Below, one piece after another: positions 1-64,000 of a stretch of DNA of 64,000 nucleotides. Each line of letters opens with the position of its first letter. The first letter of the stretch is position 1. The stretch covers positions 92,632 to 156,631 of the forward strand of contig NZ_QYYD01000013.1 in assembly GCF_003591005.1 (NCBI RefSeq), given 5' to 3'. A model generated the notes under the pieces. The model ran no database searches, was not told where the DNA came from, and saw nothing but the letters and a program-made list of their open reading frames with translations. Origin of the DNA: Rhodopseudomonas palustris (GTDB taxonomy: Bacteria; Pseudomonadota; Alphaproteobacteria; Rhizobiales; Xanthobacteraceae). The translations under genes and the position numbers were made by a program.

Positions 1-2
1 CG

Positions 3-653
3 ATCGCGCACGAGATCAACCAACCACTGACCGCCATCATCACCAACGCCGAAGTTTGCGTGCGCTGGCTCAACACCGAGAAACCCTCGACCGATGAGGC
101 CAGGAGCGCGGCTCGTCGTGTGATCGAAAACGGCCGGCGCGCAGCGGACGTTGTTCAGACGATCCGCGGCTTGGCGGTCAAGTCTCCGCCGAAGATGTCT
201 CCGGTCGACGTCAACGGCGTCGCGACGGAGATGCTGTCGATCATTCAGAGCGAGCTACGCCAGCACGCCGTCCACCTCGAAACCCACTTCACGGACCAGC
301 CCAGCGTGATTCTGGGCAACAAGGTGCAGCTGCAGCAGGTTCTGCTCAATCTGACGATGAATGCGATCGAGTCCGTCGCCGCCATCGAAGGCCGCCGGAT
401 GTTGCACGTCGCCACCGACATCGCGGCCAATGATACGCTTGTGGTCAGCGTCACCGACAACGGGCTCGGCTTCGACGAGGACCGCATCGACCAGCTCTTC
501 GATGCTCTGGTAACGACCAAGCCACACGGCATGGGCATGGGGCTGTCGATCAGCAAGTCGATCGTCGAGGCGCATGGCGGCCGGCTGTGGGCGACCTCGG
601 TCAAACCGCGCGGCGCGGCGTTTCATTTCTCGCTGCCACTGCTGCATTCGTGA
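3..653 (+). CDS. Sensor histidine kinase, C-terminal part (5' truncated by window edge)
   Basis: This is the catalytic end of a two-component sensor kinase that autophosphorylates on histidine and passes the phosphate to a response regulator. The reading frame is open from the window edge and starts inside the H-box (AHEINQPLTAII), so the sensory N-terminus lies outside. The N-box (NLTMNAIES), G1 box (DNGLGF) and G2 box (MGMGLSISKSIVEAHGG) follow in the usual order, giving a complete HATPase_c domain. The H-box is of the type found in PAS-linked soluble kinases of rhizobia, related to FixL. The input signal cannot be seen. An ATG at 60 is internal and is not the true start. Confidence 0.9.
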   Translation: MAHEINQPLTAIITNAEVCVRWLNTEKPSTDEARSAARRVIENGRRAADVVQTIRGLAVKSPPKMSPVDVNGVATEMLSIIQSELRQHAVHLETHFTDQPSVILGNKVQLQQVLLNLTMNAIESVAAIEGRRMLHVATDIAANDTLVVSVTDNGLGFDEDRIDQLFDALVTTKPHGMGMGLSISKSIVEAHGGRLWATSVKPRGAAFHFSLPLLHS

Positions 654-762
654 CCGGCCGCGAAAGCGCGAATCTTCAAGGCGCCATGCGAACAGACAAG
701 AGGCCGCGACACGTTCGGCCTAGATACGGTGGGATCGAAAAGCCCAACAGGAGTCAGTCCGC

Positions 763-1473
763 ATGGCCACCCCCTCACCGACCTTGCCCACAGTCGTGCT
801 GGTTCACGGCGCCTGGGCCGACGGATCGAGCTGGCGGCTCGTCGTTCCCTATCTGATGCAGCAGGGAATCGCCGTCGTCGCAGTGCAGAACCCGACGACA
901 TCGCTCGCCGCCGACGTCGAGGCTACCAAGCTCGTGCTCGACGCCATCGAAGGTCCCATCGTGCTGGTCGGGCACAGCTGGGGCGGCGCGGTGATCGCGC
1001 AGGCCGGCAACGATCCCAAGGTCAAGGCGCTGGTGTTCGTCGCGGCGTTGCCGCCGAAGGCCGGCGAGTCGGTCGGCGACTTGATCGGTTCGCACCCGCC
1101 GCCGCCCGGCCTCGGCCAGATTGTCAAGGCCGGCCCTGGCCTGCTGAAGCTCAGCCCCGAGGGCTGGATCAACGACGTCGCACAGGATCTGCCGGAAGCG
1201 GATGCACGCGTGCTGGCCGTGGTCCAACCGCCGTTGCCGGAATCGACCTTCGGCGACAAGATCACCGAGGCGGCCTGGGCGACGCGGCCGAACTGGTACA
1301 TCGTTTCGGTCGACGACCGTGTCGTCAGCGTCGACCTGCAGCGGGAGCTGGCGTCACGCCTGAAAGCGACCACCAGCGAGCTGAAAGCGAGCCATCTCTC
1401 CATTCTGTCACAGCCGCAGGCGGTTGCCGATGTTATCATCTCGGCCGTCACTGCTGCGAAGTCGGCACAGTAG
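763..1473 (+). CDS. Alpha/beta hydrolase (salicylate/pyrethroid-esterase-like)
   Basis: A 236-residue cytoplasmic alpha/beta-hydrolase. The oxyanion region ([13 protein letters not shown]) is close to the N-terminus, and the nucleophile elbow GHSWGG lies near residue 70 with serine as nucleophile. An aspartate near VDDRVV and a histidine in the C-terminal SHLSIL segment complete a plausible triad. The HGAW start and the length fit the small esterase family that includes plant methyl-ester esterases and EstC-like pyrethroid hydrolases. The start is ATG with AGGAG about 10 nt upstream. A second, unrelated alpha/beta hydrolase follows 44 nt downstream on the same strand, so the two may be co-transcribed. 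The substrate is unknown. Confidence 0.85.
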
Positions 1474-1517
1474 GCCGGCTCCCGCCCATCCGTTCACCCA
1501 ATTCAGGAGACCACCCG

Positions 1518-2360
1518 ATGACCAGCGGCTATGTCAAGACCAAGGACGGCGTCGACATCTACTACAAGGATTGGGGCCCCAAATCGGCGCAGCCGATCAT
1601 GTTTCATCATGGCTGGCCGCTGTCGTCCGACGATTGGGACGCGCAGATGCTGTTCTTCCTGGCCCATGGCAACCGCGTCGTCGCCCATGATCGCCGCGGC
1701 CACGGCCGCTCGTCGCAGGTCGGCACCGGCCACGACATGGACCACTACGCGGCCGATGCCTTCGCGGTCGCCGAGCATCTCGATCTGAAGAATGCCGTGC
1801 ATATCGGTCACTCGACCGGCGGTGGCGAGGTCGCGCGTTACGTCGCGAAGTTTGGCGAGCCGGCGGGCCGCGTCGCCAAGGCCGTGCTGGTCTCCGCAGT
1901 GCCGCCGCTGATGCTCAAGACCGCTAACAACCCTGGCGGTCTGCCGATCGAGGTGTTCGATGGCCTCCGCAAGGCGCTCGCGGATAACCGCGCGCAGTTT
2001 TTTGTCGATTTGCCGGCCGGCCCGTTCTACGGCTTCAACCGCCCCGACGCGAAGACCCTGCCCGGCGTCGTCGACAACTGGTGGCGACAGGGCATGATGG
2101 GCGCGGCGAACGCGCACTACGACGGCATCAAGGCATTCTCCGAGACCGACCAGACCGACGACCTCAAGGCGATCAGCGTGCCGACGCTGGTGCTGCACGG
2201 CGAGGACGATCAGATCGTGCCGATCGACAATGCCGGCCGCCTTTCGGTCAAGCTGCTGAAGAACGGCAAGCTCAAGACCTACCCGGGCTACCCCCACGGC
2301 ATGCTGACCACCCACGCCGACGTCCTCAACGCCGACCTGCTGGCGTTCGTCAAAGAATAA
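1518..2360 (+). CDS. Alpha/beta hydrolase, non-haem chloroperoxidase type
   Basis: A 280-residue alpha/beta hydrolase of the cofactor-free chloroperoxidase/arylesterase family. It shows the N-terminal motif [13 protein letters not shown], the DRRGHGRS loop, the nucleophile elbow GHSTGG (Ser near residue 99), the acid residue in HGEDDQIVP (near residue 229) and the catalytic histidine in YPHGML (near residue 258). These enzymes hydrolyse esters and can run perhydrolysis with peroxide; the physiological substrate is not evident. The frame is open further upstream, but the ATG at 1518 is preceded by CAGGAG and begins the conserved domain. It is probably in one transcript with the preceding hydrolase. 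Confidence 0.88.
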
Positions 2361-2431
2361 GCAACTCAGCGCCGGAGCAGGAGCGCCCACTCCGGCTTGT
2401 CCTTCTTTCGCCCATCGCTCACCGCTTCGTC

Positions 2432-2515
2432 ATGGCCGGGCTCGTCCCGGCCATCCACGCCTTTGCTGCATCTCCTTCAGCACGGCGTCATGCCCGGCAC
2501 AAGGCCGGGCATGAC
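2432..2515. repeat. Intergenic palindromic repeat (ATGGCCGGG family)
   Basis: Two hairpins make up this element. The first has 9-bp arms ATGGCCGGG/CCCGGCCAT (2432-2454). The second is GTCATGCCCGGC/GCCGGGCATGAC (2487-2515). It lies between convergent genes, and the same sequence type recurs near 42.3 kb and 45.7 kb. It resembles the REP-like elements common in Bradyrhizobiaceae and may help end transcription from both sides. Confidence 0.8.
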
Positions 2516-2556
2516 GCGTGGTGAGGTCTGGACACGCAATTCGCGCGTCCGCGACG

Positions 2557-3972
2557 TCACCATCCATACTGCAGCTGCGCACCGAGATAGCTGCTGCTGC
2601 GGCCGCCGGCGTTGCGCAGGGTGTCGCCGATCTCGAAATGCACGGCCTCGATCGCGCCGGTGAGGTGCGCGTCGAACGCGTAGTCGACGCGGAGCTGGCC
2701 GTAGGCGCCGGTCCACGTGCTGCCGGTGCCGGCCGTGCCCGGCACCGGATTGCTCGGCTGGACGTAGACCGCATCGGCCGTCGTCGCTCGCCACTGCAAG
2801 CCGGCCGCGGCCATCAGCTTGAGCCTCGCCGCCGGGCTGACCGTGATCGACGGCTTGAGGTGCACCAGGTTGGCATAGCCGGTGTAACCGGCCAGCGTGA
2901 AGTAGTAGCCGTTCGGGAACAGCGGATTGAACGTGCCGAGCACGCCGTCGCCCGGCCGGTCGTCGCCGGATGCCGCGTCGAACTGGATGCCGAGCCGCGG
3001 CTGCCAGGTCGCGTTCAGCGTGTAGCCGGCGCGGGCGCCGACCGCCCAGGCCCGCGCGGTGCTGGCGCCGACCTCGCCGAGCTGCCCCATCGCCTCGAGG
3101 TCCCAGTCGATCTGCTGCGCCTTGCCGGCAAAGCGGATGTCGAACACGTGGCGCCGCTCGTCGCCGAAGGCGGTGAGATATTTGGCGTCCGCCCGCTCAT
3201 ACAGCGAGTAGTAGCCCGACAGCTCATTGTCGCCGAGCACCTTGCGCTCGATGCGAACCGTGCTGAAACGGAAGCGATCGTCAGAGCGGTCGTCGAACGG
3301 CCGCACGTCGAAATATTGCACCGGCCGGCTGACGAAGCCGATGAAACGCCAGACGCCGGTTTCCCAATTCGCCCAGATCGCATCGAACGATTGCCGCACG
3401 TTGGGGCCGTCGCGCGAGGAGACGAAGCGCTGCAGATCGAACAAAAAGTCCTGGCGGCCGACCCGTGCCTTCAAGGTGCCATCGGCGAACGTCCGCGTGT
3501 ATTCCAGGAAGGCGAGCCGGAGGTCGGCGCGATCCTGATCGGCCGAGGTAACGACCAGCTTGTCGAAGGCGCGGTCGTCCTCGAGTTGCACGAAGGCGCG
3601 CCAGTTCGCGTCGAAATGCACGTCGGCGTGGACCTGCAGACGCTGGATGAAGTAGCTGTCCGAGCGCGTCCCCGCCGTGCCGAAGCCGGCCGCGTCATTG
3701 GTCTCGAAGCGCTGCCGGAAAGTCGCGCCGAGCGAGACGTAGCTCTTCGGATCGCTGGCCCACAGCGGGATGTATTTCAGCGCGTCGAGCGGCTCGGTGC
3801 GCAGCTTGGGATCGGCCAGCACCGACCAGTCCTCGGCCCAGCGATTGGACTGGATCGCGGGCCGCTTGGCCGGCGCGGCGTCCGCGTCGTCAGCGCGCGC
3901 CGGCGCGGCCACCGCCAGCGCGGCAAGCAGCGGCAACGCGGTCGCAGCCTTGAGCTGGGGCCATCCCCTCAC
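2557..3972 (-). CDS. Outer-membrane porin, alginate-export (AlgE-like) family
   Basis: A 471-residue exported beta-barrel protein. A signal peptide covers roughly residues 1-27 (LPLLAALAVAAPARA, cut after ARA). The remainder is rich in alternating aromatic/polar strands, with RFRFSTVRIERK-type segments and a C-terminal aromatic residue (final QYGW), as expected of an outer-membrane barrel. Sequence style and length match the alginate_exp family, whose members act as substrate-specific diffusion channels. The start is GTG, with GAGG 6 nt upstream. It is the last gene of a six-gene minus-strand operon with hydrolases and membrane proteins, which suggests that it admits the substrate of that operon. 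The substrate is unknown. Confidence 0.8.
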   Translation of the reverse strand: MRGWPQLKAATALPLLAALAVAAPARADDADAAPAKRPAIQSNRWAEDWSVLADPKLRTEPLDALKYIPLWASDPKSYVSLGATFRQRFETNDAAGFGTAGTRSDSYFIQRLQVHADVHFDANWRAFVQLEDDRAFDKLVVTSADQDRADLRLAFLEYTRTFADGTLKARVGRQDFLFDLQRFVSSRDGPNVRQSFDAIWANWETGVWRFIGFVSRPVQYFDVRPFDDRSDDRFRFSTVRIERKVLGDNELSGYYSLYERADAKYLTAFGDERRHVFDIRFAGKAQQIDWDLEAMGQLGEVGASTARAWAVGARAGYTLNATWQPRLGIQFDAASGDDRPGDGVLGTFNPLFPNGYYFTLAGYTGYANLVHLKPSITVSPAARLKLMAAAGLQWRATTADAVYVQPSNPVPGTAGTGSTWTGAYGQLRVDYAFDAHLTGAIEAVHFEIGDTLRNAGGRSSSYLGAQLQYGW

Positions 3973-4003
3973 CGCGGCCTCGTGTTGAGCATTTGCTGTG
4001 TCG

Positions 4004-4912
4004 TCACTTGTTGGCGGCGTGCTTTGCCGTCACCGCATGGATCTCTGCCACATAGCCGCCGGGAAACTGCACGATCGCGGCGGTGCGGTCCTCGAACTTA
4101 GTCGGTTCGACCAGAACAGTCACGCCGGCCGCCTTGGCTTTGCTCAGCGTCGCGTCGAGGTCGGCGACTTCGTAGCCGGTGGTCTCGTGGCCATAGGGAT
4201 ACGGCAGATAACCGTCGGTAACGAGCACCGCCATCTTGCCGAATGCGGATTCGATCCGCACACGCTTGATCGTCGCGCCCGGCTTGCCGACCTCGGCGCC
4301 CGCCGCCTTGTCGGTCTCCGAAACGATCCTGCCGTGCGAGAAGCTCACAAAGCTGCGCACGAAGGCGTCCGCTCGATCAGCCGGCACATAGACGCGGTTT
4401 TCCGGAACGGTTTCGAACGCCGCGTAGTTCGGTTTGGTCGTGTGCCAGTAGAGTTGCATGTTGACGCCGCCGGGCCACTGCACCACGACGTCGCGCCCGA
4501 TCGGATCCGGGAAGGTCGAGACCAGCACCGAGGCGCCGGCCGCGCGCGCCTGCTTGACCGCGACGTCGATGTCGCTGACCAGATAGCCGTTGCGCTCGGC
4601 GCCGAACGGATACGGGATCGGCGTCTTGAAGCCGAACAGCGACACCGTGCCGACCGGGGTCTGCAACAGTTGCGACGTGGTGCTGCTCGGGGTCGGCGTT
4701 ACGGTCGCGACGACCTGCTTGGTGCTCTTGCCGCCGAAGGTGGCGAGAAAGCTCGCGGCGAACTTGTCGACGTCATCGGGCGCCACATAGACATGCGTGG
4801 TGTCGTATTGCGGCGCGACGGCGACGGCCGGCCTGGCTGGCTTTGCCGCCACCGGCGAACTCAGCGCTGTGGCGATTGCCAGCAGCAAAATCGGTTTCGA
4901 GAGCCGGCTCAT
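4004..4912 (-). CDS. Exported VOC (glyoxalase/bleomycin-resistance fold) protein
   Basis: A 302-residue protein with a cleavable signal peptide (residues 1-23, ending VAA/KPA) followed by two repeated VOC modules. The first spans about residues 35-155 and the second about 165-295. The repetition is visible in matching phrases: PYPFGAERNGYLVSDID against PYPYGHETTGYEVADLD, and QWPGGVNMQLYWH against QFPGGYVAEIH. The His and Glu ends resemble metal ligands of VOC enzymes. Periplasmic VOC proteins are uncommon and no specific activity can be assigned. The ATG is preceded by GAGGAG. The gene lies between the DoxX and porin genes of the operon (gaps of 19 and 31 nt). Confidence 0.78.
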   Translation of the reverse strand: MSRLSKPILLLAIATALSSPVAAKPARPAVAVAPQYDTTHVYVAPDDVDKFAASFLATFGGKSTKQVVATVTPTPSSTTSQLLQTPVGTVSLFGFKTPIPYPFGAERNGYLVSDIDVAVKQARAAGASVLVSTFPDPIGRDVVVQWPGGVNMQLYWHTTKPNYAAFETVPENRVYVPADRADAFVRSFVSFSHGRIVSETDKAAGAEVGKPGATIKRVRIESAFGKMAVLVTDGYLPYPYGHETTGYEVADLDATLSKAKAAGVTVLVEPTKFEDRTAAIVQFPGGYVAEIHAVTAKHAANK

Positions 4913-4931
4913 TGAAGTCTCCTCATCGCAA

Positions 4932-5357
4932 TCATGAAGTCAGGCGCATTCGGGGCGACAGGATCGCCACCAATACGAGGCCGGCGATCAGTCCGAGATG
5001 CTCGAAGAAGGCGTTGGTCAGCATCCAGCGGCTGGCAGCCGGCGCTGCCCAGAACGCATTCGCGGTCAGCATCGCCACGAAGGTCAACACGCCAAGCGCG
5101 CCGGCGCCGAGCCAGACCAGCCGATCGGCGATCACCAGCGCCGAGCCGCCGAGCTCGACGGCGATCGCAAGCGTCGCCCACAGCCAGCCGGGATGCAGCC
5201 CGAACGCCTCCTGCTCGGCAACGGCGCCGGCGAAATCGGCGAGCTTGACGACGCCGCCGAGCAGATAGGCCGACACCAATGCCAGCCTAGCGGCGTGCCA
5301 CAGCAGCGGCGACGACAGCATCGTCGCCACCCATCGCGGCTCGCCCGCCGGTCTCAT
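4932..5357 (-). CDS. DoxX-like integral membrane protein
   Basis: A 141-residue inner-membrane protein with about four hydrophobic helices. The first helix carries the DoxX-type sequence LALVSAYLLGGVVKLADF, followed by a conserved acidic segment (AVELGGSALVI) and a C-terminal helix. DoxX proteins form membrane complexes of poorly defined redox or thiosulfate-related function. The start codon lies one nucleotide beyond the stop of the upstream amidohydrolase gene, so the two are translationally linked. The role is inferred only from membership of this operon. Confidence 0.75.
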   Translation of the reverse strand: MRPAGEPRWVATMLSSPLLWHAARLALVSAYLLGGVVKLADFAGAVAEQEAFGLHPGWLWATLAIAVELGGSALVIADRLVWLGAGALGVLTFVAMLTANAFWAAPAASRWMLTNAFFEHLGLIAGLVLVAILSPRMRLTS

Positions 5358-5358
5358 C

Positions 5359-7239
5359 TCACACCGCCCAGCAGGCGCAACCCAGCGCGCCCCAGAAGCT
5401 CTTGAGGTCGGCTATCGGCAGCTTGCTCGACCACGCCGTGGCGTGATCGTGGCCGTGAACGCCGCAGGAGCAGGCGCAGCCGCAGGACGCGATCGCCTGC
5501 CGCGCCACCACATCGGCAGCTTGGGGCTCATCCGCCCAGGCCGCGTAGCCGCCGAACCGCCGCACCGGCGACCAGTCGGGCATCGCCGGCGGCGGCGCCG
5601 CGTCATCCAACTTGGCGAAGTCACCGACGCCGTACACCACCTTGCCGCCGACCATGGTCAGAAGCGATGTAGTTTCGGCGATCTCTGCCTCGCTGCAGGA
5701 AAAGTAATCGCGGTCCGGCACCACGACATCGGCAAGCTGTCCGACAGCGATACGGCCTTTGTTGCCCTCCTCGTTGGAGAACCAGGTGACGTTCTCGGTC
5801 CACATCCGCAGCGCGGTCTCGCGATCGAGGCAGTTGCGCTGCGGCGTGATGCGCAGGCCGCCGACGGTGCGGCCGGTCACCAGCCACGACAGCGACACCC
5901 ACGGATTGTACGACGCCACCCGGGTCGCGTCGGTGCCGGCCGAGACCTTGACGCCCTTATCGAGAATCTTCTTCACCGGCGGCGTCGCCTCCGCCGCGCC
6001 GAGGCCGTAGCGCTCGACAAAATACTCGCCCTGATACGCCATACGATGCTGCACGGCGATGCCGCCGCCGAGCGCGGCGATGCGGTCGATCGACTGATCC
6101 GAGATCGTCTCGGCGTGATCGAAGAACCAGTGCAGCCCGTCCAGCGGCATCTCCTGATTGACCTTCTCGAACACGTCGAGCGCGCGCGAGATGGTCTCGT
6201 CATAGGTCGCGTGCAGCCGCCACGGCCATTTGTTCTGCACCAGGACGCGCACTACCTCCTCGAGCTCGCCCTCCATCTCCGGCGGCATGTCCGGGCGCGG
6301 CACGCGGAAATCCTCGAAATCGGCCGCCGAGAACACCAGCATCTCGCCGGCGCCGTTGTGGCGGAAGTAGTCGTTGCCCTGCTTGTATTTCGACGTCTTG
6401 GTCCAGTTCAGGAAGTCGTCTTTCTCGCCCTTCGGCTTCTGCGTGAACAGATTGTAGGCAAGCCGGATCGTCAGTTGGCCATCCTCGTCGAGCTTCTGGA
6501 TCACCGCATAGTCGTCGGGATAATTCTGGAAGCCTCCGCCGGCGTCGATCGCACCGGTAACGCCGAGCCGGTTGAGCTCGCGCATGAAATGCCGGGTCGA
6601 GTTGACCTGGTAGTCGAACGGCAGCTTCGGCCCCTTGGCCAGCGTCGCGTAGAGGATGGCGGCGTTCGGCTTGGCGAGTAGCAGCCCGGTCGGATTGCCG
6701 TTGGCGTCGCGCATGATCTCGCCGCCGGGCGGCTCGGGTGTATCCTTGGTGTAGCCGACGGCGCGCAGCGCGGCGCCGTTGAGCAGCGCGCGGTCGTAGA
6801 GATGCAGCAGGAACACCGGCGTGTCCGGCGCCACCGCGTTGAGTTCGTCGATCGTCGGCAGGCGTTTCTCGGCGAACTGATGCTCGGTGAAGCCGCCGAC
6901 CACGCGCACCCATTGCGGCGGCGGCGTGATCGCGACCTGGCGCTTCAGCATGTTCATCGCGTCGGCCAGCGAACGCACGCCGTCCCAGCGCAGTTCCATG
7001 TTGAAGTTCAGCCCGCCGCGGATGATGTGGAGGTGATTGTCGATCAGCCCCGGCAGTACCCGCCGGCCCTTGAGGTCGATCACTTTGGTCGACGGCCCGG
7101 CCAGCGGCAGCACCTCGCGATCGTGCCCGACCGCGACGAAGCGGCCGCCGCTGATCGCCACCGCGCTGGCGGTCGGGTTCGAGCGGTCGAGCGTCGTAAA
7201 CAGCCCGCGATGCAGGATGAGATCGGGCGCGTCGGTCAT
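5359..7239 (-). CDS. Amidohydrolase family protein (YtcJ-like) with Cys-rich C-terminal tail
   Basis: A 626-residue amidohydrolase of the YtcJ/AmdA-like branch. The N-terminal beta-sandwich leads to the metal motif PGLIDNHLHIIRGG (HxH) near residues 60-75. A His (FDHAET) and an Asp (AGTDATR) follow in the TIM barrel, and the C-terminal sandwich contains GQLADVVVPDRDYF. The last 40 residues form an unusual tail with several cysteines and histidines (CGCACSCGVHGHDH ... CACWAV) that could bind metal. The chosen ATG overlaps the XapX stop by four nucleotides (ATGA); the open frame extends upstream, but only as a shadow of neighbouring genes. The substrate is unknown; an N-acyl or amide compound fits the family. 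Confidence 0.85.
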   Translation of the reverse strand: MTDAPDLILHRGLFTTLDRSNPTASAVAISGGRFVAVGHDREVLPLAGPSTKVIDLKGRRVLPGLIDNHLHIIRGGLNFNMELRWDGVRSLADAMNMLKRQVAITPPPQWVRVVGGFTEHQFAEKRLPTIDELNAVAPDTPVFLLHLYDRALLNGAALRAVGYTKDTPEPPGGEIMRDANGNPTGLLLAKPNAAILYATLAKGPKLPFDYQVNSTRHFMRELNRLGVTGAIDAGGGFQNYPDDYAVIQKLDEDGQLTIRLAYNLFTQKPKGEKDDFLNWTKTSKYKQGNDYFRHNGAGEMLVFSAADFEDFRVPRPDMPPEMEGELEEVVRVLVQNKWPWRLHATYDETISRALDVFEKVNQEMPLDGLHWFFDHAETISDQSIDRIAALGGGIAVQHRMAYQGEYFVERYGLGAAEATPPVKKILDKGVKVSAGTDATRVASYNPWVSLSWLVTGRTVGGLRITPQRNCLDRETALRMWTENVTWFSNEEGNKGRIAVGQLADVVVPDRDYFSCSEAEIAETTSLLTMVGGKVVYGVGDFAKLDDAAPPPAMPDWSPVRRFGGYAAWADEPQAADVVARQAIASCGCACSCGVHGHDHATAWSSKLPIADLKSFWGALGCACWAV

Positions 7240-7526
7240 GAAGTTGTCTCCGGTGGATGGGGATGCGCGGCCTGGTCGGGCGCCGGCGCAGTTCGGCCGG
7301 GCAACATGCCGAACATGTGCGGCGCGCATTTCGCCTGCCGCCACGCCGCCGCGAGGCTGTGGCCATCGATCAGATGGCGGGCGACCGGGACGATCTGCTC
7401 GCCGAGCAGGATGCCGAGCAGCCCGACCAGCGCCACCAGCGGCGGCGCCGGCGAGCGCACGTTGATCAGGCTGTAGATGACGCCGACCAACAGGCCGGCG
7501 CCGAGGGACAGCAGGTACACTTTCAT
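7236..7526 (-). CDS. XapX domain membrane protein
   Basis: A 96-residue small membrane protein of the XapX (DUF1427) family. It has two hydrophobic helices (LLSLGAGLLVGVIYSLINVR and VALVGLLGILLGEQIV) joined by the family's SPAPP turn. A polar C-terminal tail contains histidines and prolines. XapX proteins are named from xanthosine operons, but their biochemical role is unresolved. The gene overlaps the start of the amidohydrolase by four nucleotides and follows the isochorismatase-like gene by 24 nt, so it is clearly inside the operon. Confidence 0.8.
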   Translation of the reverse strand: MKVYLLSLGAGLLVGVIYSLINVRSPAPPLVALVGLLGILLGEQIVPVARHLIDGHSLAAAWRQAKCAPHMFGMLPGRTAPAPDQAAHPHPPETTS

Positions 7527-7550
7527 CGCGCGCTCCCGCCGTCGTGGGCG

Positions 7551-8201
7551 TCAGGCCGCCTTGGTGCCGCCTTCGGAGGCGTGCTCGCCGAGCGCCCATT
7601 TCGAGAAGCGAACCTGGATGCCGTAGGGCGAATGCGCGCGCAGGATGTCCATCATGCCGTCGTAGGTTTCCGACCGCGCCCAGTCCTGCTGCAGCTCGAA
7701 GGCGTATTGGCACGAGGTGATCGGCACGGCGCCGGCCTGGATCGCCCGCTCCATCGCGCGGTTGTGCGCTTCGATCGACAGGTCGCCGCAGGCGTCGGCC
7801 GGGATGTAGATCTCGTAGCCTTCCTTCAGCATGTCGAGCGTCGGAAACATCACGCAGGCCTCGGTCCACAGGCCGGTGATGACGAACTTCTTGCGGCCGG
7901 TCGCGGCCACCGCCTTGCGGAAATTGGGGTCGAGCCACGAATTCATCGAGGTGCGATCGATGATGTCGTGGTTCGGAAACAGGTCGGTGACCTCCGGCAT
8001 GAACGGGCCCGAGAACGAATCCTTCGCCACCGTGCTGATCACGGTCGGGATCTTGAACAGCTTGGCCGCCTTGGCGAGGATCTGGATGTTGTTGAACACG
8101 CCCAGACGATCATGGGACTGCACGCCCTGATACATCGCCGGCTGATAATCGATCAGCGCGATCGCGCTGTTGTCGGGCGTCAGCATTTCCAGTTTCGACA
8201 T
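7551..8201 (-). CDS. Isochorismatase-family cysteine hydrolase (YcaC-like)
   Basis: A 216-residue cysteine hydrolase. The family's Asp is in ALIDYQPAMYQG (near residue 18) and the catalytic cysteine lies in TGLWTEACVMFPTLDMLKEG (near residue 118), following the usual TGxxTxxCV pattern. The sequence looks closest to YcaC-type hydrolases, whose substrates are undefined. It is the first gene of the six-gene minus-strand operon. Pairing with a YtcJ-like amidohydrolase suggests sequential hydrolysis of an amide-type compound. No clear promoter motif was found in the 8202-8446 gap shared with the divergent MFS gene. Confidence 0.87.
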   Translation of the reverse strand: MSKLEMLTPDNSAIALIDYQPAMYQGVQSHDRLGVFNNIQILAKAAKLFKIPTVISTVAKDSFSGPFMPEVTDLFPNHDIIDRTSMNSWLDPNFRKAVAATGRKKFVITGLWTEACVMFPTLDMLKEGYEIYIPADACGDLSIEAHNRAMERAIQAGAVPITSCQYAFELQQDWARSETYDGMMDILRAHSPYGIQVRFSKWALGEHASEGGTKAA

Positions 8202-8446
8202 TGCGGGTCTCCGAGTGGGATGAGCGACGCGGCTGCGTCAGGTTCGTGCACCAGCTTGCGCGAGATCGCCGGCAAGGGCTTGGACGAACCCGTCACCGAT
8301 TGCACGAACGCGCGATGGGGCGTGGATCACCCAAACGTTCAAACCGCAGCACAAGCCTGCAAGTCCGCGCTGGGCGCCGCGGCTACGCTGCTGGACAATG
8401 TGGCTGACCCGGCCGCAAACCGCGGCTTTGGCCGAGCGAGGACGAC

Positions 8447-10081
8447 ATGCAGCATGCCGGCGAACGCCCCGCCTCCGTGGAAGCGAGTAGCTCGGCGTGG
8501 GTGGCATTTCGCCACACCGCGTTCACCGTGGTATGGACTGCGACCGTCGTCGCCAATGTCGGCACCTGGATGTACAACGCCGCGTCCGGATGGTTGATGA
8601 CCAGCCTCGAGGCCGATCCCCTCACCGTCTCGCTGGTACAGGTCGCCTCCAGCCTGCCGATGTTTCTATTCGCGATCCCGGCCGGCGCGCTGTCGGACAT
8701 CATCGACAAGCGGCGCTTCCTGATCCTGATCGAAATCGTGCTCACCGTCTTCGCCGTCGCCAGCGCGCTGCTGGTGTGGTTCGGGCTGATGAACCCGACG
8801 CTGCTGCTACTGTTCACCTTCCTGCTCGGCGCCGGCGCGGCGTTCGCCGCACCGGCCTGGCAGGCGATCGTGCCGGACCTGGTGCCGAAACCGGCGCTCG
8901 CGTCGGCGGTCGCCAGCAACGGCGTCGGCATCAATATCAGCCGCGCCATCGGTCCCGCGCTCGGCGGCGTGGTCATTGGTGTGATGGGCATGGCGGCGCC
9001 GTTCTGGATCAACGCGCTGAGCAATTTCGCGGTGATCGGCGCGCTGATGTGGTGGCGTCCGGTGTCGACCCGCACCGCCAATCTGCCGGCCGAGCGGCTG
9101 ATGAGCGCGATCGTGATCGGCTTTCGTCACGCGCGCTACAATCCGGATCTGCGCGCGACGCTGGTCCGCGCCGTGGCGTTCTTTTTCTTCGCCAGCGCCT
9201 ATTGGGCGCTGCTGCCGCTGGTAGCGCGCAAACAGATCGCTGGCGGCCCGGCGCTGTACGGCATCCTGCTCGGCGCGATCGGGCTCGGCGCCATCTTCGG
9301 CGCCTTCCTGCTGCCCTCGCTGAAGCAGCGTCTCGGCCCGGACCGGATGGTTGCCGCCGGCACCATCGGCACCGCGATCAGCCTGGTGCTGCTCGGCAGT
9401 GTCACCCGCGTCGAGCCCGGCTTCGTCGCCTGTATGCTGGCCGGCGTCTCGTGGATCGCGGTGCTGGCCAATCTCAACGTCTCGGTGCAGGTGTCGCTGC
9501 CCGACTGGGTGCGCGGCCGCGGCCTCGCCATGTTCGTCACCGTGTTCTTCGGCGCGATGACCGCCGGCAGCGCGCTGTGGGGCCAGGTCGCATCGTCCTA
9601 CGGCCTGCCAATCGCGCATTTTCTGGCGGCGGCCGGCGCGGTGCTCGGCGTGGTGCTGACATGGCGCTGGAAGCTGCGCGGCGGCGCCACGCGCGACCTC
9701 GCACCGTCGATGCACTGGCCGGCCCCGGTGCTGGCGATAGACGCCGAGCCGGATCAGGGCCCGGTGCTGATCACCATCGAGTATCGGATCACGGCGGAGG
9801 AGCGCGACGACTTCCTGCGCGCGCTACACACGCTCAGCCACCAGCGCCGGCGCGACGGCGCCTATGCCTGGGACGTGTTCGAGGATGTCGCCGACAAGGG
9901 CCGCTTCCTCGAAGTATTTCAGGTCGCGTCCTGGCTCGAACATCTGCGTCAGCATCAACGCGTCACCAATGCCGACCGCATCGTGCAGGAGTCGGTACGG
10001 CGCTTTCACGCCGCGGCCGAGCCCAAGGTCACGCATCTGATCGCGGCATCGTTTCCAGGCAACGCCAAGCCGCGTTCCTGA
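8447..10081 (+). CDS. MFS exporter with C-terminal ABM-like domain
   Basis: A 544-residue major-facilitator transporter of the MFS_3 (EntS-like) branch. About 12 membrane helices fill residues 20-420, including the signature around ALSDIIDKRRFLIL between helices 2 and 3. The last ~110 residues are soluble (from PVLITIEYRITAEERDDF onward) and resemble an antibiotic-biosynthesis-monooxygenase-type ferredoxin fold. This MFS-ABM fusion is seen in other alphaproteobacteria, so it is not a sequencing error. The likely role is export of a small molecule such as a siderophore or drug; the substrate is unknown. It is transcribed divergently from the isochorismatase operon. SD GAGGAC precedes the ATG. 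Confidence 0.86.
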   Translation: MQHAGERPASVEASSSAWVAFRHTAFTVVWTATVVANVGTWMYNAASGWLMTSLEADPLTVSLVQVASSLPMFLFAIPAGALSDIIDKRRFLILIEIVLTVFAVASALLVWFGLMNPTLLLLFTFLLGAGAAFAAPAWQAIVPDLVPKPALASAVASNGVGINISRAIGPALGGVVIGVMGMAAPFWINALSNFAVIGALMWWRPVSTRTANLPAERLMSAIVIGFRHARYNPDLRATLVRAVAFFFFASAYWALLPLVARKQIAGGPALYGILLGAIGLGAIFGAFLLPSLKQRLGPDRMVAAGTIGTAISLVLLGSVTRVEPGFVACMLAGVSWIAVLANLNVSVQVSLPDWVRGRGLAMFVTVFFGAMTAGSALWGQVASSYGLPIAHFLAAAGAVLGVVLTWRWKLRGGATRDLAPSMHWPAPVLAIDAEPDQGPVLITIEYRITAEERDDFLRALHTLSHQRRRDGAYAWDVFEDVADKGRFLEVFQVASWLEHLRQHQRVTNADRIVQESVRRFHAAAEPKVTHLIAASFPGNAKPRS

Positions 10082-10093
10082 CCGGAGGCGCCC

Positions 10094-10564
10094 TCAGAAC
10101 AGCCCGTGGGCTCCGCCCACGGCACCGGCGACGGTGATCAGCGCCAGCGCGCTCAGCACGCGGTGGCCGCGCAGCGCGATGCGAAACGCGCAATCGGGGT
10201 CTTGGCGCGCCCGGCTTTCGAACCAGGCGTGCAGAAACAGCGGCTCGGCGACAAACAGCATCACCACAAAGATCGTCCACAACGCAATCATGGCGTGCAG
10301 CCACCAGAAGCCCGGATCGGCGATGCGCTCCCAGTGGCCCAACACGTCGAACAAATAGAGGCCGGATATTCCCGCCAGCAACACCGAGATCCGCGCCTGC
10401 CAGGCGAAGCGCCGCTCCAGCGCATCGAACACCGCAAGCCGCCGCTCGGCCTCGAATTCGCGCAGGCTCGGCAGGATCACGAAGGTCACGAACGCAAGGC
10501 CGCCGATCCAGTGAACGACCGACAGGACGTGAACTGCGCGGGCAAGTGCGGGCCAATCGATCAT
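10094..10564 (-). CDS. Four-helix membrane protein with conserved histidines (CopD/DUF2269-like)
   Basis: A 156-residue inner-membrane protein with four predicted helices. Histidines lie within or at the ends of the helices: VHVLSVVHWIGG in helix 1, WWLHAMIAL in helix 3 and RGHRVLSALAL before helix 4. This arrangement resembles CopD-like or cytochrome-b561-like proteins that bind haem or copper, but the ligands are not proven. A FixK-type box with a correctly spaced -10 element lies upstream (10698-10738), so low-oxygen induction is likely. It sits next to the nos cluster, and a role in copper handling or electron transfer during denitrification is an inference. Confidence 0.72.
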   Translation of the reverse strand: MIDWPALARAVHVLSVVHWIGGLAFVTFVILPSLREFEAERRLAVFDALERRFAWQARISVLLAGISGLYLFDVLGHWERIADPGFWWLHAMIALWTIFVVMLFVAEPLFLHAWFESRARQDPDCAFRIALRGHRVLSALALITVAGAVGGAHGLF

Positions 10565-10697
10565 TTGCTCCGACGTCGACGTCGCTGCAGCCTCCGCAGA
10601 CGATCGTCATCGTTCCTGTTGCTGGAGAGATCCGCGGCCTTGCTGCGCCGTGCGGTCGGGGTAGCCCGCTCAATCAGGCGGGTACGTCGACGCACCA

Positions 10698-10738
10698 ACT
10701 ATAGACACGGAACCTGCGAAGAGTTTGCGCGGGCGCAA
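10698..10738 (-). promoter_or_regulatory. FixK/FNR-type class II promoter
   Basis: The palindrome TTGCGCGGGCGCAA (10725-10738) matches the FixK2 consensus TTG(A/C)-N6-(T/G)CAA exactly, and the symmetry extends to GAGTTTGCGC/GCGCAAACTC. On the minus strand a good -10 hexamer TATAGT (10703-10698) is centred 31 nt downstream of the box centre, the geometry of a class II FNR/FixK activator at -41.5. Transcription would start near 10691 and read into the membrane-protein gene that begins at 10564. Confidence 0.7.
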
Positions 10739-10811
10739 ACTCGCGGCGGCCAGCGCCGCTACAGCTGTTCGGGCAATGCGCCACCACTCGCACCACCCGC
10801 AACAATGCGCG

Positions 10812-11684
10812 TCAGCCCAGAGCGGCCGACGCGGCAGCCTGCCGCAAGCTCGCCAGGCGCGTGATCGATTGCGCCGCTTGCTGCTGCGCGAATTCCAGGC
10901 TGACCTGATCCGTCGCGCGGTCTGCATCGTCAAGATAGAGTTCCGACAGCTGCTCGGCGCGCCGCAAGGCCCTGCGCTTGACAGTGTCGAGCGGCGCCGG
11001 CTCAAGCATTGCTTCGCCGGGCGCAACGTCCGGCACTCTCCCCCCGACCCGCAGCAACAATTCTCGGTCACGCGGCGCGAGCTGCGACCACAGCATCACG
11101 TCCTGCTGCAGCAGGCTCTCCAGCAAGGCGGCAGATTGCGGCTCGGCGGGCGCACTGGATTGCGGTCGCCCCGCGTCGCGCAGCGCACGCCACGCCAGCC
11201 GGCGCTCCTGCCGCAGCAGATTGCCGTCGCGCAACGCATCATGCGCGAAGCCTTCGGCCGCAGCTTGCACGGCAGCGTCGGTTGCCACCGCGATCACGTA
11301 GCTCCAGAACACGAAGGCGCGCCGCCGATGCTCCACCGCCATCGCCCACGCGGTGAAAGGCGTCGCCAGCTCCGAATGCCGAACCTCAGCAACTTCCCGA
11401 TCGGGTACCAGCTCCGGCAACGGCCAAGGCACGTCGGCGGCGACTGGCTGGCGGCCGAACGACTGCAAACAGGCAGCCGCGAGCTGATCGAGGCGGCGCG
11501 CCTCGATGGCCGACAACGTCTCGAACACGCAGCGCAGCGGCCACGCATCATCGCCCAGCTGCGCCGCGGCGGCTTGGTAACGCTGACGAGCGTGGCGTGC
11601 GACGCCGAATGCCACCGCATACAGCGCGATCAGCGACGTCACCGGAGCGGGTGGAACCATTGTGAGAATCGGATGACGGGTCAC
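10812..11684 (-). CDS. Uncharacterised helical protein, possibly ferritin-like
   Basis: A 290-residue, alanine/arginine/glutamate-rich protein with no signal peptide beyond a short hydrophobic N-terminus. The middle part has long amphipathic helices carrying FETLSAIEARRLDQLA, AVEHRRRAFVFW and AAAEGFAHDALRDGNLLR. The spacing of glutamates and histidines recalls the rubrerythrin/ferritin-like four-helix bundle, but a canonical pair of ExxH motifs is not clear, so the assignment is tentative. It is divergent from nosR with only about 150 nt between them. A function connected to denitrification, such as metal or oxidative protection, is possible but unproven. Confidence 0.55.
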   Translation of the reverse strand: MTRHPILTMVPPAPVTSLIALYAVAFGVARHARQRYQAAAAQLGDDAWPLRCVFETLSAIEARRLDQLAAACLQSFGRQPVAADVPWPLPELVPDREVAEVRHSELATPFTAWAMAVEHRRRAFVFWSYVIAVATDAAVQAAAEGFAHDALRDGNLLRQERRLAWRALRDAGRPQSSAPAEPQSAALLESLLQQDVMLWSQLAPRDRELLLRVGGRVPDVAPGEAMLEPAPLDTVKRRALRRAEQLSELYLDDADRATDQVSLEFAQQQAAQSITRLASLRQAAASAALG

Positions 11685-11837
11685 ATCGGGATTCCTACGG
11701 AGATTGACTTACTACCTACGCCATTCGAGACATTCAGCACGCGCGACAACGCCGTCCGCCCGCTACGAGACCTCGATGTCTCGATCTTGGATGGACCTCC
11801 GTCCTTCCCTGAACCTCAGACGGAACGTTGAACGATC

Positions 11838-14111
11838 TTGCGCACAATTCAAGTCACTTCTGTCTTCCTATGCGTCGTCGTCGCCGCGTTGCTGCTGCTG
11901 GGCGGCATGCAACGCAGCGTCGCCGCGACGCTTGCAGACTACATCGGCAAAGCAGCCCCGAGCGAGTTGATACCAGGTGCGACGCGGTTCGGCCCGCTGC
12001 AGGGCACACCCGCGATCGCACCGGTTTATCAGAACGAAACGCTGCAGGGCTTTGCCTATCTCACCTCGGAATTCGCCAACGCCACCGGCTATTCGGGCAA
12101 GCCCATTCAGATGCTGGTCGGAATCGATCAGGCGGGCGTCATCAAAGGCCTCAAACTTGTCGACCATAAGGAGCCGATCGTTCTGGTCGGCATTCCGGTC
12201 CAGCGCATTCTCGACGCGGTCAACAAGCTGATCGGCACCGACATGGCGAACGTTGTGCGAGGCGGCGCAGCATCGCCGCAGGTCGACATCGTCAGCGGCG
12301 CCACCGTCACTGTGCTGGTGATCGGCGACAGCATCGTGCGTTCCGCCACCAAGCTGATCCGCAGCGGTCGGCTCGGCGGCGCCGCGATCGCGGCCACGAC
12401 ATCAGCGCCGGTCAGCAAGATCGTCGACATGGACAACAGCGAAGTCCGCGACTGGCAGGGCCTGCTCGCCGACGGCGCCGTGCGACGCCTGTTGGTGACG
12501 GTCGAGGAGATCAATCAGGCGTTCGCCAAATCCGGCAACGCCGCCGCGGCCGAGCATCCGGAGGACGGCGAGCCCGACGCCGCCTTCATCGATCTGTATG
12601 CCGCCGACGTCGCGGTGCCGACCATCGGCCGCAGCCTGCTTGGCGACGACGGCTATCAGCGTCTCGCGGCACGTCTGAAGCCGGGCCAACACGCGCTGCT
12701 CGTCGCCGGCGCGGGGCGCTACTCGTTCAAGGGCTCCGGCTATGTCCGCGGCGGCATCTTCGATCGGATCGAGCTGATCCAGGACGGCAACAGCATGCGC
12801 TTCCGCGACCGCGATCATACGCGGCTCGGCGGCGTGGTGGCCTCAGGTGCTCCGGAGCTGCCGGAAATTGCTCTGTTCTCTATCCCGATCGACTTCGGCT
12901 TCGATCCGGTCGAACCATGGACGTTGCAGCTGCTGGTGCAACGCGTCATCGACGTCCGGGAGAAGGCCGCGCTCACGTTCGACCTAGGCTATCGGCTGCC
13001 CGATGCGCTGACAAAGCAGCAGCCGCTGCCAGCGCAGACGCCCAAAGTTGCGACGACGTCTGGTCCAGCAACCGCAGCGCCTTCCCCGATCCCTGCAGTC
13101 GAACCGAACGAGCAGCCGTTGTGGATGCGGATCTGGCAGGGTGACCTGATCAAAATCGGCATCACAGTCGCCGCGCTCGGCACGTTGGTCGTGATCTTCT
13201 TTTTCCAGAACGCGCTGGTGCGTCGGCCGCGGTTCTACAACTGGGTCCGCCGCGCATGCTTGCTGTTCATTCTGGTGTGGCTGGGCTGGTACGCCAACGC
13301 GCAGCTGTCCGTCGTCAATGTCCTCACCTTCGCCAACTCGCTGATCTCCGGCTTCAGCTGGGAGTACTTCCTGTCGGCGCCGTTGATCTTCCTGCTGTGG
13401 GCATCGGTCGCCGCCGGGCTGCTGTTCTGGGGCCGCGGCCCGTTCTGCGGCTGGCTGTGCCCATTCGGCGCGCTGCAGGAGCTGACCAACGGCATCGCGC
13501 AAGCGCTGAAAGTGCCGCAACTCCGCCTGCCCTGGGGCCTGCACGAGCGGCTGTGGCCGGTAAAATACATCATCTTCCTCGTGCTGTTTGGCACCTCGCT
13601 TTATTCGACCGCGCTGGCCGAACACCTCGCTGAACTTGAGCCGTTCAAGACCGCGATCATCCTGAAATTCGTCCGCGAATGGCCCTACGTGCTGTACGCC
13701 GCGACGCTGCTCGTCGCCGGCCTGTTCGTCGAGCGCTTCTTCTGCCGCTATCTCTGCCCGCTCGGCGCTGCGCTGGCGATTCCCGGGCGCCTCCGCATGT
13801 TCGAATGGCTGCGTCGCTGGAAGGAATGCGGCTCGCCGTGCCAGCGCTGCGCCAAGGAATGCCCGGTGCAGGCGATCCATCCCGAAGGGCACATCAACGT
13901 CAACGAGTGCATCTACTGCATGCACTGCCAGGAACTGTACTTCGACGACCAGCGCTGCCCGCACATGATTCAGGTGCGGCTAAAGCGCGAGAAGCGCGAT
14001 GCGCTGTCGTCTCCCGCAATGCGTGGCGGCAAGCGGCCCGACACGCTGATCACCGCCGGCGGGCGTCCGATCCCCAGCCTCAACCCGACTTCCCCAACCT
14101 CACAAGCCTAG
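11838..14111 (+). CDS. nosR: NosR, membrane flavoprotein electron donor to N2O reductase
   Basis: A 757-residue integral membrane iron-sulfur flavoprotein that passes electrons towards NosZ and is needed for nos expression. The N-terminal signal/anchor (1-30) precedes a periplasmic FMN-binding domain with the flavinylation motif SGAT at residues 153-156. Membrane helices occupy about 430-650 and include the two CxxxCP motifs CGWLCPFG (537) and CRYLCPLG (636). A cytoplasmic tail with two 4Fe-4S clusters (CQRCAKECP ... CIYCMHC) lies near 664-700. A stop at 11829 and the lack of an upstream ATG make TTG at 11838 the likely start. No FNR/FixK box was found in the 150-nt upstream gap. A weak TTGACT at 11704 may be a -35 element. 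Confidence 0.96.
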   Translation: MRTIQVTSVFLCVVVAALLLLGGMQRSVAATLADYIGKAAPSELIPGATRFGPLQGTPAIAPVYQNETLQGFAYLTSEFANATGYSGKPIQMLVGIDQAGVIKGLKLVDHKEPIVLVGIPVQRILDAVNKLIGTDMANVVRGGAASPQVDIVSGATVTVLVIGDSIVRSATKLIRSGRLGGAAIAATTSAPVSKIVDMDNSEVRDWQGLLADGAVRRLLVTVEEINQAFAKSGNAAAAEHPEDGEPDAAFIDLYAADVAVPTIGRSLLGDDGYQRLAARLKPGQHALLVAGAGRYSFKGSGYVRGGIFDRIELIQDGNSMRFRDRDHTRLGGVVASGAPELPEIALFSIPIDFGFDPVEPWTLQLLVQRVIDVREKAALTFDLGYRLPDALTKQQPLPAQTPKVATTSGPATAAPSPIPAVEPNEQPLWMRIWQGDLIKIGITVAALGTLVVIFFFQNALVRRPRFYNWVRRACLLFILVWLGWYANAQLSVVNVLTFANSLISGFSWEYFLSAPLIFLLWASVAAGLLFWGRGPFCGWLCPFGALQELTNGIAQALKVPQLRLPWGLHERLWPVKYIIFLVLFGTSLYSTALAEHLAELEPFKTAIILKFVREWPYVLYAATLLVAGLFVERFFCRYLCPLGAALAIPGRLRMFEWLRRWKECGSPCQRCAKECPVQAIHPEGHINVNECIYCMHCQELYFDDQRCPHMIQVRLKREKRDALSSPAMRGGKRPDTLITAGGRPIPSLNPTSPTSQA

Positions 14112-14120
14112 GAGACGACG

Positions 14121-16067
14121 ATGACCGACACCACCAAGGACAAAGGCGTCAGCCGGCGAGCATTGCTCGGCACCACAGCGGCGGCGGCCGGCGTCGGCCT
14201 CGCCGGCGGCGTTTCGCTGGGCAGCGACGGGCTGCACCTGATCGCCGCAGCCGAAGCACAAACCAAGGCTGCGCCCTCCGTGCCCGCGCGCCCCGCGATC
14301 CAGAAGGCCGAGGTCGCGCCCGGCGAGCTCGACGAGTACTACGTGTTCTTCTCGAGCGGCCAGACCGGCGAGCTGCGTATCGTCGGCCTGCCCTCGATGC
14401 GCGAGCTGATGCGCGTGCCGGTGTTCAACCGCTGCAGCGCCACCGGCTGGGGCCAGACCAACGAAAGCCTCAAGGTGCTGACCGAAGGTTTGCTCCCTGA
14501 AACGCGCGAGTTCCTGAAGAATCGCGGCGGCACCTACATGAACGGCGACCTTCACCATCCGCATCTGTCGTTCACCGACGGCACCTATGACGGCCGCTAC
14601 GTCTTCATGAACGACAAGGCCAACACCCGCGTCGCCCGCGTCCGGCTCGACGTGATGAAGTGCGACAAGATCATCCAGCTGCCGAACCAGCACACCGTGC
14701 ACGGCCTGCGCGTGCAGAAATATCCCCGCACCGGCTACGTGTTCTGCAACGGCGAAGACCGCGTGCCGCTGGTCAACGACGGCAAGAACCTGACCAACAC
14801 CAAGGACTACCACGCGATCTTCACCGCGGTGGACGGCGACGCTATGAAGGTGGCCTGGCAGGTGATGGTCGACGGCAACCTCGACAACGTCGATGCCGAC
14901 TACCAGGGCAAGTACGCGTTCGCGACCTGCTACAATTCGGAAGAAGGGGTCACCGCCGCCGAGATGACCGCCAACGATCAGGACTGGCTGGTGATCTTCA
15001 ACCTGAAGCGCATCGAAGAGGCGGTGAAGAAGGGCGACTTCAAGGAGACGAACGGTGTGCCGGTGATCGACGGCCGCAAGGGCTCGCCCTACACCCGTTA
15101 TGTGCCGGTCGCCAACAGCCCGCACGGCATCAACACGGCCCCGGATGGCATCCACATCGTCGCCAACGGCAAGTTGTCGCCGACCGTGACGGTGATGGAC
15201 GTTCGGCTGTTCGATCAGCTGTTCGACGACAAGATCAAGCCGCGTGATGTGATCGTTGCCGAGCCGGAGCTGGGTCTCGGGCCACTGCACACCGCCTATG
15301 ACGGCAAGGGCAACGCCTACACCACGCTGTTCATCGACAGCCAGGTCTGCAAGTGGAACATCGATCTGGCGCGTCGCGCCTACAGGGGCGACAAGGTCAA
15401 TCCCATCCTCGACAAGGTCGACGTTCAGTATCAGCCCGGCCACAACCACACCTCGATGGGCCAGACCAAAGAGGCAGACGGAAAATGGCTGATCTCGCTC
15501 AACAAGTTTTCCAAGGACCGCTTCCTGAACGTCGGACCGCTCAAGCCGGAGAACGATCAGCTGATCGACATCTCCAGCGACAAAATGAAGGTGGTGCACG
15601 ACGGTCCGAGCTTTGCCGAGCCACACGACGCCACCATCGTGCATCGGTCGAAGATCAACCCAGTGTCGATCTGGGATCGCGCCGATCCGATGTTCGCGGA
15701 CGCGGTGAAGCAGGCCAAGGCCGACGGCATCGACCTCGAAGCCGACTCCAAGGTGGTGCGTGATGGCGACAAGGTCCGCGTCTACATCACCTCGAGCGCG
15801 CCCAATTTCAGCCTGAGCGAATTTCAGGTGAAACAAGGCGATCACGTCACCGTCTACGTCACCAACATCGACTCGATCGAAGACCTCACCCACGGCTTCT
15901 CGATCGTGAACTACGGCATCCAGATGGAGGTCGCGCCGCAGGCCACCGCCTCGGTGTCGTTCTCAGCCGACAAGGCCGGCGTCTATTGGTACTACTGCTC
16001 GTGGTTCTGTCACGCCATGCATATGGAGATGAAGGGCCGCATGCTGGTCGAGCCGAAGAGCGTCTGA
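14121..16067 (+). CDS. nosZ: NosZ, nitrous oxide reductase (clade I, Tat-exported)
   Basis: A 648-residue periplasmic copper enzyme that reduces N2O to N2. The Tat signal SRRALLG (residues 11-17) and a hydrophobic stretch with AEAQT mark export in the folded state, typical of clade I NosZ. The beta-propeller supplies the CuZ histidines (for example [15 protein letters not shown] and EPHDAT). The C-terminal cupredoxin domain carries the CuA motif [12 protein letters not shown] with Cys626, Trp628, Cys630, His634 and Met637. All key residues are present, so the enzyme should be active. It lies 9 nt after nosR and is preceded by AGGAG. Its maturation genes follow directly. Confidence 0.98.
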
Positions 16068-16075
16068 CGGTGACG

Positions 16076-17434
16076 ATGACGGCATACGTTGCGCGACTGG
16101 TGGCGGCCCTGCTCGGGGCCGCCGGCTGCGGCGCGGCATTCGCCGCGCAGCTCGAAGTTGTGCCGTCTTCGGACCTGCAATCGGTGCTGAACGGCGCGAG
16201 CGACGGCGACATCGTCGCGCTCGCGCCGGGCACCTACAACGGCCCGATCAGGATCGAGCGCAAGCTTGAGCTGATTGGTCGCCCCGGCGTCATCGTGCTC
16301 GGCCGTGGCGAGGGCAGCGTGATCACGGTCTCGGCCCCTGACGTCGCGGTGCGCGGCCTCACAATTCGTGGCTCGGGCCGCAATCCGCAGGCGATGGACT
16401 CCGGAGTCTTTCTCACCCAGAAGGCCGAGCGAGCCCTGATCGAAGGCAATTTGATCGATGACAATCTGTACGGCGTGAACGTCTACAGCGCGCGCGGCGC
16501 GCGCGTCGCCGGCAACACCATCGAGGGGCTGCGCGGCATCCGGCTGAACGAAGCCGGCAACGGCGTGCGGGTGTGGAACGCGCCGGATGTGGTGATCGAC
16601 GGCAACACCATTCGCTACGGACGCGACGGCATCTTCTCGATCGCCAGCACCAAGGACCGCTTCATCAATAATCGCTTCGAGAAGGTTCGCTTCGCCGTGC
16701 ACTATATGTACACCGACGACAGCGAAATCAGCGGCAACACCTCCACCGGCAATCATGGCGGCTACGCCATCATGTATTCCAAGCGCCTGATCATCCGCAG
16801 CAACGTCTCTGACCGTGACCGCGATTTCGGGCTGCTGTTCAACTACGCCAACTATGCGACGATCGAGGGCAACCTGGTTGCCGGCGGCAAGCTGGCGGAC
16901 ATCAGCGCCGACTTCGACGGCGCCGACGACGAGAAATCCATGCTGCCGAAGACGGAGGCCCCCGCGACTCGCGCCGCCACCGGCCCGGAGAAGTGCGTCT
17001 TCATCTACAACAGCAACAAGGGCTTCTTCCGCGACAACTGGTTCGAGCATTGCGGCATCGGCGTGCACTTCACGGCCGGCTCCGAAGGCAATGAAATCAC
17101 CGGCAACGCCTTCATCGGAAACCGCAATCAGGTCAAGTATGTCGGCACGCGCAATCTCGACTGGTCGAAGAGCGGCCGCGGCAATTACTGGAGCGACAAC
17201 CCGGCGTTCGACCTCGACGGCGACGGCGTTGCCGACACCGCCTATCGGCCGAACGACCTGGTCGATCGCGTGCTGTGGACCGCGCCGTCCGCCAAGGTGC
17301 TGATCAACAGCCCCGCCGTACAGGTGCTGCGCTGGGCGCAGAACCAGTTTCCGGCGCTGTATCCCGGCGGCGTCATCGACAGCCGGCCGCTGATCGCGCC
17401 GCCGCCGCGGCCCCAATCCACGAGCGTGCAATGA
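16076..17434 (+). CDS. nosD: NosD, periplasmic copper-centre maturation protein
   Basis: A 452-residue exported protein of the CASH/parallel-beta-helix family required to assemble the CuZ (Cu4S) centre of NosZ, working with the NosFY transporter. A signal peptide (about 1-24, ending FAA/QLE) is followed by many NxI/GN-type helix rungs such as ISGNTSTGNHGGYAIMYS and EGNEITGNAFIGN. The ATG at 16076 is 8 nt after the nosZ stop; an in-frame GTG at 16070 is an alternative. The stop overlaps the nosF start (ATGA), showing translational coupling. Confidence 0.95.
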   Translation: MTAYVARLVAALLGAAGCGAAFAAQLEVVPSSDLQSVLNGASDGDIVALAPGTYNGPIRIERKLELIGRPGVIVLGRGEGSVITVSAPDVAVRGLTIRGSGRNPQAMDSGVFLTQKAERALIEGNLIDDNLYGVNVYSARGARVAGNTIEGLRGIRLNEAGNGVRVWNAPDVVIDGNTIRYGRDGIFSIASTKDRFINNRFEKVRFAVHYMYTDDSEISGNTSTGNHGGYAIMYSKRLIIRSNVSDRDRDFGLLFNYANYATIEGNLVAGGKLADISADFDGADDEKSMLPKTEAPATRAATGPEKCVFIYNSNKGFFRDNWFEHCGIGVHFTAGSEGNEITGNAFIGNRNQVKYVGTRNLDWSKSGRGNYWSDNPAFDLDGDGVADTAYRPNDLVDRVLWTAPSAKVLINSPAVQVLRWAQNQFPALYPGGVIDSRPLIAPPPRPQSTSVQ

Positions 17435-18336
17435 CCGCAACCATCTCCGTCACCGACGTCGAAAAGCATTACCGCGCCGTCCGCGCGTTGCGCGGCGTCT
17501 CGTTCGATCTCCAGCCGGGCCGGCTCAGCGCACTGGTCGGCCACAACGGCGCCGGCAAGACGACGTTGATCAAGCTGATGCTCGGCCTGATCCGCGCCAC
17601 CAGCGGCGCCATCCGGGTGCTCGGCGAAGATCCCGCCGCCGGCGAATTCGCAGGCCGGCGGCTGCTCGGCTATCTGCCCGAGAACGTGGCCTTCAACACC
17701 GGCCTCACCGGCCGCGAGACGCTGGCGTTCTACGCCCGTCTTAAGCACATCGCGCCGGCCGCCGCATGGCCATTGCTCGACCGCGTCGGCCTCGCCCACG
17801 CGGCCGATCGCAAGGTCGGCACCTACTCCAAGGGGATGCGGCAGCGGCTCGGACTGGCGCAGGCGCTGCTCGGTCGCCCGCGCGTGCTGCTGCTCGACGA
17901 GCCGACCACAGGGCTGGACCCGGCACTGCGGCAGACCTTCTACGACATCTGCGACGAACTTCGCCGCGACGGCGCCACCGTGCTGATTTCCTCGCACGCA
18001 CTGACCGAACTCGAAGACCGCGCCGAGCACGTGCTGATCATGAACCGCGGCCTGCTGGTCGTGCAAGGCACGATGGACGAGCTGCGTCACATCTCGCGCC
18101 TGCCGATCCGCGTCACGATCGACATGGCATCGAACGCCGACGCGCTGCCGCCATGGCTCGGCGACGCGGCGCGGACGACGCGCGGCGTTGTGATGCTGGC
18201 CCGCAACGACGCGGACAAGATGATGCTGCTGCGTGAGGCCGCTGCCGATCCGCGCGTGCGCAACATCGAGATCGCTGCGCCGACACTGGACGATCTCTAC
18301 GCACACTTCCTGCAAAGCCAGGAGGCCGCAGCATGA
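17431..18336 (+). CDS. nosF: NosF, ABC transporter ATPase for NosZ maturation
   Basis: A 301-residue ABC ATPase. Walker A is GHNGAGKTT (residues 37-45), the signature is YSKGMRQRLGLAQALL and Walker B is VLLLDEPTTGLDP, with the switch histidine in ISSHAL. It energises NosY, and NosDFY together deliver a sulfur-containing species for the CuZ site. The ATG overlaps the nosD stop by four nucleotides, and its own stop overlaps the nosY start by four. An upstream in-frame extension into nosD is not used. Confidence 0.96.
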   Translation: MTATISVTDVEKHYRAVRALRGVSFDLQPGRLSALVGHNGAGKTTLIKLMLGLIRATSGAIRVLGEDPAAGEFAGRRLLGYLPENVAFNTGLTGRETLAFYARLKHIAPAAAWPLLDRVGLAHAADRKVGTYSKGMRQRLGLAQALLGRPRVLLLDEPTTGLDPALRQTFYDICDELRRDGATVLISSHALTELEDRAEHVLIMNRGLLVVQGTMDELRHISRLPIRVTIDMASNADALPPWLGDAARTTRGVVMLARNDADKMMLLREAAADPRVRNIEIAAPTLDDLYAHFLQSQEAAA

Positions 18337-19160
18337 GAACGATCGCCATTATCGCCGCCAAGGAGATCCAAGAAGGCCTGCGCAATCGCTGGGTATTGGC
18401 GACCACGCTGCTGCTCGCCGCGCTGGCGCTGTCGCTGACCTTTCTTGGCAGCGCGCCGACCGGAAATGTCGGCGCCGGCGCGCTCGACGTCGTCGTCGTC
18501 AGCCTGTCGAGCCTGTCGATCTTTCTGCTGCCGCTGATCGCGCTGCTGATCTCACATGACGCCGTGGTGGGCGAGATGGAGCGCGGCACGATGATCCTGC
18601 TGCTGAGCTATCCGGTCGGCCGCGGTCAGGTCATCCTCGGCAAGTTCGTCGGCCACGTGCTGATCCTCGCCTTCGCCACGCTGATCGGCTACGGCGCCGC
18701 CGGCGTTGCGCTGAGTCTGACCGGCGCCGCAACTCTCACAGCGAGCTGGCTCGCATTCGGCGCGATGCTCGGCACCTCGATCATGCTCGGCGCGGTGTTC
18801 GTGGCGATCGGCTATCTGATCTCCAGTCTGGTAAGAGACCGCGGCACTGCGGCAGGTCTGTCGATCGGCGTCTGGCTGATCATGGTGCTGGTGTTCGACA
18901 TGGCGCTGCTCGGCCTGCTGGTGGTCGATCAGGGCCGCACCATTTCGGGCGCAACGTTGAACGCGCTATTGTTCTTGAACCCGACTGATCTGTACCGGCT
19001 GACCAATCTCAGCGGCTTCAACGTCAGCCAGTTTTCCGGCATGGCCGGCCTCGCCGGCAGCACGCACCCCGGCCTCGTCGCCTTGCTCCTCGGCCTCGGC
19101 GCGTGGATCGTGGTGCCGCTCGCCCTGTCGATGCTCTCATTCGCGCGGAGGGAATTATGA
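18333..19160 (+). CDS. nosY: NosY, ABC transporter membrane subunit
   Basis: A 275-residue integral membrane protein of the ABC-2 type with about six helices (for example WVLATTLLLAALALSLTFLG and VGRGQVILGKFVGHVLILAF). The motif MERGTMILLLSYPVGR between helices 2 and 3 is typical of NosY. It forms the transmembrane pore of the NosFY transporter acting with periplasmic NosD. ATGA overlaps at both ends tie it to nosF and nosL. Confidence 0.95.
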   Translation: MRTIAIIAAKEIQEGLRNRWVLATTLLLAALALSLTFLGSAPTGNVGAGALDVVVVSLSSLSIFLLPLIALLISHDAVVGEMERGTMILLLSYPVGRGQVILGKFVGHVLILAFATLIGYGAAGVALSLTGAATLTASWLAFGAMLGTSIMLGAVFVAIGYLISSLVRDRGTAAGLSIGVWLIMVLVFDMALLGLLVVDQGRTISGATLNALLFLNPTDLYRLTNLSGFNVSQFSGMAGLAGSTHPGLVALLLGLGAWIVVPLALSMLSFARREL

Positions 19161-19705
19161 TGCTGCGCCTGCTGGCGGCCTGTGCCGCCCTCCTTCTGCT
19201 CGCCGGGTGCAAGCCGAACTCGGCGACGGCCGAGCCGCCGCCGGCGGTCGCGCTCAACGCCGATGCTATGGGCGTGTTCTGCGGCATGAATCTGATGGAG
19301 CATCCCGGACCGAAGGGCCAGATCATCACCGCAAGCCGGCTCGATCCGTTCTGGTTCTCGTCGGTGCGCGACACCGTGGCGTTCACGCGGATGCCCGAGC
19401 AGCCGCGCGATATCCGCGCGATCTACGTGTCAGACATGGCGCGCGCGCCGAGCTGGGACGCGCCGGGCGAGACCAACTGGATCGAGGCGCGCAAGGCTGT
19501 GTTCGTGATCGGCAGCCGCAGGCAAGGCGGCATGGGCGCAGCGGAGGCTGTGCCGTTCGGCGACCGCGCCGTTGCCGATCAGTTCGTCGCCAGCCACGGC
19601 GGCCGCATCGTCAGCTTCGACGAGATTCCGTCCGACTACGTACTTGGCGGTGAACCGCCGGCCGCGGCCGACGAGCACGACGCTGCCAGCGTGCGGACGA
19701 ACTGA
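19157..19705 (+). CDS. nosL: NosL, copper-binding lipoprotein
   Basis: A 182-residue lipoprotein that carries Cu(I) to apo-NosZ. The lipobox LLAGC puts the lipidated cysteine near residue 19. The NosL core follows, with the metal motif FCGMNLMEHPGPKGQI, a Cys/Met pair expected to bind copper. Two adjacent ATG codons (19157 and 19160) are possible starts; GGAG lies 5' of them. The start overlaps the nosY stop. The C-terminus (EHDAAS) is hydrophilic and ends close to nosX. Confidence 0.95.
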   Translation: MMLRLLAACAALLLLAGCKPNSATAEPPPAVALNADAMGVFCGMNLMEHPGPKGQIITASRLDPFWFSSVRDTVAFTRMPEQPRDIRAIYVSDMARAPSWDAPGETNWIEARKAVFVIGSRRQGGMGAAEAVPFGDRAVADQFVASHGGRIVSFDEIPSDYVLGGEPPAAADEHDAASVRTN

Positions 19706-19714
19706 GAGGTCACC

Positions 19715-20707
19715 ATGCACAGCCACCGCCTCACCCGCCGCCGCATGATCACGATCGCGGCGGCCGCAGCCGGATCGCTGCTTGCCGGACGACTGCACGC
19801 CGGACCCGCATCCGAGTCGGTGCGTTGGCGCGGCTCGGCGCTCGGCGCGCAGGTGTCGATCGAGATGTTTCATCCCGACCGCGCCGAGGCCGAGCTGCTG
19901 ATCGAGCGCGCGATCACCGAGGTTAGGCGGCTGGAAGGTCTGTTCAGCCTGTATCAGCCGTCTTCCGCCATTTGCGAACTCAACCTGGCGGGCCTGCTGG
20001 TCGCGCCCGATCCCGACATGGTGGCGCTGCTGCGCGCGTCGCTGCGGTTCGCCGAACTCACCGGCGGCGCGTTCGATCCGACCGTGCAGCCGCTGTGGCG
20101 ACTCTATCAGGAGCACTTCGCGGCCGACCGCGCCGATCCCGCCGGCCCCTCCGCCGAGCGGCTCGCCGAGGCGCTGACGAAGGTCGGGCACGCCCGTTTG
20201 CGTGTCAGCGCCGATCGTATTGTGTTGCGTCGACGCGGCGCCGCGATCACGCTGAACGGTATTGCTCAGGGCTATGCGACCGACCATGTGGTCGAGCTGT
20301 TCCGCCGCGCCGGCGTGACGACGACACTGGTCGACATGGGCGAGATCCGCGCTCTCGGTGCGGGCCCGCATGGCACACCCTGGCAGGTCGGCATTGCACA
20401 CCCCGAGCTACCCGGACAGCTCAGCGAGACCATCCCGCTGGTCGATCGCGCGGTGGCAACCAGCGCGGCGACCGGCTTCCGCTTCGATCCCGACGGTCGC
20501 TTCACGCATCTGTTCGATCCACTTAGCGGACGCAGCCCCTTGCTATATCGCAGCGTCAGCGTCGTCGCTCCCACTGCAACTGAAGCCGATGCGCTGTCGA
20601 CGGCGTTCAGCCTGATGCCGGCCGCCGCGATCCGCGATGTCGTGGACAGCAGGACCGGCGTCGACGTTCATCTCGTCGATCGCAACGGAATCACGTCACG
20701 TTTGTAG
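19715..20707 (+). CDS. nosX: NosX, periplasmic FAD:protein FMN transferase (ApbE family)
   Basis: A 330-residue ApbE-type flavin transferase that attaches FMN covalently to the SGAT threonine of NosR. A Tat-like signal (TRRRMITIAAAAAG) directs it to the periplasm. Family motifs are visible: FSLYQPSSAICELN, GGAFDPTVQPLW, LNGIAQGYATD and a conserved VDMGEIRALG (the family normally has G-E/D there). It is the last gene of the nosRZDFYLX unit, 9 nt after nosL. No clear terminator was found behind it. Confidence 0.93.
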   Translation: MHSHRLTRRRMITIAAAAAGSLLAGRLHAGPASESVRWRGSALGAQVSIEMFHPDRAEAELLIERAITEVRRLEGLFSLYQPSSAICELNLAGLLVAPDPDMVALLRASLRFAELTGGAFDPTVQPLWRLYQEHFAADRADPAGPSAERLAEALTKVGHARLRVSADRIVLRRRGAAITLNGIAQGYATDHVVELFRRAGVTTTLVDMGEIRALGAGPHGTPWQVGIAHPELPGQLSETIPLVDRAVATSAATGFRFDPDGRFTHLFDPLSGRSPLLYRSVSVVAPTATEADALSTAFSLMPAAAIRDVVDSRTGVDVHLVDRNGITSRL

Positions 20708-20899
20708 ATGGATTGACGGACGCCCACCACGACGCGACGTCGCCCATGCGGACGCTTGGCCGGCAGCCCGAGGTCGCGCTGCAGGACGGCCTCGAAGCCA
20801 ACATCGGGCGCGCTGCGCTGCGGATCGCCACGTGCGAGCAGACGGTAGCCGCAGCTCTCGAGCAGGCCGCGACGCGCGAGATGAAAATGATGAGGCCGC

Positions 20900-21085
20900 T
20901 TACGCGCGTTTCACCGGCCGTTTGCGGTCGATGACCAGCACGACCTCGCCGACTTCTTCGTCGGCGCGCTGCGACCACTTGTGAGCTTCCGCGAGCCAGT
21001 AGTTGCGGCGTGCCGGCTCGGTGGCCGAACGCTGCTTGCAGAGCGCCGCCTGGTGCAGGCATGCGCTGCGTCGATCAATCGCCAT
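20900..21085 (-). CDS. Small conserved-type protein of unknown function
   Basis: A 61-residue basic protein beginning MAIDRRSACLHQAALCKQRS and ending VIDRKRPVKRA. The chosen ATG is preceded by GAGGTG at good spacing, and this start removes an unlikely N-terminal extension. It contains a helical stretch (NYWLAEAHKWSQRADEE) of the kind found in short Bradyrhizobium/Rhodopseudomonas proteins. No domain is recognised. It opens the accessory block that follows the nos cluster. Confidence 0.6.
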   Translation of the reverse strand: MAIDRRSACLHQAALCKQRSATEPARRNYWLAEAHKWSQRADEEVGEVVLVIDRKRPVKRA

Positions 21086-21187
21086 TGTCACCTCAGTCCC
21101 CACCGGCGCCGGTCGGCGCGTTTCAACTATCGCTGAGCCGACGGACAACCACATTAACCTGCGATGACGGAACCGCCGATCGCCGCC

Positions 21188-22162
21188 TCAATTTCGCAAG
21201 TCGGCCTCCGGTCCGTGCGGCGTGCGGATGTCCGAGCCTGCGAACCGGCTGCTCATTCCAGGCAAGGGATCAGCCAGAGTGGCAGTCTGCAGATAGCCGG
21301 GGTCGAATTCCGCGATCGCATAAAACTCGCGGCTGCGAATCGTGAGCCGCCCCTGCACCAGCTCGATCAGCTTGGTGCTGCGTAAATGCTGCAGTACCCG
21401 ATTGACGTGAACGTAAGACAGTCCCAATGCATCGGCGAGTTCGCGCTGAGTGAACGGAAACGCCACGGTCTCCTGCGACGATCCGCTCCAGTGCTGCATC
21501 CGGTACGAGACCTCGCAAAGGAAGTGCGCGAGCCTCGCCTGCGCCGAGCGCCGCCCGAGCCAGATCAGCCACTCGCGCTGGATCGCGGCGTGCAGCGCAG
21601 TCTCGCACCATAAGGCACGGATGATCGCGGGCCGGGTCGCGAGCAGCGGCAGCAGCTCGGCATGCGGCACTTCGAGCACCACCGCGGACGCTGATACGTA
21701 GATCGAAGCTCGTGCGCTGCGCAGCACAAGGTCGCCCGGGTTGAGCAGATCGCCCGGAAGAAACACCGCGACGATTTGCTGACTGCCGTCCTCCAGCGTT
21801 CGTGCCGCATAGGCTGTGCCCGAGCAGAGAAACACCAAGGCAGTCGTCATGCTGCCCTCGTGGGTGATGAACTCCCCCTTCGCGAACTGCCGCGGCGCAC
21901 GCGCGATCGCGAGCAGCTCAGCCTGATCGGTCCCGGCAAGGCCGAGCCGCGTGGCCACTTTGGCCATGAAGGGAGCAAAGCGATGCGGCGGAGGACCGCG
22001 GTGATCCTGTGTGGCGTGGACTGGGGCACCAAACGCACCGGTCGATCTGAAGCCGGCCGACGAATGCTGCGGCGCCGAGGATTTCGCGGCGCCGTCCCGA
22101 TGATGTCCCATCTGTCTCTCGCCACGTGCGGCGCGTCTCGGCTCACCGGCGTGGTCGTTCAT
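21188..22162 (-). CDS. Crp/Fnr-family transcription regulator
   Basis: A protein of about 324 residues. The cyclic-nucleotide-binding beta-barrel (GEFITHEGS ... VAVFLPGDLLNPG) occupies about 95-215, and a Crp-type winged helix with recognition helix ALGLSYVHVNRVLQHLR follows. No Fnr-type cysteine cluster is present, so it does not sense oxygen through Fe-S. The N-terminal ~75 residues are a His/Pro-rich extension not normal for the family. The start is uncertain: ATG 22162 is given; ATG 22111 (preceded by GAGAG) or 21967 would shorten it. An EcfG-like promoter lies 43 nt upstream (22205-22229), consistent with stress control. Confidence 0.82.
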   Translation of the reverse strand: MNDHAGEPRRAARGERQMGHHRDGAAKSSAPQHSSAGFRSTGAFGAPVHATQDHRGPPPHRFAPFMAKVATRLGLAGTDQAELLAIARAPRQFAKGEFITHEGSMTTALVFLCSGTAYAARTLEDGSQQIVAVFLPGDLLNPGDLVLRSARASIYVSASAVVLEVPHAELLPLLATRPAIIRALWCETALHAAIQREWLIWLGRRSAQARLAHFLCEVSYRMQHWSGSSQETVAFPFTQRELADALGLSYVHVNRVLQHLRSTKLIELVQGRLTIRSREFYAIAEFDPGYLQTATLADPLPGMSSRFAGSDIRTPHGPEADLRN

Positions 22163-22204
22163 GGCGGGGCCTGCAACATGGTGAAAGCCTCCCAATGCTC
22201 GACA

Positions 22205-22229
22205 AACGTCAAACCAGCGTGCCGGTTCC
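22205..22229 (-). promoter_or_regulatory. EcfG-type (general stress sigma) promoter
   Basis: On the minus strand GGAAC is followed after 16 nt by CGTT, the exact alphaproteobacterial EcfG consensus. It reads into the Crp/Fnr gene whose start is placed at 22162. Transcription would begin near 22198, which rules out the longest possible reading frame as the real start. Confidence 0.7.
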
Positions 22230-22276
22230 CGAGAAGCTTCGGTCGATCCTCTATCTCATTCGCCGCCGCCGCGGCC

Positions 22277-23137
22277 TCAGATAAACGGTCGGCCGCCGGT
22301 GACCGCCACCGTCGTGCCCGACGTGTAGCTCGACAGCGGATCCGCCAGCATGACATAGGCCGTCGCCAGTTCGGCGGGCTGGCCGGCGCGTTGCATCGGC
22401 GTGTTCTTGCCGAAGTTCGACACTGTGTCCTCCTTCATGGTGGACGGGATCAGCGGCGTCCAGATCGGTCCCGGCGCGACGGCGTTGGCGCGGATGCCCT
22501 TCTCGGCCAACATCTGCGCGAGCCCCGCGGTGAAGTTCTGGATCGCACCCTTGGTGGTCGCATAGGCGAGCAGCGACGGGTTAGGCATATCGGAATTCAC
22601 AGAGGCGGTGTTGACGATGGCGCTGCCCGGCTTCATGTGCGGCACCGCGGCCTTGGTCAGATAGAACATCGCGTGGATGTTGACGCGGAACGTCAGTTCC
22701 CACTCCTCGTCGCTGATGTCGCCGATATCGCTGAAGGTTGCCTGATGAGCGGCATTATTGACCAGGATGTCGATCCCGCCAAATTCCTCGACCGCCTTCT
22801 GCACCACCGCCCTGCAATGATCGGCGCGTTGCAGATCGCCGGGGACCAGCACGGCCTTTCGGCCCTCCTGCTCGATCAGCGCTTTGACCTCGGCGGCATC
22901 GTCGTGCTCGTCGAGATAGGAGATCAGCAGGTCCGCTCCCTCGCGCGCATAGGCGATCGCGACAGCGCGGCCGATGCCGCTGTCACCGCCGGTGATCAAG
23001 GCGCTCAGGCCCTTCAGGCGTCCGGCCCCTTTGTAGCTCGACTCACCATGGTCCGGCCGCGGCTGCATCGCGGCGGTCACGCCCGGCATCGGCTGTTGTT
23101 GCTTCGGAAATGGCGGCTTGGGATAGAATGGTGGCAT
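22277..23137 (-). CDS. Short-chain dehydrogenase/reductase (YghA/GsiB-region type)
   Basis: A 286-residue SDR. A proline-rich N-terminal stretch (PPFYPKPPFPKQQQPMPG) of about 40 residues precedes the Rossmann fold. The dinucleotide motif is TGGDSGIGRA, followed by NNAA, the catalytic Ser region (NTASVNS) and the catalytic YxxxK (YATTKGA). The extension and motif style match the family that includes E. coli YghA and Bacillus general-stress oxidoreductases. The ATG is preceded by GGAG. A degenerate EcfG-like motif (GGAAC-N16-GATT, 23163-23187) lies 26 nt upstream. The substrate is unknown. Confidence 0.88.
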   Translation of the reverse strand: MPPFYPKPPFPKQQQPMPGVTAAMQPRPDHGESSYKGAGRLKGLSALITGGDSGIGRAVAIAYAREGADLLISYLDEHDDAAEVKALIEQEGRKAVLVPGDLQRADHCRAVVQKAVEEFGGIDILVNNAAHQATFSDIGDISDEEWELTFRVNIHAMFYLTKAAVPHMKPGSAIVNTASVNSDMPNPSLLAYATTKGAIQNFTAGLAQMLAEKGIRANAVAPGPIWTPLIPSTMKEDTVSNFGKNTPMQRAGQPAELATAYVMLADPLSSYTSGTTVAVTGGRPFI

Positions 23138-23208
23138 ATCGGTCTCCAATGATCGCTGCACCAATCGATCACGGCGCGGGTCGTTCCGTCCGCGGCGAAC
23201 GGCGCGGT

Positions 23209-23934
23209 TCAATCCATCAATCGCTGCAAGCGCAACGCATCCAGCGGCGCGGCGCTCTTCTGGTCGTTGTCGAAATAGACGTAAACGTCGTGGCCGCGGC
23301 GGCGCCACGCTGCGATCGTGTTGGCCCAGCTCTGCAATGCGGCGCGGCTGTAGTGACCGTGATAGCGGCCGCCTGGACCATGGCCGCGGACATAGACAAA
23401 ATCGGCTGTCCGCTTCCAGGGTGCCGGGGCATCGTGGTGATCGGACAGACACAGCGAGGCGTTGGCCCGCCGCAAGACGCGGAGAATATTCGGCGCGTAC
23501 CAGCTCGGGTGACGAAATTCGAATGCGTAGCGCCGTCGCGGCGACAGCATCTCGACGAACGCGGCCAGACGCTGTTCGTCCGCGCTGAACTGCGGCGGCA
23601 ACTGAAACAGGATCGGCCCGGCTTTGTCGCCGAGCAGGCTGATGCGGTCCTCAAGCAGCTCAAGGCTGTTGAGGCTGGCCGCCGACAACCTCTTCCAATG
23701 CGTGATGAACTTGGAGGCCTTCCAGGCGAACACGAAATCCTCGCCCGTGGTATCACGCCAGCCCTTCACCGCTTCCGGCGTCGGCGTGCGATAGAATACA
23801 CCGTTGAGTTCAGCCGAGCCGAACTGGCTGGCGTAGTATTGCAGCTGCCGGTTCAACGGCAGCCCGTCGGGAAAGAATGGACCTCGCCAGGATGGGTACG
23901 ACCATCCCGACGTGCCGATCCGGACGCGCGCCAT
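23209..23934 (-). CDS. DUF72 family protein (YecE-like)
   Basis: A 241-residue TIM-barrel protein of the DUF72/YecE family. Its signature features are the N-terminal RIGTSGWSYPSWRGPFFP, ELNGVFYRTPTP, FQLPPQF near residue 110 and AFEFRHPSW near residue 140. The C-terminal VYVYFDNDQKSAAPLDALRL is also typical. The biochemical role of the family is undefined. It follows the alcohol dehydrogenase gene by 13 nt and is likely in the same transcript. Confidence 0.88.
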   Translation of the reverse strand: MARVRIGTSGWSYPSWRGPFFPDGLPLNRQLQYYASQFGSAELNGVFYRTPTPEAVKGWRDTTGEDFVFAWKASKFITHWKRLSAASLNSLELLEDRISLLGDKAGPILFQLPPQFSADEQRLAAFVEMLSPRRRYAFEFRHPSWYAPNILRVLRRANASLCLSDHHDAPAPWKRTADFVYVRGHGPGGRYHGHYSRAALQSWANTIAAWRRRGHDVYVYFDNDQKSAAPLDALRLQRLMD

Positions 23935-23947
23935 CGAGAGGCCGCAC

Positions 23948-25117
23948 TCAGGGCTTCATGACCACCTTGATGCAGCCGTCCTTCTTGTCGCGGAACGTCT
24001 TGTACAGCTCCGGGCCCTCTTCCAGCGTGGCACGGTGGGTGATCACGAAGCTCGGATCGATTTCGCCCCTCTCCACGCGGCCGAGCAATTGCGGCAGATA
24101 ACGCTGCACCGGCGTCTGCGCCATGCGGAAAGTCAGCCCGCGGTTGATAGCCGAGCCCATCGGGATCTTGTCGAGCAAACCGCCATACACACCGACGATC
24201 GACACAGTGCCGAAGTTGCGGCAGCAATGGATTGCCTGCCGTAGCACATGCGGCCGATCAGTGCCCATGAAGGTCGCCATCTTGACGCGGTCGACCACGG
24301 CGTCGAAGCCGGACGCGGTGTCGGGCTCGGTGCCGACAGCGTCGATGCAGGCGTCAGCGCCGCGGCCGTTGGTGAGATCCTGAATACGGTCGTAGACATC
24401 CTCATCGCGGAAATCGATCGTGATCGCGCCCGAAGCACGCGCCATTTCCATCCGCTCCGGCACCGTGTCGATAGCGATTACCCGCTCTGCGCCGAGCATG
24501 AAGGCGCTCTTGATCGCAAACTGCCCGACCGGCCCGCAGCCCCAGATCGCGACGGTTTCTCCGCCCTTCAGATCGCAGAAGTCCGCTGCCATGAAGCCGG
24601 TCGGGAAGATGTCGGACAGAAACAGCACCTGCTCGTCGCTCAGCCCGTCCGGAACCTTGATCGGCCCGACGTCCGCATAGGGCACCCGCATATACTCGGC
24701 CTGCCCGCCGGCGTAGCCGCCGAGTAGATGCGAGTAGCCGAACAGGCCGGCGGGCGAGTGGCCCCACATGGTTTCAGCCTTCTTCTTGTCGGGATTCGAG
24801 CGCTCGCAGCCGCTGTAGAAGCCGCGCTGGCAGAAGAAGCACTCACCGCAGGAGATCGTGAACGGCACGACGACGCGGTCGCCGACCTTCAGCTTCTTGT
24901 TGTCGGCACCGACCTCGACGACTTCACCCATCGTCTCGTGCCCGAGGACGTCGCCGCTGCGCATCTCGGGCATCACCCCATCGAACAGATGCAGATCCGA
25001 GCCGCAGATCGCGCAGGCGGTCACCTTGATGATGGCGTCACGGCCGTGCTCAATCTTCGGATCCGGTACGCTCTCGCACCGGATGTCGCTCTTGCCGTGC
25101 CAGGTCAGCGCCTTCAT
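23948..25117 (-). CDS. Zinc-dependent alcohol dehydrogenase (FdhA-like)
   Basis: A 389-residue medium-chain zinc dehydrogenase. Catalytic-zinc residues are in [13 protein letters not shown] and [10 protein letters not shown]. The structural-zinc loop has cysteines in [15 protein letters not shown]. The NAD-binding motif is [19 protein letters not shown]. Length and sequence style match the glutathione-independent formaldehyde-dehydrogenase-like branch, so oxidation of formaldehyde or a short alcohol is plausible but not shown. The ATG at 25117 has GGAG at good spacing; the frame upstream is not needed. It is co-directional with DUF72. An imperfect GGAAC element lies near 25168-25172. Confidence 0.88.
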
Positions 25118-25300
25118 GGTGATCTCCGCTCGTGTGTTGCGCCTGACAAACATCACAGCTGTTAGTGGTTCCTAACGAAGCGCAGCGGCGACATTGGCCC
25201 GCTGCGCTGCGATGCAGCTCTGCACGATGGTTGCGCTTTCAAGAATGCAGGCAGCGGCGGGCTCCGCGTCGTTCAGTCCGCCGCACGATCCGTTCGGATT

Positions 25301-25325
25301 GGAACTCGGCCATTGGCTCTCCGTT
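25301..25325 (+). promoter_or_regulatory. EcfG-type promoter upstream of DUF4142 gene
   Basis: GGAAC (25301-25305) is followed by exactly 16 nt and CGTT (25322-25325), a perfect EcfG consensus. It lies 94 nt before the ATG of the DUF4142 gene. The rest of the 300-nt divergent gap 25118-25418 holds no other recognisable element. Confidence 0.72.
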
Positions 25326-25418
25326 GAGCCCCAAACCGGGTGGGTTGCAAGCCGGCTGAGTTCAGCTTCGGCAAGGCATCAGCACCGTTGTCAGTGACAG
25401 GCAAGACAAGGATTCTCA

Positions 25419-25976
25419 ATGAAGACGACCACGGCTCTTGTTCTCAGCTGCTTCATGATCGCAGCTCCTCCTTTGGTGCAGACGGCCGCGGCTCAATCCA
25501 GCGCCGCGCAGGCGCCCGCCATCAGCCCCGCAACGCAGCAATTCATTACCCAGGTGGCGATCTCCGATCTCTTCGAGGTCGCCTCGTCGCGGCTGGCACT
25601 GGCGCGCGGCACCGAGGGGCAGAAAGCTTTCGCCAACCAAATGATAGAAGACCACGGCAAGACTTCGTCAGAGCTGCGCCAGCTGATCGTCGTTCGCGGG
25701 TTGAAGGTCGATATCCCGAGTCAGCTCGACAGCGCCCATCAGGACAAATACGACCAGCTGAACAACGCCCGTGGTAACGATTTCCAGGCGCTCTATGCCA
25801 GCCAGCAGGTCGCGGCGCACAAAGATGCGATCGCGTTGTTCCAGCGTTATGCGCAAAACGGGGATTTGCCGGAGTTGAAGGATTGGGCCGGCAAGACTCT
25901 CCCGGCGCTGAAGCATCATCTGGAGATGGCTCAGAAGCTAGGCGCTGCCGCACCAGCAGCGCCAGCCGCCAAATAA
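25419..25976 (+). CDS. Exported DUF4142 protein
   Basis: A 185-residue periplasmic protein. A signal peptide (1-25, ending AAAQS) precedes the helical DUF4142 domain, a ferritin-like bundle with the pattern FITQVAISDLFEVASSRLAL ... FANQMIEDHGKTSSELR. The C-terminus is Ala/Pro rich. Members of this family are often stress-induced in rhizobia; no enzymatic role is known. Control by an EcfG promoter at 25301-25325 fits this. The ATG follows a purine-rich stretch (AAGGATTCTCA). Confidence 0.85.
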   Translation: MKTTTALVLSCFMIAAPPLVQTAAAQSSAAQAPAISPATQQFITQVAISDLFEVASSRLALARGTEGQKAFANQMIEDHGKTSSELRQLIVVRGLKVDIPSQLDSAHQDKYDQLNNARGNDFQALYASQQVAAHKDAIALFQRYAQNGDLPELKDWAGKTLPALKHHLEMAQKLGAAAPAAPAAK

Positions 25977-25980
25977 CGAC

Positions 25981-26014
25981 CCGGCCACCCCGTCTAAAAG
26001 GATCGGGTGGCCGG
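25981..26014 (+). terminator. Possible stem-loop terminator after DUF4142 gene
   Basis: Perfect 10-bp arms CCGGCCACCC and GGGTGGCCGG are separated by 14 nt, starting 5 nt after the DUF4142 stop. No T-tract follows, so it may be a weak terminator or an RNA-stabilising hairpin rather than a full Rho-independent terminator. Confidence 0.45.
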
Positions 26015-26051
26015 CGGTCGGCCGGGCACCCTCATGCTCGAGGACTACGCG

Positions 26052-26216
26052 ATGTCATACGACCCCACTAAGTCGATCGATCTGATCCATCATCTGCGCG
26101 AAGCGCTGGAGCTCGCCCGCGAGCTGAAATTTTCCCATCTCGAGTATCTGCTGTCGATGGCCGAACTCGAAAGCCGCGATCGTCTCGGTAAGACGGTGAC
26201 CGACGGCAGTGCATGA
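26052..26216 (+). CDS. Small acidic helical protein, unknown function
   Basis: A 54-residue protein (begins MSYDPTKSIDLIHHLREALE). A single amphipathic helix with repeated Leu and Glu/Arg predominates. The ATG at 26052 is preceded by GAGGA at 7-nt spacing, supporting translation. No family is recognised. It lies 75 nt after the DUF4142 gene and may share its stress-controlled transcript. Confidence 0.6.
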   Translation: MSYDPTKSIDLIHHLREALELARELKFSHLEYLLSMAELESRDRLGKTVTDGSA

Positions 26217-26277
26217 CGTCGGGCACTGCTCCGCCGTGTTCCCTATCCCCCCCTGACAAGCAGCGACTCGCAGCAGC

Positions 26278-26362
26278 GCTCCGCCGATCCGGGATGCCGG
26301 TCGCTTATGCCGTGCCGTGCGGCTGACTAAGCAGCGCAAGAGCGGGCCCGGATCGGCGGAGC
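26278..26362. repeat. 16-bp perfect inverted repeat with 53-nt loop
   Basis: GCTCCGCCGATCCGGG (26278-26293) is repeated exactly in inverted form at 26347-26362. The element sits in a 255-nt gap between convergent genes. It resembles neither the REP-like families elsewhere in the window nor a classical terminator, as no T-run follows. Confidence 0.6.
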
Positions 26363-26471
26363 ATCACGCCGCGAGCGGTGTTATGCTCCTTGTCCTGGGC
26401 ACTATGAGACTACACGCGGACTCAGTGGCTGCGAGCCGCAGCCGCAGCTTGCGCTGGCAGGTGTTCCAGCT

Positions 26472-27107
26472 TCAAGCCAGGCGGAACGGGATGTCGCGCC
26501 CCGGCTCCCACAGGCCGAATAGATCACTGACCGACACAAGGTCGATCTGCTCGTGAAAGCGGGTGCGATACATCGTCATCAGCGCGTCATGGCCCGGGTC
26601 CGACGAACTACACAACGCATCTTCGACCAGCGCCACCCGATAACCAAGATCGACCGCGTCCAGCACGGTGGCCAGAACACAGACGTCGGTTTCCGCGCCG
26701 GTGAACACCACGGTGCCGACGCCGAGCTGGTTCAGCATCGCCGCCAGACTGGATTGCTTGAAAGCGGAATACACCGGCTTGTCGATCACCAGCGCCGGCG
26801 GCGTTAGCCGAGCGAGTTCGGGCACGAGATCGAGCTGCTCCGGCGGAAGGTGTTGCTGCGTTGCGGCCTCCCAGCGGTGATAATAGCGCCGCCAGCGGCC
26901 GTTGCAGTCCTCGGCGCGGTGCGGTGGAATGAACCGCGTGAAGATCGTGCGGTCGCGATAACGCGATGCGACCTCAGTGATCGCGGGGCCGACGCGCGAT
27001 ATCCACGGCGTCTCCCACACTCCGCCGGTGCAAAAGATTCGCTGCATATCGATGCACAGATGGGCCGCCTGGCTGATCGGCTCCACAGTCTCGATCGATT
27101 TTGTCAT
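26472..27107 (-). CDS. Isochorismatase-family cysteine hydrolase
   Basis: A 211-residue cysteine hydrolase, distinct from the one at 7.5 kb. The catalytic Asp is in LCIDMQRIFC (near residue 20), the Lys in VIDKPVYSAF (near residue 110) and the nucleophilic Cys in GAETDVCVLATVLDAVDLGY (near residue 145). The complete triad suggests activity. Relatives act on nicotinamide, isochorismate or other amides; the substrate is unknown. The ATG overlaps the stop of the SPW gene (ATGA), so the two form an operon expressed from the EcfG-like promoter at 27507-27531. Confidence 0.87.
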   Translation of the reverse strand: MTKSIETVEPISQAAHLCIDMQRIFCTGGVWETPWISRVGPAITEVASRYRDRTIFTRFIPPHRAEDCNGRWRRYYHRWEAATQQHLPPEQLDLVPELARLTPPALVIDKPVYSAFKQSSLAAMLNQLGVGTVVFTGAETDVCVLATVLDAVDLGYRVALVEDALCSSSDPGHDALMTMYRTRFHEQIDLVSVSDLFGLWEPGRDIPFRLA

Positions 27108-27475
27108 GGCATGTCGGGACGGATAGGATGAGGAGACGCGTTCGGCCGGCGCTCGGTAATCAGTACCAGCAGCAATGCCAGCGCCCCGACGACCGCCGAC
27201 GCCCAAGCGAAGGCGCCGAGTTCAAGCGTGGCGGCGAGCACCAACATTGCGGCGCCGAACACAGCGTCCAGCGTCAGATGGATCGGCATCGGCAGCAGGC
27301 CCACTGCGCCCCATTCGTAATCAGTAACCAGGCTGTAGCCGATGCCGAGAAAGCCCAGCGTGACAAAGCACCAGCGCGCTCCGCCCTGCCACCCCGCCAG
27401 AAACGGCAGCGCGATCACCAGCGCCGACACCAGGTAGTCCAACAGGCCGTGCCATTTGGTAGGCAGACGCCGCAA
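27104..27475 (-). CDS. SPW-type small membrane protein
   Basis: A 123-residue protein with four predicted helices. It begins with the SPW-family segment HGLLDYLVSALVIALPFLAG and later has MPIHLTLDAVFGAAMLVLAA, a partial repeat of the first half. Proteins of this type are common in stress-inducible loci of rhizobia; no activity is known. It is the first gene of the two-gene unit with the isochorismatase-family hydrolase. Its start lies 32 nt after an EcfG-like -10 element. Confidence 0.8.
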   Translation of the reverse strand: MRRLPTKWHGLLDYLVSALVIALPFLAGWQGGARWCFVTLGFLGIGYSLVTDYEWGAVGLLPMPIHLTLDAVFGAAMLVLAATLELGAFAWASAVVGALALLLVLITERRPNASPHPIRPDMP

Positions 27476-27506
27476 ACCTCTGTCTCCTTCTCAGCAAGCG
27501 ACATCC

Positions 27507-27531
27507 AACCCGTGGCCCCTGGCGGTGTTCC
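27507..27531 (-). promoter_or_regulatory. EcfG-like promoter for the SPW-hydrolase operon
   Basis: On the minus strand GGAAC is followed by 16 nt and GGTT. It is arranged back to back with the plus-strand EcfG promoter at 27555-27579, giving a divergent stress-promoter pair separated by 23 nt. Confidence 0.6.
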
Positions 27532-27554
27532 AAAGGCGATCCGGACCGACGTTT

Positions 27555-27579
27555 GGAACATGGCCACGGCGGCGCCGTT
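27555..27579 (+). promoter_or_regulatory. EcfG-type promoter for the 27604-29078 unit
   Basis: GGAAC (27555-27559), 16-nt spacer, CGTT (27576-27579): an exact match to the EcfG consensus. The ATG of the downstream gene follows 24 nt later, with a strong AAGGAG ribosome site in between. Confidence 0.72.
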
Positions 27580-27603
27580 GGCAGGCGAAACAAGGAGATC
27601 GCA

Positions 27604-28023
27604 ATGACCAAAGCTTCGCTGCAGATGACATCCTCCGAAGCGCGAGGGCTGGCTCGTGCGCTCGGCTGGTTCTCGCTGGCGCTTGGCGCTGCCGAACTGA
27701 TTGCACCGCGCCGGATCACGCAGGCGCTGGGCATGCAGGGCAGCGAAGGCATGGTCCAGCTCTACGGGCTGCGCGAAATCGCCAGCGGCGTCGCGATCCT
27801 CTCGACCGAGTCCGCGACCTCGGTCTGGAGCCGGGTAGCCGGCGACGCGCTCGACCTCGGCACTCTCGGCATGCACCTCAGCAACGACAACAATAAGCAG
27901 GCCAACGTCGCGGCAGCCGTGGCCATGGTGGGCGGCGTTACCCTGATCGACGCCGCTTGCGCGGCCAGTCTGTCCTCGATCGAGGCGCGCGAACAAACCG
28001 AAGCTCCGCGAGCGCTCAATTGA
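27604..28023 (+). CDS. Small membrane protein of unknown function
   Basis: A 139-residue protein with three to four hydrophobic segments (ALGWFSLALGAAELIAPRRI, GLREIASGVAIL and NVAAAVAMVGGVTLIDAACA). Similar segments occur at the N-terminus of membrane-anchored cyclase/dehydrase-like (SRPBCC) proteins of rhizobia, but no soluble domain is present here. The strong SD AAGGAG and an EcfG promoter 24 nt upstream support expression in stress. It is followed by the patatin gene after 53 nt, so they are probably co-transcribed. Confidence 0.72.
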   Translation: MTKASLQMTSSEARGLARALGWFSLALGAAELIAPRRITQALGMQGSEGMVQLYGLREIASGVAILSTESATSVWSRVAGDALDLGTLGMHLSNDNNKQANVAAAVAMVGGVTLIDAACAASLSSIEAREQTEAPRALN

Positions 28024-28076
28024 TCGGCGGCTTGCCGCGTGAATTCTCGGCACCCGCGGATGGCGGCTCCGCGGAT

Positions 28077-29078
28077 ATGACGACAGCTCTGGTGTTCGGC
28101 GGCGGACTCAGCCTTGCCGCCTATCACGGTGGCGCGTATCAGGCTTTTGCCGAGCGGCAGTTGCCGCTGCATTGGACCGCCGGCTCCTCCGCTGGTGCGG
28201 TCACTGCCGCACTGATCGCCGGCACCGCGCCGGACGAGCGCGTATTTCGCCTGCGCACTTTCTGGGGGATTGGGACAGAAGCGCCGAGCGCCGGCCCGTT
28301 CGCACATCTCGAAGGCTGGATGAGCGCTGTCCGTGCGCATGTGATCGGAGATCCGTCGCGTTTCTATCCGCGATTTCCGTCGCCGCGCTTTCACAGCCTG
28401 TATGATCTGACGCCGATGCGCCGGCGGCTCGCCCAACTGATCGACTTCGGCCGGCTCAACGGCGGCGAGGTTCGGCTGTGCATCGTGGCGACAGACGTCG
28501 TCAGCGGTGATCCCGTAGTATTCGACACCAGCACCACCCGCATCGAACTCGACCATGTGCTCGCCAGCTGCGGCTTCTTGCCCGAGTTCGCGCCCGTCAC
28601 CATCGGCCAGCAGACGTTGGTCGACGGCGGCTTGTCGCTGAACGCGCCGTTCGATCCAATCCTGCAGGCATCCACCGCCCCGCTGCGGCTGTTCGTACTC
28701 GATCTCTACGCCCGCGACGACGCGCCGCCGACCAGCCTCGAGGCCGCGCTCGAGCGTAAGAACGACCTCATCTTCGGCAACCAGACCTATCTTCGCCTCA
28801 AGGACAAGATCGCGATCAGGCGCCTTCAGCGCGAACTCGCCGGCAGCTCGAATGCAGACGACGAGATCTCGCTGCTCAGCTATCGGGCCGGATCCGACGA
28901 GCCAGGCCCCGAAAAGAGCTTCAACTTCTCCCGCCCCGCCCTCACGCGCCGCTGGTGCGCAGGCCGCATGGACATGGAGGCAGCGTTGCACAGCGACATC
29001 CGCGGGATCGATGGCCTGCGCGTCATCCGCCGCGATCCGTCGGCGGCACGGCCGGGCGCTCAGGCGGAAGCGCGTTGA
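28077..29078 (+). CDS. Patatin-like phospholipase
   Basis: A 333-residue patatin-family lipid acyl hydrolase. The oxyanion motif is GGGLSLAAYHGGAYQ (residues 8-22), the nucleophile elbow GSSAGAV (near residue 40) and the catalytic aspartate is in DGGLSLNAP (near residue 185), giving the Ser-Asp dyad. A C-terminal region with basic residues may bind membrane. It probably hydrolyses membrane lipids or acyl esters in the cytoplasm. The ATG 28077 is chosen because the domain starts there; the frame is open upstream in a shadow of the preceding gene. Confidence 0.87.
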   Translation: MTTALVFGGGLSLAAYHGGAYQAFAERQLPLHWTAGSSAGAVTAALIAGTAPDERVFRLRTFWGIGTEAPSAGPFAHLEGWMSAVRAHVIGDPSRFYPRFPSPRFHSLYDLTPMRRRLAQLIDFGRLNGGEVRLCIVATDVVSGDPVVFDTSTTRIELDHVLASCGFLPEFAPVTIGQQTLVDGGLSLNAPFDPILQASTAPLRLFVLDLYARDDAPPTSLEAALERKNDLIFGNQTYLRLKDKIAIRRLQRELAGSSNADDEISLLSYRAGSDEPGPEKSFNFSRPALTRRWCAGRMDMEAALHSDIRGIDGLRVIRRDPSAARPGAQAEAR

Positions 29079-29136
29079 CATTGTCGGCAAACAGGTTGTG
29101 GACCGCATAACGACCGCCGCGGTGCCGCAACTGCCT

Positions 29137-29201
29137 GCCATCGGGGCGATCAAGCCGGCACGGCAGAGAAGATGTCGTCCGCGGCTTTACGCCCCGATGG
29201 C
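29137..29201. terminator. Inverted repeat between convergent genes, possible bidirectional terminator
   Basis: GCCATCGGGGCG (29137-29148) pairs perfectly with CGCCCCGATGGC (29190-29201), with a 41-nt loop. It lies in the 143-nt gap between the convergent patatin and SDR genes. No T-tract is present, so termination is only a suggestion. Confidence 0.4.
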
Positions 29202-29221
29202 CGTCGTCGCCGCGTTCACGC

Positions 29222-30007
29222 TCAGCTCTTGGCCGTGCCTGGCTCCGCCATCTTGCGGTGCTGACTGGCCAGCGTCCCGGACGGCACCACATTGGCGGCC
29301 GCCGACATCACCTTGTTCTTCCAGCCGGTGACGACGTCGCCCTCGCCGCACATCATCGCGTCGAAGCCGAGCTGCGCAACCTCACCGGCGTCGTCCTTCT
29401 CGGCGGCTCCGACTGCGGTGTCGAGCATATCGGCACGGCGGAAAAAATCCGTCTCGGTCGCGCCGGGCATCAGGCAGGTCACCGTCACCGCGCTGTCCCT
29501 CAGCTCTTCGCGCAGCGCGAAGGAAAACGAATTCAGGAACGCCTTCGACGCATTGTAGACCGCCTGGAAGCTGCCCGGCGTGAAGCCGGCGATCGAACCC
29601 GTGATCAGGATACGGCCACTGTTGCGTCGGCTCATCTCGTTGCCGATACGATGGACCAGATATAGCGTCCCGACAACGTTGGTATCGACGACCTTGCGTG
29701 CCTCGGCAAAATTCTGATCGAGAAAGGAATGACCAAGTCCGCGGCCGGCGTTTGCTAACAGCGCATCGACCGGCCGGCCCTTCGCGGCCTCGCAGAGACG
29801 GTTGACGCCCTCCTCGGTAGCAAGATCGGTTTGCACCGTCTCGACAGAGACGCCGCTTGCGCGCAGATCGATCGCGGCTGTTTCGATCGCCGGCTCATCA
29901 GCCGCGATCAGCAAATCGAACCCCGCCTTCGCGCAGCACCGGGCCAGCTCGAGGCCGATTCCGGTCGACGCTCCGGTGACGATGGCGAAGGATCGTTGAT
30001 CTGTCAT
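29222..30007 (-). CDS. Short-chain dehydrogenase/reductase
   Basis: A 261-residue SDR of the DltE/YqjQ type. Motifs are TGASTGIGLELARCC (cofactor), LLANAG, the catalytic Ser in TGSIAGF and YNASKAF (YxxxK). The C-terminal part after residue 190 (GFDAMMCGEGDVVTGWKNKV) is typical of this branch. The substrate is unknown. The ATG at 30007 has GGAG 6 nt upstream; an in-frame ATG at 30019 is less well placed. An EcfG-like promoter lies 32 nt upstream. Confidence 0.88.
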   Translation of the reverse strand: MTDQRSFAIVTGASTGIGLELARCCAKAGFDLLIAADEPAIETAAIDLRASGVSVETVQTDLATEEGVNRLCEAAKGRPVDALLANAGRGLGHSFLDQNFAEARKVVDTNVVGTLYLVHRIGNEMSRRNSGRILITGSIAGFTPGSFQAVYNASKAFLNSFSFALREELRDSAVTVTCLMPGATETDFFRRADMLDTAVGAAEKDDAGEVAQLGFDAMMCGEGDVVTGWKNKVMSAAANVVPSGTLASQHRKMAEPGTAKS

Positions 30008-30038
30008 GTTGGGCTCCATGGTCGTAATGCCGCAAGCC

Positions 30039-30063
30039 AACCAGGCCCGACGCGACGCGTTCC
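30039..30063 (-). promoter_or_regulatory. EcfG-like promoter for the SDR gene
   Basis: On the minus strand GGAAC, 16 nt, GGTT. The -10 element ends 32 nt before the SDR start, the same distance as for the SPW gene. Confidence 0.6.
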
Positions 30064-30189
30064 TCGCATAGGAGCGCAGTGGTGATTCCGGTTCTGCTTC
30101 CACATCGCGGATGATGATCGCGGTCATTCAACGCGCACGATTCCCCACTGATTCACGGCCGAAGTGACATCCGGACGCGACAGCGAATA

Positions 30190-30214
30190 GGAACTCGTGA
30201 TGGGTGCGATGGTT
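30190..30214 (+). promoter_or_regulatory. EcfG-like promoter for the DUF378 gene
   Basis: GGAAC (30190-30194), 16-nt spacer, GGTT (30211-30214). The DUF378 ATG lies 28 nt downstream behind GGAGATCACC. Confidence 0.6.
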
Positions 30215-30241
30215 GGTCGGCGTCACTCATCGGAGATCACC

Positions 30242-30490
30242 ATGCGCATTCTTAACATCGTCACGCTTCTTCTCGTCATCGTCGGCGGCGTCAACTGGGG
30301 CTTGGTCGGCCTGTTTGATTTCGATCTCGTCACCGCGATCCTCGGTAACGGCGCGGCCGAAACCGCGACGTCGTCGGCCGCTGCCCGTATCGTCTACATT
30401 CTCGTAGCGCTGTCGGCCCTGTATCAGATTACGACGTTGACGCGCCTGTTGTCGACGCGCTCGGCCGCTTACGGCAGCAACACGTACTAA
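30242..30490 (+). CDS. DUF378 small membrane protein
   Basis: An 82-residue protein of the DUF378 family. Two transmembrane helices are present: ILNIVTLLLVIVGGVNWGLV, with the family hallmark GGxNWGLVG, and AARIVYILVALSALYQI. Acidic residues lie between them (FDFDLVTAILG). Its function is unknown; relatives are common and often stress-linked. The start at 30242 is set by GGAG and by the conserved N-terminus. EcfG-like promoter upstream. Confidence 0.88.
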   Translation: MRILNIVTLLLVIVGGVNWGLVGLFDFDLVTAILGNGAAETATSSAAARIVYILVALSALYQITTLTRLLSTRSAAYGSNTY

Positions 30491-30695
30491 GCGCAGACGC
30501 TGCAGCTAATGGATCGCGCCGATCAATTTCGCCGCATCGCCGGCAACGACCCGAGCGGCGCGATCTACTTTTTGCCGTGGCGCACCAGCTTCGCGGTGGC
30601 GCTCCGGTTCGGCCTGATCGGCCTGCAGCGCTGGCGGCTGTGCTACGAAATCCCGACCAGCGTGGTCTCGCCGGATCCGGAGCAGTGTGCCGCTT

Positions 30696-30848
30696 CGGCA
30701 GCGCGGCGGTGCCGCCCATCTTTTCGATCACCGCCAGCCATTGCTGCTGATGCATGGTGTCTCGCGCGATAATGAAGCGCAGCATGTCGCGCATGCCGGG
30801 GTCGGAGGTCACCGGCGCCAAGGTCAAGTAGTGATTAACATCAAATGA
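30696..30848 (-). pseudogene. Relic of a manganese catalase gene (C-terminal fragment)
   Basis: About 47 codons read through a segment that closely follows the di-manganese catalase core: SDPGMRDMLRFIIARDT followed by MHQQQWLAVIEKMGG, the region containing a metal-ligand His. No start codon, ribosome site or upstream domain exists, and downstream (towards 30500) the similarity is lost in all frames. The rest of an active enzyme of roughly 290 residues is missing, so this is a decayed remnant. The same frame is open up to 31073 only because it runs antiparallel to a real small gene. The remaining part of the gap (30491-30695) holds nothing recognisable. Confidence 0.6.
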
Positions 30849-30888
30849 GACAGGGTGCCGCGGCGCCCGCCTGTCGATTATAGAAGGG

Positions 30889-31116
30889 TCAGTGACTGCG
30901 CTGGGCTTCGTGGCGCAACCTATTGCGGATCGCCGCCGCCTGTCCTGCAGCTTCGAACTCGTGCAAGGTGCGCCCGCCCGCGCGAGCACACTCCGCAATC
31001 TGCGCCGCCACCCGCGCTCGCACCGCATGCTCCTGCCCGTTCGGCAGAGTTCCACACACCCGCTCCAGAGCAACTTCCATATTGGCCCGCGTCCGCGGAT
31101 CGAGATCGTCCGTCAT
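30889..31116 (-). CDS. Small hypothetical protein
   Basis: A 75-residue hydrophilic, helical protein (begins MTDDLDPRTRANMEVALERV). It has a conserved look to short Bradyrhizobiaceae proteins, with alternating Ala/Arg/Glu, and no known domain. GGAG precedes the ATG at a slightly long spacing. It lies just upstream of the catalase relic on the same strand and may once have been in the same unit. Confidence 0.6.
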   Translation of the reverse strand: MTDDLDPRTRANMEVALERVCGTLPNGQEHAVRARVAAQIAECARAGGRTLHEFEAAGQAAAIRNRLRHEAQRSH

Positions 31117-31272
31117 CTGACTTACTCCAGCAAGACACGCCGGCCCGCTCGGATGCGGGCCGCTCGCGGAAGAATAGCGCGAGGCAGATATCCGCTCTCT
31201 AACCTATGGCAAAATGGTGTCGAAATCCGCCTCGGGTTTGCCATTGGTTTTTCACGCCAGGCACGCTCCAAA

Positions 31273-31297
31273 GGAACACGGCTAACCACTCGGGGTT
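31273..31297 (+). promoter_or_regulatory. EcfG-like promoter upstream of malQ
   Basis: GGAAC (31273-31277), 16-nt spacer, GGTT (31294-31297). The GTG start of malQ is 96 nt downstream, giving a leader of about 90 nt. No other promoter is apparent in the 276-nt gap. Confidence 0.58.
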
Positions 31298-31392
31298 GTG
31301 ACAGCAAACGTCGAGACACCGATCGGAGGAGCACTGCGGCGCGTAGCTGCGGGCTCGACCGGCGAGCAGCTCCGACGTCGGCAGGAGCACTC

Positions 31393-33546
31393 GTGAACCC
31401 AACTCAAATCAAACGCCTTGCATCACGCTATGGCATCGCCCTCAGCTTCGAAGACGCCCGCGGCAACACCGTCGATACCGACCCCGAGGTGGCCCGCAAG
31501 CTGCTGATCAGCATGGGCGTGCTCGACCATGCTGGAACCACATTGCAGCCTGAGCAGCAGGCAATTCTGCCACCTGCCATCGTCGTACGCCCTGACCGCG
31601 CCGGCCGCATCGCGATCGACCTCGGCTGCGCGATCTCGGCGAGGCAGATCGAGTGGCAGCTCACCTTGGAAGACGGCAGCTCCCGCAGCGGCACTGCGGC
31701 GGTGGCGGCCGCCAACGCAGATGCAACAGCTCACCTGACGCTGCCGCAACTTCCGCATGGCTATCACCGGCTCGTGCTCGGTCATGCAGACGCCGCGACG
31801 ATGTTGATCGTGACACCGGGCGAATGCTGGCTGCCGGAGAGCTTTCGCCGGGACGAGCGGCGATACGGCCTGTCGCTCCAGCTGTATCTGCTGCGCTCTG
31901 CGAGCAATTGGGGAATCGGTGATTTCACCGATCTTCAGCACCTTGCCCGGCTCGCTGCCGCGCAAGGTTGCGACGTGCTCGGTTTGAATCCGCTGCATCA
32001 AATGTTTCCGGACAACCCGGAGCATGCCAGTCCCTATTCGCCCGCGAGCCGGCAATTCCTCAATGTGCTGTACATCGACGTCACCGCGATCGCGGAATAT
32101 CAACGATCCGCCGCCGCCCAGAAGCTTGTGCAATCCGCTCGCTTCCAGCAGCGGCTCGAGCAATGCCGGAAGACCTCGCAGGTCGACTACAGCAGCGTCG
32201 CCGATCTGAAGCTGCAAGCATTGCGACTGGTCCATGCCGACTTCCGCACCGCTGCCGACGCACAGCGCATCACCGACTATCAACGATTCGTCTCGACAGC
32301 CGGCGACGGCCTGCACAACGCCTCGTTGTTTCAAGCGCTGCGCGACCATTTCGCCGACACCGATCCATCGCAGGCCGATTGGCACCTCTGGCCGGAGGCG
32401 TACCACGCGGCGGATTCCGAGGGATCGCTGGCATTCGCGCGCGAGCACGCGGAGCAGATCGACTTCTACAACTGGACACAATGGGTCGCCGAGCAGCAGC
32501 TTGCCGCCGCTAAGGATGCCGCAACGGCAGCGGGCATGCAGGTCGGGCTCTATCTCGATCTCGCAGTTGGATGTGATCGCAGCGGGTCCGAGACCTGGGC
32601 GAACCCGGGCGATTACATGAACGCGGCCGAAGTCGGCGCGCCGCCCGACATCTTCAATCCAGCCGGGCAGAATTGGGGATTGCCGCCGCTCAATCCGGTC
32701 TCGCTAATCGCCGAGGGCTATCGTCCCTTCATCGATCTGCTCCGCGCGAACATGCGACATGGCGGGGGGCTGCGGATTGATCACGCCATGGGTCTCCAGC
32801 GGCTGTACTGCATCCCCGAAGGATCGCCGCCCTCCGCTGGCGCTTATGTGCACTATCCGGTGGCCGATCTGATCGGCATTCTGGCGCTTGAAAGCCAACG
32901 TCACCACTGCCTGGTCGTTGGCGAGGACCTCGGCACGGTGCCAACCGGCTTCCGGGAGCGCATGGAAGAAGCCAATATCCTGTCCTATCGCGTGTTGTTC
33001 TTCGAGGCCGACGGCGATGGTGAGTTCAAGCCGGCGACGAGCTATCCGCGTCTCGCCGTTGCGGTAGCAGGAAGTCACGATCTGCCGACGCTGCCGAGCT
33101 GGCTTTCGGGCAGCGACATCGACCTGAAAGATCAATTGGGCCTGTACCCGTCGGCCGAAGAAACCGAAAAGCAGCGGCAGTCGCGCCAGCGGGAGCGTCG
33201 TGCCGTTATGCGCGTCCTCGGTCTGGACGGATCGTCGCAGCAGATCACGCCCGATGTATTCTCGAACGCCGTGCATGGTTTTCTCGGCCGGACGCGCTCG
33301 CTGTTGGCGATGACGCAGCTCGATGATCTTCTGGGCGAGCATGATCCTGTAAACGTGCCAGCGACTTCGACCGAACATCCGAACTGGCGTCGCAAATACG
33401 CGTTACCCCTTGAACAGATCGAGCGTTCACGCGGATGGAGGCTTTTGGAAACATTGGCTGCGGGCCGTGCGGAGCCGGCGAACAACGGGCCGGACCGCGC
33501 CCGTTCGTCACTGCCTCCAGCTTCGGCCCTGCAGGGGGCCCGTTAG
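31393..33546 (+). CDS. malQ: 4-alpha-glucanotransferase (amylomaltase, GH77)
   Basis: A 717-residue enzyme that transfers alpha-1,4-glucan segments and works with glycogen and trehalose metabolism. After an N-terminal domain of about 150 residues (MalQ N-terminal beta-sandwich), the GH77 barrel shows LQLYLLRSASNWGIGDF, DVLGLNPLH and the nucleophile Asp in GLYLDLAVGCDRSGSETW. The acid/base Glu is in VVGEDLGTVP and the third carboxylate in GSHDLPTLPSWL. All catalytic residues are present. GTG start with GGAG at 7 nt. The open frame upstream is not used. The EcfG-like promoter suggests that glucan remodelling is part of the stress response. Confidence 0.94.
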   Translation: MNPTQIKRLASRYGIALSFEDARGNTVDTDPEVARKLLISMGVLDHAGTTLQPEQQAILPPAIVVRPDRAGRIAIDLGCAISARQIEWQLTLEDGSSRSGTAAVAAANADATAHLTLPQLPHGYHRLVLGHADAATMLIVTPGECWLPESFRRDERRYGLSLQLYLLRSASNWGIGDFTDLQHLARLAAAQGCDVLGLNPLHQMFPDNPEHASPYSPASRQFLNVLYIDVTAIAEYQRSAAAQKLVQSARFQQRLEQCRKTSQVDYSSVADLKLQALRLVHADFRTAADAQRITDYQRFVSTAGDGLHNASLFQALRDHFADTDPSQADWHLWPEAYHAADSEGSLAFAREHAEQIDFYNWTQWVAEQQLAAAKDAATAAGMQVGLYLDLAVGCDRSGSETWANPGDYMNAAEVGAPPDIFNPAGQNWGLPPLNPVSLIAEGYRPFIDLLRANMRHGGGLRIDHAMGLQRLYCIPEGSPPSAGAYVHYPVADLIGILALESQRHHCLVVGEDLGTVPTGFRERMEEANILSYRVLFFEADGDGEFKPATSYPRLAVAVAGSHDLPTLPSWLSGSDIDLKDQLGLYPSAEETEKQRQSRQRERRAVMRVLGLDGSSQQITPDVFSNAVHGFLGRTRSLLAMTQLDDLLGEHDPVNVPATSTEHPNWRRKYALPLEQIERSRGWRLLETLAAGRAEPANNGPDRARSSLPPASALQGAR

Positions 33547-33636
33547 CAGCGCACCCAGCCCTTTGCGGCCCTACGGCAAGAGCCGCCGATCAAATGGCTG
33601 ACGTCCGGCTGCGAACTGATTTGGAGCACCAGCAAG

Positions 33637-34356
33637 ATGGCCCATCCGTTTTTGCGTAAGCTACGCTTCGGCGCGCGCCTCACGCCGGAGGACGAAGCAG
33701 TGCTGACGAGTATCATCGAGCCGGCGCGACCGGTCCGTCAGCGCGAAGACGTCGCCGAAGAAGGTGTGCAGCCGAATGCTCTGCCGCTCATCGTTGACGG
33801 CTGGGCATGCCGCTACTCGACGCTGGCCAATGGTCAGCGCCAGATCATCTCGTTGTTCATTCCGGGCGATTTGTGCGAACCTTTCGGCATGCTGCCTCGC
33901 TTCATGGATCATTCGGTAGCCACGCTTACGCCGGTGCTGATGTCGCCGGTGCGTGTCGAGCGACTGAAATCCGCGGTGATCAGCAGTCCGCGCATCGACG
34001 AGGCGTTGTGGTGGGATCTCCTGGTTTCGACCGCGATCGATCGCGAACACCTCGTCAGCCTCGGCCGACGCACCGCCACCGAGCGACTCGGCCACCTGTT
34101 CTGCGAGCTGCATCTGCGCCTCGATATGGTCGGCCTCGTCGAGGGGATGAGTTACGAAATGCCCATAACTCAGGCTGATCTCGGCGATTTGCTCGGCCTT
34201 TCGATGGTCCACGTCAACAGATCGCTGCAGGAGCTGCGTCGCACCGGCCTGATGTCGTTGCGCGGTCGCCGCCTGACGATCAACAATCTCGATGGGCTGC
34301 GCGAGCTATCGTATTTCGACGAGGGCTACCTTCATCCGGAAGGCGCCAACGGATGA
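33637..34356 (+). CDS. Crp/Fnr-family transcription regulator
   Basis: A 239-residue regulator. It has an N-terminal effector barrel (ISLFIPGDLCEPFGMLPRF) and a C-terminal Crp-type HTH with recognition helix DLLGLSMVHVNRSLQELRR. There is no N-terminal cysteine cluster, so no Fe-S oxygen sensor. It is a paralogue of the regulator at 21.2 kb, with similar HVNR...LQ.LR helices but no long N-terminal extension. The next gene, an HWE-like kinase, begins 31 nt later. The effector is unknown. Confidence 0.87.
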   Translation: MAHPFLRKLRFGARLTPEDEAVLTSIIEPARPVRQREDVAEEGVQPNALPLIVDGWACRYSTLANGQRQIISLFIPGDLCEPFGMLPRFMDHSVATLTPVLMSPVRVERLKSAVISSPRIDEALWWDLLVSTAIDREHLVSLGRRTATERLGHLFCELHLRLDMVGLVEGMSYEMPITQADLGDLLGLSMVHVNRSLQELRRTGLMSLRGRRLTINNLDGLRELSYFDEGYLHPEGANG

Positions 34357-34387
34357 GCATGATCAGCAACCACCGCGGAGGCCGTGA

Positions 34388-35041
34388 ATGGCAGACGATG
34401 CTTTGGTGACCCGGATCGCGCAGCTGGAAGCCGACAACCACCGACTGCGCCGGCTGCTCGATCAGCAAGACGCACCCGGCGAGTTGCGCCATCGGCTGCG
34501 CAGCACGGTCGCCCTGCTCCGCATGATCATCCGCAAATCCGCCGAGAGCCGGACCGATCTCGACGCCTATATGGGATTGCTCGAAGATCGACTCGACGCG
34601 ATCGCGCGGGTGCAGGCGATCGCCGACGAAGAGGGCGTTATCGAGTTGCAGAAGCTGTTGACCGACGAGTTGCTGCACTATCGTCCACTCGACGACGTAC
34701 GCGTCCGGCTATCCGGCCCCGAGCTCGCCTTGCAGCCGCGGATGGGCCGCCTGTTCGCACTGGCAATCCACGAGCTCACCGTCAATGCCATCGAGCATGG
34801 CAGTCTCGGGAGTAGCACCGGCCGCGTCGAAATCGCCTGGCGCGTCGACGAAACCGGAGCGACGCCCACTCTGATCTTCGTCTGGAAGGAGCATGACGCG
34901 ACGCCCATCAACCAGCCGCAACGCGACGGTTTCGGCACCGAAGTTCTGACGCGGATGCTGGCATACGAAATTCGTGCCACGACTCGGCTGGATTTCGAGA
35001 GCGACGGGCTACGCTGTTCGATCCAGTTTCCGATGGGCTAG
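34388..35041 (+). CDS. HWE/HisKA_2-type histidine kinase without sensory domain
   Basis: A 217-residue protein made only of a coiled coil (ALVTRIAQLEADNHRLRRLL) and a kinase core. The phospho-acceptor His is in ELRHRLRSTVALLRMIIRK, an HRLxS-type HisKA_2/HWE motif. The N-box is AIHELTVNAIEHG, and the G-box region DGFGTEVLTRML is typical of the HWE family. No PAS, GAF or membrane segment precedes it, so its input must come from a partner. In alphaproteobacteria such kinases often feed the general stress response (PhyR/NepR/EcfG), but that link is inferred. It follows the Crp gene by 31 nt. Confidence 0.82.
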   Translation: MADDALVTRIAQLEADNHRLRRLLDQQDAPGELRHRLRSTVALLRMIIRKSAESRTDLDAYMGLLEDRLDAIARVQAIADEEGVIELQKLLTDELLHYRPLDDVRVRLSGPELALQPRMGRLFALAIHELTVNAIEHGSLGSSTGRVEIAWRVDETGATPTLIFVWKEHDATPINQPQRDGFGTEVLTRMLAYEIRATTRLDFESDGLRCSIQFPMG

Positions 35042-35227
35042 AGCAGGAGCACTCAAACCGGCGGGGTGCGGCCCCTTCTGCCGGCTTGCGGCCAACTTTT
35101 AAGGATTCCGCCAAAGCCAATGGCCGCGTTACGGGTCCCTCAGTCTCGAAATATAAACAGCTTGACGCCCTTGGCCGGCGCGGTGCGAAGGGCGGTTTGC
35201 TTCCGGGACATCCATTAGCATAGGTGA

Positions 35228-35479
35228 ATGCCGCCGAGGACGTACGCCGATAGCCTGTCCGAAATTACGGAAAGGGTCAGCGTGAAAAAACGTCGCAACA
35301 GAACCAAGCAGCAGTTGTCGCTCGAAGAGCGGCTGTCGTTGTGCTCCGAACGCTGGAAGCGCGAAGCCGAGCAGAGCGGCAGCAGCGAAATCCAGGGCGT
35401 CTGGCAGGAGCGCGCCCGATCGGCCGAGGCCGCCCGAGGAATGATTGCGTGGCTGCAAGAGCGCGAAGGCTCCCACTGA
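35228..35479 (+). CDS. Small basic protein, unknown function
   Basis: An 83-residue protein with a charged, helical, coiled-coil-like sequence (QQLSLEERLSLCSERWKREA). Two starts are possible: ATG 35228 and GTG 35282 (VKKRRNRTKQQ). The second lies in front of the conserved-looking part. No domain is recognised. It precedes the response-regulator gene by 39 nt. Confidence 0.5.
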   Translation: MPPRTYADSLSEITERVSVKKRRNRTKQQLSLEERLSLCSERWKREAEQSGSSEIQGVWQERARSAEAARGMIAWLQEREGSH

Positions 35480-35518
35480 CGCGCATCGACAACATCGGCG
35501 GCGCGGGGGAAACTCGCG

Positions 35519-35908
35519 ATGACGACTAACAAACCGCTGTCCGGCCTGCGTGTCCTGGTCGTCGAGGACGAATACTTCGTGGCCCAGGACGTCGCGATTG
35601 CGCTCGCGCAATGCGGTGCGCAGATTGTCGGGCCAGTCGCGACGCTTCCCGAGGCCATGGAATTGGCGCGCGAACCGCTCGACGCTGCGGTCTTGGACAT
35701 CAACCTTCGTGGCATGCTGGTTTATCCGCTGGCGGACCTCCTCGCCTCCCGCGGGGTCGCCCTGGTGTTCGCCACCGGCTATGGCGCGGCAGCCATTCCG
35801 GCCCGCTTCGAGCACATTCGGCGCTGCGAGAAGCCCGTGGAGATCGGTGAGATCTCTGCGGCCCTCTTTCCCGGCGGGCTATTTTGCTCCTCTGCCTTAC
35901 GGTCTTAG
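35519..35908 (+). CDS. Single-domain response regulator (CheY-like)
   Basis: A 129-residue receiver domain without output domain. The acidic pair is in VLVVEDEYFVAQDV (near residue 17), the phospho-acceptor Asp in AAVLDINLRGM (near residue 61), the Thr/Ser position in VFATGYG and the conserved Lys in CEKPVEI. It may relay phosphate between the HWE kinase and another protein. Lies between the HWE kinase and the PAS kinase genes. The last ten residues (LFCSSALRS) are not part of the fold. Confidence 0.86.
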   Translation: MTTNKPLSGLRVLVVEDEYFVAQDVAIALAQCGAQIVGPVATLPEAMELAREPLDAAVLDINLRGMLVYPLADLLASRGVALVFATGYGAAAIPARFEHIRRCEKPVEIGEISAALFPGGLFCSSALRS

Positions 35909-35946
35909 GCAATTGGCGGACGCTCACGATTTTTTTCCGATCCTTC

Positions 35947-35971
35947 GGAACAAAAGCTGCCCCAACGTGTT
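35947..35971 (+). promoter_or_regulatory. EcfG-like promoter for the PAS hybrid kinase
   Basis: GGAAC (35947-35951), 16-nt spacer, TGTT (35968-35971). The ATG at 35994 is 23 nt away. The -10 has one departure from CGTT, so this is the least certain of the set. Confidence 0.5.
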
Positions 35972-35993
35972 TTGTCGGTTTCGGAGCGACTGA

Positions 35994-37886
35994 ATGACCG
36001 ATGGGATGATGCCGGAACGCGAGCTTCATGAAAGCGAGCGAGCTTTCCGGATTCTCATCCAGGGGGTGACTGACTACGCGATCTATATGCTCGACCCGGC
36101 CGGCATCGTGTCGAGCTGGAATACGGGCGCGGCGCGGATCAAGGGGTATCAGTCCGCTGAGATCATCGGCCAGCATTTTTCAGTCTTCTACCCTCCCGAG
36201 GACAGGAGCGCGGGTCTGCCGAACCACGCGCTGGCGATCGCGCGTCGACACGGCAGGTTCGAAGCCGAGGGATGGCGGATCCGAAAGGACGGCTCGCGCT
36301 TCTTCGCGTCGGTGGTGATCGACGCAATCGTCGAGAACGGCGAACTTATCGGCTACGCAAAGATCACCAGAGACATCACCGAACGTCTGAAAGCACGATC
36401 TGCGCTGGCCGCGAGCGAGAATCACTTCCGCCTGCTGGTTCGCAATGTCACCGACTATGCGTTGTACATGCTGGATCCGGACGGCTTCGTCACCAGCTGG
36501 AATTTGGGTGGTCAGCGGATCAAGGGCTATGTACCCGACGAGATCGTCGGCGAACACTTCAGCCGCTTCTACACACCGGCCGATCGAAAGGCCGGAAAGC
36601 CGGCGCGCGCGTTGCAGACCGCTCGTGAGATGGGCCGCTACGAAGAAGAAGGCTTTCGCGTCCGAAAGGATGGCAGCTTCTTCTGGGCCAGCGTGATCAT
36701 CGATCCGGTCCGCGACGACGCTGGCGAACTGATCGGCTTCGCCAAGATCACGCGCGACATCACCGAGCGCCGCGAAGCTCAGCAGAAGCTCGAACGCGTG
36801 CAGGCCGAACTTGCCGAGTCGCGCAAGATGGACGCGCTCGGTCAGCTGACCGGCGGCGTCGCCCACGATTTCAACAATTTGCTGATGGGCCTCACCGGTG
36901 GCTTGCGACGCATCAAGCGTTCAACCAGCGATGCCGAGATTCTGAAAGCGATCGAGGCAATGGAGACCAGCATCCGGCGCGGCGCGGGGCTGACCCGCCA
37001 GCTCCTCACCTTCGCCCGCCGCCAGCAGGTCAGCCCGGTCCAGCTCGACCTGGCGCAGACGATCGGATCGATGCAGGAGGTGTTGCGCGCCGGGCTTCGC
37101 AGCAACGTGGCGCTGGTGGTCGATATTACGCCAGAGGTCTGGCCTGTGTACGCGGATCCGGGAGAGCTCGAAACCGCGCTGGTCAATCTGGTCGTCAACG
37201 CACGCGACGCTCTGCTCGAGGGCGGCGAAGTCCGGATCAGCGCCGCCAATCACCGCGCGCCGGACAGCACGCAGGAATTTGTGCGGATCTCTGTTCGAGA
37301 CAACGGCGTCGGCATTCCGCCCGATGTGCTGGCCAGAGTATTCGATCCGTTTTTCACCACCAAGCCGGTCGGCCAGGGCACAGGCCTCGGGCTGTCGCAA
37401 GTGCACGGCTTTGCCAACCAGGCGGGTGGCCGGGTCGAGGTGGAGAGCCGGGTCGGCGCAGGCACGGAAGTGGCAATCTGGCTGCCACGGGCCGAAGGTG
37501 AAAGCGCCGAGGCGAGTTCCATTGGCGGGAAAGCCGCCAGCACAGTGCTCCTCGTCGAAGATAATCCCGAGGTCGCCTGCGCCGGCGCGATGCTTCTGGA
37601 GGAGCTCGGCTATCGCGTGAAATGGGCTTCCAATGCAGAATCGGCTCTCGCCGAAATCGCGAAGGACGGCATCGATTTCGTGTTCAGCGATATCGTAATG
37701 CCCGGCCGGATGGACGGGCTCGGTCTGGCCCGCCAATTGAAGCGCGACTACCCGTCACTGCCGATCATCCTGACGACGGGTTACAGCGACACAGCGCTGA
37801 GATCTGATCTGGAATTTCCGATGGTTCGGAAGCCCTACGAGCTTCACGAATTGAGCCGGGCTTTCGACTCGGTTTCAAGCCGCTGA
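35994..37886 (+). CDS. Hybrid sensor kinase with two PAS domains and receiver
   Basis: A 630-residue soluble hybrid kinase. Two near-identical PAS-PAC units cover roughly residues 15-130 and 140-255; each has the DYA(I/L)YMLDP start and the KITRDITER end. The kinase core has the H-box GGVAHDFNNLLMGL (near 285), N-box NLVVNARDALLEGG and G2 box GQGTGLGLSQVHGF. The C-terminal receiver has TVLLVEDNPEVAC and the phospho-acceptor Asp in FVFSDIVMPGRMDG. The PAS sequences do not show a haem His of FixL type, so the ligand is unclear. An ATG with weak SD follows an EcfG-like promoter. Confidence 0.9.
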   Translation: MTDGMMPERELHESERAFRILIQGVTDYAIYMLDPAGIVSSWNTGAARIKGYQSAEIIGQHFSVFYPPEDRSAGLPNHALAIARRHGRFEAEGWRIRKDGSRFFASVVIDAIVENGELIGYAKITRDITERLKARSALAASENHFRLLVRNVTDYALYMLDPDGFVTSWNLGGQRIKGYVPDEIVGEHFSRFYTPADRKAGKPARALQTAREMGRYEEEGFRVRKDGSFFWASVIIDPVRDDAGELIGFAKITRDITERREAQQKLERVQAELAESRKMDALGQLTGGVAHDFNNLLMGLTGGLRRIKRSTSDAEILKAIEAMETSIRRGAGLTRQLLTFARRQQVSPVQLDLAQTIGSMQEVLRAGLRSNVALVVDITPEVWPVYADPGELETALVNLVVNARDALLEGGEVRISAANHRAPDSTQEFVRISVRDNGVGIPPDVLARVFDPFFTTKPVGQGTGLGLSQVHGFANQAGGRVEVESRVGAGTEVAIWLPRAEGESAEASSIGGKAASTVLLVEDNPEVACAGAMLLEELGYRVKWASNAESALAEIAKDGIDFVFSDIVMPGRMDGLGLARQLKRDYPSLPIILTTGYSDTALRSDLEFPMVRKPYELHELSRAFDSVSSR

Positions 37887-37989
37887 GCCGCAGGACGGCT
37901 GGCGCCTCGGCGTCACGAATATCTTGCTGATGGATATCGCGCTTCAACTCACGTCAGGCAGGCGCTGCCCTGCCCGCAGGGAGCCGGTC

Positions 37990-38015
37990 GTCCGAATGCA
38001 AACAGTCATTCGGAC
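37990..38015. terminator. Stem-loop between PAS kinase and tRNA-Lys
   Basis: Perfect 9-bp arms GTCCGAATG and CATTCGGAC with an 8-nt loop. The element lies just beyond the 3' end of the minus-strand tRNA gene and downstream of the plus-strand kinase gene, so it could serve either. No T-tract is present. Nothing else is recognisable in the rest of the 37887-38295 gap apart from the tRNA gene. Confidence 0.4.
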
Positions 38016-38044
38016 ACGCCAAGCTTGAGATGTCATTGAAGGGA

Positions 38045-38120
<76 letters not shown>

Positions 38121-38295
38121 GGAGCCGATCCGGAGTTTCCCGTTCGGGACGGCTGCGTTTAGCAAAGCCGATCGGAGATGTCCAGCAAGCTGCGCGACAT
38201 TTTTATGGCTGGGCGCATTTATTGTGGAGCAGGGAAAACCGCCGGGCTTCCGGCGGCCTCCAAGGCTTATGGCGAACGGAAATCCAACGCTCGGA

Positions 38296-38922
38296 TCAAA
38301 GCGGACGGGAGCCCGGTCCGTCGTCGTCATCGTGATCCTCGCGCATGCCGGGACGCGGCCCTGGGCCATGATCACCACGCTCCCAACGCGGGCCGCGGTC
38401 GTCATCGTCGCGATGCATGCGCGGATGGTGGCGATGCCAGCGCCCCTCGCCGCCCCAGCCATGGCCGCCTTCGAACCGCGTCAGCACGCGCAGGCGGCGC
38501 TTCTGGCTTTCGTCCAGCGACTTGTAGAGCGGATCCGCAGCATCGGCGATCTTCTTCAAGGCCGCCGCGGTGGTAGCCATCGTGTCCGCGCGGTCGCGCA
38601 GCCGAGTCACAGGATCAGCCGGCATGCTGTCACGATCATCATCGCGCGCTTTCATCCGCGCCTCGGCGCGGTCGATGCGCAGCTTGGCGAAATCCTTCAC
38701 CGCGGCCTCGAGCGGCGGCCACAGCTTTTCCTGATCCGGGGTCAGCTTGAGGCCGGCATGGACTGCGGCGATCCGTGCATCCGCAAAGGCGGTGCGGTCT
38801 TCCGCACTCGCCCAGGGCCGGTGATCGCGATGATGGTCGAACCAACCGCGCTGCTGGGCATAGGCAGCGCTGGAGCCGGCGAGAACCAGCGCGGTCGCGC
38901 CGGCGAGCAGTAGCTTGTTCAT
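38296..38922 (-). CDS. LTXXQ/Spy-like periplasmic protein with His/Asp-rich tail
   Basis: A 208-residue exported protein. A signal peptide (1-22, ending AYA/QQ) is followed by a helical domain with the LTPDQEKLWPPLEAAV motif typical of the LTXXQ (CpxP/Spy-like) family. A second related phrase, ADPLYKSLDESQKRRL, comes later. The C-terminal ~60 residues are extremely rich in His, Asp, Gly and Pro (for example WHRHHPRMHRDDDDRG and HDDDDG). This suggests a metal-binding or disordered segment. Relatives respond to envelope stress or metals. A short hydrophobic/charged gap follows before the TRAP operon. Confidence 0.84.
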   Translation of the reverse strand: MNKLLLAGATALVLAGSSAAYAQQRGWFDHHRDHRPWASAEDRTAFADARIAAVHAGLKLTPDQEKLWPPLEAAVKDFAKLRIDRAEARMKARDDDRDSMPADPVTRLRDRADTMATTAAALKKIADAADPLYKSLDESQKRRLRVLTRFEGGHGWGGEGRWHRHHPRMHRDDDDRGPRWERGDHGPGPRPGMREDHDDDDGPGSRPL

Positions 38923-39096
38923 GGAAACCTCCGTGCAAAGGTTTCCCGAGGATGAGCGCGCCGCCCTGCCCGATCAACTTACGCTTTGGACAGAAAGCCG
39001 AAGATGACCAAGATGTCATGTTCGGCTGGTGTTACTACGCGTCTGCAGCACTCATGGCTGCCACGCCGATCTGTTCAGCACACCTTCATGCCGGCG

Positions 39097-40422
39097 TCAC
39101 AGCATGCCGAGCGTACGCGGCAGCCACAGCGAGATCTCCGGCACGTAGGTGACGACGCCGAGGAAGGCGATCATCGTCAGCAGCCACGGCATCACCGCAA
39201 CGGTGAGTTCGGTGATGCCCATCTTGGCGATTCCGGATGCCACGTAGAGATTGAGGCCCACAGGGGGGTGGCACATGCCGACCTCCATGTTCACCACCAT
39301 CAGGATGCCGAGATGCACCGGATGGATACCGAGCTTCACCGCCACGGGGAACAGGATCGGCGCCATGATCAGCACGATCGAGGTCGCTTCCATCACGTTG
39401 CCGGCGAGCAGCAGCAGCAGGTTCACCACCAGCAGGAACACGATCCAGTTGACGCCCGCGGTCGACATCCAGTTGGCGATCTGCTGCGGGATGTTCTCGT
39501 TGGCCATCAGGAACGAGAACAGCACCGCGTTGGTGATGATGTAGAGGATCATCGCGCTCATATTGGCGGAGCCGAGCAGCACCTTCGGCACGTCCCTGAG
39601 CGACAGGTCGCGATACACGAACACCGCGATCACGAACGCATACACCGCGCTGATCGCCGCCGCTTCGGTCGGCGTGAACCAGCCCGCATAGATGCCGCCG
39701 AGCACGATCGCGATCAGCAGCAGCCCCCAGATGCACTTGCGGAATGCGACGAAGCTTTCGCCCCAGGTGGCGCGCGGCAACCGCGGATAGTCGTTCTTCC
39801 AGGCGCGATAGAACGTCGTGAAGCCGAGCAGCGTCGCCAGCATGATGCCGGGGATCACGCCGGCCATGAACAATTGTCCGACCGAGGCCGACGACACCCG
39901 GTTGCCGGCCGGGTCGAGCGCGATCGAGCCGCCGGTCGCCACAGAATACACCACCATCACGATCGACGGCGGGATCAGGATGCCGAGCGCGCCCGAGGTG
40001 GTGATGACGCCGGCGCCGAATCGCTTCGGGAAACCCTGCTTCACCATCGCCGGCAGCATGATCGAGCCGATCGCGATCACGGTGGCCGGCGACGAGCCGG
40101 ACACGGCGGCGAACAGCGCGCAGGCCATGACGCCGGCAAGGCCGAGCCCGCCGTGCCAGTGTCCGACCATGGTGGTGGCGAAGTTGATCATGCGGCGCGC
40201 GACGCCGCCGTGGGTCAGAAAGTTGCCGGCCAGGATGAAGAACGGGATCGCCATGATCTCGAAGTTCTCGATCCCGGTGAACAGCTTCAGCGAAACCGCC
40301 TCGACCGGCACGTTGGTGAACAGGAACACGAACGACAGCACGGTGAGGCCGAGCGCGATCGAGATCGGCATGCCGGTCAACATCAGCACGATCAGCAGCG
40401 AGAAGATCAGGGCGGTGTTCAT
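39097..40422 (-). CDS. dctM: TRAP transporter large permease (DctM-like)
   Basis: A 441-residue integral membrane protein with about 12 helices that forms the Na+-coupled transport channel. The DctM hallmarks are present: IPFFILAGNFLTHGG, FAAVSGSSPATVIAIGSIMLP and MCHPPVGLNLYVASGIA. It starts by ATGA overlap with the dctQ stop. Together with dctP and dctQ it makes a complete tripartite ATP-independent importer. Sequence suggests a C4-dicarboxylate or related organic acid substrate, but specificity is not visible. Confidence 0.93.
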   Translation of the reverse strand: MNTALIFSLLIVLMLTGMPISIALGLTVLSFVFLFTNVPVEAVSLKLFTGIENFEIMAIPFFILAGNFLTHGGVARRMINFATTMVGHWHGGLGLAGVMACALFAAVSGSSPATVIAIGSIMLPAMVKQGFPKRFGAGVITTSGALGILIPPSIVMVVYSVATGGSIALDPAGNRVSSASVGQLFMAGVIPGIMLATLLGFTTFYRAWKNDYPRLPRATWGESFVAFRKCIWGLLLIAIVLGGIYAGWFTPTEAAAISAVYAFVIAVFVYRDLSLRDVPKVLLGSANMSAMILYIITNAVLFSFLMANENIPQQIANWMSTAGVNWIVFLLVVNLLLLLAGNVMEATSIVLIMAPILFPVAVKLGIHPVHLGILMVVNMEVGMCHPPVGLNLYVASGIAKMGITELTVAVMPWLLTMIAFLGVVTYVPEISLWLPRTLGML

Positions 40423-41003
40423 CGCACCGCCTCCGCAGCTGCCGCCGCCGTTCCCGGCATGTGGGGCTCGTCGATGCCTTCGACATGGCTATGGTCGTGA
40501 TGCGGCAGATGATCGTGACGCACGTAGTGATACGCCACCTGCAGAAAACGGAAGCACATCGGATACGAGCCCAGCGGGATACACAGATAGACGATCCAGC
40601 TCGGGATCTCGAGATCCGGCGAGGTCTGGTTGGTGTCGATCAGGCCGTAGACGAATTTGGCGCCCATCGTGCCGATGATAAAGGTGAACAGCGCGCCGCA
40701 GAACAGGCCGAAAAGGATCGTCACCTTGCGCAAGCGCGGCTGCATCACGTTGACCAGCACGTCGACGCCGACATGGATGCCGGTGCGCACGCCGTAAGCA
40801 GCGCCGAACTTGGCCATCCACACGAACATGTAGATGCACAGCTCCTGTGCCCAGGACAGGTCGATCGGAAACAGGATCGGATAGAACAGCGGGATCCCGA
40901 CCAGATAGCGGTGCATCACCGCAACGAAGATCAGCAGCGTGGCGCCGCCGATCATGGTCGCGATCAGGATCTCCTCAAGCCTGTCGAGGATGCGCATGAA
41001 CAT
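40419..41003 (-). CDS. dctQ: TRAP transporter small permease (DctQ-like)
   Basis: A 194-residue membrane protein with four helices that acts as the scaffold between substrate-binding protein and DctM. The DctQ phrase RYLVGIPLFYPILFPIDLSW followed by AQELCIYMFVWMAKFGAAYG fits the family. The C-terminal ~35 residues are a His/Asp-rich, hydrophilic extension (HDHLPHHDHSHVEGIDEP) that is unusual and might bind metal. A strong GGGGGAGAG precedes the ATG. It follows dctP after 126 nt containing a hairpin. Confidence 0.91.
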   Translation of the reverse strand: MFMRILDRLEEILIATMIGGATLLIFVAVMHRYLVGIPLFYPILFPIDLSWAQELCIYMFVWMAKFGAAYGVRTGIHVGVDVLVNVMQPRLRKVTILFGLFCGALFTFIIGTMGAKFVYGLIDTNQTSPDLEIPSWIVYLCIPLGSYPMCFRFLQVAYHYVRHDHLPHHDHSHVEGIDEPHMPGTAAAAAEAVR

Positions 41004-41088
41004 TCTCTCTCCCCCAAATCGATCGGCCGCCCGGCGGATCCGCCAGCGGCCGTTATTGGTGCCGGGCGCGCTGCGTCCGGAAATACAA

Positions 41089-41120
41089 CGGGCGCCCGCG
41101 CTTGTCGACGCGAGCGCCCG
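41089..41120 (-). terminator. Intercistronic hairpin between dctP and dctQ
   Basis: CGGGCGCCCGCG and CGCGAGCGCCCG pair almost fully around an 8-nt loop, with one A-C mismatch, just behind the dctP stop. Such hairpins after solute-binding-protein genes usually stabilise or partly terminate the mRNA so that the binding protein is made in excess. No T-run is seen. Confidence 0.6.
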
Positions 41121-41129
41121 GATCCAGGC

Positions 41130-42134
41130 TTAGTTGGTCGGGCCGCCGCCGCTCTCTTTCAGGAATTCGGCGATCAGCGCCTTGCCGACGCGGCCGCCGA
41201 CATCGTCATAGACCGGCGCCATCGCCTTGCGCATCGCGGCGTTCTGCTCGGGCGACAGCGTGATGATCTCGGTCTTGCCGGACTTCTTCATCTCGGCGAG
41301 CGCGTCTTCGTTCTCTTTCTGCGACTGGTTGTTGCCGAATTCCGTCGCTTCCGCCATCGCCTTGTCGAGCTGAGCGCGAACGTCCGCCGGAATGCCGTCC
41401 CAGAACTTCTTGTTCACGATCACCGCGTAGCCGATGTAACCGTGGTTGGTCACGGTGGTGTACTTCTGCACTTCGTGCATCTTCTGGGTGTACATGTTCG
41501 ACGGCGTGTTCTCCTGGCCGTCGACGACGCCGGTCTGCAGCGCCTGATACACTTCCGAGAACGCCATCACCTGCGGGATCGCGCCGAGCGAGCGGAATTG
41601 CGCGTCCAGCACCTTGGACGACTGGATGCGGAATTTCAGGCCCTTGTAGTCGGCCGGCTCGATCAGCTTCTTGTTGGCGCTCATGATCTTGAAGCCGTTG
41701 TCCCAATACGCCAGGCCGGTGATGCCCTTGGCGTCGAGCAGCTTGAACAGCTTGGCGCCGACCGGGCCGTTGGTCACCTTGCGCAGCGCGGCGATGTCCG
41801 GAAGGATGTACGGCAGATCGAACACCTCGAATTCCTTGACGCCGGCCGGGCCGAACTTCGAAATCGAGGGGGCGAGCATCTGCACCGCGCCGAGCTGCAG
41901 CGCGTCGAGCTCTTCCTTGTCCTTGTAGAGCTGCGAGTTCGGGTAGACTTCGACCTTGACCTTGCCGTCGGTGTACTTCTCGGCAAGTTCCTTGAACTTG
42001 TCGGCGGCAAGCCCCTTCGGCGTGTTCGGCGCCACGACGTGGCTGAACTTGATCACGATCGGCGACTGCGCCGCGGCGGGGCCGATCAGGGCCAGCATTG
42101 CGACCGAGGCCGCGGATAGAATCAGTTTACGCAT
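41130..42134 (-). CDS. dctP: TRAP transporter solute-binding protein (DctP family)
   Basis: A 334-residue periplasmic binding protein. A signal peptide (1-22, ending AAAQS) precedes a mature domain starting IVIKFSHVVAPNTPKG, the DctP signature. Substrate-binding Arg is in KFRIQSSKVLDAQFR (near residue 165), followed by GVVDGQENTPSNMY (near residue 205). These match dicarboxylate-type DctP. ATG 42134 with GAGGGG upstream is chosen; the frame upstream does not encode the family. It is the first gene of dctPQM. Confidence 0.93.
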   Translation of the reverse strand: MRKLILSAASVAMLALIGPAAAQSPIVIKFSHVVAPNTPKGLAADKFKELAEKYTDGKVKVEVYPNSQLYKDKEELDALQLGAVQMLAPSISKFGPAGVKEFEVFDLPYILPDIAALRKVTNGPVGAKLFKLLDAKGITGLAYWDNGFKIMSANKKLIEPADYKGLKFRIQSSKVLDAQFRSLGAIPQVMAFSEVYQALQTGVVDGQENTPSNMYTQKMHEVQKYTTVTNHGYIGYAVIVNKKFWDGIPADVRAQLDKAMAEATEFGNNQSQKENEDALAEMKKSGKTEIITLSPEQNAAMRKAMAPVYDDVGGRVGKALIAEFLKESGGGPTN

Positions 42135-42304
42135 GGGATTTCCCCTCGATTTTCTGGGTGCGCGGAAACGCACAGGCTCGTTTCCCCCTTACAGAGACTC
42201 GGAGCGAAAAGCCATTGTCGTTTCGGAGGGGCCGGAGAGCCTGACTCAGAAACACGGCCGAAGTCTCGGCGACATCCTGCAGCCGGTGAATTCGCGCACA
42301 AGCT
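42135..42304 (-). other. Upstream region of dctP, no recognisable element
   Basis: This stretch holds the dctP ribosome site (GAGGGGAAATCCC before ATG). No FixK, NtrC or sigma-54 motif and no clear -35/-10 pair was found by eye. With the repeat and the leuA terminator behind it, it makes up the 451-nt gap between dctP and leuA. Confidence 0.5.
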
Positions 42305-42307
42305 CCG

Positions 42308-42440
42308 TCATGGCCGGGCTTGTCCTTGGCTTGTCCCGGCCATCCACGCCTTTTCTGGATTTCCGTCAGCAAGGCGTGGATGCCCGGCACAAGAGCCTGT
42401 GCTCGGGCCGGCGAAGCCGGACCCGAGTGCCGGCCATGAC
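42308..42440. repeat. Intergenic palindromic repeat (ATGGCCGGG family)
   Basis: The element begins TCATGGCCGGGCTTGTCC and ends GTGCCGGCCATGACG; the internal part contains AAGGCGTGGATGCCCGGCAC. It shares both hairpin halves with the repeat at 2.4 kb and is intergenic in the same way, between dctP and leuA. Confidence 0.75.
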
Positions 42441-42518
42441 GGGTGGATGGGAAAGTGCCTCATTTTAAGGGGCGTGTTTCCGGCCAGGCTTTGAAGCTGG
42501 CGCACTTTGCTGTGCTGC

Positions 42519-42550
42519 AAAAAACAAAAACGCAGCGCCGAGGCGCTGCG
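42519..42550 (-). terminator. Rho-independent terminator of leuA
   Basis: On the minus strand, CGCAGCGCCT and CGGCGCTGCG (42531-42550) form a G/C-rich stem of about nine pairs. The run TTTTTGTTTTTT (42519-42530) follows directly. It begins 36 nt after the leuA stop and is the clearest classical terminator in the window. Confidence 0.93.
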
Positions 42551-42585
42551 TCTGATGGCGTACCAAGTGGGTTCGCGGAGCGGTA

Positions 42586-44160
42586 TCAGCCCGCGACGGC
42601 GACCGACGGCGCGTCGGTGCGAACGTCGCGCTTGCGCTTGGCGACGATCTTGTTGAGCGCGCCCAGATAGGCCTTGGCCGAGGCGACCAGCGTATCCGGA
42701 TCGGCGGCGCGCGCGGTCATCGAACGCCCTTCATGCGAGAGCCGGACGGAGACTTCCGCCTGCGCGTCGGTGCCTTCGGTGACGGCGTGGACCTGATACA
42801 GCTCCAGCCTGGCGTCGTGCGGCACCAGCGCCTTGATGCAGTTGAACACCGCGTCGACCGGGCCGTTGCCCTCGGCTTCCTCGATCCGCACCTGGCCGTC
42901 GACGTCGAGCTTCATCGTCGCGCGCTGCGGGCCGTGGGTGCCGGCGATCACGGTCAGCGAGGTCAGCTTGATCTGGTCCTGGCCGTGCGTCATTTGCTCG
43001 TCGACCAGCGCCTCGATGTCCTCGTCGTAGACGTCCTTCTTGCGGTCGGCCAAGGCCTTGAACCGCACGAACACGTCCTCGATCTGGTTGCGCGACAGCT
43101 TGTAGCCCAGCTCTTCCAGCTTGTGGATCAAGCCGGCGCGGCCGGAGTGCTTGCCCATCACCAGCGAGGTGCCCTTCACGCCGACCGTCTCGGGTGTCAT
43201 GATCTCGTAGGTCTGGGCGTTCTTGATCATGCCGTCCTGATGGATGCCGCTCTCGTGCGCGAACGCGTTCCGGCCGACGATCGCCTTGTTGTACTGCACC
43301 GGGAACGAGGTCGCGGCCGACACCGTCTTGGAGGCGTGGGTCAGCATCGTGCTTTCGATGTTGTTCCAATAGGGCAGCTTGTCCTGACGGACGCGCATCG
43401 CCATCACTACTTCTTCCAGCGCGGCATTGCCGGCGCGTTCGCCGATGCCATTGATGGTGCACTCGATCTGCCGCGCGCCGCCGGCGACGCCGGCCATCGA
43501 ATTGGCGACCGCCATGCCGAGGTCGTTATGGCAATGCACCGAAAACCGCGCCTTGTCGGAGTTCGGCACGGTCTCGCGCACCTTGCGGAACATCTCGCGA
43601 TACTCTTCGGGCACCGAGTAGCCGACGGTGTCCGGCAAATTGATCGTGGTGGCGCCGGCCTTGATGGCCGCCTCGATACAGCGGCACAGGAAGTCGAACT
43701 CGGTGCGTGTGGCGTCCTCGGCCGACCACTCGACGTCGTCGGTGTGGTTGCGCGCACGCGTGACCGACGAGATCACCATCTCGTAGACCTGGGCTGCCTC
43801 CATCTGCAGCTTGTACTTCATGTGCACCGGCGAGGTGGACAGGAAGGTATGGATGCGGCCGCGCTCTGCCGGCTTGATCGCCTCGGCGCAGCGGTCGATG
43901 TCCTTGTGGGCTGCGCGCGACAGGCCGCAGATCACCGAGTTCTTCGAGCGCTTGGCGATCTCATGCACCGCCTCGAAGTCACCGTCGGAGGCGAACGGGT
44001 AGCCGGCCTCGATCACGTCGACCCCCATGTCGTCGAGCATCTTGGCGACGTTCAGCTTCTCCTCGAACGTCATGGTGGCGCCGGGGCACTGCTCGCCGTC
44101 GCGCAAGGTGGTGTCGAAAATGATGACGCGGTCCTGCTCGGACTTCGAAGTCGTGGTCAT
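42586..44160 (-). CDS. leuA: 2-isopropylmalate synthase
   Basis: A 524-residue enzyme catalysing the first step of leucine synthesis (2-ketoisovalerate plus acetyl-CoA). The catalytic barrel shows [16 protein letters not shown] at the N-terminus and the divalent-metal HxH in [13 protein letters not shown]. The substrate-specificity region [11 protein letters not shown] is present as [13 protein letters not shown]. The C-terminal ~130 residues form the leucine-binding regulatory domain. Length is typical of the short LeuA type. ATG 44160 with AAGGAAA upstream is used. A Leu-rich leader peptide and a strong hairpin lie directly upstream (44233-44421), so attenuation is likely. Confidence 0.96.
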
Positions 44161-44232
44161 GAAAGATTTCCTTGGTTCAGGGCGCCGTCTCTGCGGAGAT
44201 CTCGGCGCAATTGGGTCTGGCATTCTTGCGAT

Positions 44233-44275
44233 CCCCTGAGTGCCCAGGCGCACGCGCCCAGACGGCCCTCAGGGG
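44233..44275 (-). promoter_or_regulatory. Attenuator-like hairpin in the leuA leader
   Basis: CCCCTGAG pairs with CTCAGGGG as outer stem; inside, GGGCGC pairs with GCGCCT. On the minus strand the leader-peptide stop codon lies within the 5' arm. The outer loop spans the 115-73 nt before the leuA ATG. No T-run follows, so the mechanism may be translational or anti-termination rather than classical termination. Confidence 0.55.
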
Positions 44276-44421
44276 CGAATAAGCAGAAGCAGCCCGCCAA
44301 GCGCGAGGGTGATCAGCGCGAGGGTGTGAAGAGCGGCCTGACCGATCGGCGCAGCCGGAATCGCGGACGCGGCGATTGCCGCCGTCCTCTTCATCCCAGC
44401 CCTGTCGCCGCGAATCGCCAT
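44269..44421 (-). CDS. Leucine-rich leader peptide of leuA
   Basis: A reading frame of 50 residues whose C-terminal 21 residues contain nine leucine codons (ending GGLLLLIRP), plus two Ile. The ATG at 44421 is preceded by AAGGTG at 7-nt spacing. The stop codon overlaps the 5' arm of the downstream hairpin. Leucine-starved ribosomes would stall there, as in known leu-operon attenuators of proteobacteria. Other in-frame ATG codons (44394, 44442) are possible starts. It is a regulatory leader, probably not a stable protein. Confidence 0.72.
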   Translation of the reverse strand: MAIRGDRAGMKRTAAIAASAIPAAPIGQAALHTLALITLALGGLLLLIRP

Positions 44422-44655
44422 ATCCGACACCTTGAAGTCCATATCGTGCGCGCCAACCCACAAAGGAAGGGTATCGAGGAGAGTCGACGCAAGTGGCCGA
44501 TGGACCGAATGGCTATCCTTCTAGACGACCTCGCCAAGGGTCCGCAACGGCAAATGATGGGCAAAAATCGTCAAAAAACGTCAGAATTCCTGACCTAAAC
44601 CATCGTCGGTCCGGCCTTGCGCCGGGGCGGGTTTCCTCTGTCGGCGAAACCGCCT

Positions 44656-45708
44656 ATGGCTTGGGTCGAGCTGACACCACAGCATGGAGCGACCGCGTTG
44701 AACTCGATCGATCTGGCCTCGCTGGCCGCCGCCACCCCGACTTTGCGCCACGACTGGAGCCGCGAGGAAGCCGCCGCGATCTACAATTCGCCGTTCGCCG
44801 ACCTGATCTTCCGGGCCCAGACCATTCACCGCCAGAGCTTCGACGCCAACGCGGTGCAGTGCAATCAGTTGCTCAACGTCAAAACCGGCGGCTGCGCCGA
44901 GGATTGCGGCTATTGCAGCCAATCGGCACATCACGACACCGCCCTGCCCGCCTCCAAGCTGATGGACCCGGTCAAGGTCATCGAAGGCGCCAAGGCGGCA
45001 CGCGATGCCGGCGCGACTCGCTACTGCATGGGCGCGGCCTGGCGTTCGCCGAAGGATCGCGACATGGCGCCGATCATCGAGATGGTGAAGGGCGTCAAGG
45101 CGCTCGGCATGGAAGCCTGCATGACGCTCGGCATGCTGAGCGACGACCAGGCCAAGCAGCTCGCCGACGCCGGCCTCGACTACTACAACCACAACGTCGA
45201 CACCTCCGAGGAGTTCTACTCTTCCGTGGTGAAGACGCGTAGCTACTCGGATCGTCTCGACACGCTGGAGAAGGTGCACGACGCCGGCATCAAGGTGTGC
45301 TGCGGGGGCATCCTCGGCCTTGGCGAGAAGCCGACCGACCGCGTCGAGATGCTGCGCACGCTCGCCAACCTGCCGCAGCATCCGGAGAGCGTGCCGATCA
45401 ACATGCTGATCCCGATCGAGGGCACCCCGATCGCCAAGACCGCGACGCCGGTCGATCCATTCGAATTCGTCCGCACCATTGCCCTGGCACGCATCATGAT
45501 GCCGAAGTCCGATGTCCGCCTTGCCGCCGGCCGCACCGCGATGAGCGACGAAATGCAGGCGCTGTGCTTCCTGGCCGGCGCCAATTCGATCTTCATCGGC
45601 GACACTTTGCTGACCACGCCGAACCCCGGCGACAGCAAGGACCGCGCGCTATTCGCCCGCCTCGGCATCACCCCGCGCGACGACATCGGCGTCCACGCGC
45701 ACGGCTGA
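44656..45708 (+). CDS. bioB: Biotin synthase
   Basis: A 350-residue radical-SAM enzyme that inserts sulfur into dethiobiotin. The 4Fe-4S cluster motif [14 protein letters not shown] (CxxxCxxC, near residue 80) and the 2Fe-2S cysteines (CMGAAWR, CMTLGML and [10 protein letters not shown]) are all present. The core [16 protein letters not shown] is typical. The first 14 residues are poorly conserved: TTG at 44698, with GGAG at 8 nt, may be the true start, giving [16 protein letters not shown] 44656 is listed as the outermost ATG near the domain. Divergent from leuA. No other bio genes are adjacent. Confidence 0.95.
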
Positions 45709-45738
45709 GGCGCGGCGACGCCCCGCACCCACCGCCGC

Positions 45739-45766
45739 CATGGCCGGGCTTCGACCCGGCCATGAC
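45739..45766. repeat. Short palindromic repeat (ATGGCCGGG family)
   Basis: CCATGGCCGGG and CCCGGCCATG pair around a 7-nt loop, 30 nt behind the bioB stop. This is the single-hairpin version of the repeat found at 2.4 and 42.3 kb. Confidence 0.7.
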
Positions 45767-45811
45767 GAAGTTAAGTGCTCTTTCGCCTTGAAGCGACACG
45801 TGCCCTCACCC

Positions 45812-45927
45812 CGTCATTGCGAGGAGCGTAGCGACGAAGCAATCCAAACTACTGCACGGCGCTGGATTGCTTCGCGGAGCCTGTGCCCGGACGGCGCGTA
45901 GCGCCGATCCGGGTGCTCGCAATGACG
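45812..45927. repeat. Palindromic repeat (GTCATTGCGAG family)
   Basis: Starts CGTCATTGCGAGGAGCG and ends CTCGCAATGACG, with internal GACGAAGCAATCCA/TGGATTGCTTCG pairing. The same family occurs at 53.3, 54.7 and 63.8 kb. It lies between bioB and the convergent NUDIX gene. Confidence 0.8.
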
Positions 45928-45940
45928 CCGAGAGGCCGAA

Positions 45941-46666
45941 CTAATCATCCCCGTGCAGCAGCATCGTCAGATACGCAGTCACGAAGCGCGGCATCGTTGG
46001 CAGGAAATCGGCTTTCGACCGTACCAGATGCACGCCGCTCAACTCCGGGTGGGCCTCACGGGCCAGGAAGGTTTCGATCCGCGCCTTCAGCGCATCGCCC
46101 GGCTGATCGACGTCGAGCACGCGCAGCATCGCCACCAGCGAGCCGGCTTCGACGCAGTGCCAGTGATCGGCCGCGTGATAATCGAGCCGCGATAGACCCG
46201 TCTCTTCCTTGACCTCGCGGGCGACGCTGGACGCGATTTCGAGGCGCCGGTTGCGGACGTCGGACGGGTCCGGCGTGCCGCCGGCGAAATACACCTTGCC
46301 GGCATTGGCGGTGTGTGGCCCCATCACGCCGAGCACGATCGCGCCGTCGCTGGCGCGGATCACCCCCATGCCGAAGCCATTGAACACGGATACGTCAGGG
46401 AACCCCCAATCGCGCCAGGCCATGAAGCTGGCAAAGTCCGTCTCGAAGTACTCGGCGCTGAAGTACACCCCGTCGAACCGCGGCTGCCGCCCCAGCAGTA
46501 CGCGTCCGTTCCACAGCTTGGGTTGCTCCGCCTGACGTTGCGCGAAATGCGCATCGATCTCCTCGCGTCGCTTGTCCGCGAACGGCCAGACATGGTCGCC
46601 GACCCAGAGGTCGAGATTGGTGACACGATGGATGGTGACTGGTACGGGGACGTCCACTGCCGACAT
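45941..46666 (-). CDS. NUDIX hydrolase
   Basis: A 241-residue protein with an N-terminal domain of about 90 residues and a NUDIX fold. The Nudix box is present as GGTPDPSDVRNRRLEIA followed by SSVAREVKEETGL: the REVKEETG core is intact, with a longer insert between the first G and the RE than usual. It probably hydrolyses a nucleoside diphosphate derivative. It begins just before the ABC transporter genes on the same strand (the substrate-binding-protein gene ends 3 nt before its start codon), so it is likely co-transcribed with them. Confidence 0.83.
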   Translation of the reverse strand: MSAVDVPVPVTIHRVTNLDLWVGDHVWPFADKRREEIDAHFAQRQAEQPKLWNGRVLLGRQPRFDGVYFSAEYFETDFASFMAWRDWGFPDVSVFNGFGMGVIRASDGAIVLGVMGPHTANAGKVYFAGGTPDPSDVRNRRLEIASSVAREVKEETGLSRLDYHAADHWHCVEAGSLVAMLRVLDVDQPGDALKARIETFLAREAHPELSGVHLVRSKADFLPTMPRFVTAYLTMLLHGDD

Positions 46667-46668
46667 GG

Positions 46669-47694
46669 TTATTTCACAGCGCCCGATGTTTTTGCCGCCT
46701 GTTCGACGAAAGCGTTCGTATAGGTCTTGGTGACATCGATATTGGCCTTCGCCACGTCGGGCGAACTTGTGCTGAACACTGTCAGCACCGCCTCGGCGCC
46801 CTTCGGGTCCATCAGCCCCGTGGTCGAGTACATCGGGATTGTGTTCTTCAATGCGGCGACATATTGCGCCTTGTCCTTGCCGACGATATTCGGCGGCATC
46901 TTGTCGGCGATCTCCTCGGCCGAATGCGCATGGATCCAGGCGAGCGTCCCGAGGATCGCATTGGTCAGGCTCTGCGCTTCCTTGGGATGTGCCTTGATCC
47001 AGGCCGTGGTCGCATACAGCGCGCCGCCCGGATAGTCGCCGCCGAACACTTCGCGGGTGTCGTGCTCGGTACGGGTATCGCTGAGGATACGCAGATCACT
47101 GTGCGCGGCCTGCAGGATTGTCACCGCCGGATCGAGCATCACCGCGGCCTCGATCTGGCCCTGCTGCATCGCCGCCACCGCGGTGGCGCCGAGCCCGACG
47201 CCGATCACCGAGACGTTGTTCGGATCGACGCCGTTCTTTTTCAACAGATACTTCAGGAAGAAATCGGTCGACGACCCCGGCGCGCTGACGCCGACCTTTT
47301 TGCCGGCCAGATCCTTGATGGACTTGATACTCGCCGTATGGTTCGGCGACACCGCCAGCACCAGACCCGGATAGCGGTCGTACACCACGAAGCTCTGCAT
47401 CTCCTGCTTCTTGGCGGCGAGATTGACGGTGTGATCGAAATAGCCGGAGACGACGTAGGCGCTGCCGCCGAGCACGGCCTTGAGCGCATCCGAGCCGCCC
47501 TTGAGATCGACCAGTTCGACGCTGAGCCCGGCCTTGTCGTATTCGCCGAGCTGCTTGGCCAGCACGGTCGGCAGATAGCACAGGCAGGCGCCGCCACCGA
47601 TCGCGATCGTCACCTTGCTCTGCGCCGATGCGGCGCCCGCGCTGAGCAGGACCGCGGCCAGCGCCGCAATGATGGATTTGAAACCGGCCTTCAT
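46669..47694 (-). CDS. ABC transporter substrate-binding protein (NMT1/SsuA-like)
   Basis: A 341-residue periplasmic binding protein. A signal peptide (1-24, ending GAASAQ) precedes the type-II binding fold of the nitrate/sulfonate/taurine family. Typical features are KVTIAIGGGACLCYLPTVLA near the N-terminus, LKGGSDALKAVLGGSAYVVS, and LAGKKVGVSAPGSSTDFFLK near residue 130. The substrate is unknown: aliphatic sulfonates, thiamine precursors or nitrile-type compounds are all possible. GGGAG precedes the ATG. It follows the permease gene by 58 nt. Confidence 0.88.
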   Translation of the reverse strand: MKAGFKSIIAALAAVLLSAGAASAQSKVTIAIGGGACLCYLPTVLAKQLGEYDKAGLSVELVDLKGGSDALKAVLGGSAYVVSGYFDHTVNLAAKKQEMQSFVVYDRYPGLVLAVSPNHTASIKSIKDLAGKKVGVSAPGSSTDFFLKYLLKKNGVDPNNVSVIGVGLGATAVAAMQQGQIEAAVMLDPAVTILQAAHSDLRILSDTRTEHDTREVFGGDYPGGALYATTAWIKAHPKEAQSLTNAILGTLAWIHAHSAEEIADKMPPNIVGKDKAQYVAALKNTIPMYSTTGLMDPKGAEAVLTVFSTSSPDVAKANIDVTKTYTNAFVEQAAKTSGAVK

Positions 47695-47752
47695 GGCGTT
47701 TGTTCTCCCCGGACGAAGCGATCAGGACAATAGGTCAAAGCCGCGGCGGGCT

Positions 47753-48544
47753 CTAGTCCGCCGGCTGGCCGCTCGGCTGCGGCCGCCATACCAGCAGCCG
47801 CCGCTCGACCAGGCTGACGGCAAGATCGATGACGATGACAAAGACCGACAGCACGAACATCCCGGCAAACACCCCCGCCACGTCGAACGCGCCTTCGGCC
47901 TGCTGGATCAGATAGCCGAGCCCGGCGGCGGCGCCGAGATATTCGCCGACGACGGCACCGACCACCGCGAAACCGATGGCGGTGTGCAGCGACGAGAACA
48001 TCCAGGACAGCGCCGAGGGCCAGAACACGTGGCGCATCATCTGCCGCTCGCTCATCCCCAGCATCCGCGCGTTGTCGACCAGCGTGGCGCTGGTTTCCTT
48101 GACGCCCTGATAGACGTTGAAGAACACCACGAAAAACACCAGCGTGACGCCGAGCGCGACCTTCGACCAAATGCCGAGCCCGAGCCACAGCGTGAAAATC
48201 GGCGCCAGCACCACCCGCGGCAGCGCGTTGATCATCTTCACATAGGGATCGAACACCGCGGCCACCCGCGGCTGCCGTGCGAACCAGAACCCGACCAGAA
48301 CGCCCGCCACCGAGCCGATGGTAAAGGCGAGCAGCGATTCCAGCAGCGTGATCCACAGATGCTTCCAGATCACGCCCGATGAAAACCAGGCGAACACCTG
48401 CTGGGCGACATCGAGGGGCGTCGAAAAGAAAAACGGCGGCAGCAGCACCTTGCCGGCAATCGGCACCGTGCTGAACACCTGCCACATAACCAATGCCGTC
48501 ACAGCGACGAGGAATTGCAACGCGAGAAGCTTCACGCGCGACAT
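47753..48544 (-). CDS. ABC transporter permease (SsuC/TauC-like)
   Basis: A 263-residue inner-membrane permease with six helices. The EAA-type coupling loop reads VYQGVKETSATLVDNARMLG, followed by HVFWPSALSWMFSSLHTAIG. It pairs with the binding protein at 46.7 kb. The ATPase subunit expected in such systems is not adjacent: upstream of the start lies a repeat followed by a G/C homopolymer tract (48562-48853). This may reflect a mis-assembly rather than a real loss. Confidence 0.88.
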   Translation of the reverse strand: MSRVKLLALQFLVAVTALVMWQVFSTVPIAGKVLLPPFFFSTPLDVAQQVFAWFSSGVIWKHLWITLLESLLAFTIGSVAGVLVGFWFARQPRVAAVFDPYVKMINALPRVVLAPIFTLWLGLGIWSKVALGVTLVFFVVFFNVYQGVKETSATLVDNARMLGMSERQMMRHVFWPSALSWMFSSLHTAIGFAVVGAVVGEYLGAAAGLGYLIQQAEGAFDVAGVFAGMFVLSVFVIVIDLAVSLVERRLLVWRPQPSGQPAD

Positions 48545-48561
48545 GGCGAGGCTCCTCTTTT

Positions 48562-48853
48562 GGCTTCACCCTCCCCTGGAGGGGGAGGGTCGGCGCGTAG
48601 CCCGCATAGCGGGCTGCGCGACGGGGTGGGGTGGGGCGGCGGGGCGGGGGGGGGAATAATCGCCGGGGGGCGCCCGCCCCGCGGCCCGCGCGGCCCCCCC
48701 CCCGCGGCCCCGCCCCCCCCCCCCCGCCCGGGGGGGGGGGGCCCCCCCCCCCCCCCCCGGGGGGGGGGGGGGGGGCGGGGGCGCCCCCGCCACACGGACA
48801 GGCTTCCGTCGTGGACCCCCACCCCCGACCCCTCCCCGCAAGGGGGAGGGGAG
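48562..48853. repeat. Palindromic repeat halves around a G/C homopolymer tract (probable artefact)
   Basis: The left half (CACCCTCCCCTGGAGGG, then GCCCGCATAGCGGGC) and right half (CCCTCCCCGCAAGGGGGAGG) belong to the CCTCCCC repeat family seen intact at 63.2 kb. Between them (about 48632-48790) lies sequence made almost only of G and C, with runs of up to 18-19 identical bases. Apparent frames are low-complexity Pro/Gly/Arg and not genes. Failed sequencing through a hairpin or a misassembled join is the most likely cause. The whole gap 48545-48923 contains no gene. Confidence 0.8.
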
Positions 48854-48923
48854 CCAAAACGCGACGTCGTCCCCCATCCGATAGACGAACTAACAGTTTT
48901 GTCTCCAATCGCGAAGTGACCGC

Positions 48924-50582
48924 ATGACCCATCCCGGTGAGCAGTACTATCCGCCCGGCCTTCGCTGGGATGCGGAGATCGCGACAGGCACCTTGCCGGA
49001 TCTGCTGGCGCAGGCGGCGAAGGACTACACCGATCGCCCGGCGCTGGAATTCCGCGATCGACAGATCAGCTATACGCAGCTGCAGAACCACGCCGACATC
49101 GCCGCGGCGGCCTTGCTGGCGGCCGGCTACGGCCCCGGCGCGTCGGTGGCGCTGTTTCTCGGCAACACGCCGGATCATCCGATCAACTTCTTCGGCACGC
49201 TGAAGGCCGGCGCGCGCGTCGTGCATCTGTCGCCGCTCGACGGCGAGCGCGCGCTGTCGCACAAGCTCAGCGACTCCGGCGCGCGCGTGCTGATCACCAC
49301 CGAATCCGCCGCGTTGCTGCCGATGGCCGAGAGGTTTCTCGCCAAGGGCCTGCTCGACCGGCTGATCGTCTGCGCCGACGCGGCGTGGGGCTCGTCGACC
49401 GCGCCGCTGGCGCCGCTGCCGGACGATCCGCGCGTCGTCCGGTACGCCGACTTCGTCAAGGGCGCCAAGCCGCCCGCCGCCTGGCCGGTGATCGACAAGC
49501 ACGACATCGCGCTGTTGCAATACACCGGCGGCACGACAGGTTTGCCAAAAGGCGCGATGCTGACGCACGCCAATCTCACAGCGGCGGTGTCGATCTTCGA
49601 TCTTTGGCGCGTGGTCCGCGATGCGCCGAACGGTCAGTCGCGCGTGATCTGCGTGCTGCCGCTGTTCCATATCTACGCTCTGACGGTCATTCTGACGCGT
49701 GGCCTGAAGCGCGGCGAACTGCTGTCGCTGCATCAGCGCTTCGACGTCGCGGCGGTCTTCCGCGACATCGAAGAGAAGCGCGCCACCGCGTTCCCCGGCG
49801 TGCCGACGATGTGGATCGCGCTCGCCAACGATCCGTCGCTGGAGAGCCGCGATCTGTCGTCGCTGGTCACCGCCGGTTCCGGTGGCGCGCCGCTGCCGGT
49901 CGAAGTCGCGCGATTGTTCGAGCGCAAGACCGGCCTGCAGCTCAAGAGCGGCTGGGGCATGACCGAAACCTGCTCGCCCGGCACGGGCCATCCGCCAGTG
50001 GGGCCGGACAAGCCCGGCTCGATCGGCCTGATGCTGCCGGGCATCGAGATGGACGTGGTGTCGCTGGACGATCCCGCCAAGCTGCTGCCGCCGGGCGAAG
50101 TCGGCGAGATCCGCGTGCGCGGCCCGAATGTCACCAAGGGTTATTGGAACCGGCCCGAGGAAACCGCGCAATCCTTCGTCGGCGACCATTTTCTCACCGG
50201 CGATATCGGCTATATGGACCAGGACGGCTATTTCTTCCTGGTCGACCGCAAGAAGGACATGATCATCTCCGGCGGCTTCAACGTCTATCCGCAGATGATC
50301 GAACAGGCGATCTATGAGCATCCCGCCGTGCAGGAAGTCATCGTGATCGGCATCCCGGACGATTATCGCGGCGAAGCCGCGAAGGCGTTCGTGAAGCTGC
50401 GCGACGGCGCGGCGCCGTTCACGATCGAGGACCTGCGGGCGTTCCTCACCGGCAAGCTCGGCAAGCACGAACTGCCGGCCGCCGTCGAATTCGTCGATGA
50501 GTTGCCGCGGACCCCCGTCGGCAAACTGTCGCGCCACGAACTACGCAGTCAGATTTCTCCCCACCTCAAAGCCCAAGCTTAA
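48924..50582 (+). CDS. pimA: Acyl-CoA synthetase (dicarboxylate/fatty acid CoA ligase)
   Basis: A 552-residue AMP-forming ligase that activates dicarboxylic or fatty acids with CoA. The P-loop motif YTGGTTGLPKGAMLTH lies near 195-210. The adenylate motif GWGMTE is at about 350, and GYFFLVDRKKDMIISGG comes later. The C-terminal lysine motif PRTPVGKLSRHEL is present. Gene order with thiolase, two acyl-CoA dehydrogenases and an SDR matches the pimFABCDE operon of R. palustris, except that pimF is not seen upstream. The upstream neighbour is the G/C tract. ATG 48924 has only a weak SD. Confidence 0.86.
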   Translation: MTHPGEQYYPPGLRWDAEIATGTLPDLLAQAAKDYTDRPALEFRDRQISYTQLQNHADIAAAALLAAGYGPGASVALFLGNTPDHPINFFGTLKAGARVVHLSPLDGERALSHKLSDSGARVLITTESAALLPMAERFLAKGLLDRLIVCADAAWGSSTAPLAPLPDDPRVVRYADFVKGAKPPAAWPVIDKHDIALLQYTGGTTGLPKGAMLTHANLTAAVSIFDLWRVVRDAPNGQSRVICVLPLFHIYALTVILTRGLKRGELLSLHQRFDVAAVFRDIEEKRATAFPGVPTMWIALANDPSLESRDLSSLVTAGSGGAPLPVEVARLFERKTGLQLKSGWGMTETCSPGTGHPPVGPDKPGSIGLMLPGIEMDVVSLDDPAKLLPPGEVGEIRVRGPNVTKGYWNRPEETAQSFVGDHFLTGDIGYMDQDGYFFLVDRKKDMIISGGFNVYPQMIEQAIYEHPAVQEVIVIGIPDDYRGEAAKAFVKLRDGAAPFTIEDLRAFLTGKLGKHELPAAVEFVDELPRTPVGKLSRHELRSQISPHLKAQA

Positions 50583-50600
50583 ACCAACAGGAGCCCGCTC

Positions 50601-51788
50601 ATGACCGAGGCCGTTATCGTTTCCACCGCGCGCACGCCGATCGGCAAGGCGTATCGCGGCGCTCTCAACGCCACCGAGGGCGCGACCCTGCTCGGCCACG
50701 CCATCGAGCACGCCGTCAAGCGCGCCGGCATCGACCCGAAGGAGGTCGAAGACGTGGTGATGGGCGCGGCGCTGCAGCAGGGCGCCACCGGCGGCAACAT
50801 CGCCCGCAAGGCGCTGCTCCGCGCCGGCCTGCCGATCACCACCGCCGGCACCACCATCGACCGGCAATGCGCCTCCGGCCTGCAGGCGATCGCGCTGGCG
50901 GCGCGCTCGGTGATCTTCGACGGCGTCGAGGTCGCGGTCGGCGGCGGCGGCGAGTCGATCTCGCTGGTGCAGAACGACAAGATGAACACTTTCCACGCCG
51001 TCGACCCGGCGCTCGAAGCTATCAAGGGCGACGTCTACATGGCGATGCTCGACACCGCCGAAACCGTGGCGAAGCGCTACAACATCTCGCGCGAGGCGCA
51101 GGACGAGTACGCGCTGGAAAGCCAGCGCCGCACCGCCGCCGCGCAGCAGGGCGGCAAGTTCAAGGACGAGATTGCGCCGATTTCGACCAAGATGGGTGTC
51201 GTCGACAAGGCGACCGGCAACGTGTCGTTCAAGGACATCACGTTGTCGCAGGACGAAGGCCCGCGGCCGGAAACCACCGCCGAAGGTCTCGCCGGCCTCA
51301 AGGCCGTGCGCGGCGAGGGCTTCACCATCACGGCCGGCAACGCCAGCCAGCTGTCGGACGGCGCTTCGGCCACGGTGATCATGAGCGACAAGACAGCGGC
51401 CGCGAAGGGCCTCAAGCCGCTCGGCATCTTCCGCGGCATGGTCTCCTACGGCTGCGAGCCGGACGAGATGGGCATCGGCCCGGTGTTCGCGGTGCCGCGC
51501 CTCTTGAAGCGTCACGGCCTCAGCGTCGACGACATCGGCCTGTGGGAGCTCAACGAAGCGTTCGCCGTGCAGGTGCTGTACTGCCGCGACAAGCTCGGCA
51601 TCGATCCGGAGAAGCTCAACGTCAACGGCGGCGCGATCTCGGTCGGCCATCCCTACGGCATGTCGGGCGCTCGCCTCGCCGGCCACGCGCTGATCGAAGG
51701 CCGCCGCCGCAACGCCAAGTACGCGATGGTCACCATGTGCGTCGGCGGCGGCATGGGCTCCGCGGGCCTGTTCGAGATCGTGCAGTAA
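50601..51788 (+). CDS. pimB: Acetyl-CoA acyltransferase (thiolase)
   Basis: A 395-residue thiolase that cleaves 3-oxoacyl-CoA in beta-oxidation. The nucleophilic Cys is in DRQCASGLQAIA (near residue 90), the His in NGGAISVGHPYGMSG (near 353), and the second Cys in MCVGGGMGSAGLFE (near 384), so the active site is intact. It begins 18 nt after pimA with AGGAG. It is likely the chain-shortening step for pimelate-type dicarboxylates, forming acetyl-CoA. Confidence 0.88.
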   Translation: MTEAVIVSTARTPIGKAYRGALNATEGATLLGHAIEHAVKRAGIDPKEVEDVVMGAALQQGATGGNIARKALLRAGLPITTAGTTIDRQCASGLQAIALAARSVIFDGVEVAVGGGGESISLVQNDKMNTFHAVDPALEAIKGDVYMAMLDTAETVAKRYNISREAQDEYALESQRRTAAAQQGGKFKDEIAPISTKMGVVDKATGNVSFKDITLSQDEGPRPETTAEGLAGLKAVRGEGFTITAGNASQLSDGASATVIMSDKTAAAKGLKPLGIFRGMVSYGCEPDEMGIGPVFAVPRLLKRHGLSVDDIGLWELNEAFAVQVLYCRDKLGIDPEKLNVNGGAISVGHPYGMSGARLAGHALIEGRRRNAKYAMVTMCVGGGMGSAGLFEIVQ

Positions 51789-51811
51789 CTAATCGCCGCG
51801 CAACGCGGCGC

Positions 51812-51945
51812 GACCTCTCCCCGCGCGCGGGGAGAGGTCGGATTGCGCAGCAATCCGGGTGAGGGGCGCCTCCGCGAAGTCGAGCGTTCGTGCTCGCGTC
51901 GCCCCTCACCCCAGCCCTCTCCCCGCAAGAGCAGGGCGAGGGAGC
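51812..51945. repeat. Palindromic repeat (CCTCTCCCCGCG family) inside the pim operon
   Basis: Two hairpins: GACCTCTCCCCGCG/CGCGGGGAGAGGTC and GCCCCTCACC... paired with CCTCTCCCCGC. It fills most of the 217-nt gap between the thiolase and the first acyl-CoA dehydrogenase gene. Confidence 0.75.
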
Positions 51946-52005
51946 GGGCTGCCGGCGCGGCGACGACTGAGCTACAACTGAGCTGATTGACCCCAGGAGG
52001 ATCCG

Positions 52006-53196
52006 ATGGATCTGAATTTCACCAAGGAAGAGATCGCGTTTCGCGACGAGGTGCGGCAGTTCTTCAAGGACAACGTGCCGCCGAAGACCCGGCAGAAGCT
52101 GGTCGAGGGCCGGCATCCGTCGAAGGACGACATGGTGGAGTGGTATCGCATCCTCCACAAGAAGGGCTGGGGCGTCACGCACTGGCCGAAGGAATATGGC
52201 GGCACCGGCTGGAGCAGCGTGCAGCACTACATCTTCAACGAAGAGCTGCAGGCCGCGCCGGCGCCGCAGCCGCTCGCCTTCGGCGTGTCGATGGTCGGCC
52301 CGGTGATCTACACCTTCGGCAGCGAGGAGCAGAAGCAGCGCTTCCTGCCGCGCATTGCCAGCGTCGAGGATTGGTGGTGCCAGGGCTTCTCCGAGCCGGG
52401 CTCGGGATCGGACCTCGCCTCGCTCAAGACCAAGGCCGAGAAGAAGGGCGACAAGTGGATCATCAACGGCCAGAAGACCTGGACCACGCTGGCGCAATAT
52501 GCCGACTGGATCTTCTGCCTGTGCCGCACTGACCCCACCGCCAAGAAGCAGTCCGGCATTTCCTTCATCCTGGTCGACATGAAGTCGAAGGGCATCACCG
52601 TGCGCCCGATCCAGACCATCGACGGCGGCAAGGAAGTCAACGAAGTGTTCTTCGACGACGTCGAAGTGCCGCTCGAGAATCTGGTCGGTGAAGAAAACAA
52701 GGGCTGGGACTACGCCAAATTCCTGCTCGGCAACGAGCGCACCGGTATCGCCCGCGTCGGCATGTCGAAGGAGCGTATCCGCCGTATCAAGGAGCTGGCC
52801 GCCTCGGTCGAGTCCGGTGGCAAGCCGGTGATCGAGGACAGCAAGTTCCGCGAGAAGCTCGCCGCGGTCGAGATCGAGCTGAAAGCGCTCGAGCTGACGC
52901 AGCTGCGCGTCGTCGCCGATGAAGGCAAGCACGGCAAGGGCAAGCCGAACCCGGCGTCGTCGGTGCTGAAGATCAAGGGCTCCGAGATCCAGCAGGCCAC
53001 CACCGAGCTGCTCATGGAAGTGATCGGCCCGTTCGCCGCGCCCTACGACGTGCACGGCGACGACGACTCTAACGAGACGATGGATTGGACCGCGCAGATC
53101 GCGCCGAGCTATTTCAACAACCGCAAGGTGTCGATCTACGGCGGCTCCAACGAGATTCAGCGCAACATCATCACCAAGGCGGTGCTCGGGCTGTAG
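52006..53196 (+). CDS. pimC: Acyl-CoA dehydrogenase, large-type subunit
   Basis: A 396-residue FAD-dependent acyl-CoA dehydrogenase. The FAD/substrate motif WCQGFSEPGSGSDLASLKTK lies at about residue 125, and the C-terminal motif reads SIYGGSNEIQRNIITKAVLG. A catalytic glutamate cannot be placed with certainty by eye. With the next acyl-CoA dehydrogenase it forms the PimC/PimD type pair that oxidises dicarboxyl-CoA. GGAGG precedes the ATG. Palindromic repeats precede and follow it. Confidence 0.88.
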   Translation: MDLNFTKEEIAFRDEVRQFFKDNVPPKTRQKLVEGRHPSKDDMVEWYRILHKKGWGVTHWPKEYGGTGWSSVQHYIFNEELQAAPAPQPLAFGVSMVGPVIYTFGSEEQKQRFLPRIASVEDWWCQGFSEPGSGSDLASLKTKAEKKGDKWIINGQKTWTTLAQYADWIFCLCRTDPTAKKQSGISFILVDMKSKGITVRPIQTIDGGKEVNEVFFDDVEVPLENLVGEENKGWDYAKFLLGNERTGIARVGMSKERIRRIKELAASVESGGKPVIEDSKFREKLAAVEIELKALELTQLRVVADEGKHGKGKPNPASSVLKIKGSEIQQATTELLMEVIGPFAAPYDVHGDDDSNETMDWTAQIAPSYFNNRKVSIYGGSNEIQRNIITKAVLGL

Positions 53197-53209
53197 GCGG
53201 CGCGTGGTC

Positions 53210-53284
53210 GTAGGATGGGTTGAGCGCAGCGAAACCCATGCCGGCAGCGCCGCGATGGGTTTCACTTCGTTCAACCCATCCTAC
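53210..53284. repeat. Palindromic repeat (GTAGGATGGGTTGAGCG family)
   Basis: GTAGGATGGGTTGAGCGCAG and its inverted copy (ending TTCAACCCATCCTAC) make a long hairpin right after the pimC stop. This sequence type is widespread in proteobacteria as a REP element. It is immediately followed by a different repeat (53292-53426). Confidence 0.85.
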
Positions 53285-53291
53285 AGGTGTC

Positions 53292-53426
53292 CGTCATTGC
53301 GAGGTACCCGTCATTGCGAGCGAAGCGAAGCAATCCAGGGCCGCGAGGCAAAGTGTGGATTGCTTCATCGCGGAGCCTGCACTCGGACGGCGCGAAGCGC
53401 CGATCCGGGGGCTCCTCGCAATGACG
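53292..53426. repeat. Palindromic repeat (GTCATTGCGAG family) inside the pim operon
   Basis: GTCATTGCGAG occurs twice at the left end, and CTCGCAATGACG at the right, with AGCGAAGCAATCCA/TGGATTGCTTC inside. Together with the element at 53210 it fills the 267-nt gap between the two acyl-CoA dehydrogenase genes. Confidence 0.82.
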
Positions 53427-53463
53427 AGGAAACAGAGTTCGAATTTCTCAAGGATGCATCACC

Positions 53464-54606
53464 ATGGATTTTGATTTGTCGGAAGAGCAGCGGCTCCTCA
53501 AGGACAGCGTCGAGGGCCTCTTGAAGTCCTCGTACGATTTCGACAGCCGCAAGAAATACGCCAAGGAAAAGGACGGCTGGAGCCGCGACGTCTGGAGCAA
53601 GTTCGCCGAGCAGGGCCTGCTCGGCCTGCCGTTCGCCGAAGAGGACGGCGGCTTCGGCGCCGGCGCGGTCGAGACCATGATCGTCATGGAGGCGCTCGGC
53701 CATTCGCTGGTGCTCGAGCCATATCTACCGACCGTGATCGTCGCCGGCGGCTTCCTGCGCCGCGCCGGTTCGCCTGAGCAGAAGGCCGCGCATCTGCCCG
53801 GCATCATCGACGGCAGCAAGACGTTTGCGTTCGCACAGCTCGAGAAGAACTCGCGCTGGGATCTCGGTGACGTCACCACCACCGCCAAGAAGAAGGGCGA
53901 CGGCTGGGTGATCGACGGCGAGAAGTTCGTGGTGCTGAACGGCGAGGCCGCCGACACGCTGGTGGTCACCGCGCGCACCGCGGGCGGCCAGCGCGACCGC
54001 AGCGGCGTCGGCGTGTTCCTGGTGCCGGCCGACGCCAAGGGCGTATCGCGCAAGGGCTACCCGACCCAGGACGGTTTTCGCGCCGCTGATATCACCTTCA
54101 CCGGCGTCGAGGTCGGCGCCGATGCGGCGATCGGCGACCCGGCGAACGGCCTGCCGCTGATCGAAGCGGTGGTCGACGACGCCCGCACCGCGCTGTGCGC
54201 CGAGGCGGTCGGCGCGATGGACGAGTCGCTGACCACCACGGTCGAGTACATCAAGACCCGCAAGCAGTTCGGCGTGCCGATCGGCAGCTTCCAGGTGCTG
54301 CAGCATCGCGCCGCCGACATGTTCGTCGCTACCGAACAGGCCCGCTCGATGGCCATGCTCGCCACCATGGCGGCCGAATTCGACGACGCCAAGGACCGCG
54401 CCAACTCGATCTCGGCCGCCAAGGTGCAGATCGGCAAGTCCGCCAAGTTCGTCGGCCAGCAGTCCATCCAGCTGCACGGCGGCATCGGCATGACCATGGA
54501 AGCCAAGATCGGCCACTACTTCAAGCGGCTGACCATGATCGAGCAGACCTTCGGCGACACCGAGTATCACCTGACGCAGGTCAGCAACGGCGGCGGGCTG
54601 ATCTGA
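53464..54606 (+). CDS. pimD: Acyl-CoA dehydrogenase, small-type subunit
   Basis: A 380-residue acyl-CoA dehydrogenase-like protein. The N-terminal domain is followed by the beta-domain (FAFAQLEKNSRWDLGDVTTT), where the Glu/Gly-Ser-Asp FAD-binding pattern is weak. The C-terminal helical domain has TRKQFGVPIGSFQVLQHRAA and LHGGIGMTMEAKIGHYFKR. It pairs with the upstream acyl-CoA dehydrogenase as large/small (PimC/PimD-like) partners, which fits the weaker FAD motif. SD AAGGATG-like before the ATG. Confidence 0.87.
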   Translation: MDFDLSEEQRLLKDSVEGLLKSSYDFDSRKKYAKEKDGWSRDVWSKFAEQGLLGLPFAEEDGGFGAGAVETMIVMEALGHSLVLEPYLPTVIVAGGFLRRAGSPEQKAAHLPGIIDGSKTFAFAQLEKNSRWDLGDVTTTAKKKGDGWVIDGEKFVVLNGEAADTLVVTARTAGGQRDRSGVGVFLVPADAKGVSRKGYPTQDGFRAADITFTGVEVGADAAIGDPANGLPLIEAVVDDARTALCAEAVGAMDESLTTTVEYIKTRKQFGVPIGSFQVLQHRAADMFVATEQARSMAMLATMAAEFDDAKDRANSISAAKVQIGKSAKFVGQQSIQLHGGIGMTMEAKIGHYFKRLTMIEQTFGDTEYHLTQVSNGGGLI

Positions 54607-54618
54607 GCCCATCCACGA

Positions 54619-54655
54619 GTCATTCCGGGCGCGCGCAGCGCGAGCCCGGAATGAC
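54619..54655. repeat. Palindromic repeat (GTCATTCCGGG family)
   Basis: GTCATTCCGGGCGCGCG and CGAGCCCGGAATGAC form a hairpin 13 nt after the second dehydrogenase gene. The same family occurs at 55.6 and 63.9 kb. Confidence 0.8.
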
Positions 54656-54668
54656 GACAATACTCTCC

Positions 54669-54748
54669 GTCATTGCGAGCGAAGCGAAGCAATCCAGCGC
54701 AGTGCACGGAACTGGATTGCTCGTCGGCTGCGCCTCCTCGCAATGACG
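54669..54748. repeat. Palindromic repeat (GTCATTGCGAG family)
   Basis: GTCATTGCGAGCGAAGC ... CTCGCAATGACGG with AGCAATCCA/TGGATTGCT inside. Fills the rest of the 198-nt gap before the SDR gene. Confidence 0.82.
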
Positions 54749-54804
54749 GGGAGAGCTAACGGCCAACACTGACAAATAACAAACAACAACCAGGGAGCGC
54801 CGCC

Positions 54805-55578
54805 ATGACCAGCAATCCGTTCGATCTCACCGGCAAGGTCGCCGTCATCACCGGCTCGTCGCGCGGCATCGGGCGGGCGTCGGCGGAGTTGCTGGCGAAG
54901 CTCGGCGCCAAGGTGGTGGTGTCGAGCCGCAAGGCCGATGCGTGTGAAGAGGTCGCCGAGGGCATCCGCAAGGACGGCGGCGACGCCCACGTCATCGCCT
55001 GCAACATTTCGCGCAAGGCCGAGGTCGATGGGCTGATCGACGGCGCCACCGCGAAATACGGCAAGGTCGACATCCTGGTCTGCAACGCCGCGGTGAACCC
55101 GTATTACGGCCCGCTGCTCGACATCCCCGACGAAGCCTTCGACAAGATCATGAGCTCGAACGTCAAGAGCAACATCTGGCTGTGCGCCCGCGCGATGCCG
55201 CAGATGGCCGAGCGCGGCTCGGGCTCGGTCGTGATCATCTCGTCGATCGGCGGCCTGCGCGGCTCGACCGTGATCGGCGCCTACGGCATCTCCAAGGCCG
55301 CCGACTTCGCGCTGTGCCGCAGCCTCGCCGGCGAATACGGCCCGAAGGGCGTGCGCGTCAATGCCATCGCGCCCGGCCTGGTGAAGACCGACTTCGCCCG
55401 CGCGCTGTGGGAAGACGAAGCTAATCTGAAGCGCCGCACCGCGAGCACGCCGCTGCGCCGCATCGGCGAACCCCACGAAATCGCCGGCGCCGTGGCGTAT
55501 CTCGGCTCCGACGCCTCGACCTTCATGACCGGCCAGACCATCGTCATCGACGGCGGCGTGACGACAGCGTCGGTGTAG
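54805..55578 (+). CDS. Short-chain dehydrogenase/reductase of the pim operon
   Basis: A 257-residue SDR. Cofactor motif TGSSRGIGRASAELL, NAAVNPYYG, and catalytic residues SSIGG (Ser) and YGISKAA (YxxxK). The C-terminal DGGVTTASV is typical of the 3-oxoacyl-ACP/hydroxyacyl-CoA branch, so a 3-hydroxyacyl-CoA oxidation in the beta-oxidation pathway is plausible. It stands where the last gene of the R. palustris pim operon lies; equivalence is not certain. GGGAG precedes the ATG. Confidence 0.85.
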   Translation: MTSNPFDLTGKVAVITGSSRGIGRASAELLAKLGAKVVVSSRKADACEEVAEGIRKDGGDAHVIACNISRKAEVDGLIDGATAKYGKVDILVCNAAVNPYYGPLLDIPDEAFDKIMSSNVKSNIWLCARAMPQMAERGSGSVVIISSIGGLRGSTVIGAYGISKAADFALCRSLAGEYGPKGVRVNAIAPGLVKTDFARALWEDEANLKRRTASTPLRRIGEPHEIAGAVAYLGSDASTFMTGQTIVIDGGVTTASV

Positions 55579-55603
55579 TAGACCCGTCACCGCCCTCTCG
55601 GTT

Positions 55604-55738
55604 GTCATTCCGGGGCGCGCGTAGCGCGAGCCCGGAATCCATACGCCGCAGCCTCTGCTCTCAGGCGCGGTGTTCATCATCGAAAGCATAGGGGTTATGG
55701 ATTCCGGGCTCGCGCCAAGAGGCGCGCCCCGGAATGAC
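55604..55738. repeat. Palindromic repeat (GTCATTCCGGG family), double copy
   Basis: GTCATTCCGGGGCGCGCG at the left and CCCCGGAATGAC at the right enclose GAATCCATAC and ATGGATTCC. It lies between the convergent SDR and nitrate reductase genes and may act as a transcriptional barrier. Confidence 0.82.
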
Positions 55739-55800
55739 GAACGCTGAGTGTGTATTCGCAAGTGGCAAAGGCGAGGAGCGCCTGGCTGTGTGCGTAAGCC

Positions 55801-58494
55801 TCACGCCGTCTCCACCACCTTTGCCCCCGCCACGATCTTGCGCAGTTCCGGCAGGCACGAGCCGCAATTCGTGCCGGCGCGCAGGCTCTTCCCGATCGCC
55901 TCGACGCTGACCGCGGCGCCGCTTGTGATCGCGTCGCGGATGGTGTGGAGGCCGACGCCGAAGCAGGCGCAGACGGTCGGGCCGGGGTCGGCAAGGCCGT
56001 CTGTGGAGCGGCCGGACAGGACGGCGCGGCGCTGCGGGGCGGGCAGCGCTTCGGCTTCGAACAGCGCCTTCACCGCGTCCCATTGCGGCGCCGCTTCGGC
56101 CGGCCCGACGAACAGGCAGCCGACCAACTTGCCGTCCTCGAACGCGGCGGCACGATAGCTTTGCCGCGGTTCGTCGAGATATTCGGCGAGCTCGACGCCA
56201 CTGCCGAACAGTGCCGCGGCCTGCGCGCGCCATTCGGCCACCGGCGCATTGCTGGCAAACAGAGCCGCCGCGCCGCCGCGCACTGCCATCCTGGCCCACC
56301 AACTCTCGGCCGGCAGCGCCAACGCGCCGCGCGCCAGCGCAAAGCCACGCAGCGCGTGACTCACCGGCGCGATCGCTGCCGGCGTCGCCTTGGCTTCCGG
56401 CTGACCGGAGAACGGATCGGTGATCGGCGCCACCAGCGCGCCGACCCGCGCGGCCGCCGCGGTCTCGCCGCTCCAATGGATCGGCGCGAACAGCGTGCCA
56501 CGCTGCTGGCCGGCGCTGATCATCACCCTCAGCACGCAGGCGCCGTAGCGTGTCGAGATCCGCGCGAAGCCGCCGTCGCTGAGCCCATGCTGCGCGGCGT
56601 CGTCCGGATGCACCTCGACGAACGGCTCCGGCAAATGCGCGCCGAGTCGCGGACTGAGGCCGGTGCGCGTCATGGTGTGCCACTGGTCGCGGATACGGCC
56701 GGTGTTGAGCAGCAGCGGGAAGGCGGGCGAGGGCGCTTCGTGCAGCGCAGGGAGCGCCGGCGCGATCAGCCGCGCCTTGCGGTCCGGCGTGTAGTAAGCG
56801 CCATTCGCGAAGAATCGCGAGTCCGCCAGCGGCGCGCCGGCGCGGGCCGGCCATTGCACGGGATCGAGCGCGTTGAACGCATCGTCAGACAGCGCGGCGA
56901 GCGCGCCGATGTCGAAATCGCGCGTGCCGTCGTTCTCGAACGCCGACAGCGCCGCGTGCTCGCGAAAGATCGCGGCGGCTGACGCGTAGTTGAAGGCCTC
57001 CGCGAACCCCATCCGCTGCGCCACCTGCGTGACGATCCACCAGTCCGGCCTGGCTTCGCCCGGCAGCGGCAGGAACGCGCGCTGCCGCGAGATCCGCCGT
57101 TCCGAATTGGTGACGGTGCCGTCCTTCTCGCCCCACGCCGCCGCCGGCAGCAGCATATGCGCGCCGGCCGCGACGGTGTCGTTGCTGAGGACGTTCTCGG
57201 AGATCACCAGCAGGTCGAGCTGCTTCAGCGCCTGCTGCACGAAGTCAGCGCGCGGCAACGACACCGCGGGGTTGGTCGCCATGATCCACAGCGCCTTGAT
57301 CTCGCCGCGGCCGATCGCGTCGAACAGTTGCACCGCCTTCAGCCCCTCGCGCTGCGCCATGGCGGGCGCGCGCCAGAACCGGCCGACGCGGTCGATTGCG
57401 TCGGCATCGAACCCCATATGGGCGGCGAGCTGATTGGCGAGGCCGCCGACCTCGCGGCCGCCCATCGCGTTGGGCTGGCCGGTGAGCGAGAACGGCCCCA
57501 TGCCCGGCTTGCCGATCCGCCCGGTGGCGAGATGGCAGTTGATGATCGCGTTCACCTTGTCGGTGCCCTGCGCCGACTGGTTGACGCCCTGCGAATAGCA
57601 GGTGACGACCTTTTCGGTGCCGCGGAACAGGTCGAAGAATCGTGCGATGTCGGCTTCCGCGACGCCGGTCGCCGCCGCGATGGCGGTGAGATCCGGCGCG
57701 ATCTCGCGGGCGCGCACAAGCGCTTCAGTGAAGCCGGTGGTGTGCGCCGCGAGGTAAGCGTGGTCGAGCGCGCCCGTGTCGGCGAGATGCACCAGCAGGC
57801 CGCTGAACAGCGCCGTGTCCATGCCGGGCGCGACCGGCAGATGCAGGTCGTCGTCCTCCACCGTCGCGGTGCGGCGCGGGTCGATCACGACGATCCTGGC
57901 GCCGCGCGCGCGCTTGTTGGCGAGCATGCGCTGATACAGCACCGGATGGCACCATGCCGTGTTGGAGCCGACCAGCACGATCAGATCGGCCTCGTCGAGA
58001 TCGGCGTAGCTGCCCGGCACGGTGTCGCTGCCGAAGGCGCGGCGATGGCCGGCGACCGAGGACGCCATGCACAGCCGCGAATTGGTGTCGACATTGGCCG
58101 AGCCGACAAAACCTTTCATCAGCTTGTTGGCGACGTAGTAATCCTCGGTGAGCAATTGCCCGGAGAGATAGAACGCGACTGAGTCCGGTCCGTGCTTCGC
58201 GATGGTCTCGGCAAAGCCGCTCGCCACGCTCGCCAGCGCATCGTCCCACGACGTCCGCGCCATCGTGCCGTCAGCGCCGCGCCGCATCGGATGCAGCAGC
58301 CGCGTCTCCAGCGCCAGCGTCTCGCCGAGCGCGGAGCCCTTCGAGCACAGCCGGCCGAAATTCGCCGGATGCTCCGGATCGCCGCTGATCGCCGCGCCGC
58401 CGCGTCCGTCCGGCTTGGCGAGGATGCCGCAGCCGACGCCGCAATAGGCGCAGGTGGTGCGCACCGCGAGGGGATGCTGCGCGGAAGCGTTCAT
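55801..58494 (-). CDS. nasA: Assimilatory nitrate reductase, catalytic subunit
   Basis: An 897-residue molybdenum bis-MGD enzyme that reduces nitrate to nitrite in the cytoplasm. The N-terminal 4Fe-4S motif CAYCGVGCGI (C-x2-C-x3-C, with the fourth Cys in GRLCSKGSALGE) is followed by the molybdopterin domains, for example SRLCMASSVAGHRRAFG and VGSNTAWCHPVL. The C-terminal [2Fe-2S] BFD-type domain (CACFGVGLHTIRDAITSG ... GTNCGSCLPEL) marks the assimilatory NasA/NasC family. ATG 58494 overlaps the upstream stop (TGATG). It is the last gene of the operon. Equivalent to nasC in Bradyrhizobium. Confidence 0.95.
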   Translation of the reverse strand: MNASAQHPLAVRTTCAYCGVGCGILAKPDGRGGAAISGDPEHPANFGRLCSKGSALGETLALETRLLHPMRRGADGTMARTSWDDALASVASGFAETIAKHGPDSVAFYLSGQLLTEDYYVANKLMKGFVGSANVDTNSRLCMASSVAGHRRAFGSDTVPGSYADLDEADLIVLVGSNTAWCHPVLYQRMLANKRARGARIVVIDPRRTATVEDDDLHLPVAPGMDTALFSGLLVHLADTGALDHAYLAAHTTGFTEALVRAREIAPDLTAIAAATGVAEADIARFFDLFRGTEKVVTCYSQGVNQSAQGTDKVNAIINCHLATGRIGKPGMGPFSLTGQPNAMGGREVGGLANQLAAHMGFDADAIDRVGRFWRAPAMAQREGLKAVQLFDAIGRGEIKALWIMATNPAVSLPRADFVQQALKQLDLLVISENVLSNDTVAAGAHMLLPAAAWGEKDGTVTNSERRISRQRAFLPLPGEARPDWWIVTQVAQRMGFAEAFNYASAAAIFREHAALSAFENDGTRDFDIGALAALSDDAFNALDPVQWPARAGAPLADSRFFANGAYYTPDRKARLIAPALPALHEAPSPAFPLLLNTGRIRDQWHTMTRTGLSPRLGAHLPEPFVEVHPDDAAQHGLSDGGFARISTRYGACVLRVMISAGQQRGTLFAPIHWSGETAAAARVGALVAPITDPFSGQPEAKATPAAIAPVSHALRGFALARGALALPAESWWARMAVRGGAAALFASNAPVAEWRAQAAALFGSGVELAEYLDEPRQSYRAAAFEDGKLVGCLFVGPAEAAPQWDAVKALFEAEALPAPQRRAVLSGRSTDGLADPGPTVCACFGVGLHTIRDAITSGAAVSVEAIGKSLRAGTNCGSCLPELRKIVAGAKVVETA

Positions 58495-60109
58495 CAGTAA
58501 ACGTCCTGCTGATAGCGGCCGTGTTTCTTCAGGTCGGAGACGAAGGCGGTCGCTTCCGCCGGCGTGCGCGCGCCGTGCTGCGCGACGATGTCGACCAGCG
58601 CCAGCTCGACATCCTTGGCCATCCGCTTGGCGTCGCCGCACACATAGATGGTAGCGCCTTCGGTGAGCCAGCTCCACAGATCGCGGCCGACCTCGCGCAT
58701 GCGGTCCTGCACGTAGATCTTCTCGGTGCCGTCGCGCGACCACGCCAGCGACAGTCGCGTCAGGACGCCGCTGCGCTTCATCGCGTTCAGTTCGTCGTCG
58801 TAGAAGAAATCGCAAGCCGAGCGCTGATGGCCGAAGAACAGCCAGTTCTTGCCGGGCGCCTGCACGGCCTGGCGCTCATGCAGGAAGGCGCGGAACGGCG
58901 CCACGCCGGTGCCGGGGCCGATCATGATGATCGGCTGGTTGGGATCGGCCGGCAGCGCGAAATTGTGCGCCTTCTGCACATAGACGCGCACCGTCTCGCC
59001 CGGCGCGACGCGCTCGGCGAGGCCGGTCGAGCAGACGCCGAGCCGCTGCCGCTGGCCGACCGTATAGCGCACGCAATCGACCGTCAGCGACAGCCGGCCG
59101 GGGATCGGTTTCGGCGACGACGAGATCGAATACAGCCGCGGCTGCAGTGGATCGAGGGCCTCGACGAAGGCTTCCGGATCGGGGCGGATGCCGGGAAACT
59201 TCTCCAGCGCCGCGAGCACGTCGAGCGTCGCTGCGTCGCCGTCCGGGTCCTCGCCATTCGCCAGCGCGCGGGCTTTCTTCCGCTTGTCGCCGCCGGTGAT
59301 GTAGCTGATCAGCTGAAACAGCATGTCCGGCGCCGGCGCCAGCGACACGGCGTCGGTCAGCACGGCGCGTAGCGTCCGGTCCGCAATCGGGAAGTCACCG
59401 GGCGCGCCGAGCGCCTGCAGCACCAGCTCGACCAGCTTGGGATCGTTGCTCGGAAACAGCCCGAAGGAATCGCCGACCTCGTAGGCGAGGCCGTCCTCCA
59501 GTTCGAACTCGATGTGCCAGGTCTCCTTCTCGGAGGCGCCCTTGTTGAGCCGCCGGCGCGACAGCACCTTTGCGGTCGCCGGATTGTCGCGCGAGGTGCC
59601 GCGCGGCGGCAGCGCCGCTGCGGGCGCAGCCTCGCTAGCAGCCGCCGGCGCGGCAGCTGCCGCCGGTGCGCTGCCGACCTGTTCGGCCAGCGCCTTGACC
59701 ATGCGGGCGGTGTCCTTGCCGCCGGGGGCGCACAGGTTCAGCCGCGTCTCCTTGCCTTCGAAGATCGCGGCCGAGTAGTTGCGGCAGTCGTAGCCGCATT
59801 GGCCGCAATCCTGCTGCGCCATCGCGGCCATCAGCTTCCAGCGCAGCGGCTTGCTCTCGGCGAGTTGCATCCGCTCGCTGATTGGTAGCGTCTGATCGTG
59901 CCACGGCGCGCCGCCGTCGTCGTCATCGGCAGCGGGCGCGGGGCCGCCGGCGAGCAGCGCTGCGGCTTGGTCGGGCGACAGCGCGGTGACGGCGGCGCCG
60001 TCGAGCGAGACGAGGCCGGCGAAGAAGCCGTTGAGCCAGGCGCGCTGCTCGTCGGAGAACGGCGCGTTGTCCGGGATCAGCATCGGCAGCGGCGGCGGCA
60101 TATTCTGGC

Positions 60110-60113
<4 letters not shown>
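58494..60113 (-). CDS. NADPH-dependent diaphorase with Fe-S domain (Flp/CysJ-like), electron donor to nitrate reductase
   Basis: A 539-residue electron-transfer flavoprotein. The CysJ-type FAD- and NADPH-binding domains cover about 165-539: FAD motif RLYSISSSP, and ICCGPGTGVAPFRAF-like region read as MIGPGTGVAPFRAFLHERQ. In place of the flavodoxin domain is an N-terminal region with a 4Fe-4S RnfB-like motif (CGQCGYDCRNYSAAIFEG from Cys103, last Cys in LNLCAPGG). An Ala-rich linker joins the parts. It would accept electrons from NADPH and pass them through Fe-S to nitrate reductase or NirA. A similar gene (flp) accompanies nasC in Bradyrhizobium. ATGA overlap with nirA. Confidence 0.86.
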
Positions 60114-61876
<1,763 letters not shown>

Positions 61877-61883
61877 CAGTCCC

Positions 61884-63116
61884 TCATGCCACGACCGCCG
61901 TCTCGGCGCGTTCGGCGAGCACGCGGCCGAACATCATGTCGTTTCGGATCGCTTCGATTGAACGGCCGGAGCGGATCAGTTCGAGATACCAAAGCCCGTC
62001 GCTGGTATCGCCAAACAGCACGCAGCCGGTCAGTCTGCCGTCCTTGATCACCAGCTTGCGATAGGCGCCGAGTCCGGGGTCGGTCATGGTGATCGCTTCG
62101 GAGCCGGCGCCGCCGAGGAAGTCGCCGGCGGAGAACAGATCGACGCCGGATACTTTGAGATTGGTCGCCAGCACGCTGCCGCGATAGGCGCCGTCGCCGC
62201 CGGACAGATGCGACGCCAGCGCGCGCGCCTGCTCATACGCCGGCTCGACCAGGCCGTAGCAGGCGCCGCGATGCTCGGCGCATTCGCCGACCGCGTAGAT
62301 GCCGGGCAGGCTGGTCTGCAGATGATCATCGACCAGAATGCCGCGGCCGATCTCGATCCCGGCGCCGCGCGCCAGCTCGACATTGGGCCGGATGCCGGCG
62401 GCGACCACGACGAGGTCGGCGGGCAGGCTGCGGCCATCGGCGAGCTGCACCGCCTCGACGCGGCGCTCGCCGCTGATCGCCGCGGTGTCGGCCGAGAGTT
62501 CGACGGCGATGCCTTTGCTCTCCACCGCGCGCTTCAGCATCGTCGCGGCGACCTGATCGAGCTGGCGCTCCATCAGCCGGTCCATCAGATGCACGACGGT
62601 GACCTGCGCACCGGCCTTGGCGAGGCCGTAGGCGGCCTCGAGGCCCAAGAGGCCGCCGCCGATCACCACGGCGCGGCGGCCGCCGGAGGCGGCGGCTTCG
62701 ATCGCGGCGACGTCGCTGAGATCGCGAAAGGTCAGCACGCCGGGCAGCTCCATGCCCTTGACGGCGAGCCGGATCGGCCTCGAGCCGGTGGCAATTACCA
62801 GTTTGGAAAACGGCAGCGTCGCGCCGGTGGCGAGCCGGACGCGGCGAATGCCGGCGTCGATCGCGGTCGCGGCGGCGCTCTCGCCGTACAGCAGCGTCAC
62901 GCCGCGATCGCGCCACCATTGCGGCGGTCGCAGCTCGATCTCGGCCTTGGCGATCTCGCGCGCCAGCACCGATGACAGCAGCACGCGGTTATACGCCAGC
63001 CGCGGCTCGTCGCCGATCACCGCGATCGCGTAGCGGCCGAGCGCGCGCTTGGCCAGCTCCTCCACCAGCCGCACCGCCGCCATGCCGTTGCCGATGATGA
63101 CGAGAGGCTCGCTCAT
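61884..63116 (-). CDS. FAD-dependent pyridine nucleotide oxidoreductase (NirB N-terminal-like)
   Basis: A 410-residue protein corresponding to the flavoprotein half of NADH nitrite reductases (NasB/NirB N-terminus). Its FAD motif is VIIGNGMAAVRLVEELAK. The NAD(P) motif is VVIGGGLLGLEAAYGLAKAG near residue 145, and the second FAD motif is GIYAVGECAEHRG near residue 270. No iron-sulfur or sirohaem domain follows: those functions lie in separate genes here. It may deliver electrons to NirA or the nitrate reductase. GGAG-like sequence precedes the ATG. It follows the haemoglobin gene after a 253-nt gap with a palindromic repeat. Confidence 0.87.
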   Translation of the reverse strand: MSEPLVIIGNGMAAVRLVEELAKRALGRYAIAVIGDEPRLAYNRVLLSSVLAREIAKAEIELRPPQWWRDRGVTLLYGESAAATAIDAGIRRVRLATGATLPFSKLVIATGSRPIRLAVKGMELPGVLTFRDLSDVAAIEAAASGGRRAVVIGGGLLGLEAAYGLAKAGAQVTVVHLMDRLMERQLDQVAATMLKRAVESKGIAVELSADTAAISGERRVEAVQLADGRSLPADLVVVAAGIRPNVELARGAGIEIGRGILVDDHLQTSLPGIYAVGECAEHRGACYGLVEPAYEQARALASHLSGGDGAYRGSVLATNLKVSGVDLFSAGDFLGGAGSEAITMTDPGLGAYRKLVIKDGRLTGCVLFGDTSDGLWYLELIRSGRSIEAIRNDMMFGRVLAERAETAVVA

Positions 63117-63162
63117 GGATGCGCTTGGCCTTGCAGGAAAGCGAAGGCGCCGCAGCGATCTT

Positions 63163-63311
63163 CACCCTCCCCTGGAGGGAGAGGGTCGGCATGCAGCCCG
63201 CAAAGCGGGGTGCGTGCCCGGGTGGGGTGAGCCGCGGGCACTGCGGATGAACTCTTCGCCACCCCACCCCGCTCGCTGCGCGAGCGACCCTCCCCCTCCA
63301 GGGGAGGGTGG
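63163..63311. repeat. Palindromic repeat (CCTCCCC family)
   Basis: CACCCTCCCCTGGAGGGAGA ... CCTCCCCCTCCAGGGGAGGGTG, with GCGGGG/CCCCGC in the middle. It fills most of the gap between the haemoglobin gene and the FAD oxidoreductase gene. It is the intact version of the element broken at 48.6 kb. Confidence 0.82.
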
Positions 63312-63369
63312 GGGCGCCGTGCGTCGCGGCTAGAGTTCGAGCGCACGCGCGATGTCGCAAGCGTCATCA

Positions 63370-63789
63370 TCACGCCGCCACACCATAAGCTTCGGCGATC
63401 ATGTAGGTCGACAGCGTGGTGTAGGCGCCGGTCCAGGCCTCTTTCAGCTCCGGCGTCCAGGCGTCGCCGAGGCCTTGTTCGAGCGTCCACAGCAGCGCGG
63501 CGCCGACCGGCGCGTAGTACGCGGCGGTGACACCGTAGCCGACATGCGCCTTGGCGAGGCGGCTGGCGGCTGGCAGGATCGACGGCAGGTCGGTCAGGCC
63601 GCCGACCACGACGGCCAGCGTGCCCATCAGCTTCTTGCCCTGTTCGCGAATGTCGGCTTTCGCAAACAGCGGCTTCACCTCGGGCGCGATCTCGAACAGC
63701 CGGCCGTAGAACAGGCTCGCCGCCTGGTCGGAGATCGGCGCGACCTTGGCAAAACTCTGCTGCACGAGGGCGATCTGGTCGGGAGTCAT
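63370..63789 (-). CDS. Single-domain haemoglobin (Bjgb-like)
   Basis: A 139-residue globin without flavin reductase domain. The E helix region and proximal His are recognisable in SRLAKAHVGYGVT (His near residue 83), and the CD corner LFYGRLFEIAPEVKPLF is typical of bacterial single-domain or flavohaem globins. It corresponds to Bradyrhizobium Bjgb, which protects against NO made by nitrate assimilation. ATG 63789 with GGAGGACC is used; an extension upstream is not supported. It is the first gene of this operon in the window; a nitrate transporter may lie beyond the end. Confidence 0.87.
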   Translation of the reverse strand: MTPDQIALVQQSFAKVAPISDQAASLFYGRLFEIAPEVKPLFAKADIREQGKKLMGTLAVVVGGLTDLPSILPAASRLAKAHVGYGVTAAYYAPVGAALLWTLEQGLGDAWTPELKEAWTGAYTTLSTYMIAEAYGVAA

Positions 63790-63810
63790 CGTTGGTCCTC
63801 CGGTTCGGTC

Positions 63811-63888
63811 GTCATTGCGAGGAGCGAAGCGACGAAGCAATCCAGTCTGTGCTCGCGGTATGGATTGCTTCGCTGCGCTCGCAATGAC
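63811..63888. repeat. Palindromic repeat (GTCATTGCGAG family)
   Basis: GTCATTGCGAGGAGCGAAGC and CGCTCGCAATGAC at the ends, with GAAGCAATCCA/TGGATTGCTTC inside. It begins 21 nt upstream of the haemoglobin start, so the operon's promoter must lie within or beyond it. Confidence 0.82.
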
Positions 63889-63923
63889 GGGTGCCTCAGT
63901 CTCACGCTTGCCACTCATCACTC

Positions 63924-64000
63924 CGTCATTCCGGGATGCGCCCCTGTTGGGGCGCAGGCCCGGAATCCATACTCCCGGCGGTGGTTATGGATTCCGGGCT
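63924..64000. repeat. Palindromic repeat (GTCATTCCGGG family), cut by window end
   Basis: GTCATTCCGGGATGCGCCCC at the left, then GGGGCGCAGGCCCGGAATCC and ATGGATTCCGGGCT at the window edge. The right half lies outside. Confidence 0.8.

Follow-up and report, generated by a model that had tools for sequence, protein, structure and literature searches.

The window, a stretch of 64,000 bases from Rhodopseudomonas palustris, contains a block of genes, about 17 kb long, with several predicted promoters of the EcfG type. The features are given below; sites followed by a −10 variant in brackets are motif matches, and fractions give the orthologs that carry the site.

21188..22162, minus strand: crpA, Crp-family regulator (Pfam PF13545, PF00027; likely start ATG 22162)
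22205..22229, minus strand: predicted crpA promoter, EcfG-type (CGTT); 1/1 ortholog, in genome G012
22277..23137, minus strand: SDR1, SDR oxidoreductase (PF13561)
23209..23934, minus strand: DUF72 protein (PF01904)
23948..25117, minus strand: ADH, zinc alcohol/formaldehyde dehydrogenase-like gene (PF08240, PF00107; TIGR02819 below cut-off)
25149..25172, minus strand: EcfG-type site GGAAC-N16-GTT, predicted to drive the ADH-DUF72-SDR1 operon
25301..25325, plus strand: predicted DUF4142 promoter, EcfG-type (CGTT); 3/4 orthologs in fetched stretches
25419..25976, plus strand: DUF4142 protein with signal-peptide-like start (PF13628; start judged by eye)
26472..27107, minus strand: isochorismatase-like hydrolase (PF00857), overlapping the SPW gene
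27104..27475, minus strand: SPW-repeat-like membrane protein (PF03779 below cut-off)
27507..27531, minus strand: predicted SPW promoter, EcfG-type (GGTT); 4/4 orthologs
27555..27579, plus strand: predicted promoter of gene 27604, EcfG-type (CGTT); 3/3 orthologs of ≥64% identity
27604..28023, plus strand: gene 27604, conserved protein, no Pfam family
28077..29078, plus strand: patatin-like phospholipase (PF01734)
29222..30007, minus strand: SDR2, short-chain dehydrogenase (PF00106)
30039..30063, minus strand: predicted SDR2 promoter, EcfG-type (GGTT); 4/4 orthologs
30190..30214, plus strand: predicted DUF378 promoter, EcfG-type (GGTT); 8/8 genus orthologs
30242..30490, plus strand: DUF378 small protein (PF04070)
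31273..31297, plus strand: predicted malQ promoter, EcfG-type (GGTT); 1/1 malQ ortholog
31393..33546, plus strand: malQ, 4-alpha-glucanotransferase (PF02446; GTG start 31393)
33637..34356, plus strand: crpB, Crp-family regulator (PF13545)
34388..35041, plus strand: HWE-family histidine kinase (PF07536, 1.8e-11, over cut-off)
35228..35479, plus strand: 83-aa protein, found almost only in Rhodopseudomonas (6 orthologs in fetched stretches)
35519..35908, plus strand: single-domain receiver with FATGYG (PF00072 below cut-off; motif in sequence)
35947..35971, plus strand: predicted PAS hybrid kinase promoter, EcfG-type (TGTT)
35994..37886, plus strand: PAS-PAS hybrid histidine kinase with receiver (PF13426, PF02518, PF00072)

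The motif GGAAC-N17-GTT (equivalent to GGAAC-N16-nGTT) has exactly eight matches in the 64,000 bases, all within 22205–35971: eight inside 13.8 kb and none across the remaining 50 kb. When the window was shuffled 100 times the mean was 1.00 match and the largest number 5. The eight sites combine a GGAAC −35 element with an nGTT −10 element at 16–17 bases (three CGTT, four GGTT and one TGTT), and simple gene calls place all of them in noncoding DNA, oriented toward a start. The distance between the final T of each site and the likely start codon is 42 nt for crpA with ATG 22162 (9 nt with TTG 22195), 93 nt for DUF4142, 31 nt for SPW, 24 nt for gene 27604, 31 nt for SDR2, 27 nt for DUF378, 95 nt for malQ and 22 nt for the PAS hybrid kinase. 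The crpA ORF extends to TTG 22195; the likely ATG start was judged from sequence. A direct motif count thus recovered the sites and −10 variants of the initial annotation, and its statements that they lie in intergenic gaps facing the adjacent start, with six −10 elements 20–45 nt away, agree with these positions and with six of the measured distances (42, 31, 24, 31, 27 and 22 nt). Its further statement that the genes at 23137, 25117 and 38922 have no good site holds for 23137 and 38922, where none was found here with one GGAAC mismatch and 16–18 bases to GTT allowed, but not for 25117, which has an N16-GTT site (25172–25149) 31 nt upstream. The spacer of this ADH site is one base shorter, outside the 16–17 bases of the motif. 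Genes with a site at most 150 nt upstream (16–18 bases) number 8/18 in the block, 0/36 in the rest of the window and 5/572 in a sample of the genome; the block count takes in ADH and leaves out crpA, because its called start lay too far in.

Over the whole genome the raw motif gives 128 matches vs 123 for the reversed pattern, so that no enrichment was found by count. We therefore give the figures for a systematic sample of the same genome (34 stretches, 680 kb) with 17 other spacings as controls. All matches in this sample number 11 at the motif spacing vs a mean of 7.6 (maximum 18), noncoding matches 8 at 17 bases to GTT vs a mean of 2.0 (maximum 6), and matches at most 150 nt upstream of genes 4 vs a mean of 0.5 (maximum 3); noncoding position upstream of genes is specific to the motif spacing. 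Enrichment, for which a genome-wide test had been proposed earlier, was accordingly absent from raw counts and present for noncoding and upstream matches at the exact spacing. A pooled background of 18 noncoding matches in 786 kb was rejected in favor of the clean figure of 8 in 680 kb, because it was inflated by six hand-picked stretches, mostly near matches (10/10 noncoding there). At noncoding sites of the same genome GGTT and CGTT are about equally frequent (12 and 12 of 30), and in relatives the two account for 26/54 and 17/54. Raw counts carried no signal here, and the motif therefore has to be judged by its exact spacing together with its noncoding position.

Conservation is the strongest evidence for the predicted promoters. 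In 12 congeneric genomes, 25/28 orthologs of the eight genes keep an upstream site vs 2/28 for six control spacings, and each of the eight sites recurs before its counterpart gene in one or more related species. Twenty stretches of the 12 congeners contain 57 matches (55 noncoding) at the motif distance vs 0–11 at each of 19 other distances (range 8 to 27). Orthologs of other block genes carry a site in 5/7 cases for crpB, 3/7 for SDR1 (a site of its own), 1/4 for ADH (present in G012, absent from G003, G004 and G011) and none of the remaining 36. Across Rhodopseudomonas species the sites hold their places while the spacer sequence drifts: spacer identity has a mean of 30% among seven distinct 25-base DUF378 sites. 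Conservation was found within the genus, with 0/5 DUF378 homologs in other genera having a site. Gene 27604, whose protein was matched in 8/61 genomes searched (own included), has homologs of 47–59% identity at four loci, including one within the genus (G008), and 0/4 carry the site. Among DUF4142 loci of the genus 11/25 have it (own locus and paralogs included); it is missing in G002, in 12/15 more distant loci (46–52%) and in one further 56% ortholog. A patatin search of the named genomes gave one distant locus only (41%), of no use for comparison. For the PAS kinase the ortholog site is present in G012 and absent from G008, while in G009, scored as negative by the script, a shortened PAS kinase gene is nevertheless preceded by a similar site; four homologous loci of 40–42% identity have none.

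Relatives carry promoter-dense blocks with shuffled gene content. The GC content of the block described here is 63.5%, vs 66.0 and 66.4%, and a tRNA-Lys lies at its edge. A search for a duplicate of the tRNA-Lys end, which would mark an island, found none, and no integrase is among the block genes scanned.

The regulatory group of crpB, the HWE kinase, the 83-aa protein and the FATGYG receiver was missing from the initial annotation. Orthologs of crpB, its first gene, have the EcfG-type site within 300 nt in the 5/7 cases above, and G009, which yielded no malQ ortholog, has a site resembling that of malQ upstream of crpB. The malQ site at 31273..31297 probably also serves the genes that follow, and an EcfG-type site stands upstream of both the 34388 kinase and the 35519 receiver. 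SdrG-type, or FAT GUY, receivers are single receiver domains marked by FATG(U)Y; the 35519 protein, with FATGYG and a below-cut-off Pfam receiver match, is a candidate. The 34388 kinase was considered as a PhyR-activating HWE kinase; it has the HWE domain, and was not filed as such because it has HRLRS where these kinases have HRxxN, the motif that marks them in the excerpted text of PMC5898713. As far as that excerpt describes SdrG-type receivers and PhyR-activating HWE/HisKA2 kinases, the group resembles them in the HWE Pfam match and in FATGYG; it differs in HRLRS, in that Pfam found no sensor domain in the kinase, in the 83-aa protein between kinase and receiver, and in the Crp-type regulator at its head.

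Outside the block, a single NepR match in the genome lies next to an ECF sigma factor and PhyR (sigma-like and receiver domains), arranged divergently as is usual, all three identified by Pfam. Here phyR is preceded by GGAAC-N16-CGTA, with CGTA and not nGTT, as in 16/16 genus genomes, and near ecfG-phyR the motif precedes an AI-2E transporter (by longest ORF), an L,D-transpeptidase and an unnamed 52-aa ORF. The published EcfG motif, as given in the parts of the papers available to us, is GGAAC-N16-CGTT in Rhizobium etli (PMC3892343) and Sphingopyxis granuli (PMC7083833) and GGAAC-N17-20-GTT in Sphingomonas melonis (PMC6599016), with 14 kinds of −10 box (PMC7083833). The same excerpts show likeness in −35 element, spacing, −10 type and EcfG-NepR-PhyR locus; in gene kinds, the regulons described share with the block a Crp-like gene and a clustered 4-alpha-glucanotransferase gene (PMC6599016) as well as an HWE kinase (PMC7083833). 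Unlike known EcfG regulons, Rhodopseudomonas packs many predicted targets in one block whose content varies between species, with GGTT about as frequent as CGTT.

The published motif, the ecfG-nepR-phyR locus, the concentration of noncoding upstream matches and the conservation in the genus support the proposal, made initially, that the eight sites are EcfG promoters. We put at roughly 90% the probability that this prediction is right and that the block is an EcfG-regulon island; since the eight sites each precede a gene and recur in relatives, these genes would likely be switched on together under stress. Counted against this reading were the canonical CGTT in only 3/8 sites, the single ortholog behind each of the crpA and malQ sites, the ADH site (spacing below the published range, missing in 3/4 orthologs), the raw counts, the absence of the PAS site from G008, the DUF4142, DUF378 and 27604 homologs without site and the CGTA of phyR.

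It is improbable that the promoters are real but belong to a different ECF sigma factor, one that recognises a GGAAC-type −35 element. Such −35 boxes occur widely in ECF groups, and the genome has six further ECF-like matches, the best of which (C7:116850, 39% identical to EcfG, with sigma domains and a PhyR_sigma2 match) has as its neighbor a possible anti-sigma factor, a protein whose zinc-finger match is below cut-off; however, both elements and their spacing equal the EcfG motif of other alphaproteobacteria, and the motif adjoins ecfG-phyR, with its CGTA variant before phyR in 16/16 genus genomes. Less far-fetched, though still unlikely, is a mixed situation in which the SPW, 27604, SDR2, DUF378, DUF4142 and malQ/crpB sites are EcfG promoters while at least one of the crpA, PAS-kinase and ADH sites is a chance match or decaying. 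The one crpA ortholog and the absences in G008 (PAS) and in three of four orthologs (ADH) speak for it; yet about 0.16 noncoding matches are expected by chance in the block, so that even one chance site among eight is unlikely, and G009 retains a similar PAS-kinase site. That the whole cluster arose by chance in a GC-rich genome, as the near-equal genome-wide numbers of motif and reversed pattern might suggest, is extremely improbable: with bounds set after the fact, the Poisson probability of eight noncoding sites in 13.8 kb is ∼1e-11, or ∼4e-9 after a genome scan, and the sites are conserved in relatives.

If the block is an EcfG-regulon island, then by the known pathway stress would lead HWE/HisKA2 kinases to phosphorylate PhyR, phosphorylated PhyR would capture NepR, and the EcfG thus freed would bind RNA polymerase and read GGAAC and nGTT. 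At least nine transcription units, counting that of the shorter-spaced ADH site, would then start in the block. Their products would be protective (dehydrogenases, DUF4142, SPW, DUF378, 4-alpha-glucanotransferase) and controlling (two Crp-type regulators, the HWE kinase, the FATGYG receiver, the PAS hybrid kinase), and PhyR may in turn receive feedback from the control genes. A wider picture is tentative, at somewhat less than even odds: a Rhodopseudomonas stress island in which single genes and short operons, each under an EcfG promoter of its own, are gained, lost and reshuffled between species around a constant Crp-HWE-83-aa-FATGYG group, the putative EcfG-driven feedback on PhyR.

According to the available part of PMC13343836, R. 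palustris remains viable through months of growth arrest, during which ecfG is up about sevenfold; RPA4225 is named in PMC5877347. Among the literature matches listed, seen in part, there is no paper titled on the EcfG regulon of Rhodopseudomonas. A 2015 proteome study reportedly dealt with R. palustris and the EcfG sigma factor, and the regulon may therefore be partly in print. The block would provide a concrete list of EcfG targets for the genus, including the uncharacterised DUF4142, DUF378, SPW and DUF72 proteins, and it also offers a candidate feedback group within these targets.

The eight GGAAC-N16-nGTT sites lie at the coordinates reported in the initial annotation, within the gene block at 22205-35971, and no further match occurs elsewhere in the window, which is part of contig C4 of the 5.62-Mb genome. 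A genome-wide count had been suggested as a check. The raw pattern is uninformative in this respect (128 matches genome-wide vs 123 with the reversed pattern), and it is the noncoding matches at the exact spacing that are enriched. We used as background a sample of 34 systematic 20-kb stretches from three contigs (C1, C2 and C22), with genes predicted by a simple codon-usage caller. At the 17-base distance from GGAAC to GTT the sample contains 11 matches, of which 8 are noncoding and 4 are located at most 150 nt upstream of a start; for 17 control distances the respective means are 7.6, 2.0 and 0.5 and the maxima 18, 6 and 3. Judged by this comparison of 17 bases with 17 other distances, the genome-wide signal is modest and restricted to the expected spacing and position. 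In the block itself chance matches are indeed rare, as had been supposed: 8 noncoding sites were observed vs 0.16 expected from the sample background. With a GTT distance of 16-18 bases and a site at most 150 nt upstream taken as the definition, the proportions of called genes with a site are 8 of 18 (block), 5 of 572 (sample) and 0 of 36 (window outside the block).

The genome contains one match to NepR. An ECF sigma factor (EcfG) adjoins it, and the divergently encoded neighbour combines a receiver domain with the sigma-like domain of PhyR. Near this locus the motif precedes the genes for an L,D-transpeptidase and an AI-2E transporter (identified from the longest ORF), as well as a 52-aa ORF that has no Pfam family; under the 150-nt rule only the L,D-transpeptidase site is counted. 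The element upstream of phyR reads GGAAC-N16-CGTA, one base off nGTT. An inverted AAAGTTCC is situated a few bases upstream, facing this element, in 15 of 16 genus genomes. Five further ECF factors resemble EcfG more weakly than does the second one listed here, whose neighbour is a protein with a zinc-finger match below the cut-off. Features referred to in the text are as follows.

C22:318409-318433 (L032:10410-10434), element upstream of phyR, GGAACTTT...GCGTA, conserved in 16 of 16 genus genomes
G000:C7:116850-117305 (L177; G000 is the genome studied), second ECF sigma factor, 39% identity to EcfG, with a PhyR_sigma2 match
35228-35479, 83-aa protein of no known family, flanked by the HWE kinase and the receiver

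In stretches fetched from other Rhodopseudomonas genomes (G-numbers below), orthologs of the eight genes kept the site in 25 of 28 cases, vs 2 of 28 for six other spacings combined. By gene, the site was found for crpA in 1/1, DUF4142 in 3/4, SPW in 4/4, the 27604 gene in 3/3, SDR2 in 4/4, DUF378 in 8/8, malQ in 1/1 and the PAS kinase in 1/3 orthologs; the G009 PAS kinase was scored as a miss, though a similar site stands before its shortened gene. Among the remaining block genes, sites precede orthologs of crpB (5/7), SDR1 (3/7) and ADH (1/4), and none of the 36 ortholog cases of all further genes. All eight DUF378 orthologs of the genus (own genome excluded) have a site, with 25-51 nt between its end and the start (18-base distance in one), while spacer identity averages 30% among seven distinct 25-base sites; G follows GTT in 8 of 9. 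A DUF378 match is absent from 7 of 16 genus genomes, and none of five homologs from other genera (56-63% identity) has such a site. Both divergent sites of the SPW/27604 intergenic region are present in the three relatives with identities of 64% or more, always with GGTT toward SPW and CGTT toward 27604; four 27604 homologs of 47-59%, one of the same genus, have none. A site 77-129 nt upstream of DUF4142 is present at 8 of the 10 genus loci whose identity is 56% or higher (own included) and at 3 of 15 loci of 46-52%.

Gene content of the block varies among relatives. Nearly the entire block, in unchanged order, is found on contig C57 of G012, with the PAS kinase on a different contig; many block genes are present, differently ordered, in G011, G003 and G004. 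The right flank of G009 matches our own (tRNA-Lys, then LTXXQ and a TRAP transporter) with ∼7 kb extra between, and the stretches fetched from this genome contain no orthologs of crpA, ADH, DUF72, isochorismatase through DUF378, or malQ. Twenty fetched stretches from 12 relatives yield 57 matches at the motif spacing (55 noncoding) vs 0-11 at each of 19 other distances, which serve as the control since the stretches were picked for carrying block orthologs.

Positions 30509-30890 hold decayed remnants of two genes intact in G012 C57: 66 aa at 70% identity from a gene with no identity assigned, and 38 aa at 89% of a manganese catalase, on the opposite strand relative to G012. An EcfG-type site also precedes the called start of the catalase in G012 (PF05067, near full length), at a distance of 79 nt. 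The tRNA-Lys at 38045-38120 lies at the right block edge and in G009 also directly follows the PAS kinase. GC is lower in the block and codon-usage scores are weak; we found no integrase among the block genes scanned and no repeat of the tRNA-Lys end. A possible six-codon leader (MLQAPP, 22146-22195) overlaps the ATG at which crpA probably starts.

The genes for crpB, the HWE kinase (34388..35041, departing from HRxxN) and the 83-aa protein are adjacent in G003, G004, G009, G011 and G012, and the three are also found in G005, on another contig, where the sequence examined begins inside crpB. Of this group, G010 and G014 yielded crpB and the 83-aa protein alone. The receiver adjoins the trio in G003, G009 and G012; in G004 and G011 a homolog (52-54%) lies ∼2 kb further on, past a second kinase pair and another site. 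In G003, G004, G010, G011 and G014 a separate site lies 119-185 nt before crpB, and in G009 a malQ-like site precedes it by ∼285 nt; no site was seen within 300 nt upstream in 16 of 16 ortholog cases of the kinase, 83-aa protein and receiver. This grouping, with internal genes lacking sites, fits a single crpB-led operon of crpB, HWE kinase and 83-aa protein, to which the receiver would be tied less firmly. The 83-aa protein is matched in 6 of 149 sampled family genomes (own included; five in the genus, the sixth at E 9e-4) and by 5 proteins in a 5.8-billion set.

Taken with the EcfG-NepR-PhyR locus, the noncoding enrichment at the exact spacing and the sites kept in 25 of 28 cases support, at the sequence level, the proposed reading of the sites as EcfG promoters; the block genes are predicted EcfG targets, and the finding as a whole is ordinary in kind. 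The established partner switch (PMC5898713, PMC7083833) is most likely the working mode of the block: stress would act through a kinase on PhyR, EcfG would be freed from NepR, and transcription would proceed from GGAAC/nGTT. The targets resemble in kind those described for published regulons. One of these includes a Crp-like gene and a trehalose cluster that depends on EcfG; the cluster contains a 4-alpha-glucanotransferase, and the motif upstream of the glucanotransferase itself received a poor score (PMC6599016). Another includes an HWE kinase beside phyR2 (PMC7083833). The −10 element is described as CGTT in most cases but flexible (PMC7083833), whereas our noncoding sites show GGTT about as often as CGTT; G after GTT is favoured and, in relatives, also A before GGAAC. 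The Crp-kinase-receiver group may feed back on stress signalling. Less expected by a specialist might be the clustering of the sites, the turnover of genes with predicted promoters retained, and this regulatory group.
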